Positions 1 through 64,000 of a DNA stretch of 64,000 bases are shown piece after piece (position 1 is the first letter of the stretch; the number at the start of each line of letters is the position of its first letter). The notes under the pieces were generated by a model, which was given only the letters and a program-made list of their open reading frames with translations, ran no database searches and was not told where the DNA came from. Origin of the DNA: Streptomyces sp. NBC_00557 (GTDB lineage Bacteria > Actinomycetota > Actinomycetes > Streptomycetales > Streptomycetaceae); contig NZ_CP107796.1 in assembly GCF_036345995.1 (NCBI RefSeq), forward strand, positions 1,984,001 through 2,048,000, written 5' to 3'. Both the position numbers and the translations under genes were made by a program.

Positions 1-1382
1 CACCTCTTCAGCCATTCCTTCGGCTGAATCCGCTTCGCCATGAGCTCATTGGACGCGTTCTGGATCGCCGTGTCCATCTCGCTGTACCAGTCGGGGTACA
101 GATACCGGAACGTGTTGGAGCCGGCCGCCTTGGAGGCCTCCACCGTCGACTGCGTACCCGGCCGCAGCTTCACGCTCGGGTCCACCCCGTCCTTCAGGAT
201 CGTCAGGGAGTTCGCCTCCTTGGCGAACAGCGTCGACCAGTCCTTGGACAGCATCCGCCGCATGAACTCCTTGGCGCCGGGCAGGTTCGCCGCCTTCGCC
301 GGGATGATGAACGGCTCGCCGGAGCCGGCCCGGATCGCCTCGAACGGCATCTTGCTGCCGGGCAGCAGCGGCATCGGCAGGAACTTCATGTCGAAGTCGG
401 TCGGCGTCTGCTTCAGCTGCTCGTTCTCCAGCCAGGAGCCGCAGGTGATGAACGCGGCCTTGTACTGGTTCCACCGGGTCTGCGACTCGGTGTGGGTCAG
501 GCCGTTGGTGCCCGGCATCAACAGGCCCTTCTCGACGACCTCGTAGATCGCCTCGACGCCCGCCTGGGCCGCTTCGGAGCCGACGAACGCCTTCGGGTCG
601 AGGTTGTCGATCGCCTTGACGGCGTCGATGCCGCCCTTCTTGGCGATGAGGTCCATGATGGCGACGTTGATGTAGTACGGGTACTTGCCCTGGTGGGCGA
701 GGCCCCCGATGCCCTGCTTCTTGGCGTCCTGGCAGATGGCGAGGAAGTCGTCCCAGGTCTTCGGCGCCTCCCAGCCCTTCTGCTTGAAGAGCTTGCCGGA
801 GTACCACAGGCCCCACACCGTGTAGATGTAGTTGAGGGCGACGACCTTGCCCTCCTGGACGCCCGGGTCGAGGGTGCCCGGGATCAGCGTGTCACGGACC
901 TTCTTGCTCGGGTCGTCCACCGACGGCGCGTCCAGGACCTCGGAGAGGTCGAGCAGGGAGCCGTTCTTGTAGAGGACGTCGATCTTGATCTGCTGGGCGC
1001 CGGAGTCGTCCACGATGTCCGGCGGGTTGCCGGCGTTGAAGCGCGGCTGCAGCTTGCCGGTGATCTCCTGGGTTCCGGTGTGGGTCGAGGTGATGCCGAG
1101 CTTCTTGCTGAAGTCGGCTTCCCACGCCTTGGCGTAGTCGTCGCCGTAGCCGCCCTTGAAGACGACCACATCGAGTTTGCTGCCGCTCTTGGCGCCGAAC
1201 GGATTGTCCTTGGACGACTTCCCCTTGGTGTTGCCCTCGTCCGAGCCGCCGCCCCCGCCGCCGCTCGCGCAGGCGGACAGCAGGCCCATGGCGGGCACGG
1301 ACGCCAGTCCGAGCGCCGCCGAACGCTTGATCAGATCGCGGCGGCCGACACCCTCGCCACCGTGGTGCGCAGTGGATCCCAT
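1..1382 (-). CDS. ngcE: NgcE-like sugar-binding lipoprotein of an ABC transporter (3' end outside window)
   Basis: Extracellular solute-binding lipoprotein, most like NgcE, the N-acetylglucosamine/chitobiose receptor of Streptomyces. The gene runs leftward off base 1, leaving about 460 N-terminal residues. Residues 14-20 read RRDLIKR (Tat-like), followed by a hydrophobic core and a lipobox LLSAC with the acylated Cys at 38, then a Gly/Ser linker. The mature part has the family stretch GTQEITGKLQPRFNAGNPPD and the usual Trp-rich ligand region. The ATG at 1382 is preceded by GAGG at 8 nt. A DasR-operator-like site lies about 90 bp upstream, which fits chitin-sugar control. Family is clear; the exact sugar is inferred from similarity to NgcE. 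Confidence 0.82.
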   Translation of the reverse strand, partial: MGSTAHHGGEGVGRRDLIKRSAALGLASVPAMGLLSACASGGGGGGSDEGNTKGKSSKDNPFGAKSGSKLDVVVFKGGYGDDYAKAWEADFSKKLGITSTHTGTQEITGKLQPRFNAGNPPDIVDDSGAQQIKIDVLYKNGSLLDLSEVLDAPSVDDPSKKVRDTLIPGTLDPGVQEGKVVALNYIYTVWGLWYSGKLFKQKGWEAPKTWDDFLAICQDAKKQGIGGLAHQGKYPYYINVAIMDLIAKKGGIDAVKAIDNLDPKAFVGSEAAQAGVEAIYEVVEKGLLMPGTNGLTHTESQTRWNQYKAAFITCGSWLENEQLKQTPTDFDMKFLPMPLLPGSKMPFEAIRAGSGEPFIIPAKAANLPGAKEFMRRMLSKDWSTLFAKEANSLTILKDGVDPSVKLRPGTQSTVEASKAAGSNTFRYLYPDWYSEMDTAIQNASNELMAKRIQPKEWLKR

Positions 1383-1472
1383 GCTCAAGTCCTCGCTTCC
1401 AGGACTCAGGCGGTGAACCGGATCCTCCCCGGCACCGCGGTCGGGTAGTGCAGGGTTGTGCGGGAAACGCCG

Positions 1473-1488
1473 ACAGGTATAGTCCACT
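1473..1488. promoter_or_regulatory. Candidate DasR operator (dre) upstream of ngcE
   Basis: ACAGGTATAGTCCACT matches 13 of 16 positions of the dre consensus ACTGGTCTAGACCACT as I remember it. It sits about 90 bp before the ngcE-like start. DasR control of the GlcNAc transporter is known in Streptomyces, and a DasR-type gene lies 17 kb away in this window. Confidence 0.55.
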
Positions 1489-1679
1489 TCCCGCCAGCGG
1501 AGCAAGATCGAATGCAAGGTTGGCGATGGGTCTTTTCCGAGTTGAGACCTCGCGGAAATATGAGGCCCTTGTGGAGCGCCTGCGAGAAAAACCCGCCGCA
1601 TAAGTGCCTGAATGCCACAGCCAACACCCTTGACACCGCCGGTCACTTGACGCCCTACTGGTTCCTGCGCACCGAAGCT

Positions 1680-1691
1680 GACAACGTTGTC
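1680..1691. promoter_or_regulatory. LacI-type palindromic operator before the GH92 gene
   Basis: GACAACGTTGTC is a perfect 12-bp palindrome with a central CG, typical of LacI-family operators. It ends 30 bp before the mannosidase start. The same palindrome recurs at 5659-5670, with a one-mismatch copy at 5615-5626. No LacI gene is present in the window. Confidence 0.6.
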
Positions 1692-1721
1692 CACGGCGGT
1701 CGCAGGAGGGGAAATCCGTAG

Positions 1722-4700
1722 ATGCAGCGGAGAACGCGGCACAGATGGGGTCCGGCGGTCGTCCTCACGGCCGCCTTTGTCATGGCCGTCGGCGCGCAGG
1801 GCGCGGCGGTCGCCCTGCCGGCCAGGGCCCCGGTGGCGGACCGGGAGTTCGCATCCTCGTTCGAGACGGGTGATCCGGCGCCGGACTGGCTGAACACCGT
1901 CGACACCGGCCCGGACGGCGCCAAGCGCGCCTCGGGTGTCGACGGCGGCTACAGCACCGGCATACCGGGCAACGTCAACGACCATGTCACCGAGGTCAGG
2001 GCGAGCGGCGAGAACACCGGCGCGGGCGAGGTGAAGGAGAACCTGACCGACGGCGAGCCGGGCACCAAGTGGCTGACCTTCGAGCCCACCGGCTGGGCGG
2101 AGTTCGACCTCGACAAGCCCGTCAAGCTGGTGACGTACGCGCTGACCTCGGCCAACGACTACGCCGAGCGCGATCCCAGGGACTGGACGCTGCTCGGCTC
2201 CACCGACGGCAAGGACTGGAAGACGGTCGACACCCGCTCGGGCGAGACGTTCTCCGAGCGCTTCCAGACCAAGTCCTACGACCTGGACCAGCCGGCCGAG
2301 TACCAGCACTTCCGGCTGGAGGTCACGAGGAACAACGGCGCCTCGGACATCCTGCAGATCGCCGATGTGCAGTTCTCCACCGGCGGCGGGGGCGGCCCGG
2401 TGCCGCAGGACATGCTGACGCTGGTGGACAAGGGCCCGACCGCCTCGCCGACGGCGAAGGCCCGGGCCGGGTTCACCGGGAGGCGGGCGCTGCGGTACGC
2501 GGGACGGCACACGGCGGCCGGGCGGGCGTACTCGTACAACAAGGTCTTCGACGTGAACGTGAAGGTCGGCGCCGACACGGAGTTGTCGTACCGGATCTTC
2601 CCGCAGATGGCCGACGGGGACCGGGACTACGACGCCACCAACGTCTCCCTGGACCTGGCCTTCACCGACGGCACGTATCTGAGCGGTCTGGGCGCGCTGG
2701 ACCAGCACGGGTTCCCGCTGTCCCCGCGCGGGCAGGGCGAGGCGAAGGCGCTGTACGTCAACCAGTGGAACAACGTGGTGGCGCGGATCGGTTCGGTGGC
2801 GGCCGGCAGGACGGTCGACCGGATCCTGGTGGGGTACGACTCCCCCGCCGGGCCGGCGAAGTTCCGCGGCTGGATCGACGACGTGTCCCTGAGGCCGGTT
2901 GCGCCCGAGCGGCCGAAGGCGCACCTGTCGGACTACGCGCTGACCACGCGCGGCACCAACTCCAGCGGCAGTTTCTCGCGCGGCAACAACTTCCCGGCGA
3001 CGGCCCTTCCGCACGGTTTCAACTTCTGGACCCCGGTGACCAACGCGTCGTCGCTGAGCTGGCTGTACGAGTACGCGCGCGCGAACAACGACGACAACCT
3101 GCCGACGATCCAGGCGTTCAGCGCGAGTCATGAGCCGAGCCCGTGGATGGGCGACCGGCAGACGTTCCAGGTGATGCCGTCGGCCGCGTCGGGCACCCCG
3201 GACACCGGCCGCGAGGCGCGGGCGCTGCCGTTCCGGCACGAGAACGAGACGGCGCGGCCGTACTACTACGGGGTCCGTTTCGAGAACGGGCTCAAGGCCG
3301 AGATGACGCCGACCGACCACGCGGCGATGCTGCGCTTCACCTACCCAGGCGACGACGCGAGCGTGCTGTTCGACAACGTCACCGAGCAGGCGGGGCTGAC
3401 CCTGGACAAGGACCACGGGATCGTCACCGGCTACTCGGACGTGAAGTCCGGTCTGTCGGCCGGCGCGACCCGGCTGTTCGTGTACGGCGAGTTCGACAAG
3501 CCGGTGACGGACGGCGGCTCGAGCGGGGTCAAGGGCTATCTGCGCTTCGACGCGGGCTCGAGCCGCACGGTGACCCTGCGCCTGGCGACCTCGCTGATCA
3601 GCGTGGACCAGGCGAAGGACAACCTGCGCCAGGAGATCCCGGACGGCGCCTCCTTCGGCACGGTCGAGGAGCGGGCGCAGCACGTCTGGGACAGGCTGCT
3701 CGGCAAGGTCGAGGTGGAGGGCGCGACCCCGGACCAGCTGACCACGCTGTACTCCAGCCTGTACCGGCTGTACCTGTACCCCAACTCCGGCTTCGAGAAG
3801 GTCGGGGGCACGTACCGGTACGCCTCTCCGTTCTCCCCTATGCCGAGCCAGGACACCCCGACCCACACGGGTGCGAAGATCGTGGACGGGAAGGTGTACG
3901 TCAACAACGGCTTCTGGGACACCTACCGGACGACGTGGCCGGCGTACTCGTTCCTGACGCCCTCTCAGGCGGGCGAGATGGTGGACGGGTTCGTGCAGCA
4001 GTACAAGGACGGCGGCTGGACCTCCCGCTGGTCCTCCCCCGGCTACGCGGACCTGATGACCGGCACCTCCTCGGACGTGGCGTTCGCGGACGCGTATGTG
4101 AAGGGCGTGAAGTTCGACGCGAAGGCGGCCTATGACGCGGCCCTGAAGAACGCGACCGTGGTCCCGCCGATGTCGGGCGTGGGCCGCAAGGGCATGAGCA
4201 CCTCGCCCTTCCTCGGTTACACCGGCACCGACACCCCCGAGGGCCTGTCCTGGGCGATGGAGGGGTACGTCAACGACTACGGCATCGCGAGGATGGGCGA
4301 GGCCCTGTACCGGAAGACGGGTGAGAAGCACTACGAGGAGGAGTCGGAGTACTTCCTCAACCGCGCCCGGGACTATGTGAACCTCTTCGACTCCAAGGCC
4401 GGCTTCTTCCAGGGGCGGGACGCCAAGGGCGGCTGGCGGGTGGACTCCGCCGCGTACGACCCGCGCGTGTGGGGGTACGACTACACGGAGACCAACGGCT
4501 GGGGGTACGCCTTCAGCGTCCCGCAGGACAGCCGGGGCCTGGCCAACCTCTACGGCGGCCGGCAGGGGCTCGCGGACAAGCTGGACGCCTTCTTCTCCGC
4601 CCCGGAGACGGCTTCCCCGGAGTTCGTCGGCTCCTACGGCGGCGTGATCCACGAGATGACCGAGGCGCGGGACGTCCGGATGGGCATGCTCGGGCAGTCG

Positions 4701-5525
4701 AACCAGGTCGCGCACCATGTGGCGTACATGTACGACGCGGCCGGCGAGCCCTGGAAGACGCAGGCGGCGGTCCGGGAGATCCTCTCCCGGCTCTACCTCG
4801 GCAGCGAGATCGGGCAGGGCTACCACGGGGACGAGGACAACGGCGAGCAGTCGGGCTGGTTCCTGTTCTCGGCGCTCGGCTTCTACCCGCTGGTGATGGG
4901 CAGCGGCGAGTACGCCATCGGCTCCCCGCTGTTCAAGAAGGTCACCGTGCACCTGGAGAACGGCCGTGATCTGGTGGTCAAGGCGCCCGGCAACAGCGCC
5001 CGGAACGTCTACGTCCAGGGTGTCACCTTCGACGGCCGGCCCTGGACGTCCACGTCGCTGCCGCACGCGCTGCTGGCCAAGGGCGGGGTGCTGGAGTTCT
5101 CCATGGGGTCCAGGCCGTCCACCTGGGGCACGGGCAGGAACGCGGCGCCGGTGTCCATCACCCAGGACGACAAGGTGCCGGCGCCCCGGTCGGACGTGCT
5201 GAAGGGCGACGGCCCGCTGTTCGACGACACCTCGGCGACGGACGCCACGGTCACCTCCGTGGACCTGCCGGTGGACCGGGCCGTCACGCCCGTCCAGTAC
5301 ACGCTGACCTCCTCGGCCGACCGCACCAAGGCGCCGGCCGGCTGGACGCTGCAGGGCTCCACGGACGGCGCCACCTGGCAGACCCTGGACCACCGCTCCG
5401 GGGAGACGTTCACCTGGGACCGCCAGACCCGGGCGTTCACGATCGCCGCGCCGGGCAGGTACACGAAGTACCGGCTGGTGCTGGACGGTGCGTCGACGCT
5501 GGCGGAGGTGGAGCTGCTGGCCTGA
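1722..5525 (+). CDS. Secreted GH92 alpha-mannosidase with two F5/8 (discoidin) domains
   Basis: Secreted exo-alpha-mannosidase of family GH92, expected to trim alpha-1,2-linked mannose from glycans or mannan outside the cell in a calcium-dependent inverting reaction. About 35 N-terminal residues form a signal peptide ending near ALPARA. An F5/8 type C carbohydrate-binding domain follows (about 85-220), then a linker/beta domain, the GH92 core (about 390-1110, with GFWDTYRTTWP and EDNGEQSGWF) and a second F5/8-like domain at the C terminus. At 1267 aa it is long for the core family because of the two binding domains. AGGAGGGG precedes the ATG. A LacI-type operator in its promoter suggests sugar induction. 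It is followed by a strong terminator. Confidence 0.87.
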   Translation: MQRRTRHRWGPAVVLTAAFVMAVGAQGAAVALPARAPVADREFASSFETGDPAPDWLNTVDTGPDGAKRASGVDGGYSTGIPGNVNDHVTEVRASGENTGAGEVKENLTDGEPGTKWLTFEPTGWAEFDLDKPVKLVTYALTSANDYAERDPRDWTLLGSTDGKDWKTVDTRSGETFSERFQTKSYDLDQPAEYQHFRLEVTRNNGASDILQIADVQFSTGGGGGPVPQDMLTLVDKGPTASPTAKARAGFTGRRALRYAGRHTAAGRAYSYNKVFDVNVKVGADTELSYRIFPQMADGDRDYDATNVSLDLAFTDGTYLSGLGALDQHGFPLSPRGQGEAKALYVNQWNNVVARIGSVAAGRTVDRILVGYDSPAGPAKFRGWIDDVSLRPVAPERPKAHLSDYALTTRGTNSSGSFSRGNNFPATALPHGFNFWTPVTNASSLSWLYEYARANNDDNLPTIQAFSASHEPSPWMGDRQTFQVMPSAASGTPDTGREARALPFRHENETARPYYYGVRFENGLKAEMTPTDHAAMLRFTYPGDDASVLFDNVTEQAGLTLDKDHGIVTGYSDVKSGLSAGATRLFVYGEFDKPVTDGGSSGVKGYLRFDAGSSRTVTLRLATSLISVDQAKDNLRQEIPDGASFGTVEERAQHVWDRLLGKVEVEGATPDQLTTLYSSLYRLYLYPNSGFEKVGGTYRYASPFSPMPSQDTPTHTGAKIVDGKVYVNNGFWDTYRTTWPAYSFLTPSQAGEMVDGFVQQYKDGGWTSRWSSPGYADLMTGTSSDVAFADAYVKGVKFDAKAAYDAALKNATVVPPMSGVGRKGMSTSPFLGYTGTDTPEGLSWAMEGYVNDYGIARMGEALYRKTGEKHYEEESEYFLNRARDYVNLFDSKAGFFQGRDAKGGWRVDSAAYDPRVWGYDYTETNGWGYAFSVPQDSRGLANLYGGRQGLADKLDAFFSAPETASPEFVGSYGGVIHEMTEARDVRMGMLGQSNQVAHHVAYMYDAAGEPWKTQAAVREILSRLYLGSEIGQGYHGDEDNGEQSGWFLFSALGFYPLVMGSGEYAIGSPLFKKVTVHLENGRDLVVKAPGNSARNVYVQGVTFDGRPWTSTSLPHALLAKGGVLEFSMGSRPSTWGTGRNAAPVSITQDDKVPAPRSDVLKGDGPLFDDTSATDATVTSVDLPVDRAVTPVQYTLTSSADRTKAPAGWTLQGSTDGATWQTLDHRSGETFTWDRQTRAFTIAAPGRYTKYRLVLDGASTLAEVELLA

Positions 5526-5544
5526 CGCGTACCGGCGGGAGTGC

Positions 5545-5577
5545 GAGCGGCCGTCCTCTGCGAGGGGACGGCCGCTC
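5545..5577 (+). terminator. Rho-independent-type terminator after GH92
   Basis: A 12-bp perfect stem (GAGCGGCCGTCC / GGACGGCCGCTC) with a 9-nt loop begins 20 bp after the GH92 stop and is followed by TTC. Streptomyces terminators often lack a long T run. Confidence 0.75.
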
Positions 5578-5612
5578 TTCGTCGTCGTTCCCGCCCTCGT
5601 GCCCCAAACCTG

Positions 5613-5670
5613 TTGACATCGTTGTCGGTTGCCGAGGTAGAGTCATGTACCGGCCATGGACAACGTTGTC
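5613..5670 (+). promoter_or_regulatory. Promoter with two LacI-type operators and no obvious sugar gene behind it
   Basis: A -35-like TTGACA (5613-5618) overlaps GACATCGTTGTC (5615-5626), one mismatch from the perfect palindrome GACAACGTTGTC at 5659-5670. The two centres are 44 bp apart, about four helical turns. A possible -10 TAGAGT lies at 5638-5643 (19-nt spacer, slightly long). The next convincing gene starts only at 5948. The bases between (5671-5947) show no other gene that I can support. Confidence 0.5.
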
Positions 5671-5947
5671 GCCGAGCTGCGGCAGAAACTGTGTCCGACA
5701 TCACAATCCAGCACCTTCCGGGCGGGTTCTCCGAACCCCCCTCCCCGCCCGGCTCGCGGACCCGGTGCGCCTGGACGCCGGGTCCGCCCAGAGCACAGGC
5801 GCAGGGCGCCCGGAGAATGTGTGATTCGCCTCAGCCTCTGTTCTCACGCCTGCGACCTGCGTCGATTCGACTCCGGCAGGAAGGGGCGTGCGGCCGGCCG
5901 GCGGCCCAGCCATAGCCACACGGGGATACGAATGCTACAAAGGCCGC

Positions 5948-8617
5948 ATGTCGGACACCCCTGGCCGAGCCAAGCGTCCTTCTTGGCGGTCTGTGATCGG
6001 CAAGTGCCCACGAAGCGTCGCCGGGCAGGTCTTCGTCCTGCAGGCGGCTCTCGTCGCGGCGCTCGTGCTGTGCGCCGTCGTCGCCCTGGTCCTGCAGTCG
6101 CAGCGGGACACGGGCACCGAGGCTCGACGCCGTTCCATCGCCGTCGCCCAGACCTTCGCGCACTCCCCGGGCATCCTGCAGGCGCTGAAGGCCCCGCACC
6201 CCACCCAGATCCTCCAGCCGCTCACCGAGGCGGGACGCAAGACGGCCGGCGTCGACTTCATCGTGGTCATGAACACACACGGCATCCGCTACACCCACCC
6301 GATACCGAGCAAGATCGGGCACCGGTTCGTGGGCACGATCGGGCCCTCGCTGGCCGGCAGGGTCTACACGGAGAGCGTCCACGGACCGCTCGGCCATGAG
6401 GAGCAGGCGACCGTTCCGATCAAGGACACGCACGGCAAGGTCGTCGCTCTGGTCTCCGCCGGGCTGAAGGTCAAGAACATCACCAACGCCGTGGACCGGC
6501 AGCTGCCCATCATCCTGGGGGCCGGGGCCGGTGCGCTGGTGGTGTCGACCGGAGGCACGGCGCTGATGAGCCGGCGGCTGCGGCGGCAGACGCACAGCCT
6601 GGCCCCGGACGAGATGACACGCATGTACCAGCATCACGACACGGTGCTGCACGCGGTGCGCGAAGGAGTCCTCATCGTCGGCGCCGACGGCCGGCTGCTG
6701 CTGGTCAACGACGAGGCCCGGCGGCTGCTGGAGCTGCCCGCCGAGGCCGAGGGCCGGCGGGTGTCCGAGCAGCCGGGCCTGGAACCCGACATCGTGGAGC
6801 TGCTCGCCTCCGGACGCGAGGCCAGTGACGAGGTGCTCTTCGCCGGCGAACGGCTGCTGGCGGTCAACCAGCGGCCCACGGACCACGCCGGAGGCCCCGG
6901 AGGGACCGTGGTCACCCTGCGGGACTCCACCGAGCTCCAGGCGGTGTCCGGTCGGGCGGAGGCCGCCAGAGAGCGGCTCAAGCTGCTCTACGACGCCGGT
7001 CTGGGCATCGGCGCCACGCTGGACGCGGGACGCACGGCCGCGGAGCTGGCGCGGGTCGCCGTGCCGCGGTTCGCCGACTTCGTCACCGTGGACCTGGCGG
7101 ACGCCGTGCTGCACGGCGAGGATCCGGCCGCCACCGCGACGGACATGCGCCGCGTCGCCGTCCACGGCGTCCGGGACGACCACCCGCTCTACGAGAAGGA
7201 CCGGCTGATCGACTTCCTGCCGTCCACGCCCCACGGCCGGGGGTACAGCACCGGCCACGCGGAGCTGGTGCCCGACCTGTCCACCGTGCAGGACTGGCGG
7301 GCGCAGGATCCGCAGCGCGCCAGGGCCATCCTCGACTACGGCATCCAGTCGCTCATCGTCGCTCCGATCCGGGCCCGCGGCGCGGTACTGGGCATGGCGA
7401 CGTTCTGGCGTGCCAAGCGGGACCCCTTCGACGAGGAGGACCTGTCGCTCGCGGAGGAGCTGGTGGCGCGCGCCGCCGTCAGCATAGACAACGCGCGCCG
7501 CTACGCCCGTGAGCACGCACTGGCGGTCACCCTGCAGCGCAGCCTGCTGCCGCGGGCGCTGCCGGAGCAGAACGCCCTCGACGTCGGCTACTGCTACCTG
7601 CCCGCGCAGAGCGGGGTGAGCGGGGACTGGTTCGACGTGATCCCGCTGTCCGGGAGCCGGGTGGCCCTGGTCGTCGGCGACGTGGTCGGCCACGGCCTGC
7701 ACGCCGCCGCCACGATGGGGCGGCTGCGGACCGCGGTGCACAACTTCTCCGCTCTCGACCTGTCGCCCGACGAGCTGCTGAGCCATCTGGACGACCTGGT
7801 CGGCCGCATCGACCAGGACGAGGCGTGCGCGGAGGCGGCCAGGGAGATCGCCGGCGCCACCTGTCTGTACGCGATCTACGACCCGGTGACGCGCCGGTGC
7901 ACGATGGCGCGGGCAGGGCATCTGGCGCCCGCCCTGGTCCACCCCGACGGGACCGTCACCTTCGCGGACGTGCCCGCCGGGCCTCCGCTGGGCATCGGGG
8001 GCCTGCCGTTCCGGACGGCCGAGCTGGAGCTGGCCGAGGGCACCCGGCTGGTGCTCTACACCGACGGCCTCATCGAGAACCGCACCCGTGACCTGGACGT
8101 GAGCATGGACCTGCTGCGGCAGGCGCTGGCGGCCCATGCCGGCCGGCCGCCGGACGGGATGTGCCAGGATGTGCTGGACGAGCTGCTGCCCGAAGGAGCC
8201 ACGGACGACGTGGCGCTGCTGGTCGCGCACACCCGGGCGCTGCCCCCCGGCCAGGTCGCCGACTGGGACGTGCCGCCCGATCCGGCGGCCGTGGCGGACA
8301 TGCGCGTGGCGGTGACCGAGAAGCTCGGGGAATGGGGACTCGCCGAACTCGGCTTCGCGACGGAACTGGTGCTCAGCGAACTGGTCACCAACGCCATCCG
8401 GCACGGCGCCGAGCCGATCCATGTGCGGCTGATCCGCGACCGCACGCTGATCTGCGAGGTGGCGGACGGCAGCAACACCGCGCCGCATCTGCGGTACGCC
8501 GCGACGACCGACGAGGGCGGCCGCGGCCTGTTCCTGGTCTCGCAGATGACCGAGCGGTGGGGCGTCAGGTACAGCCCGCGGGGCAAGGTGATCTGGGCGG
8601 AGCAGGAGCTGCCGTAG
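5948..8617 (+). CDS. Membrane sensor with PAS, GAF, SpoIIE/PP2C phosphatase and HATPase domains
   Basis: Multidomain signalling protein (889 aa) of the kind that acts on anti-sigma-factor antagonists. In order: a transmembrane helix (about 17-40), an extracytoplasmic single-Cache-like sensor (about 41-185) related to CitA/DcuS sensors, a second membrane helix (about 190-212), PAS (about 225-335), GAF (about 345-510), SpoIIE/PP2C phosphatase (about 525-750, with SGDWFDVIPL and GDVVGHG) and a C-terminal HATPase_c anti-sigma-kinase-like domain (ELVTNAIRHG, GGRGLFLV). Having phosphatase and kinase-like domains in one chain is common in Streptomyces. I chose the ATG at 5948 because AAAGG precedes it and the protein then begins just before the first membrane helix. 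Ligand and partner are unknown. Confidence 0.85.
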   Translation: MSDTPGRAKRPSWRSVIGKCPRSVAGQVFVLQAALVAALVLCAVVALVLQSQRDTGTEARRRSIAVAQTFAHSPGILQALKAPHPTQILQPLTEAGRKTAGVDFIVVMNTHGIRYTHPIPSKIGHRFVGTIGPSLAGRVYTESVHGPLGHEEQATVPIKDTHGKVVALVSAGLKVKNITNAVDRQLPIILGAGAGALVVSTGGTALMSRRLRRQTHSLAPDEMTRMYQHHDTVLHAVREGVLIVGADGRLLLVNDEARRLLELPAEAEGRRVSEQPGLEPDIVELLASGREASDEVLFAGERLLAVNQRPTDHAGGPGGTVVTLRDSTELQAVSGRAEAARERLKLLYDAGLGIGATLDAGRTAAELARVAVPRFADFVTVDLADAVLHGEDPAATATDMRRVAVHGVRDDHPLYEKDRLIDFLPSTPHGRGYSTGHAELVPDLSTVQDWRAQDPQRARAILDYGIQSLIVAPIRARGAVLGMATFWRAKRDPFDEEDLSLAEELVARAAVSIDNARRYAREHALAVTLQRSLLPRALPEQNALDVGYCYLPAQSGVSGDWFDVIPLSGSRVALVVGDVVGHGLHAAATMGRLRTAVHNFSALDLSPDELLSHLDDLVGRIDQDEACAEAAREIAGATCLYAIYDPVTRRCTMARAGHLAPALVHPDGTVTFADVPAGPPLGIGGLPFRTAELELAEGTRLVLYTDGLIENRTRDLDVSMDLLRQALAAHAGRPPDGMCQDVLDELLPEGATDDVALLVAHTRALPPGQVADWDVPPDPAAVADMRVAVTEKLGEWGLAELGFATELVLSELVTNAIRHGAEPIHVRLIRDRTLICEVADGSNTAPHLRYAATTDEGGRGLFLVSQMTERWGVRYSPRGKVIWAEQELP

Positions 8618-8626
8618 CGAGGCCGA

Positions 8627-8658
8627 GGGCCGCACCCCCGGTGCCGGGGGTGCGGCCC
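8627..8658. terminator. Strong bidirectional terminator between the phosphatase and acnA genes
   Basis: A perfect 14-bp stem (GGGCCGCACCCCCG and its complement) with a GTGC loop lies between two convergent genes. Its right arm begins a 25-bp direct duplication (8648-8672 and 8674-8698), so the left arm could also pair with the second copy. Confidence 0.8.
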
Positions 8659-8698
8659 TGACCGCTGGGTGGGGGGTGCGGCCCTGACCGCTGGGTGG
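8648..8698. repeat. Two direct copies of a 25-bp terminator segment
   Basis: The segment beginning GGGTGCGGCCCTGACC occurs at 8648-8672 and again, identical, at 8674-8698. It duplicates the right arm of the adjacent terminator and looks like a recent slippage or duplication event in the convergent intergenic space. Confidence 0.8.
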
Positions 8699-8706
8699 CC
8701 TGCCGC

Positions 8707-11502
<2,796 letters not shown>

Positions 11503-11571
11503 GACAGTCTCCTTCATTGATGTGCGCGTACCACCGTCCATCGTGCCGCCACTCCGGTCTGGCCGATCCGC

Positions 11572-11590
11572 TGAGGTAAGGCTAAGTTAG
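11572..11590 (-). promoter_or_regulatory. Candidate iron-regulator (DmdR/IdeR-type) box upstream of acnA
   Basis: On the acnA strand the site CTAACTTAGCCTTACCTCA matches about 13 of 19 positions of the IdeR/DmdR box TTAGGTTAGGCTAACCTAA, with 11 of 14 in the right half. Iron control of aconitase is plausible, but the match is only moderate. Confidence 0.35.
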
Positions 11591-11629
11591 GTAACCCTTA
11601 GTGGCTGGCGCCGCGGTGCGCCTGGCAGA

Positions 11630-11647
11630 TATCTCGATGTCGAGATA
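11630..11647. promoter_or_regulatory. Perfect inverted repeat in the acnA/murA divergent region
   Basis: TATCTCGATGTCGAGATA has 8-bp arms around a TG spacer. It lies 128 bp before the acnA start and 234 bp before the XRE-MurA start. It looks like an operator; the regulator is unknown. Confidence 0.5.
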
Positions 11648-11852
11648 ACTCTAGTACATGGGGGCCGGATGGTCATGCCCGGACACCCCCTCCACGCCGG
11701 CCGCGGCGCGAGGGGTCGCGCAATGCACCTAATTCACCTCCTAAGGTGAGAATGAGGCTGAAATCGGGCACTCGCCGCCAAACGGGCGTACTGCCGCGTT
11801 TCCGCAGGTCGTTGACGTGTCGTCACCCGAATGGCCCCCTATGACGGGCGGC

Positions 11853-11868
11853 ATCTCATATCTGAGAT
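11853..11868. promoter_or_regulatory. Inverted repeat just upstream of the XRE-MurA gene
   Basis: ATCTCATATCTGAGAT has 6-bp arms and ends 12 bp before the ATG, where a bound protein would block translation or transcription start. It shares ATCTC/GAGAT with the palindrome at 11630, so both may be sites of the XRE domain encoded downstream. The rest of 11503-11880 holds one further short inverted repeat (11733-11752, TTCACCT/AGGTGAG) and no gene. Confidence 0.45.
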
Positions 11869-11880
11869 AGCCTCAACCTC

Positions 11881-13410
11881 ATGGCAGACGACTACCTCGT
11901 ACGCATCGGCAAGCTCATCCGTGACGCCCGGCAGCACCGGGGCTGGACACAGACACAGCTCGCCGAGGCGCTCGGTACCAGCCAGAGCGCGGTCAACCGC
12001 ATCGAGCGCGGCAACCAGAACATCAGCCTTGAGATGATCGCCCGCATCGGTGAGGCCCTGGACAGCGAGATCGTGTCGCTGGGATACGCGGGGCCGATGC
12101 ATCTGCGCGTCGTCGGCGGCCGCCGGCTCTCCGGGGCCATCGACGTCAAGACGAGCAAGAACGCCTGCGTGGCGCTGCTGTGCGCCTCGCTGCTGAACAA
12201 GGGGCGCACGGTGCTGCGCCGGGTCGCGCGCATCGAGGAGGTGTACCGCCTGCTGGAGGTGCTGAACTCCATCGGCGTGCGCACCCGCTGGATCAACGAC
12301 GGCGTCGACCTGGAACTGGTGCCCCCGGCCGAGCTGGACATGGCCGCCATCGACGCCGAGGCCGCCGTGCGCACCCGCTCCATCATCATGTTCTTCGGCC
12401 CGCTGCTGCACCGCATGGACGCCTTCAAGCTGCCCTACGCCGGCGGCTGCGACCTCGGTACGCGCACCATCGAGCCGCACATGATCGCGCTGCGCCGGTT
12501 CGGCCTGGACATCGCCGCCACCGAGGGCCAGTACCATGCGCGGGTCGACCGCACGGTGCGACCCGACCGCCCGATCGTGCTGACCGAGCGCGGCGACACC
12601 GTGACCGAGAACGCGCTGCTGGCCGCCGCCCGGCACGACGGCGTGACCGTCATCCGCAACGCCTCCTCCAACTACATGGTCCAGGACCTGTGCTTCTTCC
12701 TGGAGGCCCTCGGCGTGAAGGTGGAGGGCATCGGCACCACCACGCTGACCGTGCACGGCGTGCCGGACATCGACGTCGACGTGGACTACTCCCCCTCCGA
12801 GGACCCGGTCGAGGCGATGAGCCTGCTGGCCGCCGCGGTCGTCACCGAGTCGGAGCTGACGGTCCGCCGGGTCCCCATCGAGTTCCTGGAGATCGAGCTG
12901 GCGGTCCTGGAGGAGATGGGCCTCGACCACGACCGCAGCCCCGAGTACGTCGCGGACAACGGCCGCACCCGCCTGGTCGACCTCACCGTCCGCCCCTCCA
13001 AGCTCGAAGCCCCGATCGACAAGATCCACCCCATGCCCTTCCCGGGCCTGAACATCGACAACGTCCCGTTCTTCGCGGCGATCGCGGCCGTCGCGCAGGG
13101 CAAGACCCTCATCCACGACTGGGTCTACGACAACCGCGCGATCTACCTGACCGACCTCAACCGCCTGGGCGGCCGCCTGCAGTTGCTGGACCCCCACCGG
13201 GTGCTGGTCGAGGGCCCGACCCGCTGGCGCGCCGCCGAGATGATGTGCCCGCCGGCGCTGCGCCCCGCCGTGGTCGTCCTGCTGGCGATGATGGCCGCCG
13301 AGGGCACGTCGGTGCTGCGCAACGTCTACGTCATCAACCGGGGTTACGAGGACCTCGCCGAGCGCCTGAACTCGGTGGGGGCGCAGATCGAGACGTTCCG
13401 GGACATCTGA
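11881..13410 (+). CDS. XRE helix-turn-helix fused to a MurA-type UDP-GlcNAc enolpyruvyltransferase
   Basis: 509-aa protein with an N-terminal XRE HTH (about 10-65; TQTQLAEALGTSQSAVNRIE) fused to a UDP-N-acetylglucosamine 1-carboxyvinyltransferase fold (about 70-509). MurA transfers enolpyruvate from PEP to UDP-GlcNAc, the first committed step of peptidoglycan synthesis. The catalytic-loop Cys is kept (AGGCDLGTRTIEPH, Cys about 190), so activity is possible. A DNA-binding domain on a cell-wall enzyme suggests a regulator that senses UDP-GlcNAc or PEP, or a moonlighting enzyme; this fusion is known from Streptomyces. Two palindromes upstream could be autoregulatory sites. It is divergent from acnA and next to a GlcNAc uptake locus. 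Confidence 0.82.
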   Translation: MADDYLVRIGKLIRDARQHRGWTQTQLAEALGTSQSAVNRIERGNQNISLEMIARIGEALDSEIVSLGYAGPMHLRVVGGRRLSGAIDVKTSKNACVALLCASLLNKGRTVLRRVARIEEVYRLLEVLNSIGVRTRWINDGVDLELVPPAELDMAAIDAEAAVRTRSIIMFFGPLLHRMDAFKLPYAGGCDLGTRTIEPHMIALRRFGLDIAATEGQYHARVDRTVRPDRPIVLTERGDTVTENALLAAARHDGVTVIRNASSNYMVQDLCFFLEALGVKVEGIGTTTLTVHGVPDIDVDVDYSPSEDPVEAMSLLAAAVVTESELTVRRVPIEFLEIELAVLEEMGLDHDRSPEYVADNGRTRLVDLTVRPSKLEAPIDKIHPMPFPGLNIDNVPFFAAIAAVAQGKTLIHDWVYDNRAIYLTDLNRLGGRLQLLDPHRVLVEGPTRWRAAEMMCPPALRPAVVVLLAMMAAEGTSVLRNVYVINRGYEDLAERLNSVGAQIETFRDI

Positions 13411-13416
13411 CCCCGG

Positions 13417-13449
13417 CCGGCGCGGGTGGCCGAGGGCTGCCCGCGCCGG
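13417..13449. terminator. Bidirectional terminator between convergent murA-like and GH3 genes
   Basis: Stem CCGGCGCGGG / CCCGCGCCGG (10 bp, perfect) with a 13-nt loop, placed between two convergent stop codons. Confidence 0.7.
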
Positions 13450-13463
13450 TGCGCCGCGCGGTG

Positions 13464-14963
13464 TCAGCCCGCCACCACCGCCTCCGCCGCCGCCACCGCG
13501 CACACCCGGGCCGCGCCGTAGGTGGTGATGTGCAGGGCGCCGCGCGGGGCGGCTCCGGGCAGGCCCATCTCCACGACGACCGTGTCGGGGCGGGCGGCGA
13601 GCAGGGTGTCGAGGGCGGCGCGCATCCAGGGGTGCCGGTGTTCGTCGCGGACCACGGCGACGATCCGGCGGCCGCCGGCGGCGGCGAGGGCGTCGGCGCC
13701 CGCGGTGTCGCCGGTGAAGGAGCCGGAGGCGGTGCCGGGCAGCAGTCGCCGCAGTTCGGCGGCCACGCCCCAGGGGGTCTGGTCGCCGACGGCGATGTTG
13801 CGGGCCGGCTCGAACCGGGCGACGTACACCGGCGCGGTGACCGGCGCGGCGGCGCCCGCGCGGGTCACGGTGAGCGCGCGGCGGGCCGCGGTCAGGCCGA
13901 TCTCCGGGTCGGGCGCGGTGGCCGCCGCGCGGCCGCGGGCCCGCGCCGTCCACCGGGCCAGCTCACGCACCCGTGCGGCCGCGTCGGCGAGCCGTTCCTC
14001 GGGCAGTTCGCCGGAGCGCACGGCGGCCACGAGCGCGTCCCTCAGCCGCAGCACGGTGCCCTCGTCGCACAGTCCGCCGCCCACGCAGATGGCGTCGGCG
14101 CCGGCCGCGATCGCCAGGACCACGCCGTGCTCCAGGCCGTAGGTGCCGGAGATGGCGCGCATCTCCATGCCGTCGGTGACGATCAGCCCCTGGTAGCCGA
14201 GTTCCTCGCGGAGCAGGCCGGTCAGCACGCGGTGGGAGAGGGTGCCGGGGCGGTCGGGGTCGAGGGCGGGGACGAGGATGTGCGCGCTCATGACGGCCCG
14301 GGTGCCGGCGGCGATGGCCGCGCGGAACGGGGGCAGTTCGCGCTCGTACAGCGTTTTCGCGTCGACGTCGATGCGGGGCAGCGCGTGGTGGGAGTCGACG
14401 GCCGTGTCGCCGTGGCCGGGGAAGTGCTTGGTGCAGGCGGCGACGCCGGTGGACTGCAGGCCCTCGACCCAGGCGGCGGTGTGCCGGGCGACCAGGTCGC
14501 TGCTCGCGCCGAAGGAGCGCACCCCGATGACGGGGTTGTCGGGGTTGGCGTTGACGTCGGCGGAGGGCGCCCAGTCGAAGTTGACGCCGCAGGCCGCGAG
14601 GCGCCGGCCCAGTTCGCGGCTGACGGCGCGGGTGAGGCCGGGGTCGTCGACGGCGCCGAGGGCGTGGTTGCCGGGGAAGGAGGAGCCGGTGCGCACGTCG
14701 AGGCGGGTGACGTCGCCGCTCTCCTCGTCGATGGCGACGAGCAGGTCGTCGCGTTCGGCCCGCAACTGGGCGGTGAGCGCGGTGACCTGGTCCTCGGAGA
14801 CGACGTTGCGGCCGAACAGGGCGACGGAGGCGAGCCCTTCGCCGAGGCGGCGGCGCACCCAGTCGGGCGCGGTGGTGCCGTCGAACCCCGGCTGCAGCAC
14901 GGCGAGGGCGTCCCGGGTGAGGGTGTCCGTGCCCGTGGCGAGTGTGGTCATCGGCGGGGTCAT
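13464..14963 (-). CDS. dasD: GH3 beta-N-acetylhexosaminidase of the das operon
   Basis: NagZ-type family 3 glycoside hydrolase (499 aa) expected to release N-acetylglucosamine from imported chito-oligosaccharides or muropeptides in the cytoplasm; no signal peptide is seen. The family signature KHFPGHGDT, followed by SHHALPRID, and the nucleophile region IVTDGMEMRAI are present; the C-terminal third is variable. The ATG at 14963 overlaps the stop of the upstream permease gene as ATGA, implying translational coupling; a second in-frame ATG at 14951 is the alternative. Its place after dasABC-like genes matches the N-acetylglucosaminidase gene of the S. coelicolor das locus, hence the symbol, which I give with caution. 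Confidence 0.82.
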   Translation of the reverse strand: MTPPMTTLATGTDTLTRDALAVLQPGFDGTTAPDWVRRRLGEGLASVALFGRNVVSEDQVTALTAQLRAERDDLLVAIDEESGDVTRLDVRTGSSFPGNHALGAVDDPGLTRAVSRELGRRLAACGVNFDWAPSADVNANPDNPVIGVRSFGASSDLVARHTAAWVEGLQSTGVAACTKHFPGHGDTAVDSHHALPRIDVDAKTLYERELPPFRAAIAAGTRAVMSAHILVPALDPDRPGTLSHRVLTGLLREELGYQGLIVTDGMEMRAISGTYGLEHGVVLAIAAGADAICVGGGLCDEGTVLRLRDALVAAVRSGELPEERLADAAARVRELARWTARARGRAAATAPDPEIGLTAARRALTVTRAGAAAPVTAPVYVARFEPARNIAVGDQTPWGVAAELRRLLPGTASGSFTGDTAGADALAAAGGRRIVAVVRDEHRHPWMRAALDTLLAARPDTVVVEMGLPGAAPRGALHITTYGAARVCAVAAAEAVVAG

Positions 14964-15790
14964 CCCTTCACGGCGCCGTCGGTCAGGCCGCTGACGGCCT
15001 TGCGTTGCAGGAAGACGAAGAGGATCAGGATGGGCAGCGCGAACAGGGACGAGGCTGCCATGGTGGCGCCCCAGTCGTCGCCGAAGGCGGTCTGGAACTG
15101 CGACAGCCACAGCGGCAGGGTCTGCTTCTCGATGTCCTTGTTGAGGATCAGGACGAGCGGGAACTCGTTCCAGGCGGTGATGAAGCCGAACAGCGAGGTG
15201 GCCATCAGGCCGGGCGCGAGCAGCGGGAAGATCACCCTGACGAAGGCCTGCATGCGGGTGCAGCCGTCGACCATGGCCGACTCCTCCAGCTCCTTCGGTA
15301 CGGCGGCGACGTAGCCGCGCAGGGTCAGGATGGTCAGCGGAAGCACCATCATCGTGTAGAAGACGGTGAGCGGCACCAGGCTGTTGAGCATGTCGTCGTC
15401 GCGGACGATCATGTAGATGGCGATGATCATGACCTCCCAGGGGGCCATCTGCGCCAGCATGAAGGTCACGATGAGCCCGCGCCGGCCCCGGAACCGCATC
15501 CGGGCGAGGGCGAAGGCCGCGAACAGGGCGATGACGAGCGAGCACAGCACCGAACAGACGGTGACCGTGACGGAGTTGAGGACCAGCGTCCAGAAGTGGT
15601 CGGCGTGCACGGCCCGGTCGAAGTGGCCGAGGGTGACGTCCGTCGGGAACCACACGGGGTTCTCCGCGATGATGTCGCCGGTCGGCTTGAAGGCCGTGGC
15701 GAACATCCAGTAGACGGGGAACACGAAGCCGGCGAAGAGGACGACGGCGGTCGCGTTGGGCCAGATACGGCCGAAGAGCGAGCGCTTCAC
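14960..15790 (-). CDS. dasC: ABC sugar transporter permease (DasC-like)
   Basis: Inner-membrane permease (276 aa, about six membrane helices) of a carbohydrate ABC transporter, the MalG-type half of the pair. The EAA loop that docks the ATPase is visible near PKELEESAMVDGCTRMQAF. The GTG start overlaps the dasB-like stop as GTGA and is followed by VKRSLFGRIW, just before the first helix. No ATPase gene is nearby, as usual for das systems, which share the MsiK ATPase. Expected role: uptake of chitobiose. Confidence 0.85.
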   Translation of the reverse strand: MKRSLFGRIWPNATAVVLFAGFVFPVYWMFATAFKPTGDIIAENPVWFPTDVTLGHFDRAVHADHFWTLVLNSVTVTVCSVLCSLVIALFAAFALARMRFRGRRGLIVTFMLAQMAPWEVMIIAIYMIVRDDDMLNSLVPLTVFYTMMVLPLTILTLRGYVAAVPKELEESAMVDGCTRMQAFVRVIFPLLAPGLMATSLFGFITAWNEFPLVLILNKDIEKQTLPLWLSQFQTAFGDDWGATMAASSLFALPILILFVFLQRKAVSGLTDGAVKG

Positions 15791-16785
15791 AGCTCGTCCT
15801 CCTCTTGCTTGAGCACCATGCGCAGGTAGTACGAGGTGATGACGAGCAGGACCAGGATGGTCAGGAAGGAGATCGCCGCGCCGACCCCGAAGTGCTGGTT
15901 GCCGACGCCCTCGACGTAGGCGTAGATCGGCAGGGTCTCGGTGAGCCGGTCCGGGCCGCCCGCGTTCATGGCGAAGAGCTGCGGGAACGCCTTGAAGACC
16001 CAGATGACCTCGAGGAAGGTCGTGGAGTACAGGAACGGCCGCAGGAAGGGCAGGGTCACCGAGGAGAAGCTCTGCCAGGCGCCGGCGCCGTCCAGGGCGG
16101 CGGCCTCGTACAGCTCCCTGGGGATGGTGGTGGTCGCGGCGTACAGGTTGATCGCGACGAACGGCACCGACATCCAGACGATGAGCAGGGTGACCACGGA
16201 GAAGGTGGAGAACTGGGTGCCGAGCCAGTTGTAGTCGGCCATGGAGTGCCAGCCGAGCTTGTCCAGGACCCAGTTGACGACGCCGAAGCGCTGCGCGAAC
16301 AGCCACTGGTAGACGGTGGTGGCCGCGATGACCGGCATGGCCCAGGCCAGGACGAGGCCCATCATCAGCGTCAGCCGCATCTTCTTGCCGAGGCGGGCCA
16401 GCAGCAGTCCGACGAGGGTGCCGAACACCATGATCAGGACGACGTTGGCGGCGGTGAACAGGACGGTGCGCTCGACGACCTTCCAGAAGTCCGGACCGGT
16501 CAGGACCTCCTTGTAGTTGTCGACGCCGTTCCACTCGGTGAGGTGCTGGATGAGCTGGCGCGGGTTGAGGTTCTGGAACGACAGCATGCCGTTCTTGACC
16601 AGGGGCCAGCCGAGCAGGACCAGGGTGGCCAGCAGCGCCGGGAGCAGCAGGAGATATGGGGTGGCGGCACCGCGGCGGGAGGGGGATCCGAAGGCGCGCT
16701 CCGCGCCCCGTGGCGGCCCCGGTGTCCGGGCCTTGCGGACAGCGGGCTCCCCGGCCGTGTCCGTGCCTTGGGTCTGCACTGACAT
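15787..16785 (-). CDS. dasB: ABC sugar transporter permease (DasB-like)
   Basis: MalF-type permease (332 aa) with a cytoplasmic Pro/Arg-rich N terminus of about 40 residues, then six membrane helices; the EAA motif reads RELYEAAALDGAGAWQSF. It is separated from the binding-protein gene by an 84-bp gap that contains a GC-rich stem-loop, and it overlaps the next permease gene by 4 nt. Works with the DasA-like lipoprotein in chitin-oligosaccharide import. Confidence 0.86.
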   Translation of the reverse strand: MSVQTQGTDTAGEPAVRKARTPGPPRGAERAFGSPSRRGAATPYLLLLPALLATLVLLGWPLVKNGMLSFQNLNPRQLIQHLTEWNGVDNYKEVLTGPDFWKVVERTVLFTAANVVLIMVFGTLVGLLLARLGKKMRLTLMMGLVLAWAMPVIAATTVYQWLFAQRFGVVNWVLDKLGWHSMADYNWLGTQFSTFSVVTLLIVWMSVPFVAINLYAATTTIPRELYEAAALDGAGAWQSFSSVTLPFLRPFLYSTTFLEVIWVFKAFPQLFAMNAGGPDRLTETLPIYAYVEGVGNQHFGVGAAISFLTILVLLVITSYYLRMVLKQEEDEL

Positions 16786-16831
16786 GAGGTGTCATCTCTT
16801 CCGTGGCCGAACCGGCCGTACGAACGGCTGG

Positions 16832-16861
16832 GCCGGGGGCGCCTGCCGCGGCGCCCCCGGC
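16832..16861 (-). terminator. Intercistronic stem-loop between dasA-like and dasB-like genes
   Basis: A perfect 12-bp stem (GCCGGGGGCGCC / GGCGCCCCCGGC) with a 6-nt loop. Such structures after binding-protein genes usually attenuate or stabilise mRNA so that the lipoprotein is made in excess over the permeases. Confidence 0.65.
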
Positions 16862-16869
16862 GCGGGTCG

Positions 16870-18150
16870 TCAGTTCTGCTGGGCCAGGCGCTTGTCGATC
16901 TCGGACTGGACGTCCTTGGCGGCCGCGGCGGGAGCCTTACCGTTGAGCACGGCGGTCATGTAGGACTTGATGGGGTTCGGGGTGTTCTCCACCGCGGCCC
17001 ACTCCGGGATCAGCGGGGTGGTGCCGCCGGCGGCGGCGGCGGGCGCGGCGGCCTCGGCGGCGCCGTTGCCCTTCAGGTTGCTCTGCAGCGACGTCTTGTT
17101 GGGGATGACGCCGTTGAGCTTGGCCAGTTCGCCCTCGTACTGGTCGGACAGGGCGATCTTCAGGAACTCCTTGGCGAGGGACTGCTTCTTGCTGTTCTGG
17201 GCGACGGCGAGGTTGGAGCCGCCGAGGAAGACGCCCTCGGGCTTGTCGGCCGTGGCGCCCGGGATGGTGAAGTAGCCGATCTGCTTCTCGATGGACTTGT
17301 TGGCCTGGATCGCGGTACCGGCCTCCCAGCCCATGCCGATGAACGCGCCGGTCTTGCCCTTGGCGAAGATCGTGGCCTGCTGCGGGGTGGCCTCGTCCTT
17401 GTCCTTGGGGGCCCTGGAGTAGGAGGCGTACCTCTTGTAGAGCTCCATGGCCGCGGCGACCTTGGGGTCGGCGAGGTTGGAGACGTACTTGTCGCCCTGC
17501 TTCTTCACCAGGTCGCCGCCCTGGCCGATGATCAGGCCGTCGAGGAAGTACCAGTTCTGGCCCGGCAGGTAGAGCGGCTCGGCGTCGGTCTTCTTGCCGA
17601 TGGTGTCCAGGTCCTTGAAGAACTCGTCGCGGGTCTTCGGGGTGGACTTGATGCCGGCCTTCGCCCAGATCGCCTTGTTGTAGATGACCACGCGGTTGGC
17701 GAAGTACCAGGGGGCGGCGTACTGCTTGCCGTCGTACACGGAGGACTGGGAGACGGACGGCGTCCAGTCGGCGCCGATCGCCTTCTTGACGTCGGAGAGG
17801 TCGGCGAGGCCGCCGGTGGCCGCGTAGGCCGGGGTCTGGGTGTTGCCGACCTCCAGGACGTCCGGCGGGTTGTCCTCGGAGAGCGCGGTGGTGATCTTCT
17901 GCTGGATCCCGTCCCACTTCTGGGTCTCGAACTTCAGCTTCGCGCCGGTCTTCTTCTCGAAGGCGGCCTGGACGTCCTTGCTCCACTGCGGCGGAGCGGA
18001 GCCGTCCATGGTCCAGACGGTGAGCGTCTGGCCCTTCCAGCTGCTCGGTCCCGCGTCCTTGGAGCCGTCCTTGCCGCCGTTTCCGCCACACGCCGCAACG
18101 GAGACCATCATGCCCGCGATCACGATCGCGGCAGCGAGCTTGCGCTTCAC
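16870..18150 (-). CDS. dasA: Chitobiose-binding lipoprotein (DasA-like)
   Basis: Extracellular solute-binding lipoprotein (426 aa). The N terminus has a short basic stretch, a hydrophobic core and a lipobox ending VAAC (Cys about 21), then a Gly/Asp/Lys linker. The mature region reads LTVWTMDGSAPPQWSKDVQ and AFEKKTGAKLKFETQKWDG, typical of DasA. I start it at the GTG at 18150 because GGAGG lies 5-6 nt upstream; longer frames lack a signal peptide. A good dre-like operator lies about 95 bp upstream. It heads the das-like operon. Confidence 0.85.
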   Translation of the reverse strand: MKRKLAAAIVIAGMMVSVAACGGNGGKDGSKDAGPSSWKGQTLTVWTMDGSAPPQWSKDVQAAFEKKTGAKLKFETQKWDGIQQKITTALSEDNPPDVLEVGNTQTPAYAATGGLADLSDVKKAIGADWTPSVSQSSVYDGKQYAAPWYFANRVVIYNKAIWAKAGIKSTPKTRDEFFKDLDTIGKKTDAEPLYLPGQNWYFLDGLIIGQGGDLVKKQGDKYVSNLADPKVAAAMELYKRYASYSRAPKDKDEATPQQATIFAKGKTGAFIGMGWEAGTAIQANKSIEKQIGYFTIPGATADKPEGVFLGGSNLAVAQNSKKQSLAKEFLKIALSDQYEGELAKLNGVIPNKTSLQSNLKGNGAAEAAAPAAAAGGTTPLIPEWAAVENTPNPIKSYMTAVLNGKAPAAAAKDVQSEIDKRLAQQN

Positions 18151-18244
18151 GCCACCCTCCTCAGGGATGCCACTAATCCCCCCACGCCCTCGGCGGTGAC
18201 CTGCGTACGACGCTGTTGCACGTAGGGCTCGGGACCTGGCCACT

Positions 18245-18285
18245 AATGGTGTAGACCAGTACGGTGGAGCTTGGCCTAGACCTTT
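18245..18285. promoter_or_regulatory. dre-like DasR operators before dasA
   Basis: AATGGTGTAGACCAGT (18245-18260) reads ACTGGTCTACACCATT on the other strand, close to the dre consensus ACTGGTCTAGACCACT. A second, weaker copy with core GGCCTAGACC lies at 18270-18285. Confidence 0.7.
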
Positions 18286-18406
18286 CGGGGTGTCAAGGGT
18301 GGTCAACCGAGCCGATTCCGGCCGTTACGAGAACGTCACCGGAGCGCCTCCGTCCGCATCCGCCCCTTTCGCCCCGCGTTGGACCGGACCACGGTCGGCC
18401 AGGCGA

Positions 18407-18422
18407 GTTGGACTAGACCATA
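18407..18422. promoter_or_regulatory. Weak dre-like site before the dasR-type gene
   Basis: GTTGGACTAGACCATA matches 11 of 16 dre positions with a nearly intact core, 53 bp before the regulator start; it could mediate autoregulation. Confidence 0.4.
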
Positions 18423-18474
18423 GGGCAGTTGGTCGCTATAACGGGAGACCGTCGGCACGGCCGGGAAGGCAGGC

Positions 18475-19233
18475 ATGACCATCGACGTCAGCGGCGCGCG
18501 CGTGCCGAAGTACTACCGGATCAAGCAGCAGCTCCTCGCCATGGCCGAGGCGCTGCAGCCCGGTTCGGCCATGCCGGCCGAGCGGCTGCTCGCGGTCCGG
18601 TTCGGCACCTCGCGGACCACCGTGCGGCAGGCGCTCACCGAACTCGTGGGCGAGGGCCGCCTGGACCGGATCCAGGGCAAGGGCACCTTCGTCTCCCCGC
18701 CCAAGCTCTACCGCACGCTGCAGCTGACCTCGCACACCGAGGACATGCGCGCCCAGGGCCTGACGCCCTCCTCGCAGGTGCTGGACCTCGGCGAGGCCGA
18801 GGCCGACCAGCGGCTCGCCGAGCTGCTCGGCATCGCGGCGGGCGAGCGCGTGCTGCGCATCGAGCGGCTGCGGCTGGCCGGCGGCGAGCCCATGGCGATC
18901 GAGACCACCCATCTGTCCGCACGCCGCTTCCCCGGACTGCGCGGCACCCTGGCGACGCACCCCTCGCTCTACACGGCGCTCGCCGAGGTGTACGGCGTCC
19001 GGCTCGCGGAGGCCGACGAGACCATCGAGACCTCGCTGTCGACCCCGCGCGAGGCGCAGTTGCTCGGCACGGACGTGGGCCTGCCGATGCTGCTGCTCTC
19101 CCGGCACTCGCGGGACGCGGCGGGCGCCCCGGTGGAGTGGGTGCGCTCGGTGTACCGAGGCTCGCGCTACAAGTTCGTGGCCGCCCTGCGCCGGCCGGCG
19201 GGAGAAACGGGACCGCGGCGACCGGTCCGCTGA
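18475..19233 (+). CDS. dasR: GntR/HutC-family regulator, DasR type
   Basis: Cytoplasmic transcription factor (252 aa): winged-helix GntR domain (about 10-80; [22 protein letters not shown]) and a UTRA effector domain (about 90-240) that in DasR binds glucosamine-6-phosphate. The phrases [29 protein letters not shown] and [11 protein letters not shown] closely resemble S. coelicolor DasR as I remember it, and the gene is divergent from dasA as there. It could be a paralogue, since many Streptomyces have several HutC regulators. The last codons and the stop lie inside the first unit of a 26-bp tandem repeat, so the C-terminal tail differs from the usual ending. Confidence 0.75.
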
Positions 19234-19482
19234 GGGGCCGGGGGCGGCCGGTCCGCTGAAGGGACTCCGGCAACCGATCCACTGAAGGGACCCCGGCAAC
19301 CGGCCCACTGAAGCGACCGCGCGACCGGCCCACTGAAGGGACCGCGGCAACCGGCCCACTGAAGGGACCCCGGCAACCGACCCACTCAAGGATCCACAGC
19401 AACCGACCCACGGAAGGGGACCGCGGCGACCGATCCGCTGAAGGATCCACGGCAACCGGCCCACTGAAGGGGACCCCGGCGC
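19209..19482. repeat. Tandem array of about ten 26-bp repeats
   Basis: Units of 25-27 bp, typically starting GGGACCCCGG and ending CGGCCCACTGAA, run head to tail: 19209, 19234, 19261, 19287, 19313, 19338, 19364, 19390, 19416, 19443 and a partial at 19469. The units differ by a few substitutions. The first unit contains the stop codon of the dasR-type gene. The array fills the convergent gap before the MmgE/PrpD gene. It is not CRISPR: no unique spacers, and the unit itself is the period. Confidence 0.92.
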
Positions 19483-19496
19483 CGCGGTCGGTGCCG

Positions 19497-21065
19497 TCAG
19501 TCCAGGAACGCCGTCTCGATCCAGCGGCGTACCGCCCGCGGGCGCATCCGATGCAGCCGGTCCACGGTGTCGGCGACCTCCGGCGCGCCGCCCACCGACA
19601 GGAACTTCTCCCGCACCAGCTCGGCATGGCCCGCCCGGGTCTCCGGCCCGGCCGCGCCGATGGGAATCAGCCGGGTGCGCGAGACGGTACGGCCGTCCGT
19701 CAGCCGTACGGTCACCCGGGCCCCGGTCGCCTTGGTGGACCGGGAGAAGTCCCGGTCGTCCGCGGCCAACGCGCCCACCAGGTCGACCAGTTCGTCGCCG
19801 CCGAAGCCGCGCAGCCACGGCACGGCCAGCTCGCCCGCCTCCCGCACGGCCTCGCCGAACGGCGCGTCGGACAGGAACAGCTCGCGGGTCATCTCGGTGT
19901 CGTGCTCCAGTCGTATCCGCTTGGCCAGCGCCCAGCGGTCGGGGTCGTCCAGGTGCGGCGGGGAGAAGTCGTCCACGCCGAAGCCGCCGGTGAGCAGCGT
20001 GGTGGCGACCGGATAGGGCACGTCCAGGACCAGCGCGCCGAGCGGGGAGCCGGGGCCGGTGACATAGCGGGCGGCCCGCTCCCCCGCGAACAGCGTGTAC
20101 AGCGAGGCCTCCACCACCACCTCGGCCACGTCCCGCGGCCGGACGGGCCCGAGCTCCTTGTGGATCTCCGCCGCGCAGTCGACCGCCGCGTCGATGCCGG
20201 GGCCGCCCGGGTGCATCTTGAACGACAGCGTGTCGGTGTGCCAGCGGCGCCCGAGGCCCTTGGCCACCGCCTGCGGCAGCGGCACGGTGGCGAAGCGGGC
20301 CAGGAAGCCGTCGCTGTGCTCCATGATGTCCGGCGCCCCGCGCAGCCCGGCGTACGCCGCGTCGCAGGCGTCCATCGCGGTGCGCACCGGGGTGAAGGTG
20401 TTGAACAGACGGGCGTCGCTGGCCAGGAAGGCGCGCATCAGCGGCCAGTTGGGCATCGCGAAGGCCAGCCCGAAGGCGTTCTCGAACAGCGTGGCCGGCG
20501 CCCGGTCGCAGTGCAGCCGGCCGGCCACCGCGCCGGCCAGGTGGGTGTGCACGGCGCTCTGGCCGCGCAGCGGTCCGAGGGTCGCGGAGGCGGTGATCCG
20601 GGCCGCGCACTCGTTGGCCGCGACGACCGCGGTGAGCAGCGAGAGCCCGTCCAGCTGCCGGGCGTAGGCGAAGGCGAGCGGCACCGCGACCGTCGAGTTC
20701 GACAGGTGCCCGGCGTACGCGGTGTCGTCCAGGTTGAGCCAGGAGCCGAGCGCGGCGAAGACGCCGGCCGCCTGGCGCGGGTCGCGCTGCATGGGGTGCC
20801 CGAACGCGGCCACCAGCCTTCTGCCGAGCGGGTGCTGGAGGCCCGCGCGGATGGAGGCGATCTGGGACAGCACCTGGCTCGCGGCGAGCTTCAGCACCCG
20901 GCACGGGATGTGCTGGGGGCGCAGTGTCGCGGCCCAGTGCGACAGTTCGCGCAGCGGGGTGTCGGCGGGCGGGCGGCCGCGGGCGGCCCGCGGCAGGACG
21001 CTGCCCTGCTCGGCCCAGTCGGCGCACAGCGCCCGGGCGACGCTCTCCGCGAGGACGGCGGTCAT
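19497..21065 (-). CDS. MmgE/PrpD-family protein, VlmK-like eliminase candidate
   Basis: 522-aa member of the MmgE/PrpD superfamily (2-methylcitrate dehydratase fold). In valanimycin biosynthesis the MmgE/PrpD protein VlmK eliminates phosphate from phosphorylated valanimycin hydrate to make the dehydroalanine-type product. A diacylglycerol-kinase-like gene, the partner family of VlmJ, is two genes upstream in the same operon, which makes this reading attractive. Family features visible include the SNSTVAVPLAFAYARQL region, FENAFGLAFAMPNW and KMHPGGPGIDAAVD. I use the ATG at 21065 (MTAVLAESVAR) because AGGAAGG lies 8 nt upstream. A plain hydratase role cannot be excluded. Confidence 0.75.
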   Translation of the reverse strand: MTAVLAESVARALCADWAEQGSVLPRAARGRPPADTPLRELSHWAATLRPQHIPCRVLKLAASQVLSQIASIRAGLQHPLGRRLVAAFGHPMQRDPRQAAGVFAALGSWLNLDDTAYAGHLSNSTVAVPLAFAYARQLDGLSLLTAVVAANECAARITASATLGPLRGQSAVHTHLAGAVAGRLHCDRAPATLFENAFGLAFAMPNWPLMRAFLASDARLFNTFTPVRTAMDACDAAYAGLRGAPDIMEHSDGFLARFATVPLPQAVAKGLGRRWHTDTLSFKMHPGGPGIDAAVDCAAEIHKELGPVRPRDVAEVVVEASLYTLFAGERAARYVTGPGSPLGALVLDVPYPVATTLLTGGFGVDDFSPPHLDDPDRWALAKRIRLEHDTEMTRELFLSDAPFGEAVREAGELAVPWLRGFGGDELVDLVGALAADDRDFSRSTKATGARVTVRLTDGRTVSRTRLIPIGAAGPETRAGHAELVREKFLSVGGAPEVADTVDRLHRMRPRAVRRWIETAFLD

Positions 21066-21155
21066 GGCGGAAACCTTCCTGCTGCCTGGTGGTACGTCCG
21101 CGGACACGGCAACGGGAGCACCGGCGCCCCGGTGCTCCCGCCGTGAGAGAGGGTG

Positions 21156-21524
21156 TTACGCCGCCGGGACCTTGTCCAGGAAGCCGTAGATGCCCTTGAT
21201 CTTGCCGGCGTCGTCGGTGACGATCACGTCGAAGCCGATGGCGATCGGCTCGGCGCCCGGCTCGGTCACCAGGCCCCACTGGAAGCGGGCCTGGTTGTGG
21301 TGGGCGTCGACGGTGCCGTGCAGCTCGAAGCTGAGGCCCTTGAACTGGTCGCGGGCGCCGGCCACCACGGCCGCGAAGCCCTCGTGGCCCTCGACCGCGG
21401 CGAGCGGGTCGATGTACGGAGCGTCGGCGGTGAGCAGCTCGGCGATGGCCGCGGCGCGCTTGTCGGCGTCCGCCTCGTTCCAGATGGCGAGGTAGCGGTT
21501 GACGGTGGTGGTCAGGTCGCTCAT
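21156..21524 (-). CDS. SnoaL-like / NTF2-fold small protein
   Basis: 122-aa protein of the SnoaL-like (NTF2 fold) family; reads as a single alpha+beta domain with IDPLAAVEGHEGF and GFDVIVTDDAGKI. Members include small polyketide cyclases, isomerases and hydrolases, so the reaction cannot be assigned. ATG at 21524 follows AAGGAG at 9 nt. It sits between the kinase-like and MmgE/PrpD genes in one operon and may act on the same intermediate. Confidence 0.78.
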   Translation of the reverse strand: MSDLTTTVNRYLAIWNEADADKRAAAIAELLTADAPYIDPLAAVEGHEGFAAVVAGARDQFKGLSFELHGTVDAHHNQARFQWGLVTEPGAEPIAIGFDVIVTDDAGKIKGIYGFLDKVPAA

Positions 21525-21592
21525 GCGGGCGATCTCCTTACGTGGCGTTGCTTCTTCGGTTCTTCGGACAGGTGGTTCGGGGGAGGGCCGGT

Positions 21593-22555
21593 TCAGGGGA
21601 GGGCCGGCGCCCAGACCGGGAGGGCTCCGGGGAGCACCTCGAAGGTGGCCCTGGCGCCGATGCCGTGCTGGTACTCGCCGTCGTGCTCCAGCGGGAGCCG
21701 GCCGCCGTCGGTGCGCTCGACGGTGATCGTGCGGCCACGGGCGTACACGGTCGCCGGATGGTCCATGTGCCGCGCGTCCAGCGTCAGTTCGGGCACCCGG
21801 CCGGCCGGGACGGCGCCGCCGATGACGCAGACGTCGAGCAGTCCGTCGTCGAGCAGCGAGTCGGGCAGCACCAGGAACCGGCCGCCGCGGTAGCGGCCGC
21901 CGCCGACGTTGGCGAGGACCGTGGGGCCCTCGTGCACCACCCGGCCGTCCACGGTGACCCGGCCGGGGTACGGCTCGTAGCCGGCGGCCGTGTCGGCGAA
22001 GGCGCGGGCGTAGCGCTCCCGGCCGGTCAGCGGCAGCTCCCTGGCCGTGATCAGCGCGTCGGCGATCACCCCGGAACAGGCGCCCAGGTACACCAGGTTG
22101 CGGGTCTCGGCGAGGCGGGCCAGGTCGAGGCGGCGCAGCCGGGCGCTGCCGCCGATGCCGTTGTCGGTCAGGACGGCTTTCAGGGACTCGCTCCAGGGGC
22201 GTTCGCCCCACAGCATCTTGTAGCCGGAGTTGCCGGTGCCACCGGGCACGACCGCGAGGGTGGCGTTCCCGGTCACGGGCACGAGTCCCTGGACGGCCTC
22301 CCGGACGGTGCCGTCCCCGCCGATGACGACGATCAGGTCCGGCGCCCCGGGCGCGGCCTGCGCGGGCCGCTGCAGGGCGCGGCGCACGGCGGCCGTGGCG
22401 TCCCCCGGTCCCGTGGTCAGGTGCACCTCCGTGTACTCCAGGCAGGAGGCGCACACCTGGCGTACCTCCTCGACCAGTTCGGGCGAGTGGCTGCCGGAGG
22501 CGGGGTTGCCCAGGACGAGCGCCCGGGTGGGAGCCGGGGCTGCGGTGTCTGCCAT
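21593..22555 (-). CDS. Diacylglycerol-kinase-family kinase, VlmJ-like
   Basis: 320-aa DAGK catalytic-domain protein with the nucleotide motif VVIGGDGTVREAV and the PGGTGNSGYK loop; the usual GTxND becomes GTGNS. In valanimycin biosynthesis the DAGK-like VlmJ phosphorylates the serine-derived hydroxyl of valanimycin hydrate before VlmK eliminates it. The co-occurrence of this gene with an MmgE/PrpD gene in one operon is the main support for that role here. A normal lipid kinase is the alternative. It leads the leftward operon driven by the repeat promoter at 22631-22674. Confidence 0.78.
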   Translation of the reverse strand: MADTAAPAPTRALVLGNPASGSHSPELVEEVRQVCASCLEYTEVHLTTGPGDATAAVRRALQRPAQAAPGAPDLIVVIGGDGTVREAVQGLVPVTGNATLAVVPGGTGNSGYKMLWGERPWSESLKAVLTDNGIGGSARLRRLDLARLAETRNLVYLGACSGVIADALITARELPLTGRERYARAFADTAAGYEPYPGRVTVDGRVVHEGPTVLANVGGGRYRGGRFLVLPDSLLDDGLLDVCVIGGAVPAGRVPELTLDARHMDHPATVYARGRTITVERTDGGRLPLEHDGEYQHGIGARATFEVLPGALPVWAPALP

Positions 22556-22630
22556 GGCGGGCCTGCTCCTTCTCGTCGGACGGCACCGGCGGGACCGGGC
22601 CGGGGGACGCCCGGCGCCGCGGTGATCTCC

Positions 22631-22674
22631 ACTGTGCCGGGGGCCTCTGTCACGGCGCTGACGCGCGGCTGACG
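22631..22674 (-). promoter_or_regulatory. SARP-type promoter for the kinase/SnoaL/MmgE operon
   Basis: On the minus strand: CGTCAG, CGTCAG and TGACAG spaced 11 bp apart (plus-strand positions 22669, 22658, 22647), then 10 bp, then CACAGT (22636-22631). The start codon is about 75 bp further. This is the same architecture as eight other sites in the cluster. Confidence 0.75.
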
Positions 22675-22718
22675 CCGGGTCCGGCCCGGACCGCGGGACC
22701 GGCCGGTGACCGGGGACG

Positions 22719-22751
22719 TGTCAGCGGTCGATCAGCGGAGCGGGGTCGAAT
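22719..22751 (+). promoter_or_regulatory. SARP-type promoter for the mycothiol-enzyme gene
   Basis: TGTCAG (22719) and GATCAG (22730), 11 bp apart, then 10 bp and TCGAAT (22746-22751), 39 bp before the ATG. It is divergent from the site at 22631-22674. Confidence 0.65.
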
Positions 22752-22790
22752 GGCACCGATTTGTGTCCCGTCGACCGGAGTGAGCCAGCC

Positions 22791-23660
22791 ATGACCACAC
22801 GGACGCGTCCGACCCTCGCCCTCCCTCGCTACACCTCGGAGTTCCGCCGGGAGGCCGCCCGATTAGCGCACGCGGCCCGCGGCATCCCGCCGGCCGAGCC
22901 GGTCCCGACGTGCCCCGGATGGACGCTCGCCGACCTGGTGCGGCACGTGCGGCAGGGCCACGACTGGGCGACCACGATCCTGACCAGCCGGAGCACCGGG
23001 TTCCTCCCGCCCGGCGGCCTGTCCGGCGCCCCGGAGGACGGCAGGAGCTGGACCGAGCGCGTGGCCGAGCTGGGCCTCCGGGGAGCGGCCGACGACCTCG
23101 CCGACCCGGGCCGGCGGGCGCGGTTCCTGGCCGAGGGCGCGCACCGGCTGGCCGAGGCGCTCGACGGGGTCGGTCCCGACGTGCCGCTGTGGGCGCCGCA
23201 CGGCCGGCAGGACAAGGAGTTCTGGCTGCGCTGGGCTCTGTACGAGACGGCCGTGCACCGGGCCGACGCGGCCCTGACGGCTGGCCTGCCGTTCGCGATG
23301 GAGACGGACGTCGCCCTGGACTGTGTCGACTTCTGCCTCAGCGCCTTCGGGGAACCGGCCGCCCGGCCGTTCCTCTCGCCCCGGTTCGCCGAGGTGCCGC
23401 GCAGCGGCGAGACGCTGGGTTTCCGCTCGGCCGGGGCGACCCCCGGCGGCCGCGGCGACTGGCTGGTCACGTGCGCGGCGGAGGGCGTACGTGTCGGCCG
23501 GGACGCACCGGCCGGCGACCCGGCCGACACCACCGTGATCGCCGCGCCCGCGGACCTGCTGCTGGTCGTCAAGGGGCGGCTGCGGCCGCGGAGCCCGCGG
23601 GTGACGGTGCTCGGGGACCGCGCCCTGCTGGACTTCTGGCTCAGCCACGCCGTCTCCTGA
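22791..23660 (+). CDS. Maleylpyruvate-isomerase-family mycothiol-dependent enzyme with a TTA codon
   Basis: 289-aa protein with an N-terminal DinB-like mycothiol-dependent maleylpyruvate isomerase (MDMPI) helical domain (about 10-170; VPTCPGWTLADLVRHV) and an MDMPI C-terminal domain (about 185-285). Such enzymes use mycothiol as cofactor or attach it to electrophiles. The product class predicted here may carry a dehydroalanine unit, so a detoxifying or self-resistance role is possible but unproved. Codon 25 (22863-22865) is TTA, the only in-frame TTA I found in the window's genes, which would make expression depend on the bldA tRNA. The ATG at 22791 has CGGAG about 10 nt upstream. Confidence 0.8.
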   Translation: MTTRTRPTLALPRYTSEFRREAARLAHAARGIPPAEPVPTCPGWTLADLVRHVRQGHDWATTILTSRSTGFLPPGGLSGAPEDGRSWTERVAELGLRGAADDLADPGRRARFLAEGAHRLAEALDGVGPDVPLWAPHGRQDKEFWLRWALYETAVHRADAALTAGLPFAMETDVALDCVDFCLSAFGEPAARPFLSPRFAEVPRSGETLGFRSAGATPGGRGDWLVTCAAEGVRVGRDAPAGDPADTTVIAAPADLLLVVKGRLRPRSPRVTVLGDRALLDFWLSHAVS

Positions 23661-23668
23661 CCCGGGCC

Positions 23669-23704
23669 GGCCGACGCCACAGGGTTCGCCCGGTGGCGTC
23701 GGCC
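23669..23704. terminator. Bidirectional terminator between convergent genes
   Basis: Perfect 12-bp stem (GGCCGACGCCAC / GTGGCGTCGGCC) with a 12-nt loop, between the stops of the mycothiol-type and P450 genes. Confidence 0.78.
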
Positions 23705-23716
23705 TGTCCGGCGGCG

Positions 23717-24910
23717 TCACCAGGTGACGGGCAGTTCCTCCAGGCCGTACACGATGGTGTTCTCGCGGAAGCGGACCTGCTCCGGGGGCACGGCCAGGCG
23801 CAGGGTGGGGAAGCGGGCGAACAGGGCGCTCAGGCACACCTCCAGCTCCATGCGGGCCAGCGAGGCGCCGGGGCACAGGTGGGCGCCGTAGCCGAAGGCG
23901 AGATGACCGGAGGCGTCGCGGTGGACGTCGAGGCGGCCGGCGCCGGCGTACACCGACTCGTCGTGGTTGGCGGCGGGGATCGCGACGATCACTCCCTCCC
24001 CCTTGCGGATCAGCGCCCCGCTCAGCTCGACGTCGTCCACGGCGGCGCGGACCTGGTTGTCCTGGGAGATGGACCAGTAGCGCAGGAGTTCCTCGACCGC
24101 CCGCTTGTACAGCGACGGGTCGGCGCGCAGCTCGGCCAGCTGGGCCGGGTCGCGCAGCAGGCTGAGGACGCTCAGGCTGATCTGGTGGGCGGTGGTCTCG
24201 TGCCCGGCGACGAGGAAGAAGCGGGCCATGGCGACGAGTTCGTCGTGGGTCAGCTCCCCCTTGGCGACGTACCGGGTGGCCAGCCGGCTGATCAGGTCGT
24301 CCCGGGGTTCGGCGGTGCGCTGCGCCGCGAGCCGGTCCAGGAACCGCGTCATCTCGAGGAACGCCGCGTACGTCTCCTCGGGGCCGGCCTCCTGGGAGAG
24401 GATGACCTGGCTCTGCTCGGTGAAGTCCGCCTCGTCCTGCTCGGGGACGCCGAGCATCCGGGCGATCACCAGCGACGGCAGCGGGATCGCGAAGTGGCGC
24501 ACCAGGTCGACCGGGTTGGGGCCGGCTTCCAGGCCGTCCAGCAGCTGCTGCACGAGAAGCTCGACGTCGGGGCGCAGGGCGCGGGTGCGGCGGGCGGTGA
24601 ACTCGGTCATGGCCATGCGGCGCAGCCGGCCGTGCTCCGGGTCGTCCATGCGGTTGAACGACATCACGCCGGGCTCGGGCGGCAGCTGGATCCGGATGGG
24701 GAAGCCGGGCTGCTGGTCGTCGGCGCTGAAGCGGTGGTCGTTGAGCACCTGGCGCACGTCCGCGTGGCGGGTGACGAGCCAGGCCTCGCCGCCGCGTATG
24801 CGCACCTTCAGCGGGGGCCGTTCGCGCAGCTCCGCGTAGGCGTCGGGGGGCGCGTAGGGGCAGGAGCGTGGCATGGGCCAGGCGGGGAGTGGGTCAAGGG
24901 TGTCGGGCAC
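23717..24910 (-). CDS. Cytochrome P450
   Basis: 397-aa soluble bacterial P450 (CYP105/107-like size). The I-helix oxygen motif AGHETT, the K-helix ExxR (EELLR) and the heme loop FGYGAHLCPG with its axial Cys are all present, so it should be active with a ferredoxin such as the one encoded near 50 kb. The GTG at 24910 is preceded by GGAGG at 5-6 nt. It has its own SARP-type promoter and is separated from the upstream exporter gene by a terminator. Substrate unknown; hydroxylation or desaturation of the alkyl or azoxy intermediate is inferred. Confidence 0.93.
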   Translation of the reverse strand: MPDTLDPLPAWPMPRSCPYAPPDAYAELRERPPLKVRIRGGEAWLVTRHADVRQVLNDHRFSADDQQPGFPIRIQLPPEPGVMSFNRMDDPEHGRLRRMAMTEFTARRTRALRPDVELLVQQLLDGLEAGPNPVDLVRHFAIPLPSLVIARMLGVPEQDEADFTEQSQVILSQEAGPEETYAAFLEMTRFLDRLAAQRTAEPRDDLISRLATRYVAKGELTHDELVAMARFFLVAGHETTAHQISLSVLSLLRDPAQLAELRADPSLYKRAVEELLRYWSISQDNQVRAAVDDVELSGALIRKGEGVIVAIPAANHDESVYAGAGRLDVHRDASGHLAFGYGAHLCPGASLARMELEVCLSALFARFPTLRLAVPPEQVRFRENTIVYGLEELPVTW

Positions 24911-24958
24911 GGATGTCCTCCGTCGGCTCGGCCGAAAAGCGGCGGGTCGTTTTCGGCC

Positions 24959-25002
24959 AGCGTGGAGGAGACGGCTGACGGGTTTCTGACGCAGCACTGA
25001 CG
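24959..25002 (-). promoter_or_regulatory. SARP-type promoter for the P450 gene
   Basis: Three exact CGTCAG repeats on the minus strand at an 11-bp period (plus-strand CTGACG at 24975, 24986, 24997), then 10 bp and CACGCT (24964-24959), about 50 bp before the GTG. This is the clearest copy of the cluster-wide motif. Confidence 0.85.
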
Positions 25003-25032
25003 GGCGCACGGAGGTTTTGCCTCCGTGCGCCC
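25002..25032 (-). terminator. Terminator after the DHA2 exporter gene
   Basis: Perfect 13-bp stem (GGGCGCACGGAGG / CCTCCGTGCGCCC) with a 5-nt loop, directly before the P450 promoter repeats, so the two genes are separate transcription units. Confidence 0.8.
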
Positions 25033-25068
25033 GCCGGGTGTGGGTGGTGCTCTGCTCCCGCGCTGCCG

Positions 25069-26538
25069 TCAGGACGCCTCGGCCTTGCGCGGCAGCAGCT
25101 GCACCAGCAGCGCCACCGCCACGCAGATGGCCGCCTGCACCAGCAGGCCCGCGCCGAAGGCGTGGGAGTAGGAGTGGGCGGTGACCTTGTGGCCGGCGAC
25201 GCTGAAGAAGACGACGCCGATGACCGCGATGCCGACGGCGTTGCCCATCTCCTGGGCGGTGGAGAAGACACCGGAGGCGGCGGCCGCGTGGTGCGGGGCG
25301 ACGCCCTCCAGGACCAGCGAGGCGAGCGGGGCGACGACGAAGCCCATGCCGAAGCCGGCGAGCACCATGGCCGGGATGCACCAGGCGACGGAGCCGCTGC
25401 CGCCCAGCTCCCAGGCGGTGGCGGCGAGCGCGACGTTGCCGACCGCCTGCAGCAGCGCGCCGATGGTGAGGACCTGCTTGCCGAGCTTGGCCGCGACCTT
25501 CGGCGACTGGGCGGAGCCGATGAAGAAGCCGAGGCCGAGCGGGATGAACAGCAGACCCGACTCGAGGGCGGACAGGCCGCGGCCCTCCTGCAGGTACAGC
25601 GCGAGGACCAGGAAGAAGGAGGCCATCGCGGCGAAGAACACGAGCAGCGAGACGACGCCCACGCCGAAGGCGCGGTCCTCGAACAGGCTCGGGTGGACCA
25701 GCGGCGACTTGTCGCGGGCCGCCTTGCGGCGCTGGGTCCACCAGAACGCGGCCAGCAGCGGCACCGCCGCCACCAGGCACTCCCACGTCCAGGTCGGCCA
25801 GCCCTGCTCCCGGCCCTCGACCAGCGGCAGCACGACGGCGGCGAGTCCCGCGGTCACCAGGATCACGCCGGTCCAGTCGAGGCCGGTGTGGCCCTCGGCC
25901 CGGGACTCGGGCACCACCTTCGGCGTGAGCAGCAGCACCACCGCGCCGATCGGGGCGTTGATCAGGAAGATGGTCCGCCAGTCCCAGCCGAAGACGTCGG
26001 CCTTGATCAGCAGGCCGCCGATGAGCTGGCCGAACACGGCCGAGGCGCCCATGGTGATGCCGTAGGCGTTGAACGCGGCGACCCGGGCCTTGCCCGCGTA
26101 GGCCGTGGTCAGGATGCCGAGGACCTGCGGGATGACGAGGGCGGCCGCGGCGCCCTGCACCGCGCGGGCCACGATCAGCTCGGCCATGTTCGGGGCGATG
26201 CCGCAGGCCAGCGACGAGAGCGTGAACAGGGCCAGGCCGACGGAGAAGACCTTCCGGCGGCCGTAGAGGTCGCCGAGCCGGCCGCCGGTGATCAGCATGG
26301 CGGACAGGCCGATGTTGAAGGTCGCGGCGACGAGCTGGATCTCGGCGCTGGTCGCGTGCATGTTCCGCTGCAGCGACGGGATGGCCACGTTGACGATGAA
26401 GAAGTCGACGTTGGCGATGAAGAGACCGGCCAGCACGACCCAGAGCGCGCCCCAGGCGGGCTTGCCCGCGGCCTCCTCGATGTCCGGTGGCGAGGCGGCC
26501 GAGGCCGCGCTGCCGGTCAGTTCCGCTTCGGTGGTCAT
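25069..26538 (-). CDS. MFS drug exporter, DHA2 (14-helix) type
   Basis: 489-aa EmrB/QacA-type major facilitator with about 14 membrane helices. Helix-1/2 residues NVDFFIVNVAIP, the loop 2-3 motif GGRLGDLYGRR and the antiporter motif region ALVIPQVLGI are visible. Likely proton-driven export of, and self-resistance to, the cluster product; valanimycin producers carry an MFS resistance gene (VlmF). GGAGGGTCGTCC precedes the ATG. It has its own SARP-type promoter. Confidence 0.9.
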   Translation of the reverse strand: MTTEAELTGSAASAASPPDIEEAAGKPAWGALWVVLAGLFIANVDFFIVNVAIPSLQRNMHATSAEIQLVAATFNIGLSAMLITGGRLGDLYGRRKVFSVGLALFTLSSLACGIAPNMAELIVARAVQGAAAALVIPQVLGILTTAYAGKARVAAFNAYGITMGASAVFGQLIGGLLIKADVFGWDWRTIFLINAPIGAVVLLLTPKVVPESRAEGHTGLDWTGVILVTAGLAAVVLPLVEGREQGWPTWTWECLVAAVPLLAAFWWTQRRKAARDKSPLVHPSLFEDRAFGVGVVSLLVFFAAMASFFLVLALYLQEGRGLSALESGLLFIPLGLGFFIGSAQSPKVAAKLGKQVLTIGALLQAVGNVALAATAWELGGSGSVAWCIPAMVLAGFGMGFVVAPLASLVLEGVAPHHAAAASGVFSTAQEMGNAVGIAVIGVVFFSVAGHKVTAHSYSHAFGAGLLVQAAICVAVALLVQLLPRKAEAS

Positions 26539-26644
26539 GGACGACCCTCCTAGGTCGTTTCGTGCTGGTGGGGGGCGTGCCGAAGGTGTCCGCGGCGCAC
26601 GCGAGGGGGCACGGGACGGTGCTCGGTACGACAGTCCTCCGAGC

Positions 26645-26677
26645 ACTGTCCCGCGCCCCGCTGACACGGCGCTGACA
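26645..26677 (-). promoter_or_regulatory. SARP-type promoter for the DHA2 exporter
   Basis: TGTCAG twice at 11 bp on the minus strand (plus-strand CTGACA at 26661 and 26672), then 10 bp and GACAGT (26650-26645); 107 bp before the ATG. Only two repeats fit here. Confidence 0.7.
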
Positions 26678-26694
26678 CGGAACGCCGGCGGCGG

Positions 26695-27495
26695 TCAGCC
26701 CACGGCCGCGGCGGCCAGCCGCTGGAGCCGGTGCGCGAAGTGCGCGGTGACGGCCTGGGCGTGGGTGTCGATGTAGAAGTGGCCGCCCTCGTACTCGCTG
26801 TGGCCGAGATAGGCCGGGGTGCGGCCGGCCCAGTGGGTCATGGCGTCCGGGGCCTCCTGGAGCGGGTCGCTGCGGCCGCCGTAGGAGGCGAGCGGGCAGG
26901 TGACGCCCTTGCCGTCGTCCTCGTACTGGGCGGCGACCCGCAGATCGGCGCGCAGGGCGGGCACGACCAGGGCGAGCATCTCGGGGTTGTCGTAGATCTC
27001 GGCCGGGAAGGACCCCAACTTCTTGATCCACTCGACGAGTTCGGGCTCCGGCATCCGGCTCTGCTCCTCCGTCGGCTGGAAGAAGCCCTCGGGCGACCAG
27101 CCGGACATGCCGACCATGACCGGCGCCGGACCGCCCTCCTCCTGCATCCGGATGGCCAGCCGGAACGCCAGCTGGGCGCCGAGGCAGTGCCCGAAGAAGG
27201 CGAACGGCCGCTCGTCCAGGTCGTTCAGCACGGCCTCGTGCAGCGCGTCGAGCAGCGGCCAGAACTCCTCGTACGTGGGCTCGTCCCGGCGGTTGTGGCG
27301 GCCGGGCAGGGTGACGGCCTGCGGGGCGATGTCCGGCGGCAGCAGGCGCTCCCAGTCCCGGTAGATGATGGCGCCGCTGCCGGCGTGGGGCAGCAGGAAC
27401 AGCCGGATCGAGGCGTCGGGCGAGGGCTCCACGGGGTGGAACCAGTGGCCCTCGCTGGACATCCGGCTGCCTATGGTGCCGATCTCGGTGGTCAC
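26695..27495 (-). CDS. Type II thioesterase with a Cys nucleophile (GHCLG)
   Basis: 266-aa alpha/beta-hydrolase of the type II thioesterase family (TE II, GrsT/RifR-like), which frees acyl groups from carrier proteins. The nucleophile elbow reads FFGHCLGAQLAF, with Cys about 104 in place of the usual Ser; the Asp (YGGRSDP) and His (YEGGHFYID) of the triad are in place. A Cys nucleophile can favour thioester chemistry such as transfer or cyclisation over plain hydrolysis. The GTG start overlaps the LLM gene stop as GTGA, placing it last in the ACP-PKS-ligase-LLM-TE operon. Confidence 0.88.
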   Translation of the reverse strand: MTTEIGTIGSRMSSEGHWFHPVEPSPDASIRLFLLPHAGSGAIIYRDWERLLPPDIAPQAVTLPGRHNRRDEPTYEEFWPLLDALHEAVLNDLDERPFAFFGHCLGAQLAFRLAIRMQEEGGPAPVMVGMSGWSPEGFFQPTEEQSRMPEPELVEWIKKLGSFPAEIYDNPEMLALVVPALRADLRVAAQYEDDGKGVTCPLASYGGRSDPLQEAPDAMTHWAGRTPAYLGHSEYEGGHFYIDTHAQAVTAHFAHRLQRLAAAAVG

Positions 27496-28484
27496 GACTG
27501 CGTACTCCCAACGGTGGTGGACGGGCCGAGGGCGCGCACGGCGGGCAGCAGCACCTCGGCGATCTCCTTCAACTGCGGCTCGGGGTCCAGGGATCCGATC
27601 CGCAGGACCAGGTGCCGGGCGCCGGCCCGGACGTATCCGCCGAGCCACTCGGCGCACTTCTCGGCGCTGCCCCAGGCGTAGGCCTGGATGCTGCTCATCT
27701 GCTCCAGGGAGCGGCCGTAGTAGTGGCTGATGTAGTGCTCCAGTTCCGCCCTGGCGGCGGTTTCGTCGCTGTTCACGGTGACCGTGGCGTACAGCGCGGG
27801 GGTGACCGTGCGGCCGGCCTCGTCGGCGAGTTCGGCGATACGGCGGCGGGCGCGGGCGTAGGCGTCGACGTCCGGCAGGAACGGCAGCCAGCCGTCGTAC
27901 CGGGCCGCCGCGCGGGCCAGCACCCTGGGGGTGTCGCTGCCGGCGAGCCACAGGGGCGGGCCGCCGGGGACGGCGGGGCCGGGGAGCCGGTCCAGGTTCT
28001 CCGCCTGCCAGAACCTGCCCTGGAACTCGGTGGGTTCGCCCTCGTCGTGGGAGCGCCAGGCGGTGCGCCACAGCGCGGTGATCTCGTCCAGCCGTCCCAC
28101 CCGGCCCTGGAAGGAGGCGCCGACGGAGGCGAACTCCTCCTCGGTCTCGGCCATCGGGAACCCGGAGCCGAGCCCGAGGATGAGCCGGTCCGCGGCCACA
28201 TGGCTGAGGCTGGCGATCATGTTGGCGCCGATGAGGGGGTGGCGCAGGGCCGGGGTGAGGGCGGCGGTGCCGACGGTGATGCGGGTGGTGGCCGCCGCCG
28301 CGGCCGAGAGCACGACCAGGGGGTCGAGCCGGGGGCGGGCGGTGAGCGAGTCCCCGGCCCACAGCGAGTCGAAGCCGAGCGCTTCCGCCCGGCGGGCGAA
28401 GTCGAGCAGGGGCGCGGCGGCGTAGCTGCCGTTGATGGCCTGCTCGCGGGTGGGCAGGAGGATGCCGATCCGAAGTGAGGTCAC
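27492..28484 (-). CDS. LLM-class (luciferase-like, F420- or flavin-dependent) oxidoreductase
   Basis: 330-aa TIM-barrel protein of the luciferase-like family with VGTAALTPALRHP, RLILGLGSGFP and PLWLAGSDTPRVL. Actinobacterial members of this shape mostly use F420, some FMN; the substrate cannot be read from sequence. It starts with a GTG overlapping the ligase stop and ends overlapping the thioesterase start, so it is tightly co-translated with PKS-associated genes. It could reduce an alkene or ketone, or oxidise an intermediate. Confidence 0.8.
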   Translation of the reverse strand: MTSLRIGILLPTREQAINGSYAAAPLLDFARRAEALGFDSLWAGDSLTARPRLDPLVVLSAAAAATTRITVGTAALTPALRHPLIGANMIASLSHVAADRLILGLGSGFPMAETEEEFASVGASFQGRVGRLDEITALWRTAWRSHDEGEPTEFQGRFWQAENLDRLPGPAVPGGPPLWLAGSDTPRVLARAAARYDGWLPFLPDVDAYARARRRIAELADEAGRTVTPALYATVTVNSDETAARAELEHYISHYYGRSLEQMSSIQAYAWGSAEKCAEWLGGYVRAGARHLVLRIGSLDPEPQLKEIAEVLLPAVRALGPSTTVGSTQS

Positions 28485-30082
28485 ACTGTGCTCCCGAGTA
28501 CGTCCCTGGCCGGTGCCGTCAGCTGCTCCCGTACCGCGCGGCGCAGGATCTTCCCCGAGGGGTTGCGCGGCAGGGAGTCGGTGAAGTGGTAGGCGCCCGG
28601 GATCTTGTAGTCGGCGATGCGGCCCCGCAGGGACAGCAGCAGTTCCCGGGCTGTCGCCCGCGCGCCGGGCTTGAGCACGACCACCGCGTGCACGCTCTCG
28701 CCCCACCGCTCGTCGGGCAGGCCGACCACGGCCGCGTCGGCGACGGCGGGGTGCGCGGCGAGGGCCTTCTCGACCTCCGCCGGGTAGATGTTCTGCCCGG
28801 CGACGATGATCGTGTCGTTGATCCGGTCGCACAGGTGGAGGTAGCCGTCCTCGTCGAGGTAGCCGGCGTCGCCCATGTGCAGCCACTCCCCCGCCAGGGT
28901 GCGGGCGGTGGCCTCGGGCAGGTTCCAGTAGCCGAGCATCCGGGAGGGGGCGCGCACGCAGATCTGGCCGATGGCGCCGGGCGGCAGGCTCTCGCCGTCG
29001 GGGCCGATCACCTTGATCTCGTTGCCGGGGCAGGGCAGACCCACCGAGGTGAGCTTGGTGCTGTCCGGGCGGTGGGCGTCGGGCGGCAGGCACACGGCGA
29101 CGCTGCCGGTCTCGGTGCTGGCGTAGATCTGGGCGAACTCGCAGCGGTAGGTCTCCAGGCACTGCTTGAGCAGCGTCGGGGACATGGGCGCGGCGCCGTA
29201 GGCGATCTTGCGCAGGGACGCGAACGCCTCGGGTCCGGCCTCGCGTTCGGCGGCCATCGCCTGGAGCATGGCCGGTGCGGCGAAGGTGGTGGTCACCCGG
29301 TGGGCGCGGATGAGGCGGACCGCTTCCTGCGGTTCGAACCGGGGCATGATCACATTGGTGCCGCCCGCGTTGAAGGTGTGCAGGAACCAGCCGATGCCGG
29401 CCACGCCGAAGCCCGGCAGTGAGATCAGGGCCACGTCCTCGGGCAGCCAGTCGATCCAGTCGACGCCGGCGGCGCGGCTCGCGTGCGGCAGCGTGAAGAA
29501 GCTGCGGTGGGCGAGGACGGCGCCCTTGGGCAGGCCGGTGGTGCCGCTGGTGTAGATCTGGATGACGGCGTCGTCGGGTCCGGTGCCGGGCACGGGGTCG
29601 GTCTCGGGCTGGTCGGCCGCCCAGGCGAGCAGTCCGGCGCCGCGCGCCGGTTCGCCGTAGGGGTCGGTGCCGTCGACGCGGATCACCCGGCGCAGTCCGC
29701 GCAGTTGGTGGCGGACCGTGGCGACGGTGTCCCAGAACTCGTCGTCCACGAAGATCAGCGTGGCGCCGGAGTCGCGCAGGATGTGGTCGACCTCGCCGGG
29801 GGTGAGCCGCCAGTTGACCGGGACCAGGACGGCGCCGGCCTTGGCGCAGGCGATCATCACCAGGTAGTAGGTGGCGGACTCGCGGCCCAGGTAGGCGACC
29901 CGGTCGCCGCGCCCGACCCCGCTCGCGTGCAGGGCGTGCGCGGCCCGGTTGCTGTCGCGGTGCAGCTTGTCGTAGGTGGTGACATGGCCCTCGCAGATGA
30001 TCGCCGGGTGGTCGGGGCGGCTTCCGGCGTGGGCCCGGGAGGAGTGGTGGAGCGTCCAGCGCTCCCTTGGTATGTCGGTCAT
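28481..30082 (-). CDS. Acyl-CoA/ACP ligase (ANL superfamily)
   Basis: 533-aa adenylate-forming enzyme. The P-loop-like YTSGTTGLPKGAV, the A5 motif YASTETG, GDAGYLDEDGYLHLCDR and the C-terminal catalytic Lys region NPSGKILRR are all present. It would activate a carboxylate as acyl-AMP and load it on CoA or a carrier protein. Its position directly after the PKS and in the same operon as a stand-alone ACP suggests that it primes that ACP or the PKS. Substrate unknown: a fatty acid or the azoxy carboxylate are the obvious candidates. ATG at 30082 follows GGGA-rich sequence. Confidence 0.88.
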   Translation of the reverse strand: MTDIPRERWTLHHSSRAHAGSRPDHPAIICEGHVTTYDKLHRDSNRAAHALHASGVGRGDRVAYLGRESATYYLVMIACAKAGAVLVPVNWRLTPGEVDHILRDSGATLIFVDDEFWDTVATVRHQLRGLRRVIRVDGTDPYGEPARGAGLLAWAADQPETDPVPGTGPDDAVIQIYTSGTTGLPKGAVLAHRSFFTLPHASRAAGVDWIDWLPEDVALISLPGFGVAGIGWFLHTFNAGGTNVIMPRFEPQEAVRLIRAHRVTTTFAAPAMLQAMAAEREAGPEAFASLRKIAYGAAPMSPTLLKQCLETYRCEFAQIYASTETGSVAVCLPPDAHRPDSTKLTSVGLPCPGNEIKVIGPDGESLPPGAIGQICVRAPSRMLGYWNLPEATARTLAGEWLHMGDAGYLDEDGYLHLCDRINDTIIVAGQNIYPAEVEKALAAHPAVADAAVVGLPDERWGESVHAVVVLKPGARATARELLLSLRGRIADYKIPGAYHFTDSLPRNPSGKILRRAVREQLTAPARDVLGSTV

Positions 30083-30114
30083 CTCGGTTTCCCGTCCCTT
30101 GCTTTCCGCGTGCC

Positions 30115-33100
30115 TTAGGCGAGCTGCCCGGCGACGAACCGGGCGAGCGCGCGGACCGTGGGGTGGTCGTGGGTGAGGGAGGCCGGCAGGGGCAGCCGGA
30201 AGGCCTGCTCCAGCGCGGACTTGACCTGCTGGGCCATCAGGGAGTCCAGGCCCAGCGACACGAACTCGGAGTTCACGTCCAGTTCGTCGCCCTCCTCCAG
30301 GTGCAGGACGGCGGCGACCTTCTCGCGGACCACGGGGGTGACGGCGGCCAGGCGTTCGGACTCGGGCAGCGCGGCCAGCGCGCCGAGGTCGAGGCCGCTG
30401 CCGTCCTCGCCGGGTGTCCGCCGGGCGAGCCGGTCGTAGAACAGGTCGCCGGTGACGCTGCCGGAGACATAGCGGTCCCAGTCGAACTCGCCGACGATCC
30501 GCTGGGTGCGCGGCCGCCCCCAGAGCCGGGCGAGGGTGTCCAGGGCGCGGGTCGGGGAGAAGAAGCGGACGCCGCTGCGTTCGATCTCCTGGCCGAGGTG
30601 CTCCTCCAGCCGGGCGGACATGCCGACCCGGGCCCAGGCGCCCCAGTTCACCGACAGGCCCGGCACCCCGCGCCGGCCGCGCCACTCGGCGAGCGCGTCG
30701 AGGGCGGCGCTGGCGGCGGCGTAGTGGCCCTGGGTGGCGCCGCCGAGGACGGAGGCGATGGAGGAGTAGGTGACGAAGAACTCCAGCTCGGGGAAGGAGG
30801 TCTCGGCGGCCTCGTGCAGCAGCCAGCCGCCGTAGGCCTTGGCGGCGAGCTGGGCGTCGATGGACTCCCAGGTCAGCTCGGAGATCAGTTTCTTGTCGTA
30901 GGAGCCGGCGGCGTGCACGATCCCGCCGACCGGGTACGGCCCCGCCGCCAGCTTCCGCACCAGCCGCTGGACGTCCTGCGGGCGGGACACGTCGGCGCGT
31001 ACGACATCGATCTCGGCGTCGGCGGCGAGGTCGGCGAGCAGTTCGGAGGCCTCCTCGGTGGCCCGGCCGCTGCGGCTGACCAGGGTCAGGTGCCGGGCGC
31101 CGAGGGCGGCCAGCTTGCGGGCGGTGACCAGGCCGAGCCCGCCGAGGCCGCCGGTGACGAGGTAGGTGCGGTCGGCGCGCAGCCCGGCGGGGCCCTCGTC
31201 CGCCTGGTGCGGCTGCTCCTCGATGTCCTCCGGCAGCGTCACCCAGGCCCGCCCGGCGGGGTCGGCGAGGGCGGTGCGCAGGGCCTCGCCGGTCTCGTCG
31301 AGCCGGAAGCGGGGGGCGGTGTCGTCGGAGCCGGTGGCGTGGACGACGGCCGGGACGGGGACGGTGAGGGTGGAGCGGAAGGTGCCGTCGTGCCGGACGA
31401 GCACCTCGTCGCCGGGCTCGAATCCGGTGCCGCCGGCGGCGGCGAGGACCGTGCCGCGCGCCAACCGGCCGAGCAACGGCGGGGGTTCCTCCTCGGCGGC
31501 CTCCTCGGCGCGCTCGGCCCGGCCGGTGTCCAGGGCGGTGCGGGCGTCGGCGGCGGTGAGGCCGACGGTGTGCACCCGGACCTGGACCTCGCCGGCCCGG
31601 GGCGCCCGGTCGGTGACCGGGGCGAGGGCCAGGTCGGACAGGTCGCCGGAGTCGGGGGCGCGCAGTTCGAAGCCGCCGGTCCAGGTGAGGGCGGTGTCAC
31701 CGGCGAGCAGCCGGCGCACATAGCGGCGGCCGGGGCGGTGGGCGACCTGGTACTCGCCGGGCGGCTCGGCCCGCCACTCCTCGGCGAGCGGGGCGAGGCC
31801 GCTGCCGGGGGCGAGGTCGACCAGGGTGGCCCGGTACTGCGGGTACTCGGTGAGCAGCACCCGGCCGAAGCCCCACAGGGTGGCGGCGCCGAGGTGGCCG
31901 CCGTCGCCGGCCGGGTCGCCGGGCAGCCACTGGGCGCCCTCGGTGACCAGCCACAGCCGGGGCGGGCGCGCCGCGGCCTCCAGCGCGCCGAGGAGCGCGA
32001 GCAGTTCGCGGTAGTTGTCCTCGCACTCGGCGCGCAGCCGCCCGGCGGACATCGGCTCGGACCGCTGCCGCCACAGCCGGCACACGTCGGTGACGGTCGG
32101 GTCCTCCAGGGCTGCCTTGAGGTCGGTGAGGTCGGCCAGCCAGGTGACCTTCACCCCGGGCTCGGCGGCGAGTTCGGCGGCGCGCGCGGCGGACGGGTCG
32201 AGCAGGACCACGTGCCGGGCCGGGGCGTGCTCGCGGGCGGGCAGGGCGCGGCGCACCCAGTCGGGGCGGTGCAGGAACTGGCGGCGGCCGGCGCGGCCCT
32301 CGGGCCGGGCCATGCGCACACCGAGCAGCTCGGCGACCGGCTCCCCGTTCTCCAGCAGGAGCACGTCCGCGAGGCGCCCGTCCTGTTCGCCGCGCACCCG
32401 GGCCAGCACCCGCAGGCTCTCCCCGCGCGGCTTGCGGAAGTGCCGTACGGCGGCGATCCCGCGCGGCACGAACACCGGGCCCTCGGGGTCGAGGACGACC
32501 AGCGCCTGCACGGCGGCCTCCAGCAGCTCGGCCGGGACGTGCTCGACGGCGGTGGCGTCGCGCCCGGTCAGCTCGCCGGTGACCAGACCGTCGCCGTGCC
32601 GGGCGGCGCGCAGCAGCAGGCGCATGCGCGGGCCCTGGGGGCGGCCGACGGAGGCGAGGTCGGTGTAGATGTCCTCGTCGTCGATGTGCTGGGCGGCCGG
32701 CGCCAGGGTCGCGTCCAGTTCCGCCAGCTCCGAGACGGGCACGAGGGGTTCGGGTTCGGCGGCGACGACGGCGGTGGCGTGCAGGTTCTCCTCGCCGCCG
32801 ACGGTGGTGAACACCTCGACCTCGGCACCGCCGCCCTGCCGGGGCCGCCAGCGGGTGGTCAGCGCGGTCAGGGTCTCGGCGGGCAGCTCCAGCGGGGCGA
32901 GCAGCGCCAGGTCGCGGACGGCGGAGCGGGCGTGGCCCTGGACCGCGTCCTGCACGGCGAACAGCAGGTCGACGTAGGCGCCGGCGGGCAGCACGGTACG
33001 GCCGCCGTCGGCGAGGTCGGCGAGCGCGCCCAGCTCCTCGGCGGTGAACTCGGCGGTGAACTCCCGTACCCCGCTGGCGAACCGCTCCTCGGTGCCGAGC

Positions 33101-35778
33101 AGCGGGTGCCGCGCGGTGCCGTTCGCGGCGGAGCGGCGCGGGGTGACGGAGGGCAGCCAGTAGCGCTTGCGCTGGAAGGCGTACGTCGGCAGGTCCACCC
33201 GGGCCGGTACGGGCTGCCCGGCGTGGTAGCCGGTCCAGGAGACGGGCAGGCCGGCCGTGTAGTAGTCGGCGAGGGCGGTGAGGGTGGTGGCGGTGGTGGT
33301 GTCGCGGCGGCGCAGGCTCGGCAGCCACAGGTGGTCCTCGGCGGTGACGCCGCGCCGGGCGAGCGCGGTCAGTCCGGCCTGCGGGCCGATCTCGACCATC
33401 GCGTGCCGACCGCGCCGGGCGACGGCCCGGATGCCGTCGAGGAACCGGACCGGTTCGCCGATGTGCCGCACCCAGTAGTCGGCGTCGCCGATGTCGCGGA
33501 ACCGGGCGAGCCGGCCGGTGACGTTGGAGACGATGCTGATCTGCGGCTCGTGGAAGGCGATGCCGTCGAGGGCGGCGCGGAAGTCGTCGTAGACCTCGGC
33601 CATCAGCGGGGAGTGGAAGGCGTGGGAGACCTTCAGCCGCTCCACGCGGACGCCCCGGCCGGCGAGGATGGCGCCGACCTCGTCGAGGGCGGCCGTGGCG
33701 CCGGAGATCACCGTCTGGTCGGGGGCGTTGATCCCGGCCAGCGCGAGGTCGTCGCGGCCCTCGAGCAGCGGCTCGACGTCCTCGACGGGCGCGGTGACGG
33801 CGGCCATTCCGCCCTCGGTGCGCACGGCCTGCATCAGCCGGGCGCGGGCGGCGACCAGCCGTACGGCGTCGGGCAGGTCGAACAGCCCGGCGACGGCGGC
33901 GGCGACGACCTCGCCGATGCTGTGCCCGATGAGTACGTTGGGCCGGGCGCCCCAGGCCATCCACTGCCGGGCGAGCGCGTACTCCAGGGTGAACAGGGCG
34001 GGCTGGGTGTACTCGGTGCGGTCGACCGCCTCGGGGTCGGAGGCGGTGCCGAGCAGCAACTCCCGTACGGAGCGGCCGAGATGGGCGGCGAAGAGCCGGT
34101 CGCACTCGTCCACGTGGGCGCGGAAGACGGGGAAGGCCCCGTACAGGGCGGCGCCCATGCCGGCGTACTGGGAGCCCTGGCCGGTGAACAGGAACGCGGT
34201 CTTGCGGATGCCGGAGGGCCCCTCGTGCTCCTGCTCGGCGGCCCGGTCCAGGAGCTTCGCCAGCGCGGCCCGGTCGGCGACCGGGGCGGCGATGCGGTAG
34301 GGGTGGTGGGCGCGGGTGGTGTTGGCGCTGTGGCAGAGCGCTTCCAGCGGCTGTTCGTCGACCAGCCCGCGGTAGGCGGCGGCGAGTTCGCGCAGTGCCG
34401 CGGCGTTCTTCGCCGACAGGGTGAACACCGGCGGCACGCCACCCGCCGTCTCGGCGGCCGGCGCCCGCTCGGGCGCCTGCTCCAGCACCACCGCGCCGAT
34501 GGTCCCGGCGAACCCGAAGCTGTTGACGACGGCGCGCCGCACCTCGGTGTCCCATGGCTCGCAGGCGGTGGGCACCCGCAGCGGGTAGAGGTCCCAGGGG
34601 ATGCGGCCGGAGGGCGTCCGCAGGTTGATGTGCGGGTAGATCGTGCGGGCGCGCAGCTGGAGCACGGTCTTGATGACGCCGACGATGCCGGAGGCGGGCT
34701 CCATGTGGCCCAGGTTGGTCTTCACCGAACCGACCAGCACCGGGCGGTCCTTGGTGTGCGAGCCTGCGAACACGTCCCCGATGGCGCCGAACTCGATGGG
34801 GTCGCCGAGCGGGGTGCCGGTGCCGTGCGCCTCGACGTACTGGATGTCCCCGGGCGTGAGGCGGGCGGCGTCGAGCGCGCTGCGGATGACCTTCTCCTGG
34901 GCCGGTCCGTTGGGCACCGTCAGGCCCGCGCTGTCGCCGTCCTGTCCGACGGCCGTGCCGCGGACCAGGGCGAGGACGCGGTCGCCGTCGCGTTCGGCGT
35001 CGCTCAGCCGCTTGAGGACGACGATGCCGCAGCCCTCGGCGCGCGCGTAGCCGTCGGCGGACTCGTCGAAGGTCTTGCAGTGCCCGTCGGGGGCGAGCAT
35101 CTGGGCGTTGGAGAACATCACCGGGATGCGCGGGTGGTGCAGGGCGTTGACGCCGCCGCACAGCGCGATGTCGGTCTCGCCGCCGCGCAGCGCCTGCACG
35201 GCGAGGTGCAGGGCGACCAGCGAGGAGGAGCAGGCGGTGTCGACGCTCATGCTCGGGCCGCGCCAGCCGAGGAAGTACGACAGCCGGCCGGACAGCGGGA
35301 ACATGGTGATGCCGGAGGCCAGGTGGCCGTCGAGTTCCTCGTACGGCAGTGAGTCCAGCTCCAGGGCGTAGTCGATGGAGCTGGCGCCGATGTAGACGCC
35401 GCCGTTGCCCCGGCGCAGCGGGGCCGGGTCGATGCCGGCGTGCTCCAGGGCCTGCCAGGCGGTCTCCAGCAGCAGCCGCTGCTGGGGGTCCATGTAGCGG
35501 GCTTCCTTCGGGGAGATGTTGAAGAAGCCCGCGTCGAACAGGTCGATGCGGTCAAGGAATCCGCCGGCCGAGGCGATGATCTTGCCCTTGTCGTCGGGGC
35601 CCTCGGGGGTGAACGCCTCCACGTCCCAGCGGTCCCGGGGGATGGGCCCGATCCCGCTCCTGCCCTCCCGCAGGAAGGCGTCGAACTCGTCGGGCGAGCC
35701 GCTGCCGCCGGGGAACCGCAGACCGATTCCGACGATCGCGACCGGCTCGGGCGCCTGCTCTGTCTCCGTACGCGGCAT
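30115..35778 (-). CDS. Single-module type I PKS: KS-AT-(inactive DH)-(relic ER)-KR-ACP
   Basis: 1887-aa modular or iterative PKS. KS (about 10-430; DTACSSS with Cys about 181, EAHGTGTP, NLGHMEPASG); AT (about 520-820; GHSIGE near 617, HAFHS near 719, the malonyl-CoA signature); a DH-fold region (about 870-1160) lacking the catalytic His (LADGGRTVLPAGAY near 926) and with Glu for Asp; a GroES-like ER N-lobe remnant (about 1379-1483; GFEPGDEVLV) without its nucleotide-binding half; KR (TGGLGGLG near 1543, Ser in FVTYSSIA, Tyr about 1684 in GHYAAAS); ACP (GLDSLMA, Ser about 1845). It should add malonate and reduce to a beta-hydroxyl. No TE is fused. ATG at 35778 follows GAGGAG. Confidence 0.92.
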   Translation of the reverse strand: MPRTETEQAPEPVAIVGIGLRFPGGSGSPDEFDAFLREGRSGIGPIPRDRWDVEAFTPEGPDDKGKIIASAGGFLDRIDLFDAGFFNISPKEARYMDPQQRLLLETAWQALEHAGIDPAPLRRGNGGVYIGASSIDYALELDSLPYEELDGHLASGITMFPLSGRLSYFLGWRGPSMSVDTACSSSLVALHLAVQALRGGETDIALCGGVNALHHPRIPVMFSNAQMLAPDGHCKTFDESADGYARAEGCGIVVLKRLSDAERDGDRVLALVRGTAVGQDGDSAGLTVPNGPAQEKVIRSALDAARLTPGDIQYVEAHGTGTPLGDPIEFGAIGDVFAGSHTKDRPVLVGSVKTNLGHMEPASGIVGVIKTVLQLRARTIYPHINLRTPSGRIPWDLYPLRVPTACEPWDTEVRRAVVNSFGFAGTIGAVVLEQAPERAPAAETAGGVPPVFTLSAKNAAALRELAAAYRGLVDEQPLEALCHSANTTRAHHPYRIAAPVADRAALAKLLDRAAEQEHEGPSGIRKTAFLFTGQGSQYAGMGAALYGAFPVFRAHVDECDRLFAAHLGRSVRELLLGTASDPEAVDRTEYTQPALFTLEYALARQWMAWGARPNVLIGHSIGEVVAAAVAGLFDLPDAVRLVAARARLMQAVRTEGGMAAVTAPVEDVEPLLEGRDDLALAGINAPDQTVISGATAALDEVGAILAGRGVRVERLKVSHAFHSPLMAEVYDDFRAALDGIAFHEPQISIVSNVTGRLARFRDIGDADYWVRHIGEPVRFLDGIRAVARRGRHAMVEIGPQAGLTALARRGVTAEDHLWLPSLRRRDTTTATTLTALADYYTAGLPVSWTGYHAGQPVPARVDLPTYAFQRKRYWLPSVTPRRSAANGTARHPLLGTEERFASGVREFTAEFTAEELGALADLADGGRTVLPAGAYVDLLFAVQDAVQGHARSAVRDLALLAPLELPAETLTALTTRWRPRQGGGAEVEVFTTVGGEENLHATAVVAAEPEPLVPVSELAELDATLAPAAQHIDDEDIYTDLASVGRPQGPRMRLLLRAARHGDGLVTGELTGRDATAVEHVPAELLEAAVQALVVLDPEGPVFVPRGIAAVRHFRKPRGESLRVLARVRGEQDGRLADVLLLENGEPVAELLGVRMARPEGRAGRRQFLHRPDWVRRALPAREHAPARHVVLLDPSAARAAELAAEPGVKVTWLADLTDLKAALEDPTVTDVCRLWRQRSEPMSAGRLRAECEDNYRELLALLGALEAAARPPRLWLVTEGAQWLPGDPAGDGGHLGAATLWGFGRVLLTEYPQYRATLVDLAPGSGLAPLAEEWRAEPPGEYQVAHRPGRRYVRRLLAGDTALTWTGGFELRAPDSGDLSDLALAPVTDRAPRAGEVQVRVHTVGLTAADARTALDTGRAERAEEAAEEEPPPLLGRLARGTVLAAAGGTGFEPGDEVLVRHDGTFRSTLTVPVPAVVHATGSDDTAPRFRLDETGEALRTALADPAGRAWVTLPEDIEEQPHQADEGPAGLRADRTYLVTGGLGGLGLVTARKLAALGARHLTLVSRSGRATEEASELLADLAADAEIDVVRADVSRPQDVQRLVRKLAAGPYPVGGIVHAAGSYDKKLISELTWESIDAQLAAKAYGGWLLHEAAETSFPELEFFVTYSSIASVLGGATQGHYAAASAALDALAEWRGRRGVPGLSVNWGAWARVGMSARLEEHLGQEIERSGVRFFSPTRALDTLARLWGRPRTQRIVGEFDWDRYVSGSVTGDLFYDRLARRTPGEDGSGLDLGALAALPESERLAAVTPVVREKVAAVLHLEEGDELDVNSEFVSLGLDSLMAQQVKSALEQAFRLPLPASLTHDHPTVRALARFVAGQLA

Positions 35779-35789
35779 GGAGCGACTCC

Positions 35790-36089
35790 TCAAGCTTCCT
35801 GGATGGCCTGGGTCAGGTGGTCCACGAGATGGTCGATCGTCGGCTCGTTGAAGAGCACGCTGACGTTGATCGACAGGTCCAGGAGCTGTTCCAGGCTCTG
35901 CCGTATCTCGGTCAGCCGCAGTGAGGTGAGGCCGAGATCGAAATAGCTGATGTCGAGCGGAAGATCCTCGGAATCGTCCATGAGAAGAACGGCCCTGAAT
36001 TTGCCGAGGACGATTGACTCGATTTCTTCGGCGAGTTCGCTGCGCGGCAGCTCACGCAGGCGCCGGCTGGTGCTGTCGACAGGTGGCAT
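35790..36089 (-). CDS. Stand-alone acyl carrier protein leading the PKS operon
   Basis: Acyl carrier protein of about 100 aa with the phosphopantetheine site FDLGLTSLRL (Ser in LTS) and helix III ending FNEPTIDHLVDHL. It lies 11 bp before the PKS and heads the operon ACP-PKS-ligase-LLM-TE. I prefer the ATG at 36089 (MPPVDSTS) over the in-frame ATG at 36098: the predicted -10 hexamer of the SARP-type promoter (36102-36097) overlaps the latter, and GAGG sits 3 nt before the former, implying a very short leader. Probable role: carrying the unit that the ligase activates. Confidence 0.85.
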   Translation of the reverse strand: MPPVDSTSRRLRELPRSELAEEIESIVLGKFRAVLLMDDSEDLPLDISYFDLGLTSLRLTEIRQSLEQLLDLSINVSVLFNEPTIDHLVDHLTQAIQEA

Positions 36090-36096
36090 GCGCCTC

Positions 36097-36129
36097 ATGC
36101 AAGCAGCGCCGGCTGACGCCCCACTGACG
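36097..36129 (-). promoter_or_regulatory. SARP-type promoter for the ACP-PKS operon
   Basis: Two CGTCAG repeats on the minus strand, 11 bp apart (plus-strand CTGACG at 36113 and 36124), then 10 bp and TTGCAT (36102-36097). The short distance to the start codon suggests an almost leaderless mRNA. Confidence 0.65.
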
Positions 36130-36162
36130 GCTTCCGATCGGTGCGGTTGGCCGGATCGAGCC

Positions 36163-36206
36163 GGTCAGCCGGGCGTCAGCGCCGGGTCAGATTCCGCTGC
36201 CAGGCT
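36163..36206 (+). promoter_or_regulatory. SARP-type promoter for the main rightward operon
   Basis: GGTCAG, CGTCAG, GGTCAG at 36163, 36174 and 36185 (11-bp period), then 10 bp and CAGGCT (36201-36206), 46 bp before the first gene. It is divergent from the ACP-PKS promoter. Confidence 0.82.
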
Positions 36207-36251
36207 CGCCTTGCTTCAAGAAATCCACACGCCATATCCGAAAGGCTGAAG

Positions 36252-37883
36252 ATGCTTCGCGAAGCCGCGCAGGAGGAGAGTGCTGAGGCACCTTCCGGAT
36301 TGAAGAGCTACGACCTCTACATCGCGGGCAAGGACGTCGCCGGGGACGGCTGGGTCTACACCGTCAGCGGACGCTCCCTGCTGGAAGACGTGTTCACCAG
36401 CGTGAGCCTGAAGCGCTCCCTCGAACAGGACCCCGAGTCCGAGGCGGCGAGGCACCCCTACGTCGTCGGGCGCTGCGCGATCGCGGACGACTCCGCCATC
36501 GACCTGGCCACCCAGGCCGCCGCCGCTGCCGCCTCCGACTGGGCGGCCGTGCCCCTGGAGCGGCGGATGCGGCTGGGCACCCGCTTCCGCGAGGAACTGA
36601 TCAAGCACCAGGACGAGTTCCTGCGCATGCTGGTCGCCGAGTCCCACCCCGTGAAGCTCGCCCGCTGGGAGCTGAGCTGCCTGCTGCAGATCTACGCCCC
36701 CGGCTCCCTGCGCTGGTACCTGAAGCAGATGCGGGTGGAGAAGGAGTACAACGGCCGCAAGCTGATCCTGCACCGCCAGCCGGACGGCGTCGTCGCCTTC
36801 AACCCGCCGCAGAACGCCCCGCTGCCCAGCGCCGCCCTGTGCGTGCTGGCCCTGATGGCCGGCAACGCGGTCGTGGTGCGGGCCCCGCGCAGCATCGCGC
36901 TGTCCACGATGTGGCTGCTGCGGGACGTCGTCGCCCCGCTGCTGGAGGAGATCGACGCACCCGCCGGCGTGCTCAACGCGGTGTGCTCCAACCCGAAGCA
37001 GACCATGGACCGCTGGATCGCCGACCCGCTGATCAACGACATCTTCTACATCGGCGGCAGCCAGGAGGGCCTGCGCTTCGAGCAGCAGTGCGTGGCCCAC
37101 GGCAAGAAGCCGATCCTCGAACTCGCCGGCAACGACGGCATCGTGGTGTGGAAGGACGCCGACGTGAGGTGGGCGGCCGAGGCCATCACGGAGGCCTTCT
37201 ACGGCTCCGGGCAGATCTGCATGGTGCCGAACTACGTCCTGGTGCACCCGGATGTCGCCGAGGCGCTGATCGCCGAGGTGAAGGAGCAGGTCAAGGGCAT
37301 CCGTCCGGGCCTGCCCGAGGAGGAGGACGTGCTGCTGTCGCCGGTGCGGCGCAGCGAGCGGTTCTTCCGGCTGCTGCGGCAGGCCCTGGACAACGGCGCC
37401 GAGCTGGTGACCGGCGGCCACCGCACCGAGCTGGACGGCACGGTCTCGGAGACCGGGGTGTTCCTGCAGCCGACGGTGGTGCGGGTGGACGGCCTGGACC
37501 GGGCGCGGACGTACGACGTGGTCCGCGAGGAGACCTTCTTCCCGCTGATCCCGATCGTGGTCGCCGAACGCGACAACGACGACGCCCTGCTGGAGGCGTT
37601 CCTGCAGTTCGTCAACAGCAACGACTACGGGCTGCGCAACTCCCTGTGGTCCCGCTCGGACCGCGTCGTGGAGACCTTCGTGCGGCGCACGGTCAACGGC
37701 GGCCTGCTGAAGGTCAACGACTCCCACATCGGCTTCCTGCCGTACCTGCCGAGCCACGGCGGCACCGGCCGCACCGGCGGCGCCTTCGGCGAGGCCAACT
37801 ACCCGATGCTCAAGACCTCCCATGTGCAGGGGGTCAGCATCGCCCGCGACGTGAGCCCGTACGACGCGGTCTTCGGCGCCTGA
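36252..37883 (+). CDS. Aldehyde-dehydrogenase-superfamily enzyme (candidate acyl reductase)
   Basis: 543-aa aldehyde dehydrogenase fold. The nucleophile Cys is in YGSGQICMVPNY and the base Glu in ILELAGND; the cofactor region reads VAFNPPQNAPLP. Family members oxidise aldehydes or, in reverse, reduce acyl thioesters. Since an aminotransferase follows in the same operon and no amino-acid decarboxylase is present, the likely job is to reduce an acyl-ACP or acyl-CoA to an aldehyde for transamination to an alkylamine. Direction is inferred. The ATG at 36252 has AAAGG 7 nt upstream; earlier in-frame starts fall upstream of or inside the promoter. Confidence 0.82.
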   Translation: MLREAAQEESAEAPSGLKSYDLYIAGKDVAGDGWVYTVSGRSLLEDVFTSVSLKRSLEQDPESEAARHPYVVGRCAIADDSAIDLATQAAAAAASDWAAVPLERRMRLGTRFREELIKHQDEFLRMLVAESHPVKLARWELSCLLQIYAPGSLRWYLKQMRVEKEYNGRKLILHRQPDGVVAFNPPQNAPLPSAALCVLALMAGNAVVVRAPRSIALSTMWLLRDVVAPLLEEIDAPAGVLNAVCSNPKQTMDRWIADPLINDIFYIGGSQEGLRFEQQCVAHGKKPILELAGNDGIVVWKDADVRWAAEAITEAFYGSGQICMVPNYVLVHPDVAEALIAEVKEQVKGIRPGLPEEEDVLLSPVRRSERFFRLLRQALDNGAELVTGGHRTELDGTVSETGVFLQPTVVRVDGLDRARTYDVVREETFFPLIPIVVAERDNDDALLEAFLQFVNSNDYGLRNSLWSRSDRVVETFVRRTVNGGLLKVNDSHIGFLPYLPSHGGTGRTGGAFGEANYPMLKTSHVQGVSIARDVSPYDAVFGA

Positions 37884-37912
37884 CCACCCCCAGAGTCCCG
37901 CGGAGGTTTCCC

Positions 37913-39055
37913 GTGCGTTCCCTCGATGCCGCCAGGACCGTCTGCGAGCGGTTCCACCCCGGACTGCTCAAGGAGCTGGAGCGGCTCCCGTACGCCGAAC
38001 GGGAGCGGCCCGGCAGCCCGGTGATCGACCTGTTCCGCATCCACGGCGGGGTCGGCCTGCTCATACCCGAGTCCTACGGCGGCCACGGCGCCGCCCCGCT
38101 GGAGGCGCTGCGCGTCCAGCTGGCCCTCGGCGCGCTGTCCCCGTCCCTGGTCGCGGCCGTGTCCATGCACCACTTCACCGCCGCCATGCTGTACTCGCTC
38201 GCCGTCAAGGACGGCCGGCTCACCGCCGCGCAGACCGAGCTGCTGCACCGGATCGTGCCGGAGCAGCAGGTGATGGCCTCCGGCTGGGCCGAGGGCCGTA
38301 CCGCGCAGAACATCCTCAAGCCGGCCGTCACCGCGCGCCCGGTGGAGGGCGGGTTCCTGCTGTCCGGGGCGAAGAAGCCGTGCAGCCTGTCCCGCTCGAT
38401 GAGCCTGCTCACCGCGTCCATCGCCATCCACGGCGAGGACGGCGGCGAGCCGGAACTGGCGCTCGCGATCGTGCCCGCCCGCGCGCCCGGGCTGTCCGTG
38501 CACCCCTTCTGGGGCAACGACCTGCTGGCCGGCGCGGAGAGCGACGAGGTCCGGCTGGAGGACGTGTTCGTGCCGGCCGAGATGGTGGTGCGGGCCGGCG
38601 CCGACGACCCGACCCGCCTGGACGACCTGCAGTCGGCCGGTTTCGTCTGGTTCGAGATGCTGATCTCCGCCGGGTACGCCGGAGCCGCCGCCGCGCTGGT
38701 GGAGCAGGTGCTGGAGCGCAAGCGGGGCGGCGCGGAGGAACGCGCCGCGCTGGCCGTGGACATGGAGGCCGCGCTGGCCCTGCTGGAGGGCGTGGCCCGC
38801 GGCACGGGCGCCGAGCCCGGCGACGAGGAGTCGGTGGCGCGGGTGCTGGTCGCCCGGTACGCCGTGCAGAACGCGCTGCCGGCGATCGTGGGGCGGGCGC
38901 TGGAGCTGCTGGGCGGGCTGGAGTTCATCAGCAACACGGCTTCCGCGCAGGCCGCTGCCGCGACGCGTGCGCTGGCTTTTCATCCGCCGTCCCGGATCGC
39001 CGCGTCGGAGCCGTTGCTCGCGTATTTCGGCGGGGGGCCGTTGGTTCTGGCGTAG
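37913..39055 (+). CDS. Acyl-CoA-dehydrogenase-fold flavin monooxygenase, VlmH-like amine N-hydroxylase
   Basis: 380-aa protein of the acyl-CoA dehydrogenase fold without an obvious catalytic Glu of true dehydrogenases. In valanimycin biosynthesis VlmH, of the same fold, N-hydroxylates isobutylamine using reduced flavin supplied by a partner reductase; a flavin reductase gene lies four genes downstream here. I therefore read it as an alkylamine N-hydroxylase. Visible features: IPESYGGHGAAPLEAL at the N domain, VPEQQVMASGWAEGRTAQN before the beta domain, and LELLGGLEFISNT in the C-terminal helical domain. GTG start at 37913, with GGAGG 6 nt upstream. It belongs to the operon beginning at 36252. 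Confidence 0.78.
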   Translation: MRSLDAARTVCERFHPGLLKELERLPYAERERPGSPVIDLFRIHGGVGLLIPESYGGHGAAPLEALRVQLALGALSPSLVAAVSMHHFTAAMLYSLAVKDGRLTAAQTELLHRIVPEQQVMASGWAEGRTAQNILKPAVTARPVEGGFLLSGAKKPCSLSRSMSLLTASIAIHGEDGGEPELALAIVPARAPGLSVHPFWGNDLLAGAESDEVRLEDVFVPAEMVVRAGADDPTRLDDLQSAGFVWFEMLISAGYAGAAAALVEQVLERKRGGAEERAALAVDMEAALALLEGVARGTGAEPGDEESVARVLVARYAVQNALPAIVGRALELLGGLEFISNTASAQAAAATRALAFHPPSRIAASEPLLAYFGGGPLVLA

Positions 39056-39167
39056 AGCTCGGCCGGCAGAGCTCAGTGGGCGACTGCGGGTCCGTTGTGG
39101 TTGATCGCGCAGTTCCCCGCGCCCCTGCGGGGCGCTCCCCTACCCACCCTTTTGGAGTGAGCGACAC
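39056..39167. repeat. Intergenic segment with a common Streptomyces repeat and hairpin
   Basis: The gap contains GCGCAGTTCCCCGCGCCCCT, a string I recognise as widely dispersed between Streptomyces genes, ending in a GCGCCCC-TGC-GGGGCGC hairpin (39119-39135). The hairpin could attenuate the operon before the aminotransferase gene. No promoter motif of the cluster type is present. Confidence 0.5.
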
Positions 39168-40463
39168 GTGACCGTCATGCAGGAGTCTCCGGCGGCGACC
39201 ACCGCCGACACCGAGTCGGAAATCCTCAACCTCTACCGCGCCCACCTCAGCAAGGGCCGCGCCACGCTCGCCGAGCTGTTCGGCAGTCACATGGAGGTGG
39301 CGTCGGAGGGCGCCTGGCTCACCACCAGCGACGGCGAGCGCTTCCTGAACGCCGGCGGCTACGGCGTGTTCATCATGGGCGCCCGGCATCCGATCGTCAT
39401 GGAGGAGGTGGAGCGCCAGCTGCGCACCCACCCCACCGCCACCCGCATCCTGCTGGAGCCGACGGTGGCCCGCGCCGCCGAGGCGCTGGTGTCGGTGCTG
39501 CCGCCCGGCCTGGACCGGGTGCACTTCGCGCTGTCCGGCGCGGAGGCCGTGGAGACGGGGCTGAAGCTGGCCCGCGCGGGCGGCCGCAAGCGGACCGTGT
39601 CGATGCGCGGCGGCTACCACGGCAAGACGCTCGGCGCCCTGTCGGCGACCGCGAAGGACGTCTACCAGGCGCCGTTCCGCCCGCTCGTCCCCGACTTCCA
39701 GCACCTGCCGTTCGGCGACGCCGACGCCCTGGAGGCCGAGCTGAGGGCCCACCCCGGCGAGGTGTGCGTGATCCTGGAGCCGGTGCAGGGCGAGGGCGGG
39801 GTGATCGTCCCGCCCAAGGGCTACCTCAAGCGGGTCGAGGAGCTGGTCCGCGAGTACGACGGCTTCCTGATCCTCGACGAGGTGCAGTCCGGGTTCGGGC
39901 GGCTCGGCGAGTGGTGGGGCGCCGACATCGAGGGCGTCGTCCCGGACGTCCTGCTCACCGGGAAGGCGCTCGGCGGCGGGGTGATGCCGGTGTCGGCGGC
40001 CGTCGCCACCCGCAAGGCGTTCCGCCCCTTCGACAAGGACCCCTACGTCCACACCGCCACCTTCTCCGGGCAGCCGGTGCTGATGGCCGCGGTGCAGGGC
40101 GCGATCCGGGCCGTCAAGGAGGAGCGCCTGGTCACCCGGGCCATGGACCTCGGCGCCCGGCTGCTGCCGCGGATCGCGGAGGTCGCCCGGCGCAACATCC
40201 CCGAGCTGGTGGTGGACGTGCGCGGCCGGGGTCTGCTCATCGGTGTGGAGCTGGTCGAGGCGGGCCTCGCCGGCGAGCTGCTGATCGAGCTGTTCAACCA
40301 CGGCGTGGTCGCCAACCACTCCATGAACGGCAGCTCGGTGGTGCGGTTCACCCCGCCCGCCGTGCTGGACGACACCGACGTCGACTTCCTCGTCAACTCC
40401 TTCGACCTGGCCACCCGCGACCTGATCAAGGGCGCGGCCACAATGCCGGAAGGCGGTAACTGA
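39168..40463 (+). CDS. Class III PLP aminotransferase
   Basis: 431-aa class III (omega) aminotransferase. The PLP Lys is in LLTGKALGGG (Lys about 266); the cofactor-ring Asp is in LILDEVQSGFGR; GAEAVETGLKLAR and RGGYHGKTLGAL are family stretches. Such enzymes convert terminal aldehydes to primary amines. In this operon it would take the aldehyde from the upstream enzyme and give the alkylamine that is N-hydroxylated next, replacing the valine decarboxylase step of valanimycin. GTG at 39168 follows TTGGAG. Confidence 0.9.
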   Translation: MTVMQESPAATTADTESEILNLYRAHLSKGRATLAELFGSHMEVASEGAWLTTSDGERFLNAGGYGVFIMGARHPIVMEEVERQLRTHPTATRILLEPTVARAAEALVSVLPPGLDRVHFALSGAEAVETGLKLARAGGRKRTVSMRGGYHGKTLGALSATAKDVYQAPFRPLVPDFQHLPFGDADALEAELRAHPGEVCVILEPVQGEGGVIVPPKGYLKRVEELVREYDGFLILDEVQSGFGRLGEWWGADIEGVVPDVLLTGKALGGGVMPVSAAVATRKAFRPFDKDPYVHTATFSGQPVLMAAVQGAIRAVKEERLVTRAMDLGARLLPRIAEVARRNIPELVVDVRGRGLLIGVELVEAGLAGELLIELFNHGVVANHSMNGSSVVRFTPPAVLDDTDVDFLVNSFDLATRDLIKGAATMPEGGN

Positions 40464-40465
40464 TC

Positions 40466-40948
40466 GTGCGGCACGTCGAACTCGATGCCCTGATACCCGC
40501 GGAGCAGGCCGAGACGGTCCTGCACGCCGTACGGCGCTGGGAGCGGTACCCCGACCTCGCGCCCCACGTCAACGCGACCACCGTGCACGCCTCCTACCCC
40601 GACCCGAAGGCCTCCTCCAGCTGGGAGCTGCACTTCCGCAGCGGCCTGCTGCGCTGGACCGAGGACGACACGGTCGTGCCGGAGGAGGGCGCGATCCGCT
40701 TCGAGCAGTCCGACGGGGACTTCGACTCCTTCTCCGGGACCTGGTCCGTCCGGCAGTCCGGGGCGGACGTCGCGGTCCGCTTCGACGCCGACTTCGACTT
40801 CGGCATCCCGAGCCTCGAGGGCATCCTCGACCCGATCGCCGAGCGGGTCATCAAGGAGACCGTCGCCTGGGCGCTGACCGGCCTGTTCCCGGCCGTGCGC
40901 ATCCAGGGCGGCATCGAACTGACCACGCCCGCAGCGGTCGGCGCCTAG
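40466..40948 (+). CDS. SRPBCC (START/cyclase-like) protein
   Basis: 160-aa SRPBCC-fold protein resembling polyketide cyclase/aromatase family members: a hydrophobic-ligand cavity protein with WERYPDLAPHVNATTVHAS near the start and an amphipathic C-terminal helix. GTG start 3 nt after the aminotransferase stop, with AAGGCGG upstream. Its specific reaction is not readable; binding or isomerising the alkyl-hydroxylamine or azoxy chain is a guess. Confidence 0.72.
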   Translation: MRHVELDALIPAEQAETVLHAVRRWERYPDLAPHVNATTVHASYPDPKASSSWELHFRSGLLRWTEDDTVVPEEGAIRFEQSDGDFDSFSGTWSVRQSGADVAVRFDADFDFGIPSLEGILDPIAERVIKETVAWALTGLFPAVRIQGGIELTTPAAVGA

Positions 40949-40968
40949 GACCCGGGCGAGGAGCTGAC

Positions 40969-41499
40969 ATGGACCAGGCGAACCCCTTCGAGACCCCGCG
41001 CACCTACTCGCTGCACCGCGCCGAGTACCTGGTGGGCCTCGCCGTCACCACCGGCCTGATCGCCTACCACTTCGGCGACATCCGCTGGCTGCCGGCGCTC
41101 GGGCTGTTCCTCTACATCGACCTGATCGGCTACATCCCCGGCGCGATCGCGTTCCGCAGGAGCGGCGGCCGGCCGATCCACAAGGCGTACTACGTCCTCT
41201 ACAACGTCATGCACAGCCTGATCACGCAGGGCGCGGTCGCCGCGCTGTGGTGCTGGCTGGTGAAGCCGGAGTGGGCGCTGCTGGTGCTGCCGTTCCACCT
41301 GTTCGGCGACCGCGGCCTGTTCGGCAACTTCATGAAGTCCTTCGCGCTGCCCTTCGAACCGGTGCGCCAGGAGGGCTACCTGAGGCTCCTGGACGACCTG
41401 GGCCTGCCCCACCCCAAGCCGGTCGGGCACGCCATGGACCCGGTGCCGGTCGGGCACGTGCCCGCCCGCGCCGTACGCGAGACGGAGGCCGTGCGATGA
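40969..41499 (+). CDS. Small membrane protein rich in His/Asp, candidate hydrazine synthase (VlmO-like)
   Basis: 176-aa protein with about four membrane helices (about 20-35, 43-62, 74-97, 101-112) and a soluble C-terminal tail of about 55 residues. Conserved-looking metal-ligand candidates sit at helix ends: His34, Asp37, Asp51, His71, His82, His110, Asp114. From established work on valanimycin, N-N formation needs a membrane-bound metal-dependent hydrazine synthase (VlmO, name from memory) acting before a diiron azoxy synthase; this gene lies two genes before the diiron candidate in the same operon. The assignment rests on topology, ligands and context, not on a recognised domain. Confidence 0.55.
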   Translation: MDQANPFETPRTYSLHRAEYLVGLAVTTGLIAYHFGDIRWLPALGLFLYIDLIGYIPGAIAFRRSGGRPIHKAYYVLYNVMHSLITQGAVAALWCWLVKPEWALLVLPFHLFGDRGLFGNFMKSFALPFEPVRQEGYLRLLDDLGLPHPKPVGHAMDPVPVGHVPARAVRETEAVR

Positions 41500-42041
41500 C
41501 CACCGCCACGGATGTACGGCGCCCGGTCCGGCAGGACCCGGCCGAGCGCCGGCGCGCCCTGTACCACCTGGCCTCCCCGGTGTCGGTGCTGACCACCGGC
41601 CCCGAGGAGCGGATGCACGGCACGACGGCCAGCACGGTCACCCTCGTCTCGCGCGAGCCGCTGCTGGTCGGGGTCGTGCTGCGGGCGGGCTCGTCCTTCG
41701 CCCGGCTGGCGGCCGCCGAGGGCCGGTTCGCGATCAACGTGCTCGGCGGCGAACAGGCCGACGTGGCACGCCGGTTCGCGGACAGCTCCCGGCCCGACGG
41801 CGACGCGGCCTTCACGGGCCTGGCCTGGACGGCGGACCGGTACGCGCACGCCCCGCTGATCGCGGGCGCGCTCGCCCACTACGTCTGCCGCTTCCACTCC
41901 GCGCACGCGGCGGGCGACAGCGAGCTGCTGCTCGGCCACGTCGTGCGGGCCACGGCGGACGACGGGCCGCCGCTGCTCTCTTACGCCGGCGGGCTGTACG
42001 CCGGCTCCCTGCGTCCGGCGAAGGAGGCCGCCGCGTCATGA
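41496..42041 (+). CDS. Flavin reductase (VlmR-like)
   Basis: 181-aa flavin-reductase-like split-barrel protein with HGTTASTVTLVSREPLLVGV and FAINVLGGEQADVARRFA. It would use NAD(P)H to supply free reduced flavin to the VlmH-like monooxygenase in the same operon, as VlmR does in valanimycin. The ATG overlaps the previous stop as ATGA, and its own stop overlaps the next start, so the block is translationally coupled. Confidence 0.88.
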   Translation: MTTATDVRRPVRQDPAERRRALYHLASPVSVLTTGPEERMHGTTASTVTLVSREPLLVGVVLRAGSSFARLAAAEGRFAINVLGGEQADVARRFADSSRPDGDAAFTGLAWTADRYAHAPLIAGALAHYVCRFHSAHAAGDSELLLGHVVRATADDGPPLLSYAGGLYAGSLRPAKEAAAS

Positions 42042-43018
42042 CCGCATCTGTGGCACCGGAGGCGGACTGGGAGAAGGCGCCCGGTCTGCTGGACGGTGCG
42101 AAGGAACTCACCCTCGGCCCCGAGCAGTGCGACCTCGCCTACTGGATCACCGCGGTCGCCCAGGGCACCCTGCGCGACCGCGGGGCGACCGGCCACCACG
42201 AGAACGCGCTCACCCCGGACTTCCTGAAGGCGCCGGGCCCGCTGCGCGAGGCCCTGGTGCTGGAGTTCGGCTTCCGGGCGCTGGCGGAGGAGCTGGCCAC
42301 CCGGCTGCTCGGCCACTACGTCTCGATCGCGCCCGGCATCCCGCAGATGGAGTTCTACGCCACCCAGCTGCTCGACGAGGCCCGGCACGCCCGGGTGTTC
42401 CGGCAGCACCTGGTGGACCTGGGCATCCCGCAGCACACGCTGCTGAAGGACATCGAAGAAATGGCCCGGGACTACCGCAAGCGGGTCCTGGACCCGGTGG
42501 TGGACTTCACCCTGGACATCGTCCGCGACCAGGCCGACTTCCCCGGCGGCGTCGCCGTGTTCGCCATCGTCATCGAGGGCGTGCTCGCCCCGGCCGCCGA
42601 GCTGAGCGAGCGCAAGTGGACCCCGCTGTCCCCCGCGACCGGCGAGATCTCGCGCGGCACCGCCATCGACGAGATCCGGCACCTCACGGTGGCCAGCACC
42701 ATCCTGCGCGACCACGTCGTCGAGCACCCGGAGTACAGGCCGAGGCTGCTCGAGATCCTGCGCGCCGGGGTGAAGCTGTGGGACGAGATCCCGGACCGGG
42801 AGTTCGTCATCCACCGCGAGGAGCTGTTCCAGGAGGGCATGGGCCGGCACGCGGACCTCATCGGCGACTACGAGATCTGGCCCGGCGTGCGCCTCCTCGA
42901 CACCACCGCCGAGCAGCGCTACGACATGGCCGAACGCTGGACCGACGAGATGGCCGAGGTGCGCATGGCGTACATGGGCCTGCCCGTGGAGGTCCTCTCC
43001 TCCCAGGCGGGCGCATGA
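42038..43018 (+). CDS. Ferritin-like diiron oxygenase, candidate azoxy synthase (VlmB-like)
   Basis: 326-aa helical protein with the ligand pattern of a diiron four-helix bundle: Glu in LVLEFGFRALAEE (about 76-85), ExxH in LDEARHARVF (Glu114, His117), Glu180 in IVIEGVLAP and ExxH in IDEIRHLTV (Glu212, His215). In bacterial azoxy pathways a nonheme diiron enzyme (VlmB in valanimycin, name from memory) oxidises the hydrazine through azo to azoxy. Context here, with N-hydroxylase, flavin reductase, SerRS and seryl transferase genes, fits that role. An AurF-like amine oxygenase acting on nitrogen is the alternative. Confidence 0.78.
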   Translation: MTASVAPEADWEKAPGLLDGAKELTLGPEQCDLAYWITAVAQGTLRDRGATGHHENALTPDFLKAPGPLREALVLEFGFRALAEELATRLLGHYVSIAPGIPQMEFYATQLLDEARHARVFRQHLVDLGIPQHTLLKDIEEMARDYRKRVLDPVVDFTLDIVRDQADFPGGVAVFAIVIEGVLAPAAELSERKWTPLSPATGEISRGTAIDEIRHLTVASTILRDHVVEHPEYRPRLLEILRAGVKLWDEIPDREFVIHREELFQEGMGRHADLIGDYEIWPGVRLLDTTAEQRYDMAERWTDEMAEVRMAYMGLPVEVLSSQAGA

Positions 43019-44022
43019 GCGCCGGGCGGGCCGCGGTGATCGCCGGCATCGGGTCGTACGTCCCGCCCAACCGGGTGACCAACGACGACCTGGCGGCCCG
43101 GCTGGACACCTCGGACGCCTGGATCCGCTCCCGCACCGGCATCGCCGAGCGCTGCTTCGTCTCCCCGGGCACGTCCACCGGCGACCTGGCGGTGGAGGCG
43201 GGCCTGCGGGCGCTGAAGTCGGCGGGCGACGAGCGGGTCGGGGCGGTGGTGCTGGCCACCACCACCCCGGACCAGCCCTGCCCGGCGACCGCACCGCAGG
43301 TGGCGGCGCGGCTGGGGCTCGGGCAGGTGCCCGCCTTCGACGTGGCGGCCGTCTGCTCCGGGTTCCTGTACGGCCTGGCGTCCGCCGCCGGGCTGATCGC
43401 GGCCGGGGTGGCCGACAGCGTGCTGCTGGTCGCCGCGGACGCCTTCACCACGATCATCAACCCGGCCGACCGCACCACCGCGGTGATCTTCGCGGACGGC
43501 GCGGGCGCGGTCGTCCTGCGGGCCGGCTCGCCCGCCGAACCGGGGGCGATCGGGCCGCTGGTGCTCGGCAGCGACGGCGAGCTGAGCCATCTGATCGAGG
43601 TGCCCGCGGGCGGCTCCCGGCAGCGGTCCACCGGCCGCCCGGCCGCGCCCGAGGACCACTTCTTCCAGATGCTCGGCCGGGACACCTACCGGCACGCGGT
43701 GGAGCGCATGACCGCCGCGTCCACCGAGGCCGCCGAGCGGGCCGGCTGGCGCCTGGCCGACGTCGACCGGTTCGTGGCCCACCAGGCCAACGCCCGGATC
43801 CTGGAGGCCGTCTCCGACCGGCTCGGCATCCCCGGCGAGCGGCGGCTGAGCAACATCGAGCGGGTCGGCAACACCGGCGCCGCCTCGATCCCGCTCCTGC
43901 TCGCCGAGGCCACCGCCGAGGGGCGGCTCGCCACGGGCCACCGGGTCCTGCTCACCGCGTTCGGCGGCGGACTGTCGTGGGGCGCGGCGACGGTCCTCTG
44001 GCCCCGGCTGCAGACCTTCTGA
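43015..44022 (+). CDS. FabH-like ketoacyl synthase III
   Basis: 335-aa KAS III fold with the full Cys-His-Asn triad: Cys114 (AAVCSGF), His256 (VAHQANAR) and Asn286 (GNTGAAS). It would prime chain synthesis by condensing an acyl-CoA with malonyl-ACP. Being in the azoxy operon, overlapping the diiron gene by 4 nt and followed by its own ACP and FabF-like gene, it is probably pathway-specific and may set the chain starter. Alternative: an acyltransferase or ester-forming KAS III variant. Confidence 0.88.
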   Translation: MSAGRAAVIAGIGSYVPPNRVTNDDLAARLDTSDAWIRSRTGIAERCFVSPGTSTGDLAVEAGLRALKSAGDERVGAVVLATTTPDQPCPATAPQVAARLGLGQVPAFDVAAVCSGFLYGLASAAGLIAAGVADSVLLVAADAFTTIINPADRTTAVIFADGAGAVVLRAGSPAEPGAIGPLVLGSDGELSHLIEVPAGGSRQRSTGRPAAPEDHFFQMLGRDTYRHAVERMTAASTEAAERAGWRLADVDRFVAHQANARILEAVSDRLGIPGERRLSNIERVGNTGAASIPLLLAEATAEGRLATGHRVLLTAFGGGLSWGAATVLWPRLQTF

Positions 44023-44034
44023 CGCGCAGACACC

Positions 44035-44082
44035 CTGACGCAACGTCAGTAACTCGTATTCAGCGGTACGCGCGGCGCGTAC
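44035..44082 (+). promoter_or_regulatory. Two inverted repeats between the FabH-like and ACP genes
   Basis: CTGACG-CAA-CGTCAG (44035-44049) and GTACGCGC-G-GCGCGTAC (44066-44082) lie in the 79-bp gap. The first contains the cluster hexamer as a palindrome rather than an 11-bp direct repeat, so I do not call it a standard SARP promoter; the second is a possible hairpin that tunes ACP expression. Confidence 0.4.
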
Positions 44083-44101
44083 ACCTTCGAAAGGAACCGT
44101 C

Positions 44102-44332
44102 ATGCTGGAGCAGCTCAAGGAAATCCTGTCCAACAAGCTCAAGGTGTCGCCCGAGGCCATCACCCCGGAGGCCACCCGGGAGGACATCGAGCTGGACTCG
44201 CTGGCCGTGGTGGAGCTGTCGCTGCTGCTGAAGTCCGAGCTGGACCTGGACATCAGTGACGACGACCTCCTGGAGGCCGAGACCGTGGCCGACATGGTCC
44301 GGCTCATGGAGGAGCGGAGCGCGACGGTCTGA
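44102..44332 (+). CDS. Discrete acyl carrier protein
   Basis: 76-aa ACP of fatty-acid type with the phosphopantetheine Ser in ELDSLAVVEL, acidic helix II and a standard length. It follows an AAAGGAA ribosome site and shares TGATG with the next gene, so ACP and FabF-like KS are co-translated. Likely carrier for the dedicated acyl chain. Confidence 0.92.
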   Translation: MLEQLKEILSNKLKVSPEAITPEATREDIELDSLAVVELSLLLKSELDLDISDDDLLEAETVADMVRLMEERSATV

Positions 44333-45552
44333 TGGCCGGCATGGACATAGCCGTCACCGGGCTCGGCCTGGTCACCCCGGGCGGTATCGGGGTCGGGCCG
44401 AGCTGGACGGCGGTCTGCGACGGCAGGCCGGCCGCCGCCCTCGATCCGGTACTGGCGGACAACCCCGTACAGATCTCCTGCCGGGTGCCCGGCTTCGATC
44501 CCGAGACCCTGCTCAGCGCACGGCGCGCCCACCGGCTCGACCGGTTCGTGCAGTTCGCGCTGGTCGCCGCGCACGAGGCGGTGGCCGACGCGGGCCTGGA
44601 CCCGCAGACCTGGGACGGCGCGCGGGTGGGCGTGGTGCTGGGCTGCGCCGACGGCGGTCCGGGCACGGTCGAGGAGCAGCACCATGTGCTCCGCGAACAG
44701 GGCGCCGACCGGGTGTCGCCGCTGCTGCTGCCCATGCAGCTGCCGAACATGCTGGCCGGCCAGACGGCCATCGAGTTCGGGGCGACCGGGCCCAACCTGG
44801 TGGTGGCCACCGCGTGCGCCTCGGGCGCGACCGCCATCGGCACGGCCCGGGACCTGCTGGCGCTCGGCCGCTGCGACATCGTCCTCGCCGGCGGCAGCGA
44901 GGCCATGATCACCCCGCTGGTGATGGCCGGGTTCGCCCAGATGGGCGCGCTGTCGAGGCGGCACGACGACCCGGCGTCCGCGTCCCGGCCGTTCGACGCC
45001 GACCGGGACGGGTTCGTCGCCGGGGAGGGCGCCGGGATCCTCGTGATGGAACGGGTGGCGGACGCTCGGGCGCGGGGCGCCCATGTGCACGGCCGGATCA
45101 TCGGCTACGGCGCGACGGCCGACGCCCATCACATGACGTCCCCGCACCCGGACGGCGCGGGCATCGAGGCGGCCGTGCGGGCGGCCCTCGCCGACGCGGG
45201 CGCCGACCCGGACGACGTGCAGCACGTGAACGCCCACGGCACGTCGACACCGCTCAACGACCTGTCCGAGGCCCGCATGATCCAGCGGACCCTGCGCGGG
45301 GATCCGCTGGTCACGTCCACGAAGGGAGTCACCGGGCATCTGCTGGGCGCGGCGGGGGCGGTCGAGGCCGCGTTCGCCGTGCTGAGTGTGGAACACGAAA
45401 TGGTCCCGCCGGTCGCCAACCTGGTCCTGCCCGACCCGCGGATCGAGGTGAAGCTGGCGCAGACCCTGACCGAGATGCCGATCGATCTGGCGCTGAGCAA
45501 CTCGCTGGGATTCGGGGGCCAGAACACCGCACTGGCGATTGCACCCGCGTAA
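44332..45552 (+). CDS. FabF-like ketoacyl synthase II
   Basis: 406-aa KAS II with the active Cys162 in ATACASGA, His in VNAHGTSTP and His in KGVTGHLLGAAGA, hence a working elongating synthase and not a chain-length-factor partner. Together with the FabH-like KS, ACP and a FabI-like reductase elsewhere in the cluster it forms a mini fatty-acid synthase; KR and DH activities would have to come from primary metabolism. The ATG overlaps the ACP stop (TGATG); ATG at 44341 is an alternative. Confidence 0.9.
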   Translation: MAGMDIAVTGLGLVTPGGIGVGPSWTAVCDGRPAAALDPVLADNPVQISCRVPGFDPETLLSARRAHRLDRFVQFALVAAHEAVADAGLDPQTWDGARVGVVLGCADGGPGTVEEQHHVLREQGADRVSPLLLPMQLPNMLAGQTAIEFGATGPNLVVATACASGATAIGTARDLLALGRCDIVLAGGSEAMITPLVMAGFAQMGALSRRHDDPASASRPFDADRDGFVAGEGAGILVMERVADARARGAHVHGRIIGYGATADAHHMTSPHPDGAGIEAAVRAALADAGADPDDVQHVNAHGTSTPLNDLSEARMIQRTLRGDPLVTSTKGVTGHLLGAAGAVEAAFAVLSVEHEMVPPVANLVLPDPRIEVKLAQTLTEMPIDLALSNSLGFGGQNTALAIAPA

Positions 45553-45654
45553 GCGTCACCGCCCCGCGTCCCCGTGGGGCGCTCCAGCAGCCGTCCGTGG
45601 AAAACCCCTGCGGGCGGCTGTTCCCCGTCCTCCTCCCCCTGCTCTGGAGTCCCC

Positions 45655-47124
45655 ATGTCCACCAGTGGTTCCCCCTCCCCGCCCGGCCGGCTCGGTACCG
45701 GGCACATCCTCTTTCTCATCGTCGCCGCCGCCGCCCCGCTGTCCGCGATGGTCGGCACGGTTCCGCTCGCGTTCGCCTTCGGTGACGGCGCGGGTGTGCC
45801 GGCGGCCTTCCTCTTCGCCGGAGTGACCCTGCTGTGCTTCTCGGTCGGGTACGCGGTGAGCGCCCGGCGGACCGGCGGATCCGGCGGCTTCTACGCCTCC
45901 GTCGCCGACGGTCTCGGCAGGCCGCCCGCCGTCGCGGCCGGATATGTCGCCCTGCTCTCCTACAACTGCGCCACCATCGGCCTCGCGGGCGCGCTCGGCT
46001 ACTTCACGCACCTCGTGCTCGCCGCGCACGGGCTGACGGTGTCCTGGGAGTGGTGCGCGGCCGTCGGGCTGGTGCTGACGGCCGTGCTCGGATACCGGGA
46101 GATCGCGCTCAGCGCCCGCGTGCTCGCCCTGCTGATGCTCGGCGAGATCGGCGTACTGGCGGCGCTCGACGTGGCGATCCTCGTCCGGCACGGGGCGCAC
46201 GCCCTGCCCGCCGTCTCGTTCTCGCCGCACACGGCCGCGGGCCCCGGCGCCGGCGTCTCGCTGATGTTCGCGTTCGTCTCCTTCATCGGCTTCGAGTCGG
46301 CCGCGCTGTACGGCAAGGAGGCCCGGGACCCGCGGCGCAGCGTGCCCCGGGCGACGTACGCGGCCGTGGTGCTGATCGCCGGTTTCTACGCGCTGACCAG
46401 CTGGCTGGCGGTGGGCGCGGTCGGCAGCGGCCGGGTGCGGGAGGTCGCGGGCAAGCAGATGGGCGACCTGTTCTTCGTGCTCGGCGACGACTTCCTCGGC
46501 ACGGCCGGCAGCACGGGCCTCCAGGTCCTGCTGTGCACCAGCCTGTTCGCGGCGACGCTGGCCCTGCACAGCGCCGCCAACCGGTACGCCCAGGTCCTCG
46601 CCGAGGACGGGCTGCTGCCGGGCGCGCTGGCCGCCGAGCACCCGCGGCACGGCTCCCCGCACCGGGCGAGCCTCGCGCAGAGCGCGCTGACGACGCTCGT
46701 CGTGGCCGGTTTCGCGGTGGCCGGCCTGGACCCGTACGCCGATCTGACCACCAGCATGCTCGGCCTCGGCACCCTCGGCATCGTCGCCCTGCAGGCGCTG
46801 GCCGCGCTGTCCGTGCTGGGGCTGCGGCTGCGCGGTGGCGGCGGGCACTGGTGGCGGGAGACCCTCGCCCCGCTGCTCGGCTTCGCCGGGCTGGCCGCCT
46901 CCGTGTGGCTGGTCGTCGGCAACTTCGACATGCTCACCGGCTCCCCCTCGAAAGTGATCGCCGCCCTGCCCTGGCTGCTGCCGCTGGTCGCGCTCGGCGG
47001 GCTGGCGTACGCCGCCCGGCTGCGCACGGCACGCCCGGCGCGCTACCGCACGCTCGGCGCCCGGCACCTCGCGGCGGACGCCCCGGCCCCCTCCCCCGCC
47101 CTGACAGGAGACCGCCATGCATGA
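45655..47124 (+). CDS. APC-family amino-acid permease
   Basis: 489-aa APC-superfamily transporter with about 12 membrane helices; helix 1 holds the unwound substrate segment (ILFLIVAAAAPLSAMVG) and helix 6 FAFVSFIGFESAALYGKEA. The gene overlaps the SerRS gene by 8 nt, so serine uptake for the pathway, or amino-acid/product exchange, is a reasonable guess. GGAG precedes the ATG at 45655; the 102-bp gap before it contains GC-rich inverted repeats but no cluster-type promoter. Confidence 0.85.
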   Translation: MSTSGSPSPPGRLGTGHILFLIVAAAAPLSAMVGTVPLAFAFGDGAGVPAAFLFAGVTLLCFSVGYAVSARRTGGSGGFYASVADGLGRPPAVAAGYVALLSYNCATIGLAGALGYFTHLVLAAHGLTVSWEWCAAVGLVLTAVLGYREIALSARVLALLMLGEIGVLAALDVAILVRHGAHALPAVSFSPHTAAGPGAGVSLMFAFVSFIGFESAALYGKEARDPRRSVPRATYAAVVLIAGFYALTSWLAVGAVGSGRVREVAGKQMGDLFFVLGDDFLGTAGSTGLQVLLCTSLFAATLALHSAANRYAQVLAEDGLLPGALAAEHPRHGSPHRASLAQSALTTLVVAGFAVAGLDPYADLTTSMLGLGTLGIVALQALAALSVLGLRLRGGGGHWWRETLAPLLGFAGLAASVWLVVGNFDMLTGSPSKVIAALPWLLPLVALGGLAYAARLRTARPARYRTLGARHLAADAPAPSPALTGDRHA

Positions 47125-48394
47125 CCCGCACGAGCTGATCGAGGCGGGCCCCGACGCCGTACGGCGCCTGGCCCGCCGCCGCCACGAGCTGGACCTGGAC
47201 GCGCTGGCCACCGCCCTGCGGGCCCGCACCGCCGCCCAGGCGGAGGTCACCCGGCTGCGCACCGAGCTGAACCGCACGGCCAGGGCCCGCCGCTCCGGCC
47301 CGCCCACACAGGCGGAGAAGGAGGCCGCGCGTGCCCTGCGGGCCGAGGTCCAGACGGCGGAGGCCGCCGCGCGGACGGCGGCCGGAGAGCTGTCCGGCAT
47401 GCTGCTGTCCATCCCGAACCTGCCGCTGGACGCGGTGCCGGACGGCGACTCCGAGAAGGAGGCGGTGGAGATACGGCGCGGCGGGCCCGAGCCGCGTCCG
47501 GCCGCCGGGGCCCGGCACCACGCCGAGATCGGCGAGGCGCTCGGCATCCTGGACTCCCCCGCCGCCGCGAAACTCTCCGGCGCCCGGTTCAGCGTGGCCC
47601 GGGGCGCCGGCGCCCGGCTGGAGCGGGCCCTCGGCGACTTCTTCCTCGACCTGCACACCCGCGAGCACGGCTACACCGAGCAGTCCGTGCCGTTCCTGGT
47701 CAGCCGGGACACCATGACCGGCACCGGGCAACTGCCCAAGTTCGAGGAGGACTTGTTCCGCACCCAGGTCGGCGACCGGGAGCTGTTCCTGATCCCGACC
47801 GCCGAGGTGCCGCTGACCAACCTGGTGGCCGGCGAGCTGCTGGACGCGCGCGCCCTGCCGTACGCCTTCACCGCCCGCACCCCGTGCTTCCGCGCGGAGG
47901 CGGGGGCGTACGGCCGCGACACCCGCGGGGTGCTCCGGCTGCACCAGTTCGAGAAGGTGGAGCTGGTGCGGATCTGCGCGCCGGAGCGGGCGCAGGAGCA
48001 GCTGGAGCTGATGGTGGGGCACGCCGAGGAGTGCCTGCGCCGCCTCGAACTGTCCTTCCGCACCGTGCTGCTGCCCGCGGGCGACATGGGCTTCTCGGCG
48101 CGGATGACGTACGACATCGAGGTGTGGCTGCCGGGCGGCGGCTCCTACCGGGAGATCTCCTCGGTCTCCGACTGCGGCACCTTCCAGGCCCGCCGCGCCG
48201 ACATCCGCGTCAGGCGCGCCGACGGCCGCAAGAGCCCGGCGGCCACCCTGAACGGCTCGGCCCTGCCCATCGGCCGTACCGTGGCCGCGCTGCTGGAGCA
48301 GGGCGCCCGGGACGACGGGTCCGTGGTGCTGCCCGAGGCGCTGGTGCCGTACACCGGGTTCCGGCGGATCCTGCCGGGCGGCACGACCGAGTGA
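47117..48394 (+). CDS. Seryl-tRNA synthetase, pathway paralogue (VlmL-like)
   Basis: 425-aa class II seryl-tRNA synthetase: N-terminal coiled-coil tRNA-binding arm (about 20-100, charged and Ala/Arg-rich), then the catalytic core with motif 2 (FRAEAGAYGRDTRGVLRLHQ) and motif 3 (NGSALPIGRTVAALLEQ). TAEVPLTNL and the serine-binding region are kept. A second SerRS in a secondary-metabolite operon is the hallmark of the valanimycin pathway, where VlmL supplies Ser-tRNA to VlmA; a VlmA-like gene lies at 53.2 kb. A housekeeping role is less likely given its position at the end of the biosynthetic operon. Confidence 0.88.
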   Translation: MHDPHELIEAGPDAVRRLARRRHELDLDALATALRARTAAQAEVTRLRTELNRTARARRSGPPTQAEKEAARALRAEVQTAEAAARTAAGELSGMLLSIPNLPLDAVPDGDSEKEAVEIRRGGPEPRPAAGARHHAEIGEALGILDSPAAAKLSGARFSVARGAGARLERALGDFFLDLHTREHGYTEQSVPFLVSRDTMTGTGQLPKFEEDLFRTQVGDRELFLIPTAEVPLTNLVAGELLDARALPYAFTARTPCFRAEAGAYGRDTRGVLRLHQFEKVELVRICAPERAQEQLELMVGHAEECLRRLELSFRTVLLPAGDMGFSARMTYDIEVWLPGGGSYREISSVSDCGTFQARRADIRVRRADGRKSPAATLNGSALPIGRTVAALLEQGARDDGSVVLPEALVPYTGFRRILPGGTTE

Positions 48395-48446
48395 GGGCGG
48401 CGTAACGTGCGGTAGAGGGCTTCGGCGGAAGGGGCGTGGGCCGTCC

Positions 48447-48770
48447 ATGGCGGAAAGCGGAGGATCCGTGGATCCGGATTCCTTCTTCGCGGCCTACGCC
48501 CCCTTCCCGGACGCCCGCCCGAAGCGGGTCCGGGTCGCCCTCGCGCGGGCGGAGACCGAGGACTGTCCCGCCCTGGCCGCGCTCCAGGCGGGAGTGCGCG
48601 GGGGTCCGGTCGCGCGGTGGGCCGAGCGGATCGGGCGGGCCGCCTCGGGGGACATCGGACCATCGGTTTCCGGGAGGTGCGCCGGGCCGCGTCCTTCCAG
48701 GGCGTGAGCTTCGACGCCGGGGAGGGCGTCCTGCTGTCGGCTCGGCCCGCCCCGGCCGCCGAGGACCCGG
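48447..48770 (+). pseudogene. Probable GNAT acetyltransferase remnant with internal deletion
   Basis: An ATG frame starting MAESGGSVDPDSFF gives about 65 residues resembling a GNAT N terminus (RVALARAETEDCPALAALQAG). Just after 48650 the recognisable sequence moves to another frame (GFREVRRAASFQGV, then GEGVLL), which resembles a GNAT C terminus. The central acetyl-CoA-binding part is absent. I read this as a gene that lost its middle. The remainder of 48395-49061 (about 650 bp at the cluster's inner junction) holds no convincing gene. Confidence 0.4.
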
Positions 48771-49061
48771 CCGGCACAGGGAGGTTCCGCGTCCGCCACG
48801 GACAGCCGGCCAGGACGGGGGATGTGTGCAGCGGGAGAAGCAGGGTGCCCTGCCGGCTCACCGCGCGGACCCGCCGCAGCGGGGAGGACTGAGCGTCCAT
48901 CATGCGCCGTATGGTCGCAGCACGATGCGGCTGGTCGGACGCCCGGAGAGCAGGACCCGCTCGGCTAGGTGCGGGATTCCGGGTTTCCGGCGGCGGCGCC
49001 CCACCGCCGGAACCCACCCGGACGCTCGGCCTGGGCCTGCCTGACGCAGGTTTTCGGCGCG

Positions 49062-49829
49062 TCAGGCGCCCATCATGTGCACCCCGCCGTCCACGTGGAC
49101 GATCTCGCCGGTGGTGCGCGGGAAGAAGTCGGACAGCAGGGCGACCACGCCGCGGGCGGCCGGTTCGGGGTCGGTGAGGTCCCAGCCGGCCGGGGCGCGG
49201 CCGGTGGTCCACACGTCGGCCAGCTCCGGGAAGCCGGGGATGGACTTGGCGGCCATGGAGCGCAGCGGGCCGGCCGCGATCAGGTTGCACCGGATGCCGT
49301 GCCCGCCGAGGTCGCGGGCGAGGTAGCGGCTGGTGGACTCCAGGGCGGCCTTGGCGACGCCCATCCAGTCGTAGTGCGGCCAGGCCACGCTCGCGTCGAA
49401 GGTGAGGCCGACGACCGAGCCGCCGCGCCGCTGAAGCAGCGGCAGGCAGGCGGTGGTGAGCGACTTCAGGGAGTACGCCGAGACGTGCACGGCCGTCGCC
49501 ACGTCGGCCCAGGTGCCGTCGAGGAAGGAGAAGGCGCCCTGGGGGCCGTAGGCGATGGAGTGCACGACGCCGTCGAGGGAGTCGGTGTGGGCGCCGATCC
49601 GGTCGGCGAGGGTGTCCAGGTGGCCCTGGTCGGTGACGTCCAGTTCGATGACGGGGGCGGGCTTCGGCAGCTTGCCCGCGAACCGCTCGATCAGGGAGAG
49701 CCGGCCGAAGCCGGTGAGCAGCACCTCGGCGCCCTCCTCCTGGGCGATCCGGGCGACGTGGAAGGCGATGGAGGCGTCCGTGACCACCCCGGTGACCAGG
49801 ATCCGCTTGCCGGCGAGGATGCCGCTCAT
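49062..49829 (-). CDS. FabI/InhA-like enoyl-ACP reductase
   Basis: 255-aa short-chain-dehydrogenase-fold enoyl reductase: VTGVVTDASIAFHVARIAQE at the NADH site, VHSIAYGPQGAF, and the Tyr-x6-Lys catalytic pair in YDWMGVAKAAL, all InhA/FabI features. It would reduce the enoyl-ACP in the dedicated acyl-chain pathway, or saturate a conjugated alkene in a tailoring step. The ATG overlaps the ferredoxin stop (ATGA). It is last in the desaturase-MFS-ferredoxin-FabI leftward run. Confidence 0.88.
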   Translation of the reverse strand: MSGILAGKRILVTGVVTDASIAFHVARIAQEEGAEVLLTGFGRLSLIERFAGKLPKPAPVIELDVTDQGHLDTLADRIGAHTDSLDGVVHSIAYGPQGAFSFLDGTWADVATAVHVSAYSLKSLTTACLPLLQRRGGSVVGLTFDASVAWPHYDWMGVAKAALESTSRYLARDLGGHGIRCNLIAAGPLRSMAAKSIPGFPELADVWTTGRAPAGWDLTDPEPAARGVVALLSDFFPRTTGEIVHVDGGVHMMGA

Positions 49830-50155
49830 GCCGCCGGCACCCCCTTGGGCAGCGCGCTGACCAGCGCCGAGTCGTGGTCCTGGGGGCCGAGGGCGCTGCC
49901 GCCGCCGGGCGAGCCGAGGTCCGCGAAGAAGCCGGCGTTGGAGGCCGCGTGGTCGCCGCCCCACTCCTCGGGCAGGTCGTCCTCGAAGTAGATGGCGTCG
50001 ACCGGGCACACCGGTTCGCAGGCGCCGCAGTCCACGCATTCCTCCGGATGGATGTACAGGGCGCGGCGGCCCTCGTAGATGCAGTCCACGGGGCATTCGT
50101 CGATGCAGGAGCGGTCCTTGACGTCGACGCAGGGCAGTCCGATGACGTAGGCCAT
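49826..50155 (-). CDS. Seven-iron ferredoxin (3Fe-4S/4Fe-4S)
   Basis: 109-aa ferredoxin with two cluster motifs: CVDVKDRSCIDECPVDC and CVDCGACEPVCPVDA, followed by an Ala/Gly-rich tail, as in actinobacterial FdxA. Likely electron donor for the cluster's P450, desaturase or diiron enzyme. I start at the ATG at 50155 (MAYVIG), with AAGGAG 6 nt upstream. It overlaps the FabI-like gene. Confidence 0.93.
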   Translation of the reverse strand: MAYVIGLPCVDVKDRSCIDECPVDCIYEGRRALYIHPEECVDCGACEPVCPVDAIYFEDDLPEEWGGDHAASNAGFFADLGSPGGGSALGPQDHDSALVSALPKGVPAA

Positions 50156-50183
50156 CTTCAACTCCTTGTTCTGGTGGGCGGGT

Positions 50184-51551
50184 TCAGTCGACCGGGGTGC
50201 CGGTGGTGCGCTCGCCCAGGGTCAGCACGGTGAGCGCGAGGACGGCCATGGCGGCGGCGATCACGGCGAACAGGGCGCCGGGGCCGTCGGCGTCGAGGAC
50301 CGGCAGCAGGACGAACGGCAGCGCGCCGGCGCTGAGTTTGGACAGCGAGTAGGCGGCGCCGGCGGCGGTGGCCCGGATCGCGGTGGGGTACTGCTCGGAC
50401 AGGTAGACATGGGAGACGCTGGAGAAGACGTTGCTGAAGAGGGTGTAGGCGAAGCCGCAGACCACGATCAGCTCCGCCGAGCCCGCGTACGCGAAGCCGA
50501 GTCCGGCCGCGACCATCGCGGCCGCCGACAGGGCGATCAGGGTGCGGCGCTCGACGCGGTCCACGACGGGCAGGGCGAGAGCGGAGCCCACCGGGTAGCC
50601 GAGGAAGGACAGCGCGGTGAAGCCGAGGCCGGCGACGATGCCGTAGCCCTTGGCGGCGACGATCTGCGGGGCGAGCGTGCCGAAGCCGTAGTAGCCGACG
50701 ACCGAGAGCACGCAGAACAGCCACAGGACCAGGGTGCGGCGGCGGAGGCCGGGACGCAGGATCTCGCGCAGCCGGGTGCCGTCCCCCGGAGTCTCGGCCC
50801 GGGGCGCGGGCCGGTCCGGCAGCAGGCCCCGGCTCGCCGCCTCCGCCTCCATGCGCGACACCAGCCTGTCGGCCTCGCCGGTGCGGCCGCGCGCGGCGAG
50901 CCAGCGCGGGGACTCGATCAGGCCCCGGCGCAGGATCCACACCACGGCCGAGCCGAGGGCGCCGAGGACGAACAGCCAGCGCCAGCCGGCCACGCCGAGC
51001 GGGGTGCGCGGCACCAGCCACAGGGCCGCGAAGCCGACCGCGGGGACCCCGCAGAAGGCGAGGGTGTAGGCCCGGGCGATGAACCGGCCGCGCTTGCCGG
51101 CGGGCAGCACGTCGGCCAGGTAGCAGTCGGCGAGGGCCTGTTCGGCGCCGATGCCGAGGCCGGCGACGAAGCGGGTCGCGATCAGCCAGGCGGCGTTCGG
51201 CGAGAGGGCGCCGAGCAGGGACGCCACCGAGTAGACGGCCAGGTTGAGCTGGAAGGCCCGGCGCCGGCCGAACCGGTCCGCGATCCGGCCGAGCGTCAGG
51301 GACCCGAGGAACTGGCCGAAGAACGCGGAGGCCAGGACGAGCTTGAGCGAGGACGCGCCGAAGCCGAAGTCGCTCTGCAGCACCTTGCCGATGGTGCCGG
51401 ACAGGTTGTTCTCGAAGGTGTCGAAGAACAGGCCGACGCCGACGACGGCGGTGAGTCTGCGGTGCAGCGGGGTGATCGGCAGCCGGTCCAGGCGGGCGCC
51501 GATCGGGGCGGGAGCGGTGAGGCCGCCCGCCGCCGCGGTGGTCTGGGACAT
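50184..51551 (-). CDS. MFS transporter, sugar-porter/AAHS-like 12-helix type
   Basis: 455-aa major facilitator with 12 predicted helices, the loop 2-3 motif GRIADRFGRRRAF, RFVAGLGIGAEQ in helix 4 and a central cytoplasmic loop (ESPRWLAARGR). It belongs to the group with metabolite:H+ symporters and some exporters, unlike the DHA2 exporter at 25 kb. Could import a precursor or export product. AAGGAG precedes the ATG. The 173-bp gap upstream contains a low-complexity GTG/GGGG-rich run (51643-51698) and no cluster-type promoter, so it is probably read from the desaturase promoter. Confidence 0.85.
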   Translation of the reverse strand: MSQTTAAAGGLTAPAPIGARLDRLPITPLHRRLTAVVGVGLFFDTFENNLSGTIGKVLQSDFGFGASSLKLVLASAFFGQFLGSLTLGRIADRFGRRRAFQLNLAVYSVASLLGALSPNAAWLIATRFVAGLGIGAEQALADCYLADVLPAGKRGRFIARAYTLAFCGVPAVGFAALWLVPRTPLGVAGWRWLFVLGALGSAVVWILRRGLIESPRWLAARGRTGEADRLVSRMEAEAASRGLLPDRPAPRAETPGDGTRLREILRPGLRRRTLVLWLFCVLSVVGYYGFGTLAPQIVAAKGYGIVAGLGFTALSFLGYPVGSALALPVVDRVERRTLIALSAAAMVAAGLGFAYAGSAELIVVCGFAYTLFSNVFSSVSHVYLSEQYPTAIRATAAGAAYSLSKLSAGALPFVLLPVLDADGPGALFAVIAAAMAVLALTVLTLGERTTGTPVD

Positions 51552-51724
51552 GGGGCTGGCTCCTTACGGACTGTCGCGTCGCCCCCTGGCCAAGGAGCCG
51601 CCCGGGCCACCGGCGGGCCCGGGCGTACGGCCCGGGGGCCGGAGTGCGGGGTGTGGGATGTGGGGTGTGGGGATGTGGGGAGCGGGGTGGCGGTGGGGTC
51701 GCCCCGGGCACCGGCGAGCCGGCG

Positions 51725-52825
51725 TCAGACGGATTCCATGGCCCGGCGCCGGATCTGCTCCTCCACGTCACCGCGGCGGACCGGGGCGCTGACCTCGTGG
51801 AGGAAGGAGGCGACCTCGCGGTACGAGGCCCAGAAGCCGACCTCGTGGTAGGGCACTCCGCGTTCGGCGCAGTACTGCATGGTCAGTTCGCGGGCGCGCG
51901 GCAGGTTCTTCTGCGGCATGGCCGGGAACAGGTGGTGCTCCACCTGGTAGTTGAGGCCGCCGTAGAGGAAGTCGACCAGCCGGCCGGGCCGGATGTTGCG
52001 GGAGGTGAGGACCTGGCGCTCCAGCCAGTCCAGGGTCTCCTCCTCGCCGTCGCGCACCTGCATGCCCTTGTGGTTCGGGGCGAAGATCATGCCGAAGTAG
52101 ACGCCGAGGGAGGCGTGCTGGACGACGATGAACGCGACCGCGAGCGCCGGGGACAGGACGGTGAAGACGCAGGTGAGATAGACGGCGGCGCGCAGCAGGA
52201 TGAGGAAGGTCTCCAGCACGGGCCGCTTGGTCTTGCCGGTGACGATGGACTTGACCGCGGTCTTGAGCATCTTGAAGCCCTCGAGGACCAGCAGCACGAA
52301 GAACAGCACGCTCTGGTAGCGCACGACGAGCTTCTGGGTGCCCTTGCGGGTGGGGTACTGCTTGATGTCGAAGATGGCGGTGCGCCGGCCGATGTCCGGG
52401 TCCATGTCGAGGTGGTTGGGGTTGCTGTGGTGCCGGTTGTGGTGGTTGACCCACCAGCCGTAGCTCACCCCGTTGACCAGGTTGGCGTGGATGTAGCCGA
52501 CCGCGGAGGCCGCCTTCTTGCTGCGGAACATCGCCTTGTGGCCGGCGTCGTGCCACATGAACGCCGACTGGCCGCCGCACAGGCCCATCCACAGGGCCGT
52601 GACGAGCTGCCACCAGGTGTCGCCCAGCTCGAAGAAGGCGGCGAAGCCGATCAGCAGCAGGGTGGTGTTGAGGGCGAGCTTGCCCACGTAGTAGCGCGGG
52701 TCGAGGTCGAGCAGGCCTTCGGCCCTGACCCGTTTGAGCAGTTCGGCGAAGGTCGCCGAGGCGCCGGGGCGCGGGGCGGCCTCGGAGGCCGGGACCCCGG
52801 CCGTCTGGATGTGCGGACGCTGCAT
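51725..52825 (-). CDS. Membrane fatty-acid desaturase
   Basis: 366-aa acyl-lipid/acyl-CoA desaturase with all three His boxes: HDAGH (92-96), HNRHH (129-133) and QVEHH (near 293), four membrane helices, and no fused cytochrome b5. It would use oxygen and ferredoxin electrons to place a double bond in the alkyl chain. Several azoxy antibiotics (elaiomycin, maniwamycin types) have an alkene next to the azoxy nitrogen, so it could make that alkene. AAGGAG lies 8 nt before the ATG. It has a SARP-type promoter about 190 bp upstream. Confidence 0.92.
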   Translation of the reverse strand: MQRPHIQTAGVPASEAAPRPGASATFAELLKRVRAEGLLDLDPRYYVGKLALNTTLLLIGFAAFFELGDTWWQLVTALWMGLCGGQSAFMWHDAGHKAMFRSKKAASAVGYIHANLVNGVSYGWWVNHHNRHHSNPNHLDMDPDIGRRTAIFDIKQYPTRKGTQKLVVRYQSVLFFVLLVLEGFKMLKTAVKSIVTGKTKRPVLETFLILLRAAVYLTCVFTVLSPALAVAFIVVQHASLGVYFGMIFAPNHKGMQVRDGEEETLDWLERQVLTSRNIRPGRLVDFLYGGLNYQVEHHLFPAMPQKNLPRARELTMQYCAERGVPYHEVGFWASYREVASFLHEVSAPVRRGDVEEQIRRRAMESV

Positions 52826-53012
52826 GCGTTGCTCTCCTTGGGAGAAGTGCCCGGTGGCGGGCGGCGGCGCCGCTGCCCCGCGGAGCTGCGGGCGCCGCGA
52901 GTCGACTTCAGCTCCCGCGTGCGGTCGCGGGCTGCGGCCCGCCCGGCGGGCCCGGACGACGGGAGCACAGTGCGGTGCTCCCGGGCCCGGACCGCCGGGC
53001 GAACGCACGTCC

Positions 53013-53056
53013 AGCGTTCCGCGCCGCACTGATGTGGCACTGATGCCGGTCTGATC
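53013..53056 (-). promoter_or_regulatory. SARP-type promoter for the desaturase run
   Basis: GATCAG, CATCAG, CATCAG on the minus strand at an 11-bp period (plus-strand CTGATC/CTGATG at 53051, 53040, 53029), then 10 bp and AACGCT (53018-53013). The 5' leader to the ATG would be about 180 nt (52826-53012, no other gene seen). Confidence 0.75.
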
Positions 53057-53067
53057 CAGCCGCGCGC

Positions 53068-53217
53068 TCAGGCGGCGGCCTCGGTGCGCAGCCGCTCGTC
53101 GAGGGCGCGGACGACCGCGTCGGCGGCGTCGGCGACCTGCTGGTCGTCGGGGGCGCCGATGACGGCCATGAGCTGCTCGACCATGGCGTGCTGGAGTTCC
53201 TCGGTGGACTGGCTCAT
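53068..53217 (-). CDS. 49-residue acidic helical protein of unknown function
   Basis: A short frame, MSQSTEELQHAMVEQL then an acidic Ala/Asp-rich helix ending LDERLRTEAAA. GGGAG lies 7 nt before the ATG and codon bias is normal for a real gene. It sits 30 bp after the VlmA-like gene on the same strand, so it is probably co-transcribed. No domain recognised; a single amphipathic helix suggests a partner or modulator of the transferase, or a ribosomally made peptide. Confidence 0.6.
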   Translation of the reverse strand: MSQSTEELQHAMVEQLMAVIGAPDDQQVADAADAVVRALDERLRTEAAA

Positions 53218-53247
53218 GATGTGTCTCCCGGTTCGGATGATGGGACG

Positions 53248-54255
53248 TCAGAAGGCGTTGCAGGCACGGAAGACGTGCGCGAACCCGGGCAGCGAGGCCT
53301 GCGGGCCGTCGAAGGCGACGTACTCGGGGATGGTCACGTCGGGCGCCCACTTCTGCTTGTACGACAGCTGGGTCTGGGCCGGGTACAGCGCCGCGCCCTC
53401 GGCCCACAGGGCGTGCATCAGCCACTGGAACGCGGCGCTGTGCCCGTCGAGTTCCTGGGCGGCGTCGAGCCCGGTGAACGGCGTGAACCCGAAGTGCAGC
53501 CACTCGACGCCCTCGGCCCGGAACACCTCGATGGCGTGCGCGTTGATGGCCTCCATGAGGCCGGGAGAGCCCTCGGGGATGCGGCGGCTGAGGTCGTGCA
53601 TCCAGCCGGCCCGGCTGCCGTACACCGGCGAGTAGGAGATGTACGCGACCGGGGCGCCGTCGATGGTGCCGACGAACAGCCGGCGGTGGGCCTGGGCGGC
53701 GCCGCCGATCTGGCCGACGAGGAACTCCAGTTGCTGGGCGCCGCCCTTGGAGCCGAGCCAGGCCCGGTCGATGGTCGCGATGGCCTCGCCCACGTCGGCC
53801 GCGTCGGCCTCGTGGATCGTCAGGCCGTTGCGGTGGGCTCGGGAGATCTTGTTGCGCAGCTGCATGAACTTGGTGCCGCGCAGGGTGAACCCGTCGAGGC
53901 TCACGGCCCAGGAGGCGCCGACCTGGTTGACGGTGAAGCCGCGCCCGGCGTAGCGCTCGGCGTCCGTGCGCTGCAGCTGGACGCCGACGAGGTTCAGGCC
54001 CTCGGCCCGGACGTGGGCGCGGAAGGCGTCCAGCAGGGTGCCGTAGTCCTCCTCGGCGGCGAAGGGGCCGCCGAACTGCACGGCCCAGCGGCCGGTGCGC
54101 CGGTAGACGACGACACCGTCCGCGCCCGGCACGGTGAAGACGCTGTTTCCGCTGTTGAGCGCCAGGAAGGAACTCGGGTTCTCGCTCGCGGTGTGCCGGC
54201 GTATCGCGTCGAGAATCCGGTCGTGGGTGGTGGTTTCGGTGGTGGTGGCGGTCAT
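53248..54255 (-). CDS. Aminoacyl-tRNA-dependent transferase (LPG-synthase C-domain-like), VlmA-like
   Basis: 335-aa protein of the DUF2156 / lysylphosphatidylglycerol-synthase C-terminal type with two GNAT-like lobes: GADGVVVYRRTGRWAVQFGG in the first, LRNKISRAHRNGLTI at the junction, and YISYSPVYGSRAGWMHDLSR then EGSPGLMEAINAHAI in the second. No membrane domain is attached. Such proteins take the aminoacyl group from tRNA; VlmA transfers serine from Ser-tRNA to an alkyl-hydroxylamine. A pathway SerRS in the cluster strongly supports the same job here. The ATG at 54255 follows AAAGGGG at 6 nt. Confidence 0.82.
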   Translation of the reverse strand: MTATTTETTTHDRILDAIRRHTASENPSSFLALNSGNSVFTVPGADGVVVYRRTGRWAVQFGGPFAAEEDYGTLLDAFRAHVRAEGLNLVGVQLQRTDAERYAGRGFTVNQVGASWAVSLDGFTLRGTKFMQLRNKISRAHRNGLTIHEADAADVGEAIATIDRAWLGSKGGAQQLEFLVGQIGGAAQAHRRLFVGTIDGAPVAYISYSPVYGSRAGWMHDLSRRIPEGSPGLMEAINAHAIEVFRAEGVEWLHFGFTPFTGLDAAQELDGHSAAFQWLMHALWAEGAALYPAQTQLSYKQKWAPDVTIPEYVAFDGPQASLPGFAHVFRACNAF

Positions 54256-54357
54256 TCCGTACCCCTTTCGGGAGCCTTTCACGGCAAGGGAGTTCCGAAG
54301 GGAGTACAGCACCGCCGGGATGTCCGGGAAAAGGGCGGATGGAAATTCCTTTGCCTG

Positions 54358-54401
54358 CGTCAGAAGCGTGTCAGCTTTCCGTCAGTGCCGACTGCCAATG
54401 T
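54358..54401 (+). promoter_or_regulatory. SARP-type promoter reading toward the SARP gene
   Basis: CGTCAG, TGTCAG, CGTCAG at 54358, 54369, 54380 (11-bp period), then 10 bp and CAATGT (54396-54401). In the orientation of the other sites it fires rightward, giving a leader of about 345 nt before the SARP gene. It could also influence the divergent VlmA-like gene, which starts 103 bp to the left and has no copy of its own. Confidence 0.72.
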
Positions 54402-54616
54402 GAGGCCTGTGAACGGCACGGGTCACCGGAGCCAGGGGCCCGCCCGCTCCACCGCAGTCTCCACCACAAGCCGGTTCATGCTTTCCGTACGCGGGTGAAC
54501 GAGAATTCACACTCCGCCGCGCGGAAGAGAGACCACCCTCAGCCGGTGTTCCGCCGAAGGCGACGGACACCGGATTCCCAGGAACCGCCGGCCGCCCCCC
54601 GTCCCGGCGGAGCAAC

Positions 54617-54656
54617 CGCCCCGGCGGGCCGCTCGAGAAAAAGGCCCGCCGGGGCG
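54617..54656 (+). promoter_or_regulatory. Stem-loop in the SARP leader
   Basis: A perfect 14-bp stem (CGCCCCGGCGGGCC and complement) with loop GCTCGAGAAAAA lies in the leader between the repeat promoter and the SARP start. No T run follows. It may be an attenuator, or a terminator separating the leader promoter from a second one nearer the gene. The rest of 54402-54751 shows no other gene. Confidence 0.55.
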
Positions 54657-54751
54657 TGGCGCGTTCGGCGGCTCAGCCCTTCCACCGCAGCAGAACACCG
54701 GAAAAACCGTCGCCGAGGAATTGTCGTCAAGGTCGTCCAGGGGGAAAAGAC

Positions 54752-55537
54752 ATGCTGAGGTTCTCCGTTCTCGGGCCACTGCAGATACGCACCGACGCGG
54801 GTCCGGCGGACGTGCCGGGCGATCTTCAGCGGATCCTGGTGCAGACGCTGCTGGTGAGTGAGGGCCGGCCGGTCTCCGGGGAGAGCCTGGCCGAGGAGAT
54901 GTGGGGCGAGGCCGCGCCCGACAACCAGGCCAACGCGCTGCAGGCGCACATCAGCCGGCTGCGCCGCCGGCTGCGGGCGCTGGAGCCGGGGCGGCCGGTG
55001 TCGCGGGTGACGATCCATCCGGCCGGCTACCGGCTCTGGCTGGGCGAAGGGGAGCTGGACGCCGCGGAGTTCGTGCGGGCCGTGCGGCTTGCCGAGTCCG
55101 CGCCCCCGGGCGATGCCGGGCGCACCGCGCGGCTGCTCGGGGACGCGCTGGCGCTGTGGCGCGGGCCCGTCTTCGGCGGGTTCCCCGGCGGGACCCTGTG
55201 CCAGCTGGCGGGCGCCCGCTACGAGGAGTACCGGATGCGGGCACTGGAGCTGCTCTTCGACGCCGAGCTGCGGCTCGGCCACCATGCGGCGGTGCTCGCC
55301 GAACTGGCCGAGGCGCACACCAACCACCCGTTGCGGGAGCGGTTCTGCGAACAGCTGATGATCGCGCTGTACGGTGCCGGACGGCAGGCCGACGCCCTCG
55401 ACGTCTTCCACCGGATGCGGCGCCGGCTCGACGACGAACTCGGCATCCAGCCCTCCCCCGCGCTGCGCCGGATCGAGAGCGCGATCCTCTCCCACGACCC
55501 GGCCCTCAGCGGCGACCGCCTCCTCCAACCCGCCTGA
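54752..55537 (+). CDS. SARP-family pathway activator (AfsR/BTAD type)
   Basis: 261-aa small SARP: OmpR-type winged-helix DNA-binding domain (about 10-95; NALQAHISRLRRRLRALEPG) and a bacterial transcriptional activation (BTAD) domain (about 100-250; FCEQLMIALYGAGRQADALDVFHRMRRRLDDELGI). No ATPase or TPR extension. Valanimycin also has a SARP activator (VlmI). The cluster contains nine promoter sites with 11-bp-period direct repeats, the kind of site SARPs bind, including one upstream of this gene, so autoregulation is likely. AGGGGG precedes the ATG at 54752; no TTA codon seen in it. Confidence 0.92.
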   Translation: MLRFSVLGPLQIRTDAGPADVPGDLQRILVQTLLVSEGRPVSGESLAEEMWGEAAPDNQANALQAHISRLRRRLRALEPGRPVSRVTIHPAGYRLWLGEGELDAAEFVRAVRLAESAPPGDAGRTARLLGDALALWRGPVFGGFPGGTLCQLAGARYEEYRMRALELLFDAELRLGHHAAVLAELAEAHTNHPLRERFCEQLMIALYGAGRQADALDVFHRMRRRLDDELGIQPSPALRRIESAILSHDPALSGDRLLQPA

Positions 55538-55556
55538 ACGGAACGGTGGTTGAGTG

Positions 55557-55600
55557 CGTCGGCGGCCCGTCAGCGCACGGTCAGCCCCGGTTGTCACGCT
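55557..55600 (+). promoter_or_regulatory. SARP-type promoter for the carboxylase genes
   Basis: CGTCGG, CGTCAG, GGTCAG at 55557, 55568, 55579 (11-bp period), then 10 bp and CACGCT (55595-55600), the same hexamer as at the P450 gene. The carboxylase ATG is 50 bp further. This is the rightmost copy found. Confidence 0.8.
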
Positions 55601-55649
55601 CCTTGCGGTGACGCCACCTCGAGAACTCCTCACGTAGAGGCAGGGAGAC

Positions 55650-57194
55650 ATGAAGTCCCAGGTCGCGGAACTGGCCCGACTGCGCGAACGCGTACTCGCC
55701 GGCCCCGGCGAGAAGGCGACGGCCGCCCAGCGGGCCAAGGGCAAGCTCACCGTGCGCGAACGGATCGGCCTGCTGCTCGACGAGGGCTCGTTCCACGAGG
55801 TCGAGCCGCTGCGCCGGCACCGGGCGACCGGGTTCGGCCTGGAGGCGAAGAAGCCGTACACCGACGGCGTCGTCACCGGCTGGGGCACGGTCGAGGGCCG
55901 TACGGTCTTCGTCTACGCGCACGACTTCCGGATCTTCGGCGGGGCGCTGGGCGAGGCCCACGCCGCCAAGATCCACAAGATCATGGACATGGCCCTCGCG
56001 GCCGGCGCGCCGCTGGTGTCGCTCAACGACGGCGCCGGCGCCCGCATCCAGGAGGGCGTGACCGCGCTCGCCGGGTACGGCGGCATCTTCCGCCGCAACA
56101 CGGCGGCGTCCGGGGTGATTCCGCAGATCAGCGTGATGCTGGGCCCGTGCGCGGGCGGCGCCGCGTACTCGCCCGCCCTCACCGACTTCGTGTTCATGGT
56201 GCGCGAGACCTCGCAGATGTTCATCACCGGCCCGGACGTGGTCAAGGCGGTGACCGGCGAGGAGATCACCCAGAACGGGCTGGGCGGCGCCGACGTCCAC
56301 GCCGAGACCAGCGGGGTGTGCCACTTCGCGTACGACGACGAGGAGACCTGCCTGGAGGAGGTCCGGTACCTGCTGTCCCTCCTCCCCCGCAACAACCGCG
56401 AGACCCCGCCCGCCGTGCCCTGCGACGACCCGCCGGACCGGCGCTGCGAGTCGCTCGCGGAGCTGGTGCCGGCCGACGGCAACCGGCCGTACGACATGGC
56501 CAGGGTGATCGAGGAGATCGTCGACGACGGCGAGTACCTGGAGGTGCACCAGCGCTGGGCGCGGAACATCATCTGCGCGCTGGCCCGGCTGGACGGGCAG
56601 GTCGTCGGGATCGTCGCCAACCAGCCGCAGACCCTGGCCGGCGTGCTGGACATCGAGGCGAGCGAAAAGGCCGCGCGGTTCGTCCAGTTGTGCGACGCGT
56701 TCAGCATCCCGATCGTCACCCTGCTCGACGTGCCCGGCTTCCTGCCCGGTGTCGGCCAGGAGCACGGCGGCATCATCCGGCACGGCGCCAAGCTGCTGTA
56801 CGCCTACTGCGACGCCACCGTGCCCCGTATCTCGCTGATCCTTCGCAAGGCCTACGGCGGCGCGTACATCGTCATGGACTCGCAGTCCATCGGCGCCGAC
56901 CTCACCTACGCCTGGCCGACGAACGAGATCGCGGTGATGGGCGCGGAGGGCGCCGCGAACGTCATCTTCCGGCGGCAGATCGCCGAGGCCGACGATCCCG
57001 AGGCCCGGCGGGCGGAGCTGGTCAAGGAGTACAAGGCCGAGCTGATGCACCCGTACTACGCCGCCGAACGCGGCCTGGTCGACGACGTCATCGACCCGGC
57101 CGACACCCGTGCCGTCCTCATCGGCGCGCTGGCGATGCTGCGCACCAAGCACGCCGAGCGACCGGCGCGCAAGCACGGCAATCCCCCGCAGTGA
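55650..57194 (+). CDS. Acyl-CoA carboxylase beta (carboxyltransferase) subunit
   Basis: 514-aa carboxyltransferase of the AccB/PccB type. The N half has NDGAGARIQEGV and GPCAGGAAYSPAL, the C half DVPGFLPGVGQEHGGIIRHG and KAYGGAYIVMDS. The residue after GGAY, known to steer substrate choice (Asp in propionyl-, Ile in acetyl-type subunits of S. coelicolor), is Ile here, pointing to acetyl-CoA or broad use and hence malonyl-CoA supply for the KS and PKS enzymes. The biotinylated alpha subunit must come from elsewhere. SARP-type promoter directly upstream. Confidence 0.92.
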   Translation: MKSQVAELARLRERVLAGPGEKATAAQRAKGKLTVRERIGLLLDEGSFHEVEPLRRHRATGFGLEAKKPYTDGVVTGWGTVEGRTVFVYAHDFRIFGGALGEAHAAKIHKIMDMALAAGAPLVSLNDGAGARIQEGVTALAGYGGIFRRNTAASGVIPQISVMLGPCAGGAAYSPALTDFVFMVRETSQMFITGPDVVKAVTGEEITQNGLGGADVHAETSGVCHFAYDDEETCLEEVRYLLSLLPRNNRETPPAVPCDDPPDRRCESLAELVPADGNRPYDMARVIEEIVDDGEYLEVHQRWARNIICALARLDGQVVGIVANQPQTLAGVLDIEASEKAARFVQLCDAFSIPIVTLLDVPGFLPGVGQEHGGIIRHGAKLLYAYCDATVPRISLILRKAYGGAYIVMDSQSIGADLTYAWPTNEIAVMGAEGAANVIFRRQIAEADDPEARRAELVKEYKAELMHPYYAAERGLVDDVIDPADTRAVLIGALAMLRTKHAERPARKHGNPPQ

Positions 57195-57230
57195 TCCTGC
57201 TCGGTTCCCGCACCCCCGACGGAGGTTCCC

Positions 57231-57440
57231 ATGCCCGTGTCCCCCACGTCCCCCGCATCGCCCACCGCCCCGATCCGGGTCGAGAAGGGCCAGGCCACCG
57301 AGGAGGAGCTGGCCGCCCTCGCGGTGCTGCTGCTGAGCCGCGGCGCCCTGGCCGCCCCCGACACCGCGCCGGTCTCCCCCGGCACCACGTGCTGGCGCCC
57401 GCACGCCTTCCACGCGCCGCACAGCTGGCAGCGCGCCTGA
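57231..57440 (+). CDS. Acyl-CoA carboxylase epsilon subunit
   Basis: 69-aa protein with the epsilon-subunit pattern IRVEKGQATEEELAALAVLL and C-terminal PHSW. In actinobacterial carboxylases this small subunit stabilises the alpha-beta complex and raises activity. It lies 36 bp after the beta-subunit gene with GGAGG before its ATG. It is the last gene that clearly belongs to the SARP regulon. Confidence 0.85.
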   Translation: MPVSPTSPASPTAPIRVEKGQATEEELAALAVLLLSRGALAAPDTAPVSPGTTCWRPHAFHAPHSWQRA

Positions 57441-57453
57441 CCGGCGTACCGCG

Positions 57454-57487
57454 ACGGCGTCGGGCGGCCCGGCGCCCGACGCCGTCT
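57454..57487. terminator. Strong bidirectional terminator at the right cluster border
   Basis: Perfect 14-bp stem (GACGGCGTCGGGCG and complement) with a 6-nt loop between the convergent epsilon-subunit and small secreted protein genes. Confidence 0.82.
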
Positions 57488-57531
57488 CACTCCTGGCTCA
57501 TGGCAGTCACACCTCTGGCTTCACCCCCGGC

Positions 57532-58032
<501 letters not shown>

Positions 58033-58097
58033 TCACCCCTTCGGTGGCGCGTCACGGGACCGCCCGCGACGCGCTCGCCGATGATGTGGCTGGGCGG

Positions 58098-58496
58098 TCA
58101 CGGCAGTACGGCGAAGCCGTCCAGCTCCACCATCGCCTGCTCGTCCCACAGCCGTACGACCTGCACGACGGCCATCGCCGGGTAGTCCCGGCCGGCCAGG
58201 TCCCGCCAGATGCGGCCGAGCCGTCCGGCGTGGGCGCGGTAGGCGGCGACGTCGGTGGCGTAGACGGTGACGCGGGCGAGGTCGGCGGGGGTGCCGCCGG
58301 CCGCGCGCAGGGCCGCGAGAAGGTTGCCGAGGGCCCGCTCGAACTGCTCGGGCAGGGTGTCGCCGGTGATCCTGCCGTCGGCGTCGAGGGAGGTCTGGCC
58401 CGCGAGGAACACCACGCGGGAGCCGGACGCGACGACGGCGTGCGAGAACCCCGTGGGCGGGGACAGCTCGGGCGGGTTGACGCGCTCGGTCGTCAC
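58098..58496 (-). CDS. RidA-family deaminase/enamine hydrolase
   Basis: 132-aa RidA/YjgF/UK114 trimer-forming protein with VVFLAGQTSLDADG, LPEQFERALGNLLAAL, VTVYATDV and the C-terminal AMVELDGFAVL. It hydrolyses reactive enamine/imine intermediates; a Rid protein next to a CoA-ligase/dehydrogenase set suggests hydrolysis of an imine formed during degradation of an amino-aromatic CoA ester. GTG start overlaps the dehydrogenase stop (GTGA). Confidence 0.85.
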   Translation of the reverse strand: MTTERVNPPELSPPTGFSHAVVASGSRVVFLAGQTSLDADGRITGDTLPEQFERALGNLLAALRAAGGTPADLARVTVYATDVAAYRAHAGRLGRIWRDLAGRDYPAMAVVQVVRLWDEQAMVELDGFAVLP

Positions 58497-59626
58497 CGGA
58501 CCTCCCGGTCGTCGGTCTGGGCGTACAACTCCTTGGCGATGATGCCCCGTTGGACCTCGCTGGCGCCCTCGTAGATGCGCGGGGCGCGCACCTCGCGGTA
58601 GAGGTGCTCGAGGAGGTGGCCGCGGCGCAGGGCGCGGGCGCCGTGCAGCTGGACGGCGGTGTCGACGACGTACTGCGCGGTCTCGGTGGCGAGCAGCTTC
58701 GCCATCGCGGCGCGCCGGGGGACGTCGGCGGCGCCTTCGTCGTACGCCGTGGCCGCCGCGTAGACCATCAGCCGGGCGGCCTCCGTGCGCAGGGCCATCT
58801 CGGCGACCTGGTGGGAGACGGTCTGCAGGTCCATCAGCCGGCCGCCGAAGGCCTCGCGGCGGCGGGTGTGGGCGACGGTGGCGTCGAGCGCGGCCTGGGC
58901 CATGCCGACCGCGAAGGCGCCGACGCTGGGCCGGAACAGGTTCAGGGTGCCCATGGCGACCGCGAAGCCGCGGTCCACCTCGCCGAGCACGTCGTCGGCG
59001 GTCACGGGTACGGCGTCGAAGGCGAGGGCGCCGATGGGGTGCGGGGAGAGCATCTCCAGCGTGGTTCCGGTGAGTCCGGGCCGGTCGGCGGGGACGAGGA
59101 AGGCGGTCACGCCGCGGGCTCCGGCGCCGGGTGTGGTGCGGGCGAAGACGGTGTAGAAGTCGGCCTCGGGGGCGTTGGAGATCCAGCGTTTGGCGCCGGT
59201 GAGCCGCCAGCCGGTGCCGTCGGGCTCCGCCGTGAGGGACAGCGCGGCCGCGTCCGAACCGGCGCCGGGCTCGCTCAGTGCGAAGGCGGCGACCGCGGTG
59301 CCGTCGGCGACCCGGGGCAGCCAGCGCTCGCGCTGGGCGGGGGTGCCGTGCGCGTGCACCGGGTGGGCGCCGAGGCCCTGCAGGGCGAGCGCGGTCTCGG
59401 CCTCGGTGCAGGACTGCGCGAGGGACTCCCGCATCAGGCACAGGTCCAGCGCGCCGGAGCTGAACAGCCGTGCCAGGAGCCCGAGTCGGCCCAGCTCGGC
59501 GAGGAGCGGCCGGTTGACGTGCCCCGGCTCGCCCTTGTCGGCGAGCGGCCGCAGCCGTTCGGCGGCCGTCGCGCGCAGCTCGGCGCGCCAGGCGGCCTGC
59601 TCGGGTTCGAGCGAGAATGCGGACAC
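58493..59626 (-). CDS. Acyl-CoA dehydrogenase
   Basis: 377-aa FAD-dependent acyl-CoA dehydrogenase with AFALSEPGAGSDAAAL, KRWISNAPEADFYTVF and the catalytic Glu in IYEGASEVQRG near the C terminus. Unlike the VlmH-like protein at 38 kb, this one keeps the Glu and should be a true dehydrogenase. It is co-translated with RidA and divergent from the CoA ligase. Role inferred in aromatic or branched acyl-CoA oxidation. Confidence 0.9.
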   Translation of the reverse strand: MSAFSLEPEQAAWRAELRATAAERLRPLADKGEPGHVNRPLLAELGRLGLLARLFSSGALDLCLMRESLAQSCTEAETALALQGLGAHPVHAHGTPAQRERWLPRVADGTAVAAFALSEPGAGSDAAALSLTAEPDGTGWRLTGAKRWISNAPEADFYTVFARTTPGAGARGVTAFLVPADRPGLTGTTLEMLSPHPIGALAFDAVPVTADDVLGEVDRGFAVAMGTLNLFRPSVGAFAVGMAQAALDATVAHTRRREAFGGRLMDLQTVSHQVAEMALRTEAARLMVYAAATAYDEGAADVPRRAAMAKLLATETAQYVVDTAVQLHGARALRRGHLLEHLYREVRAPRIYEGASEVQRGIIAKELYAQTDDREVR

Positions 59627-59849
59627 TGCCGTCCTCCCTCCGGTCGGGACCAGCCCGTCCCGTCCCGTTCGCTGTCCGGCGCGGGGCAGGCCCGCCCGCC
59701 GTCTGCCGGGCGGGCCACGGCGCCTTCCCGTCCCGCCGGGGCCGGGCCGTCACGCGGGGCCGGGCGACTCCGGGGCGGCGGGCACGGCCGTCCGTCCGGG
59801 CCCGGCCTCTTGGGTGCTGCCCACCCACCGACGACGTTATCGCGGAAGG

Positions 59850-59877
59850 TTGACTGCCGTCACCAACACGATACGCT
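59850..59877 (+). promoter_or_regulatory. Candidate promoter in the divergent gap before the CoA ligase
   Basis: TTGACT (59850-59855) and TACGCT (59872-59877) with a 16-nt spacer, 80 bp before the ligase ATG. The whole 332-bp gap (59627-59958) is non-coding and probably holds PaaX-type control sites; I could not identify a clear operator. Confidence 0.35.
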
Positions 59878-59958
59878 CGGTCTGCGAGCCCACCAGGACG
59901 CCGGTGCCCACCACGACGCCCGTCTTCGACGTTTGTCACGGCAAGGGGGCGAACCGCC

Positions 59959-61551
59959 ATGCATCGCTCGGCCCATGTCGACACCTTCGCGCGCGACCAT
60001 CTGCCGCCCCCCGACGAGTGGCCCGAGCTGCTCTTCGACCTGCCGGAGCTGCGCTATCCCGAGCGGCTGAACTGCGCCGCCGAACTGCTCGGCCACGCGG
60101 CGGCGGACCGCCCGGTCTTCCGCACCCCGGCCGGGCCCCCCTGGACGTACGGCGATCTGCGCGCACACGTCGACCGGATCGCGCACGTGCTCACCGGCGA
60201 CCTCGGCGTGGTCCCCGGCAACCGGGTGCTGCTGCGCGGCCCCACCACGCCGTGGCTCGCTGCCTGTTGGCTGGCCGTGCTGAAGGCGGGCGCGATAGCG
60301 GTCACCGTGCTCGCCCAGCAGCGCCCGCACGAGCTGGCGACGATGTGCGAGATCGCCCTGGTGCGGCACGCGCTGTGCGACATCCGGTCGGTGGAGGACC
60401 TGGCGAAGGCCGACATACCCGGGCTGCGGATCACCACGTACGGCGGGGACGGCCCCGACGACCTGCTGCGCCGGCCCGCCCCGGGCACGCCGTACCGGGC
60501 GGTGGACACCGCCGCCGACGACGTGGCCCTGATCGCGTTCACCTCGGGCACCACGGGCCGCCCGAAAGGATGCATGCACTTCCACCGGGACGTGCTGGCG
60601 ATCGCGGACACCTTCTCGCACCATGTGCTGCGCCCCCGGCCGGACGACGTCTTCGCCGGCTCTCCCCCGCTCGGCTTCACCTTCGGCCTCGGCGGTCTCG
60701 TGGTCTTCCCGATGCGGGCCGGCGCCAGTTCCCTGCTCCTGGAAGAGGCGAACCCCCGCCGGCTGCTGCCCGCGATCGCCGAGCACCGCGTCTCCGTCCT
60801 GTTCACCGCGCCGACCGCCTACCGCGCGATGCTGGACCAGCTCGACGGGTACGACGTGACGTCGCTGCGGCGCTGTGTGTCGGCCGGCGAGAACCTGCCC
60901 GCGGGCACCTGGCGGGCCTGGCACGAGCGCACCGGCCTGCGGATCATCAACGGCATCGGCGCCACCGAGCTGCTGCACATCTTCGTCTCCGCCGCCGACG
61001 AGCACATCAGGCCGGGCACCACGGGCGTGCCGGTGCCGGGCTGGCAGGCGCGGGTGCAGGACGCGCACGGCAGGCCCGTGCCGGACGGCGAGCCCGGGCT
61101 GCTCGCGGTGCGCGGCCCGGTGGGCTGCCGCTATCTCGCCGACCCGCGGCAGCGGCAGTACGTGCGCGCCGGCTGGAACGTCACCGGCGACACCTACGTC
61201 CGCGAGCCCGACGGCTACTTCCGCTACGTGGCCCGCGCCGACGACATGATCATCTCGGCCGGGTACAACATCGCGGGCCCGGAGGTGGAGGAGGCGCTGC
61301 TGCGGCACCCGGACGTGGTGGAGGCCGCGGTCGTGGGCCGCCCGGACGAGGCCCGCGGGCAGGTGGCGGTCGCCTACACCGTGCTGCGCGAGGGCGCCCG
61401 GCGCGACGCGGACTCCCTGCGCGCCTTCCTCACGTCCGAGCTGGCGCCGTACAAGTGCCCGCGCGAGTTCGTCTTCCTCGACGCGCTGCCGCGCACCGCC
61501 ACCGGCAAGCTGCAGCGGTTCCGGCTGCGCAGCGAGGGTGACCGGCCGTGA
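59959..61551 (+). CDS. Aryl-CoA ligase, benzoate/2-aminobenzoate type
   Basis: 530-aa ANL-superfamily ligase with FTSGTTGRPKGCMHFHRD, the A5 region NGIGATELLHIF and the hinge/Lys motifs YVARADDMIISAGYNIAGPE and RTATGKLQRF. GSPPLGFTFGLGG and IGATELLHIFVSA are characteristic of benzoate-CoA-ligase-like enzymes. It would activate an aromatic acid such as anthranilate as its CoA thioester. Neighbours (RidA, acyl-CoA dehydrogenase, PaaX, OYE-type enzyme) fit an aminobenzoyl-CoA pathway. It could be mistaken for part of the azoxy cluster, but lies beyond the last SARP-type promoter. Confidence 0.85.
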   Translation: MHRSAHVDTFARDHLPPPDEWPELLFDLPELRYPERLNCAAELLGHAAADRPVFRTPAGPPWTYGDLRAHVDRIAHVLTGDLGVVPGNRVLLRGPTTPWLAACWLAVLKAGAIAVTVLAQQRPHELATMCEIALVRHALCDIRSVEDLAKADIPGLRITTYGGDGPDDLLRRPAPGTPYRAVDTAADDVALIAFTSGTTGRPKGCMHFHRDVLAIADTFSHHVLRPRPDDVFAGSPPLGFTFGLGGLVVFPMRAGASSLLLEEANPRRLLPAIAEHRVSVLFTAPTAYRAMLDQLDGYDVTSLRRCVSAGENLPAGTWRAWHERTGLRIINGIGATELLHIFVSAADEHIRPGTTGVPVPGWQARVQDAHGRPVPDGEPGLLAVRGPVGCRYLADPRQRQYVRAGWNVTGDTYVREPDGYFRYVARADDMIISAGYNIAGPEVEEALLRHPDVVEAAVVGRPDEARGQVAVAYTVLREGARRDADSLRAFLTSELAPYKCPREFVFLDALPRTATGKLQRFRLRSEGDRP

Positions 61552-61566
61552 CGCCGACGACTTAAA

Positions 61567-62379
61567 ATGATCAACGTGACCGAGCAGCACGCCCCCAGGT
61601 CCCTCATCGTCACGCTCTACGGCGCGTACGGCCGCTACATGCCCGGCCCGGTGCCCGTCGCCGAGCTGATCCGGCTCCTGGCCGCGGTCGGCGTGGACGC
61701 GCCCTCGGTCCGGTCCTCGGTGTCCCGGCTCAAACGCCGCGGCCTGCTGCTGCCGGCCCGCACGGAACAGGGCGCGGCGGGCTACGAACTCTCGCCCGAG
61801 GCACGGCAGTTGCTGGAGGACGGCGACCGCCGCATCTACGCCACGCCGCCCGTCGCGGACGCCGGGTGGGTGCTCGCCGTGTTCTCGGTGCCGGAGTCGG
61901 AGCGGCAGAAGCGGCATGTGCTGCGTTCCCGGCTGGCCGGCCTGGGCTTCGGCACGGCGGCTCCGGGCGTGTGGATCGCCCCGGCCCGGCTGTACGAGGA
62001 GACCGAGCACACCCTGCGCCGCCTGCACCTGGATCCGTACGTGGACCTGTTCCGCGGCGAGCACCTGGGCTTCGCGCCGACCGCCGAGGCGGTCGCCCGC
62101 TGGTGGGACCTGGCCGCGATCGCCAAGGAGCACGAGCGCTTCCTGGACGCGCACGGCCCGGTGCTGCGCGCCTGGGAGCGCCGGCCGGACACCCCGCCCG
62201 AGGAGGCCTACCGGGACTACCTCCTCGCCCTCGACTCCTGGCGCCATCTGCCGTACACGGACCCCGGCCTGCCCACCCGGCTGCTGCCCGCCGGCTGGCC
62301 GGGGTTGCGCTCGGCGGAGGTGTTCCAGGGGCTGCACCGCCGGCTGCGCGACGCGGGGGCCGGGTTCGCCGGGCTGTGA
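61567..62379 (+). CDS. PaaX-family transcriptional repressor
   Basis: 270-aa PaaX-like regulator: N-terminal winged helix (about 10-75; SVRSSVSRLKRRGLLLPAR), central domain (about 95-175; FSVPESERQKRHVLRSRLAGLGFG) and C-terminal domain with YRDYLLALDSWRHLPYTDPGLP. PaaX proteins repress aromatic-acid genes and release DNA when an aryl-CoA binds. It lies 15 bp after the ligase and probably senses that ligase's product. Confidence 0.87.
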   Translation: MINVTEQHAPRSLIVTLYGAYGRYMPGPVPVAELIRLLAAVGVDAPSVRSSVSRLKRRGLLLPARTEQGAAGYELSPEARQLLEDGDRRIYATPPVADAGWVLAVFSVPESERQKRHVLRSRLAGLGFGTAAPGVWIAPARLYEETEHTLRRLHLDPYVDLFRGEHLGFAPTAEAVARWWDLAAIAKEHERFLDAHGPVLRAWERRPDTPPEEAYRDYLLALDSWRHLPYTDPGLPTRLLPAGWPGLRSAEVFQGLHRRLRDAGAGFAGL

Positions 62380-62397
62380 CCGGCTTTCCCGCGTGTC

Positions 62398-62835
62398 TCA
62401 GAAGCGGCGCAGCCGCATCGCGACGCCGTGCCCGAGGGCGAGGTAGAGCACCGCGGGCAGGCCGTAGTTGAGCAGCACCCGCAGGCTCTCCGTGTCCATC
62501 GTGAAGATGTCCTGAGACCACCAGGACAGCGCGTCGGCCACGTCTTCGACGAAGCCGACGAACACGTTCGCGTGATTGGCCTCCAGCAGGTACAGCACGA
62601 TCCACAGTCCGAGGAAGGCCGCCGCGACGTCGCCGATCGTGTGAATGACCAGCGCGGCACGTCGGATGCCCGAGCCGTCCCGGCGCCGCTGCGGGGCGGG
62701 CGCGACCGGCGCGACCGGCGGCACCGCGGGTTCCACGTACCGGTGGGCCGGGTGCGGGCCCTGGCCGTATCCGTGTCCGGATCCGTGTCCGTATCCGTAT
62801 CCGGGCTGCTCGGGCAGCGGCCTGGTGTCAGTCAT
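62398..62835 (-). CDS. Small membrane protein with Gly/Tyr/His-rich N terminus
   Basis: 145-aa protein with a low-complexity cytoplasmic N terminus (GYGYGHGSGHGYGQG, encoded by near-perfect short repeats at about 62767-62805), a Pro-rich linker and two or three hydrophobic helices (ALVIHTIGDVAAAFLGLWIVLYLL; YGLPAVLYLALGHGVAM). Conserved-hypothetical type common in Streptomyces; no function assigned. Convergent with the PaaX gene. Confidence 0.7.
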   Translation of the reverse strand: MTDTRPLPEQPGYGYGHGSGHGYGQGPHPAHRYVEPAVPPVAPVAPAPQRRRDGSGIRRAALVIHTIGDVAAAFLGLWIVLYLLEANHANVFVGFVEDVADALSWWSQDIFTMDTESLRVLLNYGLPAVLYLALGHGVAMRLRRF

Positions 62836-62993
62836 CGCAGTCTCGATCCCTGGGCTCGTCCGTGGGGTGTGCCGAATGGCTCGAAAGAACCTAGACAGCC
62901 GCCGATAACGGACCGGTTCAGGAACCGTGCGAATCACGTGGAAGGCGTGTGACCGGCCCCGGCCGGTCCCGCCGGCAATGCAGCGCCGACGAT

Positions 62994-64000
62994 TCAGCGG
63001 CCGAGGGTCAGCCGGGGCTTCGGGGCGTCCGTGCGGCCGGTCTGGGGGCGGCGGCTGCCGGCCCGGTAGGGCGCGGGCCAGACGGCGCCCGGGCCCTCGT
63101 ACCCCTGCTCGGCCGCCGCGTGCAGGGTCCAGTGCGGGTCGTACAGGTGCGGGCGGGCCAGTGCGCACAGGTCCGTGCGCCCGGCGAGGATCAGGGAGTT
63201 GACGTCGTCCCACGAGGAGATCGCGCCCACGGCGATCACCGGGACGCCGGCCTCGTGCCGGATCCGGTCGGCGTACGGCGTCTGGTACGACCGCCCGAAC
63301 TCCGGCCGCTCCTCGGCCACGACCTGCCCGGTGGACACGTCGATCGCGTCGGCGCCGTGCGCGGCGAAGGCGCGGGCGATCTCCACCGCGTCCTCGGCGG
63401 TGGTGCCGCCCTCGGCCCAGTCGGTGGCCGAGATGCGGACCGTCATCGGCCGCTCCGCGGGCCACACCGCCCGTACGGCGTCGAAGACCTCCAGCGGGAA
63501 CCTCAGCCGCCGCTCCAGCGAGCCGCCGTAGGCGTCGGTGCGGTGGTTGGTGAGCGGGGAGAGGAAGCCGGAGAGCAGGTAGCCGTGCGCGCAGTGCAGT
63601 TCGAGCAGGTCGAACCCGGCCCGCGCGGCCCGCCAGGCGGCGGCGGCGAACTGTTCGCGGATGTCGGTGAGCTGGGCCCGGGAGAGCTGGCGCGGCGTCT
63701 GGCTGCCCGGTTTGTACGGCAGCGGGGAGGCGGCCACGAGCGGCCAGTTGCCGCGGGGCAGCGGCTCGTCCATGCCCTCCCACATCACCTGCGTGGAGCC
63801 CTTGCGGCCCGAGTGGCCGAGCTGGACGCCGATCGCGGTGCCGGGCGCCCGGGTGTGCACGAAGTCGGTGATCCGCCGCCATGCCTCGGCCTGCCGGCCG
63901 GTGTAGAGACCGGCGCAGCCCGGCGTGATGCGGCCCTCCTCGCTCACGCACACCATCTCGGTCATGACCAGTCCGGCCCCGCCGAGCGCGCGGGCGCCCA
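62994..64000 (-). CDS. OYE-type flavin oxidoreductase, C-terminal part (5' end outside window)
   Basis: Old-yellow-enzyme TIM barrel running in from the right edge (335 residues visible, beginning GARALGGAGLVMTEM). LGHSGRKGS, ELHCAHGYLLSGFLSPLTN, the Tyr in TDAYGGSLERRLRF and the phosphate site near LARPHLYDPHWTLH are clear. The end of the protein strongly resembles the C-terminal half of bifunctional salicylyl-CoA 5-hydroxylase / 2-aminobenzoyl-CoA monooxygenase-reductase proteins, so the missing part may encode the monooxygenase domain. In-frame codons continue to base 64000 without a stop. Confidence 0.85.
   Translation of the reverse strand, partial: GARALGGAGLVMTEMVCVSEEGRITPGCAGLYTGRQAEAWRRITDFVHTRAPGTAIGVQLGHSGRKGSTQVMWEGMDEPLPRGNWPLVAASPLPYKPGSQTPRQLSRAQLTDIREQFAAAAWRAARAGFDLLELHCAHGYLLSGFLSPLTNHRTDAYGGSLERRLRFPLEVFDAVRAVWPAERPMTVRISATDWAEGGTTAEDAVEIARAFAAHGADAIDVSTGQVVAEERPEFGRSYQTPYADRIRHEAGVPVIAVGAISSWDDVNSLILAGRTDLCALARPHLYDPHWTLHAAAEQGYEGPGAVWPAPYRAGSRRPQTGRTDAPKPRLTLGR

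Follow-up and report, generated by a model that had tools for sequence, protein, structure and literature searches.

The window, a stretch of 64,000 nucleotides of Streptomyces sp. NBC_00557, contains 32 called genes between positions 19,497 and 57,440, which were annotated by gene calling and Pfam analysis (Table 1). An earlier note on this DNA had placed a cluster with these boundaries here, and the families that it had named were recovered at the same positions, including the DAGK-like kinase, the MmgE/PrpD eliminase, the MFS exporter and the SARP regulator. The START-like, amino-acid permease, thioesterase, luciferase-like, acyl-ligase, P450 and SnoaL-like genes had not been listed in that note. 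Because the gene set is kept in relatives, the cluster goes beyond what chance would assemble.

Table 1. Genes called between positions 19,497 and 57,440 of the window, with the matches on which their annotation is based and, where given, the number of loci of relatives in which they were matched.
Feature	Position	Strand	Evidence
VlmK-like MmgE/PrpD eliminase	19497..21065	-	PF03972/PF19305
SnoaL-like protein	21156..21524	-	PF12680
VlmJ-like DAGK-fold kinase	21593..22555	-	PF00781/PF19279; GGDGT in translation
Mycothiol-dependent isomerase-like gene, probably accessory	22791..23660	+	PF11716; 3/30 close relatives
Cytochrome P450	23717..24910	-	PF00067; 14/30 close relatives
MFS transporter	25069..26538	-	PF07690
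Thioesterase, Cys at usual Ser place (GHCLGA)	26695..27495	-	PF00975
Luciferase-like flavin/F420 oxidoreductase	27492..28484	-	PF00296
Acyl-AMP ligase	28481..30082	-	PF00501; NCBIfam PRK06187 above cut-off
Single-module PKS, KS-AT(malonyl)-DH(degenerate)-ER remnant-KR-ACP	30115..35778	-	Pfam; motifs over relatives
Discrete ACP beside PKS	35790..36089	-	PF00550
ALDH-fold enzyme, proposed to form an aldehyde from an acyl thioester	36300..37883	+	PF00171
VlmH-like N-hydroxylase	37913..39055	+	Weak acyl-CoA dehydrogenase Pfam matches; PDB matches to DszC and related flavoproteins
Class III aminotransferase	39168..40463	+	PF00202; 30/30 close, 35/40 distant loci
START/polyketide-cyclase-fold protein	40466..40948	+	PF03364; 30/30 close, 36/40 distant loci
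VlmO-like membrane hydrazine synthase	40969..41499	+	No Pfam match; 176 aa; residues D51, H82, H110, D114
VlmR-like flavin reductase	41496..42041	+	PF01613
VlmB-like ferritin-fold diiron oxygenase	42038..43018	+	AurF-like Pfam score under cut-off; PDB match
FabH-like ketosynthase III	43015..44022	+	PF08541/PF08545; NCBIfam PRK09352
Discrete ACP	44102..44332	+	PF00550
FabF-like ketosynthase II	44332..45552	+	PF00109; NCBIfam PRK07314
Amino-acid permease, possibly serine supply	45655..47124	+	PF13520; 10/30 close loci
Second SerRS (VlmL-like)	47117..48394	+	TIGR00414 above cut-off
FabI-type enoyl-ACP reductase	49062..49829	-	PRK07889 above cut-off
Ferredoxin	49826..50155	-	PF00037
MFS/sugar-porter family transporter	50184..51551	-	PF00083, PF07690
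Fatty-acid desaturase, proposed 1,2-alkene beside azoxy group	51725..52825	-	PF00487
DUF2267 piece, 49 aa	53068..53217	-	PF10025, under its cut-off
VlmA-like aminoacyl-tRNA:hydroxylamine transferase	53248..54312	-	PF09924; LPG_synthase_C (DUF2156 of the earlier note)
SARP regulator	54752..55537	+	PF03704
Acyl-CoA carboxyltransferase, membership less sure	55650..57194	+	PF01039; 13/30 close loci
Carboxylase epsilon subunit, membership less sure	57231..57440	+	PF13822; 12/30 close loci

Boundaries and prevalence

The carboxylase had been counted as part of the cluster; both of its genes are present, but with matches in fewer than half of the close loci (Table 1) their membership is less sure. 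Paralogues of the carboxyltransferase occur in the same genome at 88, 88, 79 and 58% identity. Seven of the 13 carboxyltransferase-bearing close loci also matched the genes that follow at the right edge (57532 and 58493); of the other six, three extend for more than 4.7 kb beyond the carboxyltransferase without these two genes, and three for about 1 kb or less. At the left edge, the sequence examined includes VlmK in 14 of the 30 close loci; only one of these 14 also has a match to the GntR gene (18,475). This edge is less firmly tested than the right one, with some stretches stopping near VlmK.

VlmO was present in 82 of the 392 genomes searched within the genus, and a survey of 2022 counted 179 VlmA/VlmH pairs. 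The azoxy machinery is of a known kind that is common in Streptomyces, and the class is neither rare nor new. Common as the genes are, azoxy natural products are few, and no product could be linked to the present cluster, which is complete, well bounded and of a widespread subtype.

The azoxy core

The presence of an azoxy core and its assignment to this family are strongly supported at the level of sequence comparison. The four residues of the VlmO-like protein listed in Table 1 have the same numbering as in VlmO and were invariant across the aligned loci, and they are reported as essential in the hydrazine synthase VlmO (PMC11705231). A structure model of the protein has four long helices, at low confidence (pLDDT 65.7), and the gene was found in all 40 distant loci. 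The VlmB-like protein matched PDB entries 6d9f/8wvr (‘Putative VlmB homolog’) over residues 1-318 with an E-value of 4e-121; its residues E114, H117, E212 and H215 are each conserved in 97% or more of the 124 rows, and VlmB was not matched in 16 of the 40 distant loci. VlmA and VlmH are paired, with VlmR also present, as assigned by family and synteny. VlmH was matched in 29/30 close and 39/40 distant loci, VlmA in 28/30 and 39/40, and VlmR in 24/30 and 26/40, the latter being unmatched in 6 of 27 well-covered relatives at a cut-off of 45% identity. It is very improbable that the pathway ends at a hydrazine or hydrazide instead of an azoxy compound: VlmO alone does yield a hydrazine (PMC11705231), but here the gene directly after VlmO and VlmR encodes the VlmB-like oxygenase, in which both ExxH motifs are conserved.

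The VlmJ and VlmK pair is present as well, assigned at family level, and the translation of the kinase contains GGDGT, a motif of DAGK-like kinases. Of the 13 cluster genomes that were searched whole, 12 have a strong VlmK match, which in ten lies on the VlmO contig. The valanimycin logic that the earlier note had recognized is supported by the residues of VlmO, the structure-database match of VlmB, the phylogeny of the SerRS, and synteny.

The cluster-borne SerRS

In a phylogenetic tree the cluster SerRS forms a clade apart from 13 housekeeping-type copies. It is deeply diverged, belongs to an azoxy cluster in eight of the genomes represented in the tree, and was matched in 21/30 close and 2/40 distant loci. 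A grouping of the SerRS and DUF2156 genes with housekeeping copies, which had been named as grounds against the proposal, was not found: the tree rejects a housekeeping origin of the SerRS, and for the VlmA-like (DUF2156) gene, whose own-genome paralogues reach only 22-24% identity, such an origin was judged unlikely from that identity alone. There is little probability that the additional SerRS or FabI serves as a resistant target copy and not as a biosynthetic enzyme, though for FabI the case is less firm. The genome holds paralogues of each outside the cluster, the cluster FabI being 69% identical to the other FabI, but the divergence of the SerRS and its recurrence in azoxy clusters argue for a biosynthetic role of this synthetase, for which VlmL of valanimycin is a precedent (PMC9379638).

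Two further SerRS leads, the third own-genome copy (L268) and the second copy of another genome, G093 (L269), were set aside, since their neighbours had no matches to window proteins: within 20 kb around each (ten other genes Pfam-scanned in the two surroundings) no called gene but the SerRS matched at the cut-offs used. A homologue of the permease adjoins VlmB in L172 and L175-L177.

The amine arm

The amine of valanimycin is made by the PLP decarboxylase VlmD. Among the 32 cluster genes Pfam gave no decarboxylase family match, and the ALDH-fold enzyme and class III aminotransferase are present instead, as had been claimed. ALDH, aminotransferase, FabH and ACP were each matched in 29-30 of the 30 close relatives; among the 40 distant loci the ALDH was matched in 18, FabH in 8 and the FabH-adjacent ACP in 3, so that not every part of the scheme is shared by all relatives. 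In the relative L172 the azoxy core lies beside a PLP decarboxylase, and ALDH, aminotransferase and START-like gene were not found in the 14.5-kb stretch examined. The gene contrast and L172 make an amine source different from that of valanimycin plausible; chain length and product are inferred. The START-fold protein accompanies the aldehyde/amine arm and was not seen in the decarboxylase-type relative; its role becomes directly testable.

Gene content and precedent support this arm, a dehydrogenase and a transaminase having been proposed for the fatty amine of azodyrecin (PMC9379638). The His residues of the desaturase are conserved (62 rows), and C307 and E274 of the ALDH are each conserved in 97% or more of the 120 rows. 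Ordinary oxidising ALDHs have both this Cys and this Glu. Because the cluster enzyme retains both, its reductive role is a proposal, and the retention counts against the explanation that we favour.

The PKS block

Motifs across relatives indicate that KS, malonyl-type AT, KR and ACP of the PKS are intact, that the DH is degenerate and that an ER remnant is left. A family-level search of six genomes for the acyl ligase returned generic acyl ligases only, besides the window's own. No PKS match was obtained in 42 of the 65 aminotransferase-bearing loci, and hence the PKS appears to be an add-on and is unlikely to be the amine source.

The PKS was matched in 22/30 close and 1/40 distant loci, and the many azoxy-core loci without it would fit two adjacent clusters, in which case the operon with the PKS on the left (23.7-36.1 kb) would be unrelated to the azoxy genes. 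We regard this as improbable, as 18 of the 23 loci where both were matched have PKS and ALDH on opposite strands with less than 3 kb between them, none of the fetched loci has the PKS without the aminotransferase, and a branch of the VlmO tree (99/98) has all 24 PKS-bearing loci on the same side. We are confident that the region is a single gene cluster and that it directs the synthesis of an aliphatic azoxy compound derived from serine.

Proposed pathway

Serine and a fatty amine are very probably joined via a rare N-N (azoxy) bond by valanimycin machinery and a small polyketide module. FabH, ACP and FabF, with FabI, would assemble an acyl chain of medium or greater length, which the ALDH-fold enzyme would convert to the aldehyde and the class III aminotransferase to the fatty amine. 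This amine would be hydroxylated by VlmH/VlmR, and the VlmA-like enzyme would move serine from tRNA charged by the cluster SerRS onto the hydroxylamine oxygen. VlmO would rearrange the ester to a hydrazine, VlmB would oxidise this via the azo to the azoxy compound, and the desaturase may set the alkene adjoining the azoxy group. As in the valanimycin pathway, VlmJ/VlmK would remove the serine hydroxyl by phosphorylation and elimination. The serine-derived acid would then be extended by one malonyl unit through the acyl ligase, the free ACP and the single-module PKS (KR active, DH degenerate), and P450 and luciferase-like enzyme could tailor the product. The role given to the PKS is our interpretation, as is the sequence of late steps: genome G379 lacks VlmK but has a homologue of the PKS, at a distance of 8.4 kb from the ALDH, so VlmJ/VlmK and the PKS are separable and their order is a guess.

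Comparison with known clusters

The cluster resembles that of valanimycin (Streptomyces viridifaciens, Kitasatospora setae) at the family and synteny level in its VlmH, VlmR, VlmA, VlmO, VlmB, VlmJ, VlmK and SerRS-type genes and in the serine-tRNA chemistry, with an own SerRS that the tree separates from housekeeping copies. It differs in that isobutylamine is derived from valine there, whereas ALDH and aminotransferase, a fatty-acid arm, a desaturase and the PKS block are found here. With the azodyrecin clusters (ady/azd) it shares dehydrogenase, aminotransferase, VlmH/R/A/O/B and desaturase. The ady cluster includes a methyltransferase but lacks an aminoacyl-tRNA synthetase, alanyl-tRNA is proposed and no PKS is mentioned, whereas SerRS, VlmJ/VlmK and PKS are present here. 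Membership of the azodyrecin group was rejected, since Pfam gave no match to a SAM methyltransferase (Ady1-type, PF04072), or to any methyltransferase, among the 32 cluster genes and the SerRS is present. VlmJ/VlmK, SerRS and FabH-like genes have been reported near VlmA homologues (PMC9379638).

KA57-A and elaiomycin are secondary alcohols in which the serine hydroxyl is kept. The cluster could be of the KA57-A (azx) type, with this hydroxyl retained, the PKS unit giving the secondary alcohol, and VlmJ/VlmK acting on a side product or doing something else; this serious contender, to which we give somewhat less than an even chance, departs from the pathway above in the late steps only. By its published description the azx cluster of S. 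rochei likewise combines an azoxy core with a type I PKS at similar size and gene spacing. It is called ‘azoxyalkene and type I PKS’ in PMC6662830 (SRO_1819-1850, 36,010 bp), and VlmO, VlmB and a VlmA are SRO_1835, 1837 and 1850 (PMC9379638), that is genes 17, 19 and 32 of 32, versus 16, 18 and 29 of 29 here (19,497-54,312). Such gene counts alone are weak evidence, however, and the VlmJ/VlmK pair is present here, with VlmK kept in relatives. No S. rochei entry occurred in the 78 named loci or among the best 120 matches listed, under shortened names, per protein search.

Within the valanimycin-style pathway that we favour, a bolder proposal, offered tentatively and rather unlikely to hold, is that an azoxy-acrylate from fatty amine and serine serves as starter of the dedicated one-module PKS, that the START-fold protein handles the long-chain aldehyde, amine or hydroxylamine, and that an undescribed azoxy scaffold results. 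Action of the PKS module on an azoxy-serine or azoxy-acrylate substrate becomes directly testable. In the same block, the active-site position of the thioesterase is occupied by Cys in 23 and by Ser in 7 of 30 aligned rows.

The azoxy core

Codon-based gene calling placed 32 genes between 19,497 and 57,440 of the 64-kb window (G+C content 72.3%; host genome 9.02 Mb, two contigs), and Pfam scans covering all 32 recovered, each at its position, the gene families named in an earlier note that had proposed an azoxy cluster with valanimycin logic. The observation of such a cluster is confirmed, and its interpretation is supported for the pathway class, while our assignments of product, late-step order, and polyketide synthase (PKS) role are inferential.

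According to a review (PMC11705231), the hydrazine is made by VlmO, in which D51, H82, H110, and D114 are essential, and is then oxidized to azo and azoxy forms by VlmB. The VlmO-like protein of the cluster carries these four residues at identical numbers. In an alignment of 149 VlmO rows (the window, 30 close loci, 40 distant loci, and 78 further named loci), D51 and H82 were invariant in all 148 covering rows, and H110 and D114 in 149 of 149, although these rows are not all independent, because some named records share contigs with other rows. The VlmB-like protein matched PDB 6d9f/8wvr, 'Putative VlmB homolog', over residues 1-318 (E 4e-121), and its E114, H117, E212, and H215 were each conserved in 97% or more of the 124 rows. 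Genes of the VlmH (N-hydroxylase) and VlmR (flavin reductase) types adjoin this pair.

Features of the window and of related loci
Feature	Position (strand)	Observation
Helix-turn-helix domain fused to EPSP-synthase-type domain	window 11881-13410	Outside the cluster
Thioesterase	window 26695-27495	Nucleophile motif with Cys replacing Ser in 23/30 aligned rows
START-fold gene	window 40466-40948	
VlmO-like gene	window 40969-41499	
VlmB-like gene	window 42038-43018	
FabI copy	window 49062-49829	69% identity to genome paralogue
VlmA-like (DUF2156) gene	window 53248-54312 (-)	
Acyl-CoA carboxyltransferase	window 55650-57194	88% to two paralogues
Third host SerRS (L268, near 5.64 Mb)	L268 8858-10159, 11963-13201	Diverged; near class II D/K/N-type tRNA synthetase and beta-lactamase-fold genes
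Second cluster-type SerRS of genome G093 (L269)	L269 9730-10995	58%; neighbouring genes encode AdoMet synthetase and histidine phosphatase
Distant locus L175	L175 5304-6395, 14724-19081	

Prevalence and cluster boundaries

Pairs of VlmA and VlmH have been reported 179 times across 3,146 actinobacterial genomes, with VlmJ/VlmK, SerRS, and FabH-like genes as frequent neighbours (PMC9379638), and VlmO was found in 82 of the 392 genus genomes searched, host included; the cluster is therefore a further case of an already known and common azoxy kind. Its layout fits the gene numbers published for Streptomyces rochei, as compared by description only: through comparison to the valanimycin cluster, PMC6662830 places KA57-A in a cluster of 36,010 bp listed as 'azoxyalkene and type I PKS'. 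Literature searches restricted to open-licence papers listed none that ties a product to a cluster with all these parts, which does not by itself prove novelty.

At the right edge, the carboxyltransferase was matched in 13 of the 30 close loci, seven of which also matched the genes beyond it (57532, 58493); among the other six, three extend more than 4.7 kb beyond the carboxyltransferase without these genes and three about 1 kb or less. These counts make the carboxyltransferase and epsilon subunit less sure members of the cluster. On the left, 14 of the 30 close loci include VlmK in the stretch fetched; one of these 14 matched the GntR gene that adjoins VlmK in the window, and some stretches stop near VlmK. 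The cluster copies of FabI and acyl-CoA carboxyltransferase are candidates for either supply or a spare target.

The aldehyde/amine arm in related loci

An amine supply via dehydrogenase and transaminase has been proposed in the azodyrecin study (PMC9379638). Conservation of the equivalent ALDH and class III aminotransferase was followed in 70 of the 84 VlmO places found besides the window's own; close loci were fetched with up to 20 kb on each side and distant loci with at most 20 kb altogether, and these differing flanks make a gene absence near a locus edge weak evidence. ALDH, aminotransferase, the START-like gene, and VlmO were matched in all 30 close loci, and the remaining core genes in most (VlmH and VlmB 29, VlmA 28, VlmR 24). 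The distant loci retained VlmO (40/40), VlmA and VlmH (39 each), START-like gene (36), and aminotransferase (35), followed by VlmR (26), VlmB (24), ALDH (18), FabH (8), and the cluster's discrete ACP (3). The aminotransferase is thus nearly general, whereas ALDH, FabH, and ACP typify the window's kin.

The START-like gene, to which no pathway step is assigned in the literature surveyed, is conserved together with the amine arm: in four of the 40 distant loci (L172, L175, L176, L177) ALDH, aminotransferase, and START-like gene were all unmatched, and L211 had a weak START-like match (35%) and no aminotransferase match. This joint absence suggests that the gene belongs to the aldehyde/amine arm and not to N-N bond formation, a lead rather than proof since the contrast rests on few lineages. 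The layout of L172 is valanimycin-like: VlmB and a permease are followed by a pyridoxal-dependent decarboxylase of 600 aa. The L172 contig starts 3.9 kb left of VlmO, and the gene absences of this locus apply within that contig.

L175 and L177, both unmatched for ALDH and aminotransferase, contain VlmA, VlmH, VlmO, VlmR, VlmB, and SerRS. In L175, the one Pfam-scanned, the core is adjoined by genes for a haem-oxygenase-like iron enzyme (PF14518), a phosphopantetheinyl transferase, and AAT-like, GNAT, and acyl ligase proteins, and the seven non-core genes scanned included no decarboxylase; L177 has genes similar in size and order.

The PKS block and VlmK

KS, malonyl-type AT, KR, and ACP motifs are all intact in the PKS, whose ER domain is a remnant. 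Of 58 aligned rows, 49 carry another residue in place of the catalytic His of the DH domain (Leu 38, Phe 7, Tyr 3, Ser 1), eight retain the His, and one has a gap. PKS matches occurred in 22 of 30 close and one of 40 distant loci; of 65 fetched loci bearing the aminotransferase, 23 had a PKS match and 42 none, and no fetched locus had a PKS without the aminotransferase. In 18 of 23 loci, the PKS and ALDH genes are on opposite strands and less than 3 kb apart. The 71-row VlmO tree has a 99/98 branch with 37 rows to one side; that side contains every one of the 24 PKS-bearing loci (the window among them), nine loci having aminotransferase without PKS, and four with neither. The PKS label requires six changes on this tree, indicating repeated gain or loss. 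As PKS-less loci retain the amine arm, the serine side is where the PKS would most likely act.

Whole-genome searches of 13 cluster genomes recovered VlmK in 12, within 25 kb on the VlmO contig in ten and on another contig in two; the search of G379 did not find it.

The tRNA-dependent arm

The host genome contains three SerRS genes. In a tree of 24 sequences, drawn with a midpoint root only, the cluster copies from eight genomes (window included) and one extra G093 copy formed a 99/98 clade, outside a 100/100 group made up of one housekeeping-type copy from each of 13 genomes, among them the host's 4.17 Mb copy. The VlmA-like gene was compared by identity alone, its own-genome paralogues reaching just 22-24%. 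The tree sets the cluster SerRS apart from housekeeping copies, and the low identity makes a housekeeping origin of the VlmA-like gene unlikely; grouping with such copies is what the earlier note had named as counting against its reading. The cluster SerRS is not universal among relatives (21 of 30 close and two of 40 distant loci). The host's third SerRS, at 5.64 Mb, groups with a G364 copy carrying an internal stop. Besides its SerRS, L269 showed no window-protein matches across 20 kb, and this second G093 copy perhaps serves another tRNA-dependent pathway.
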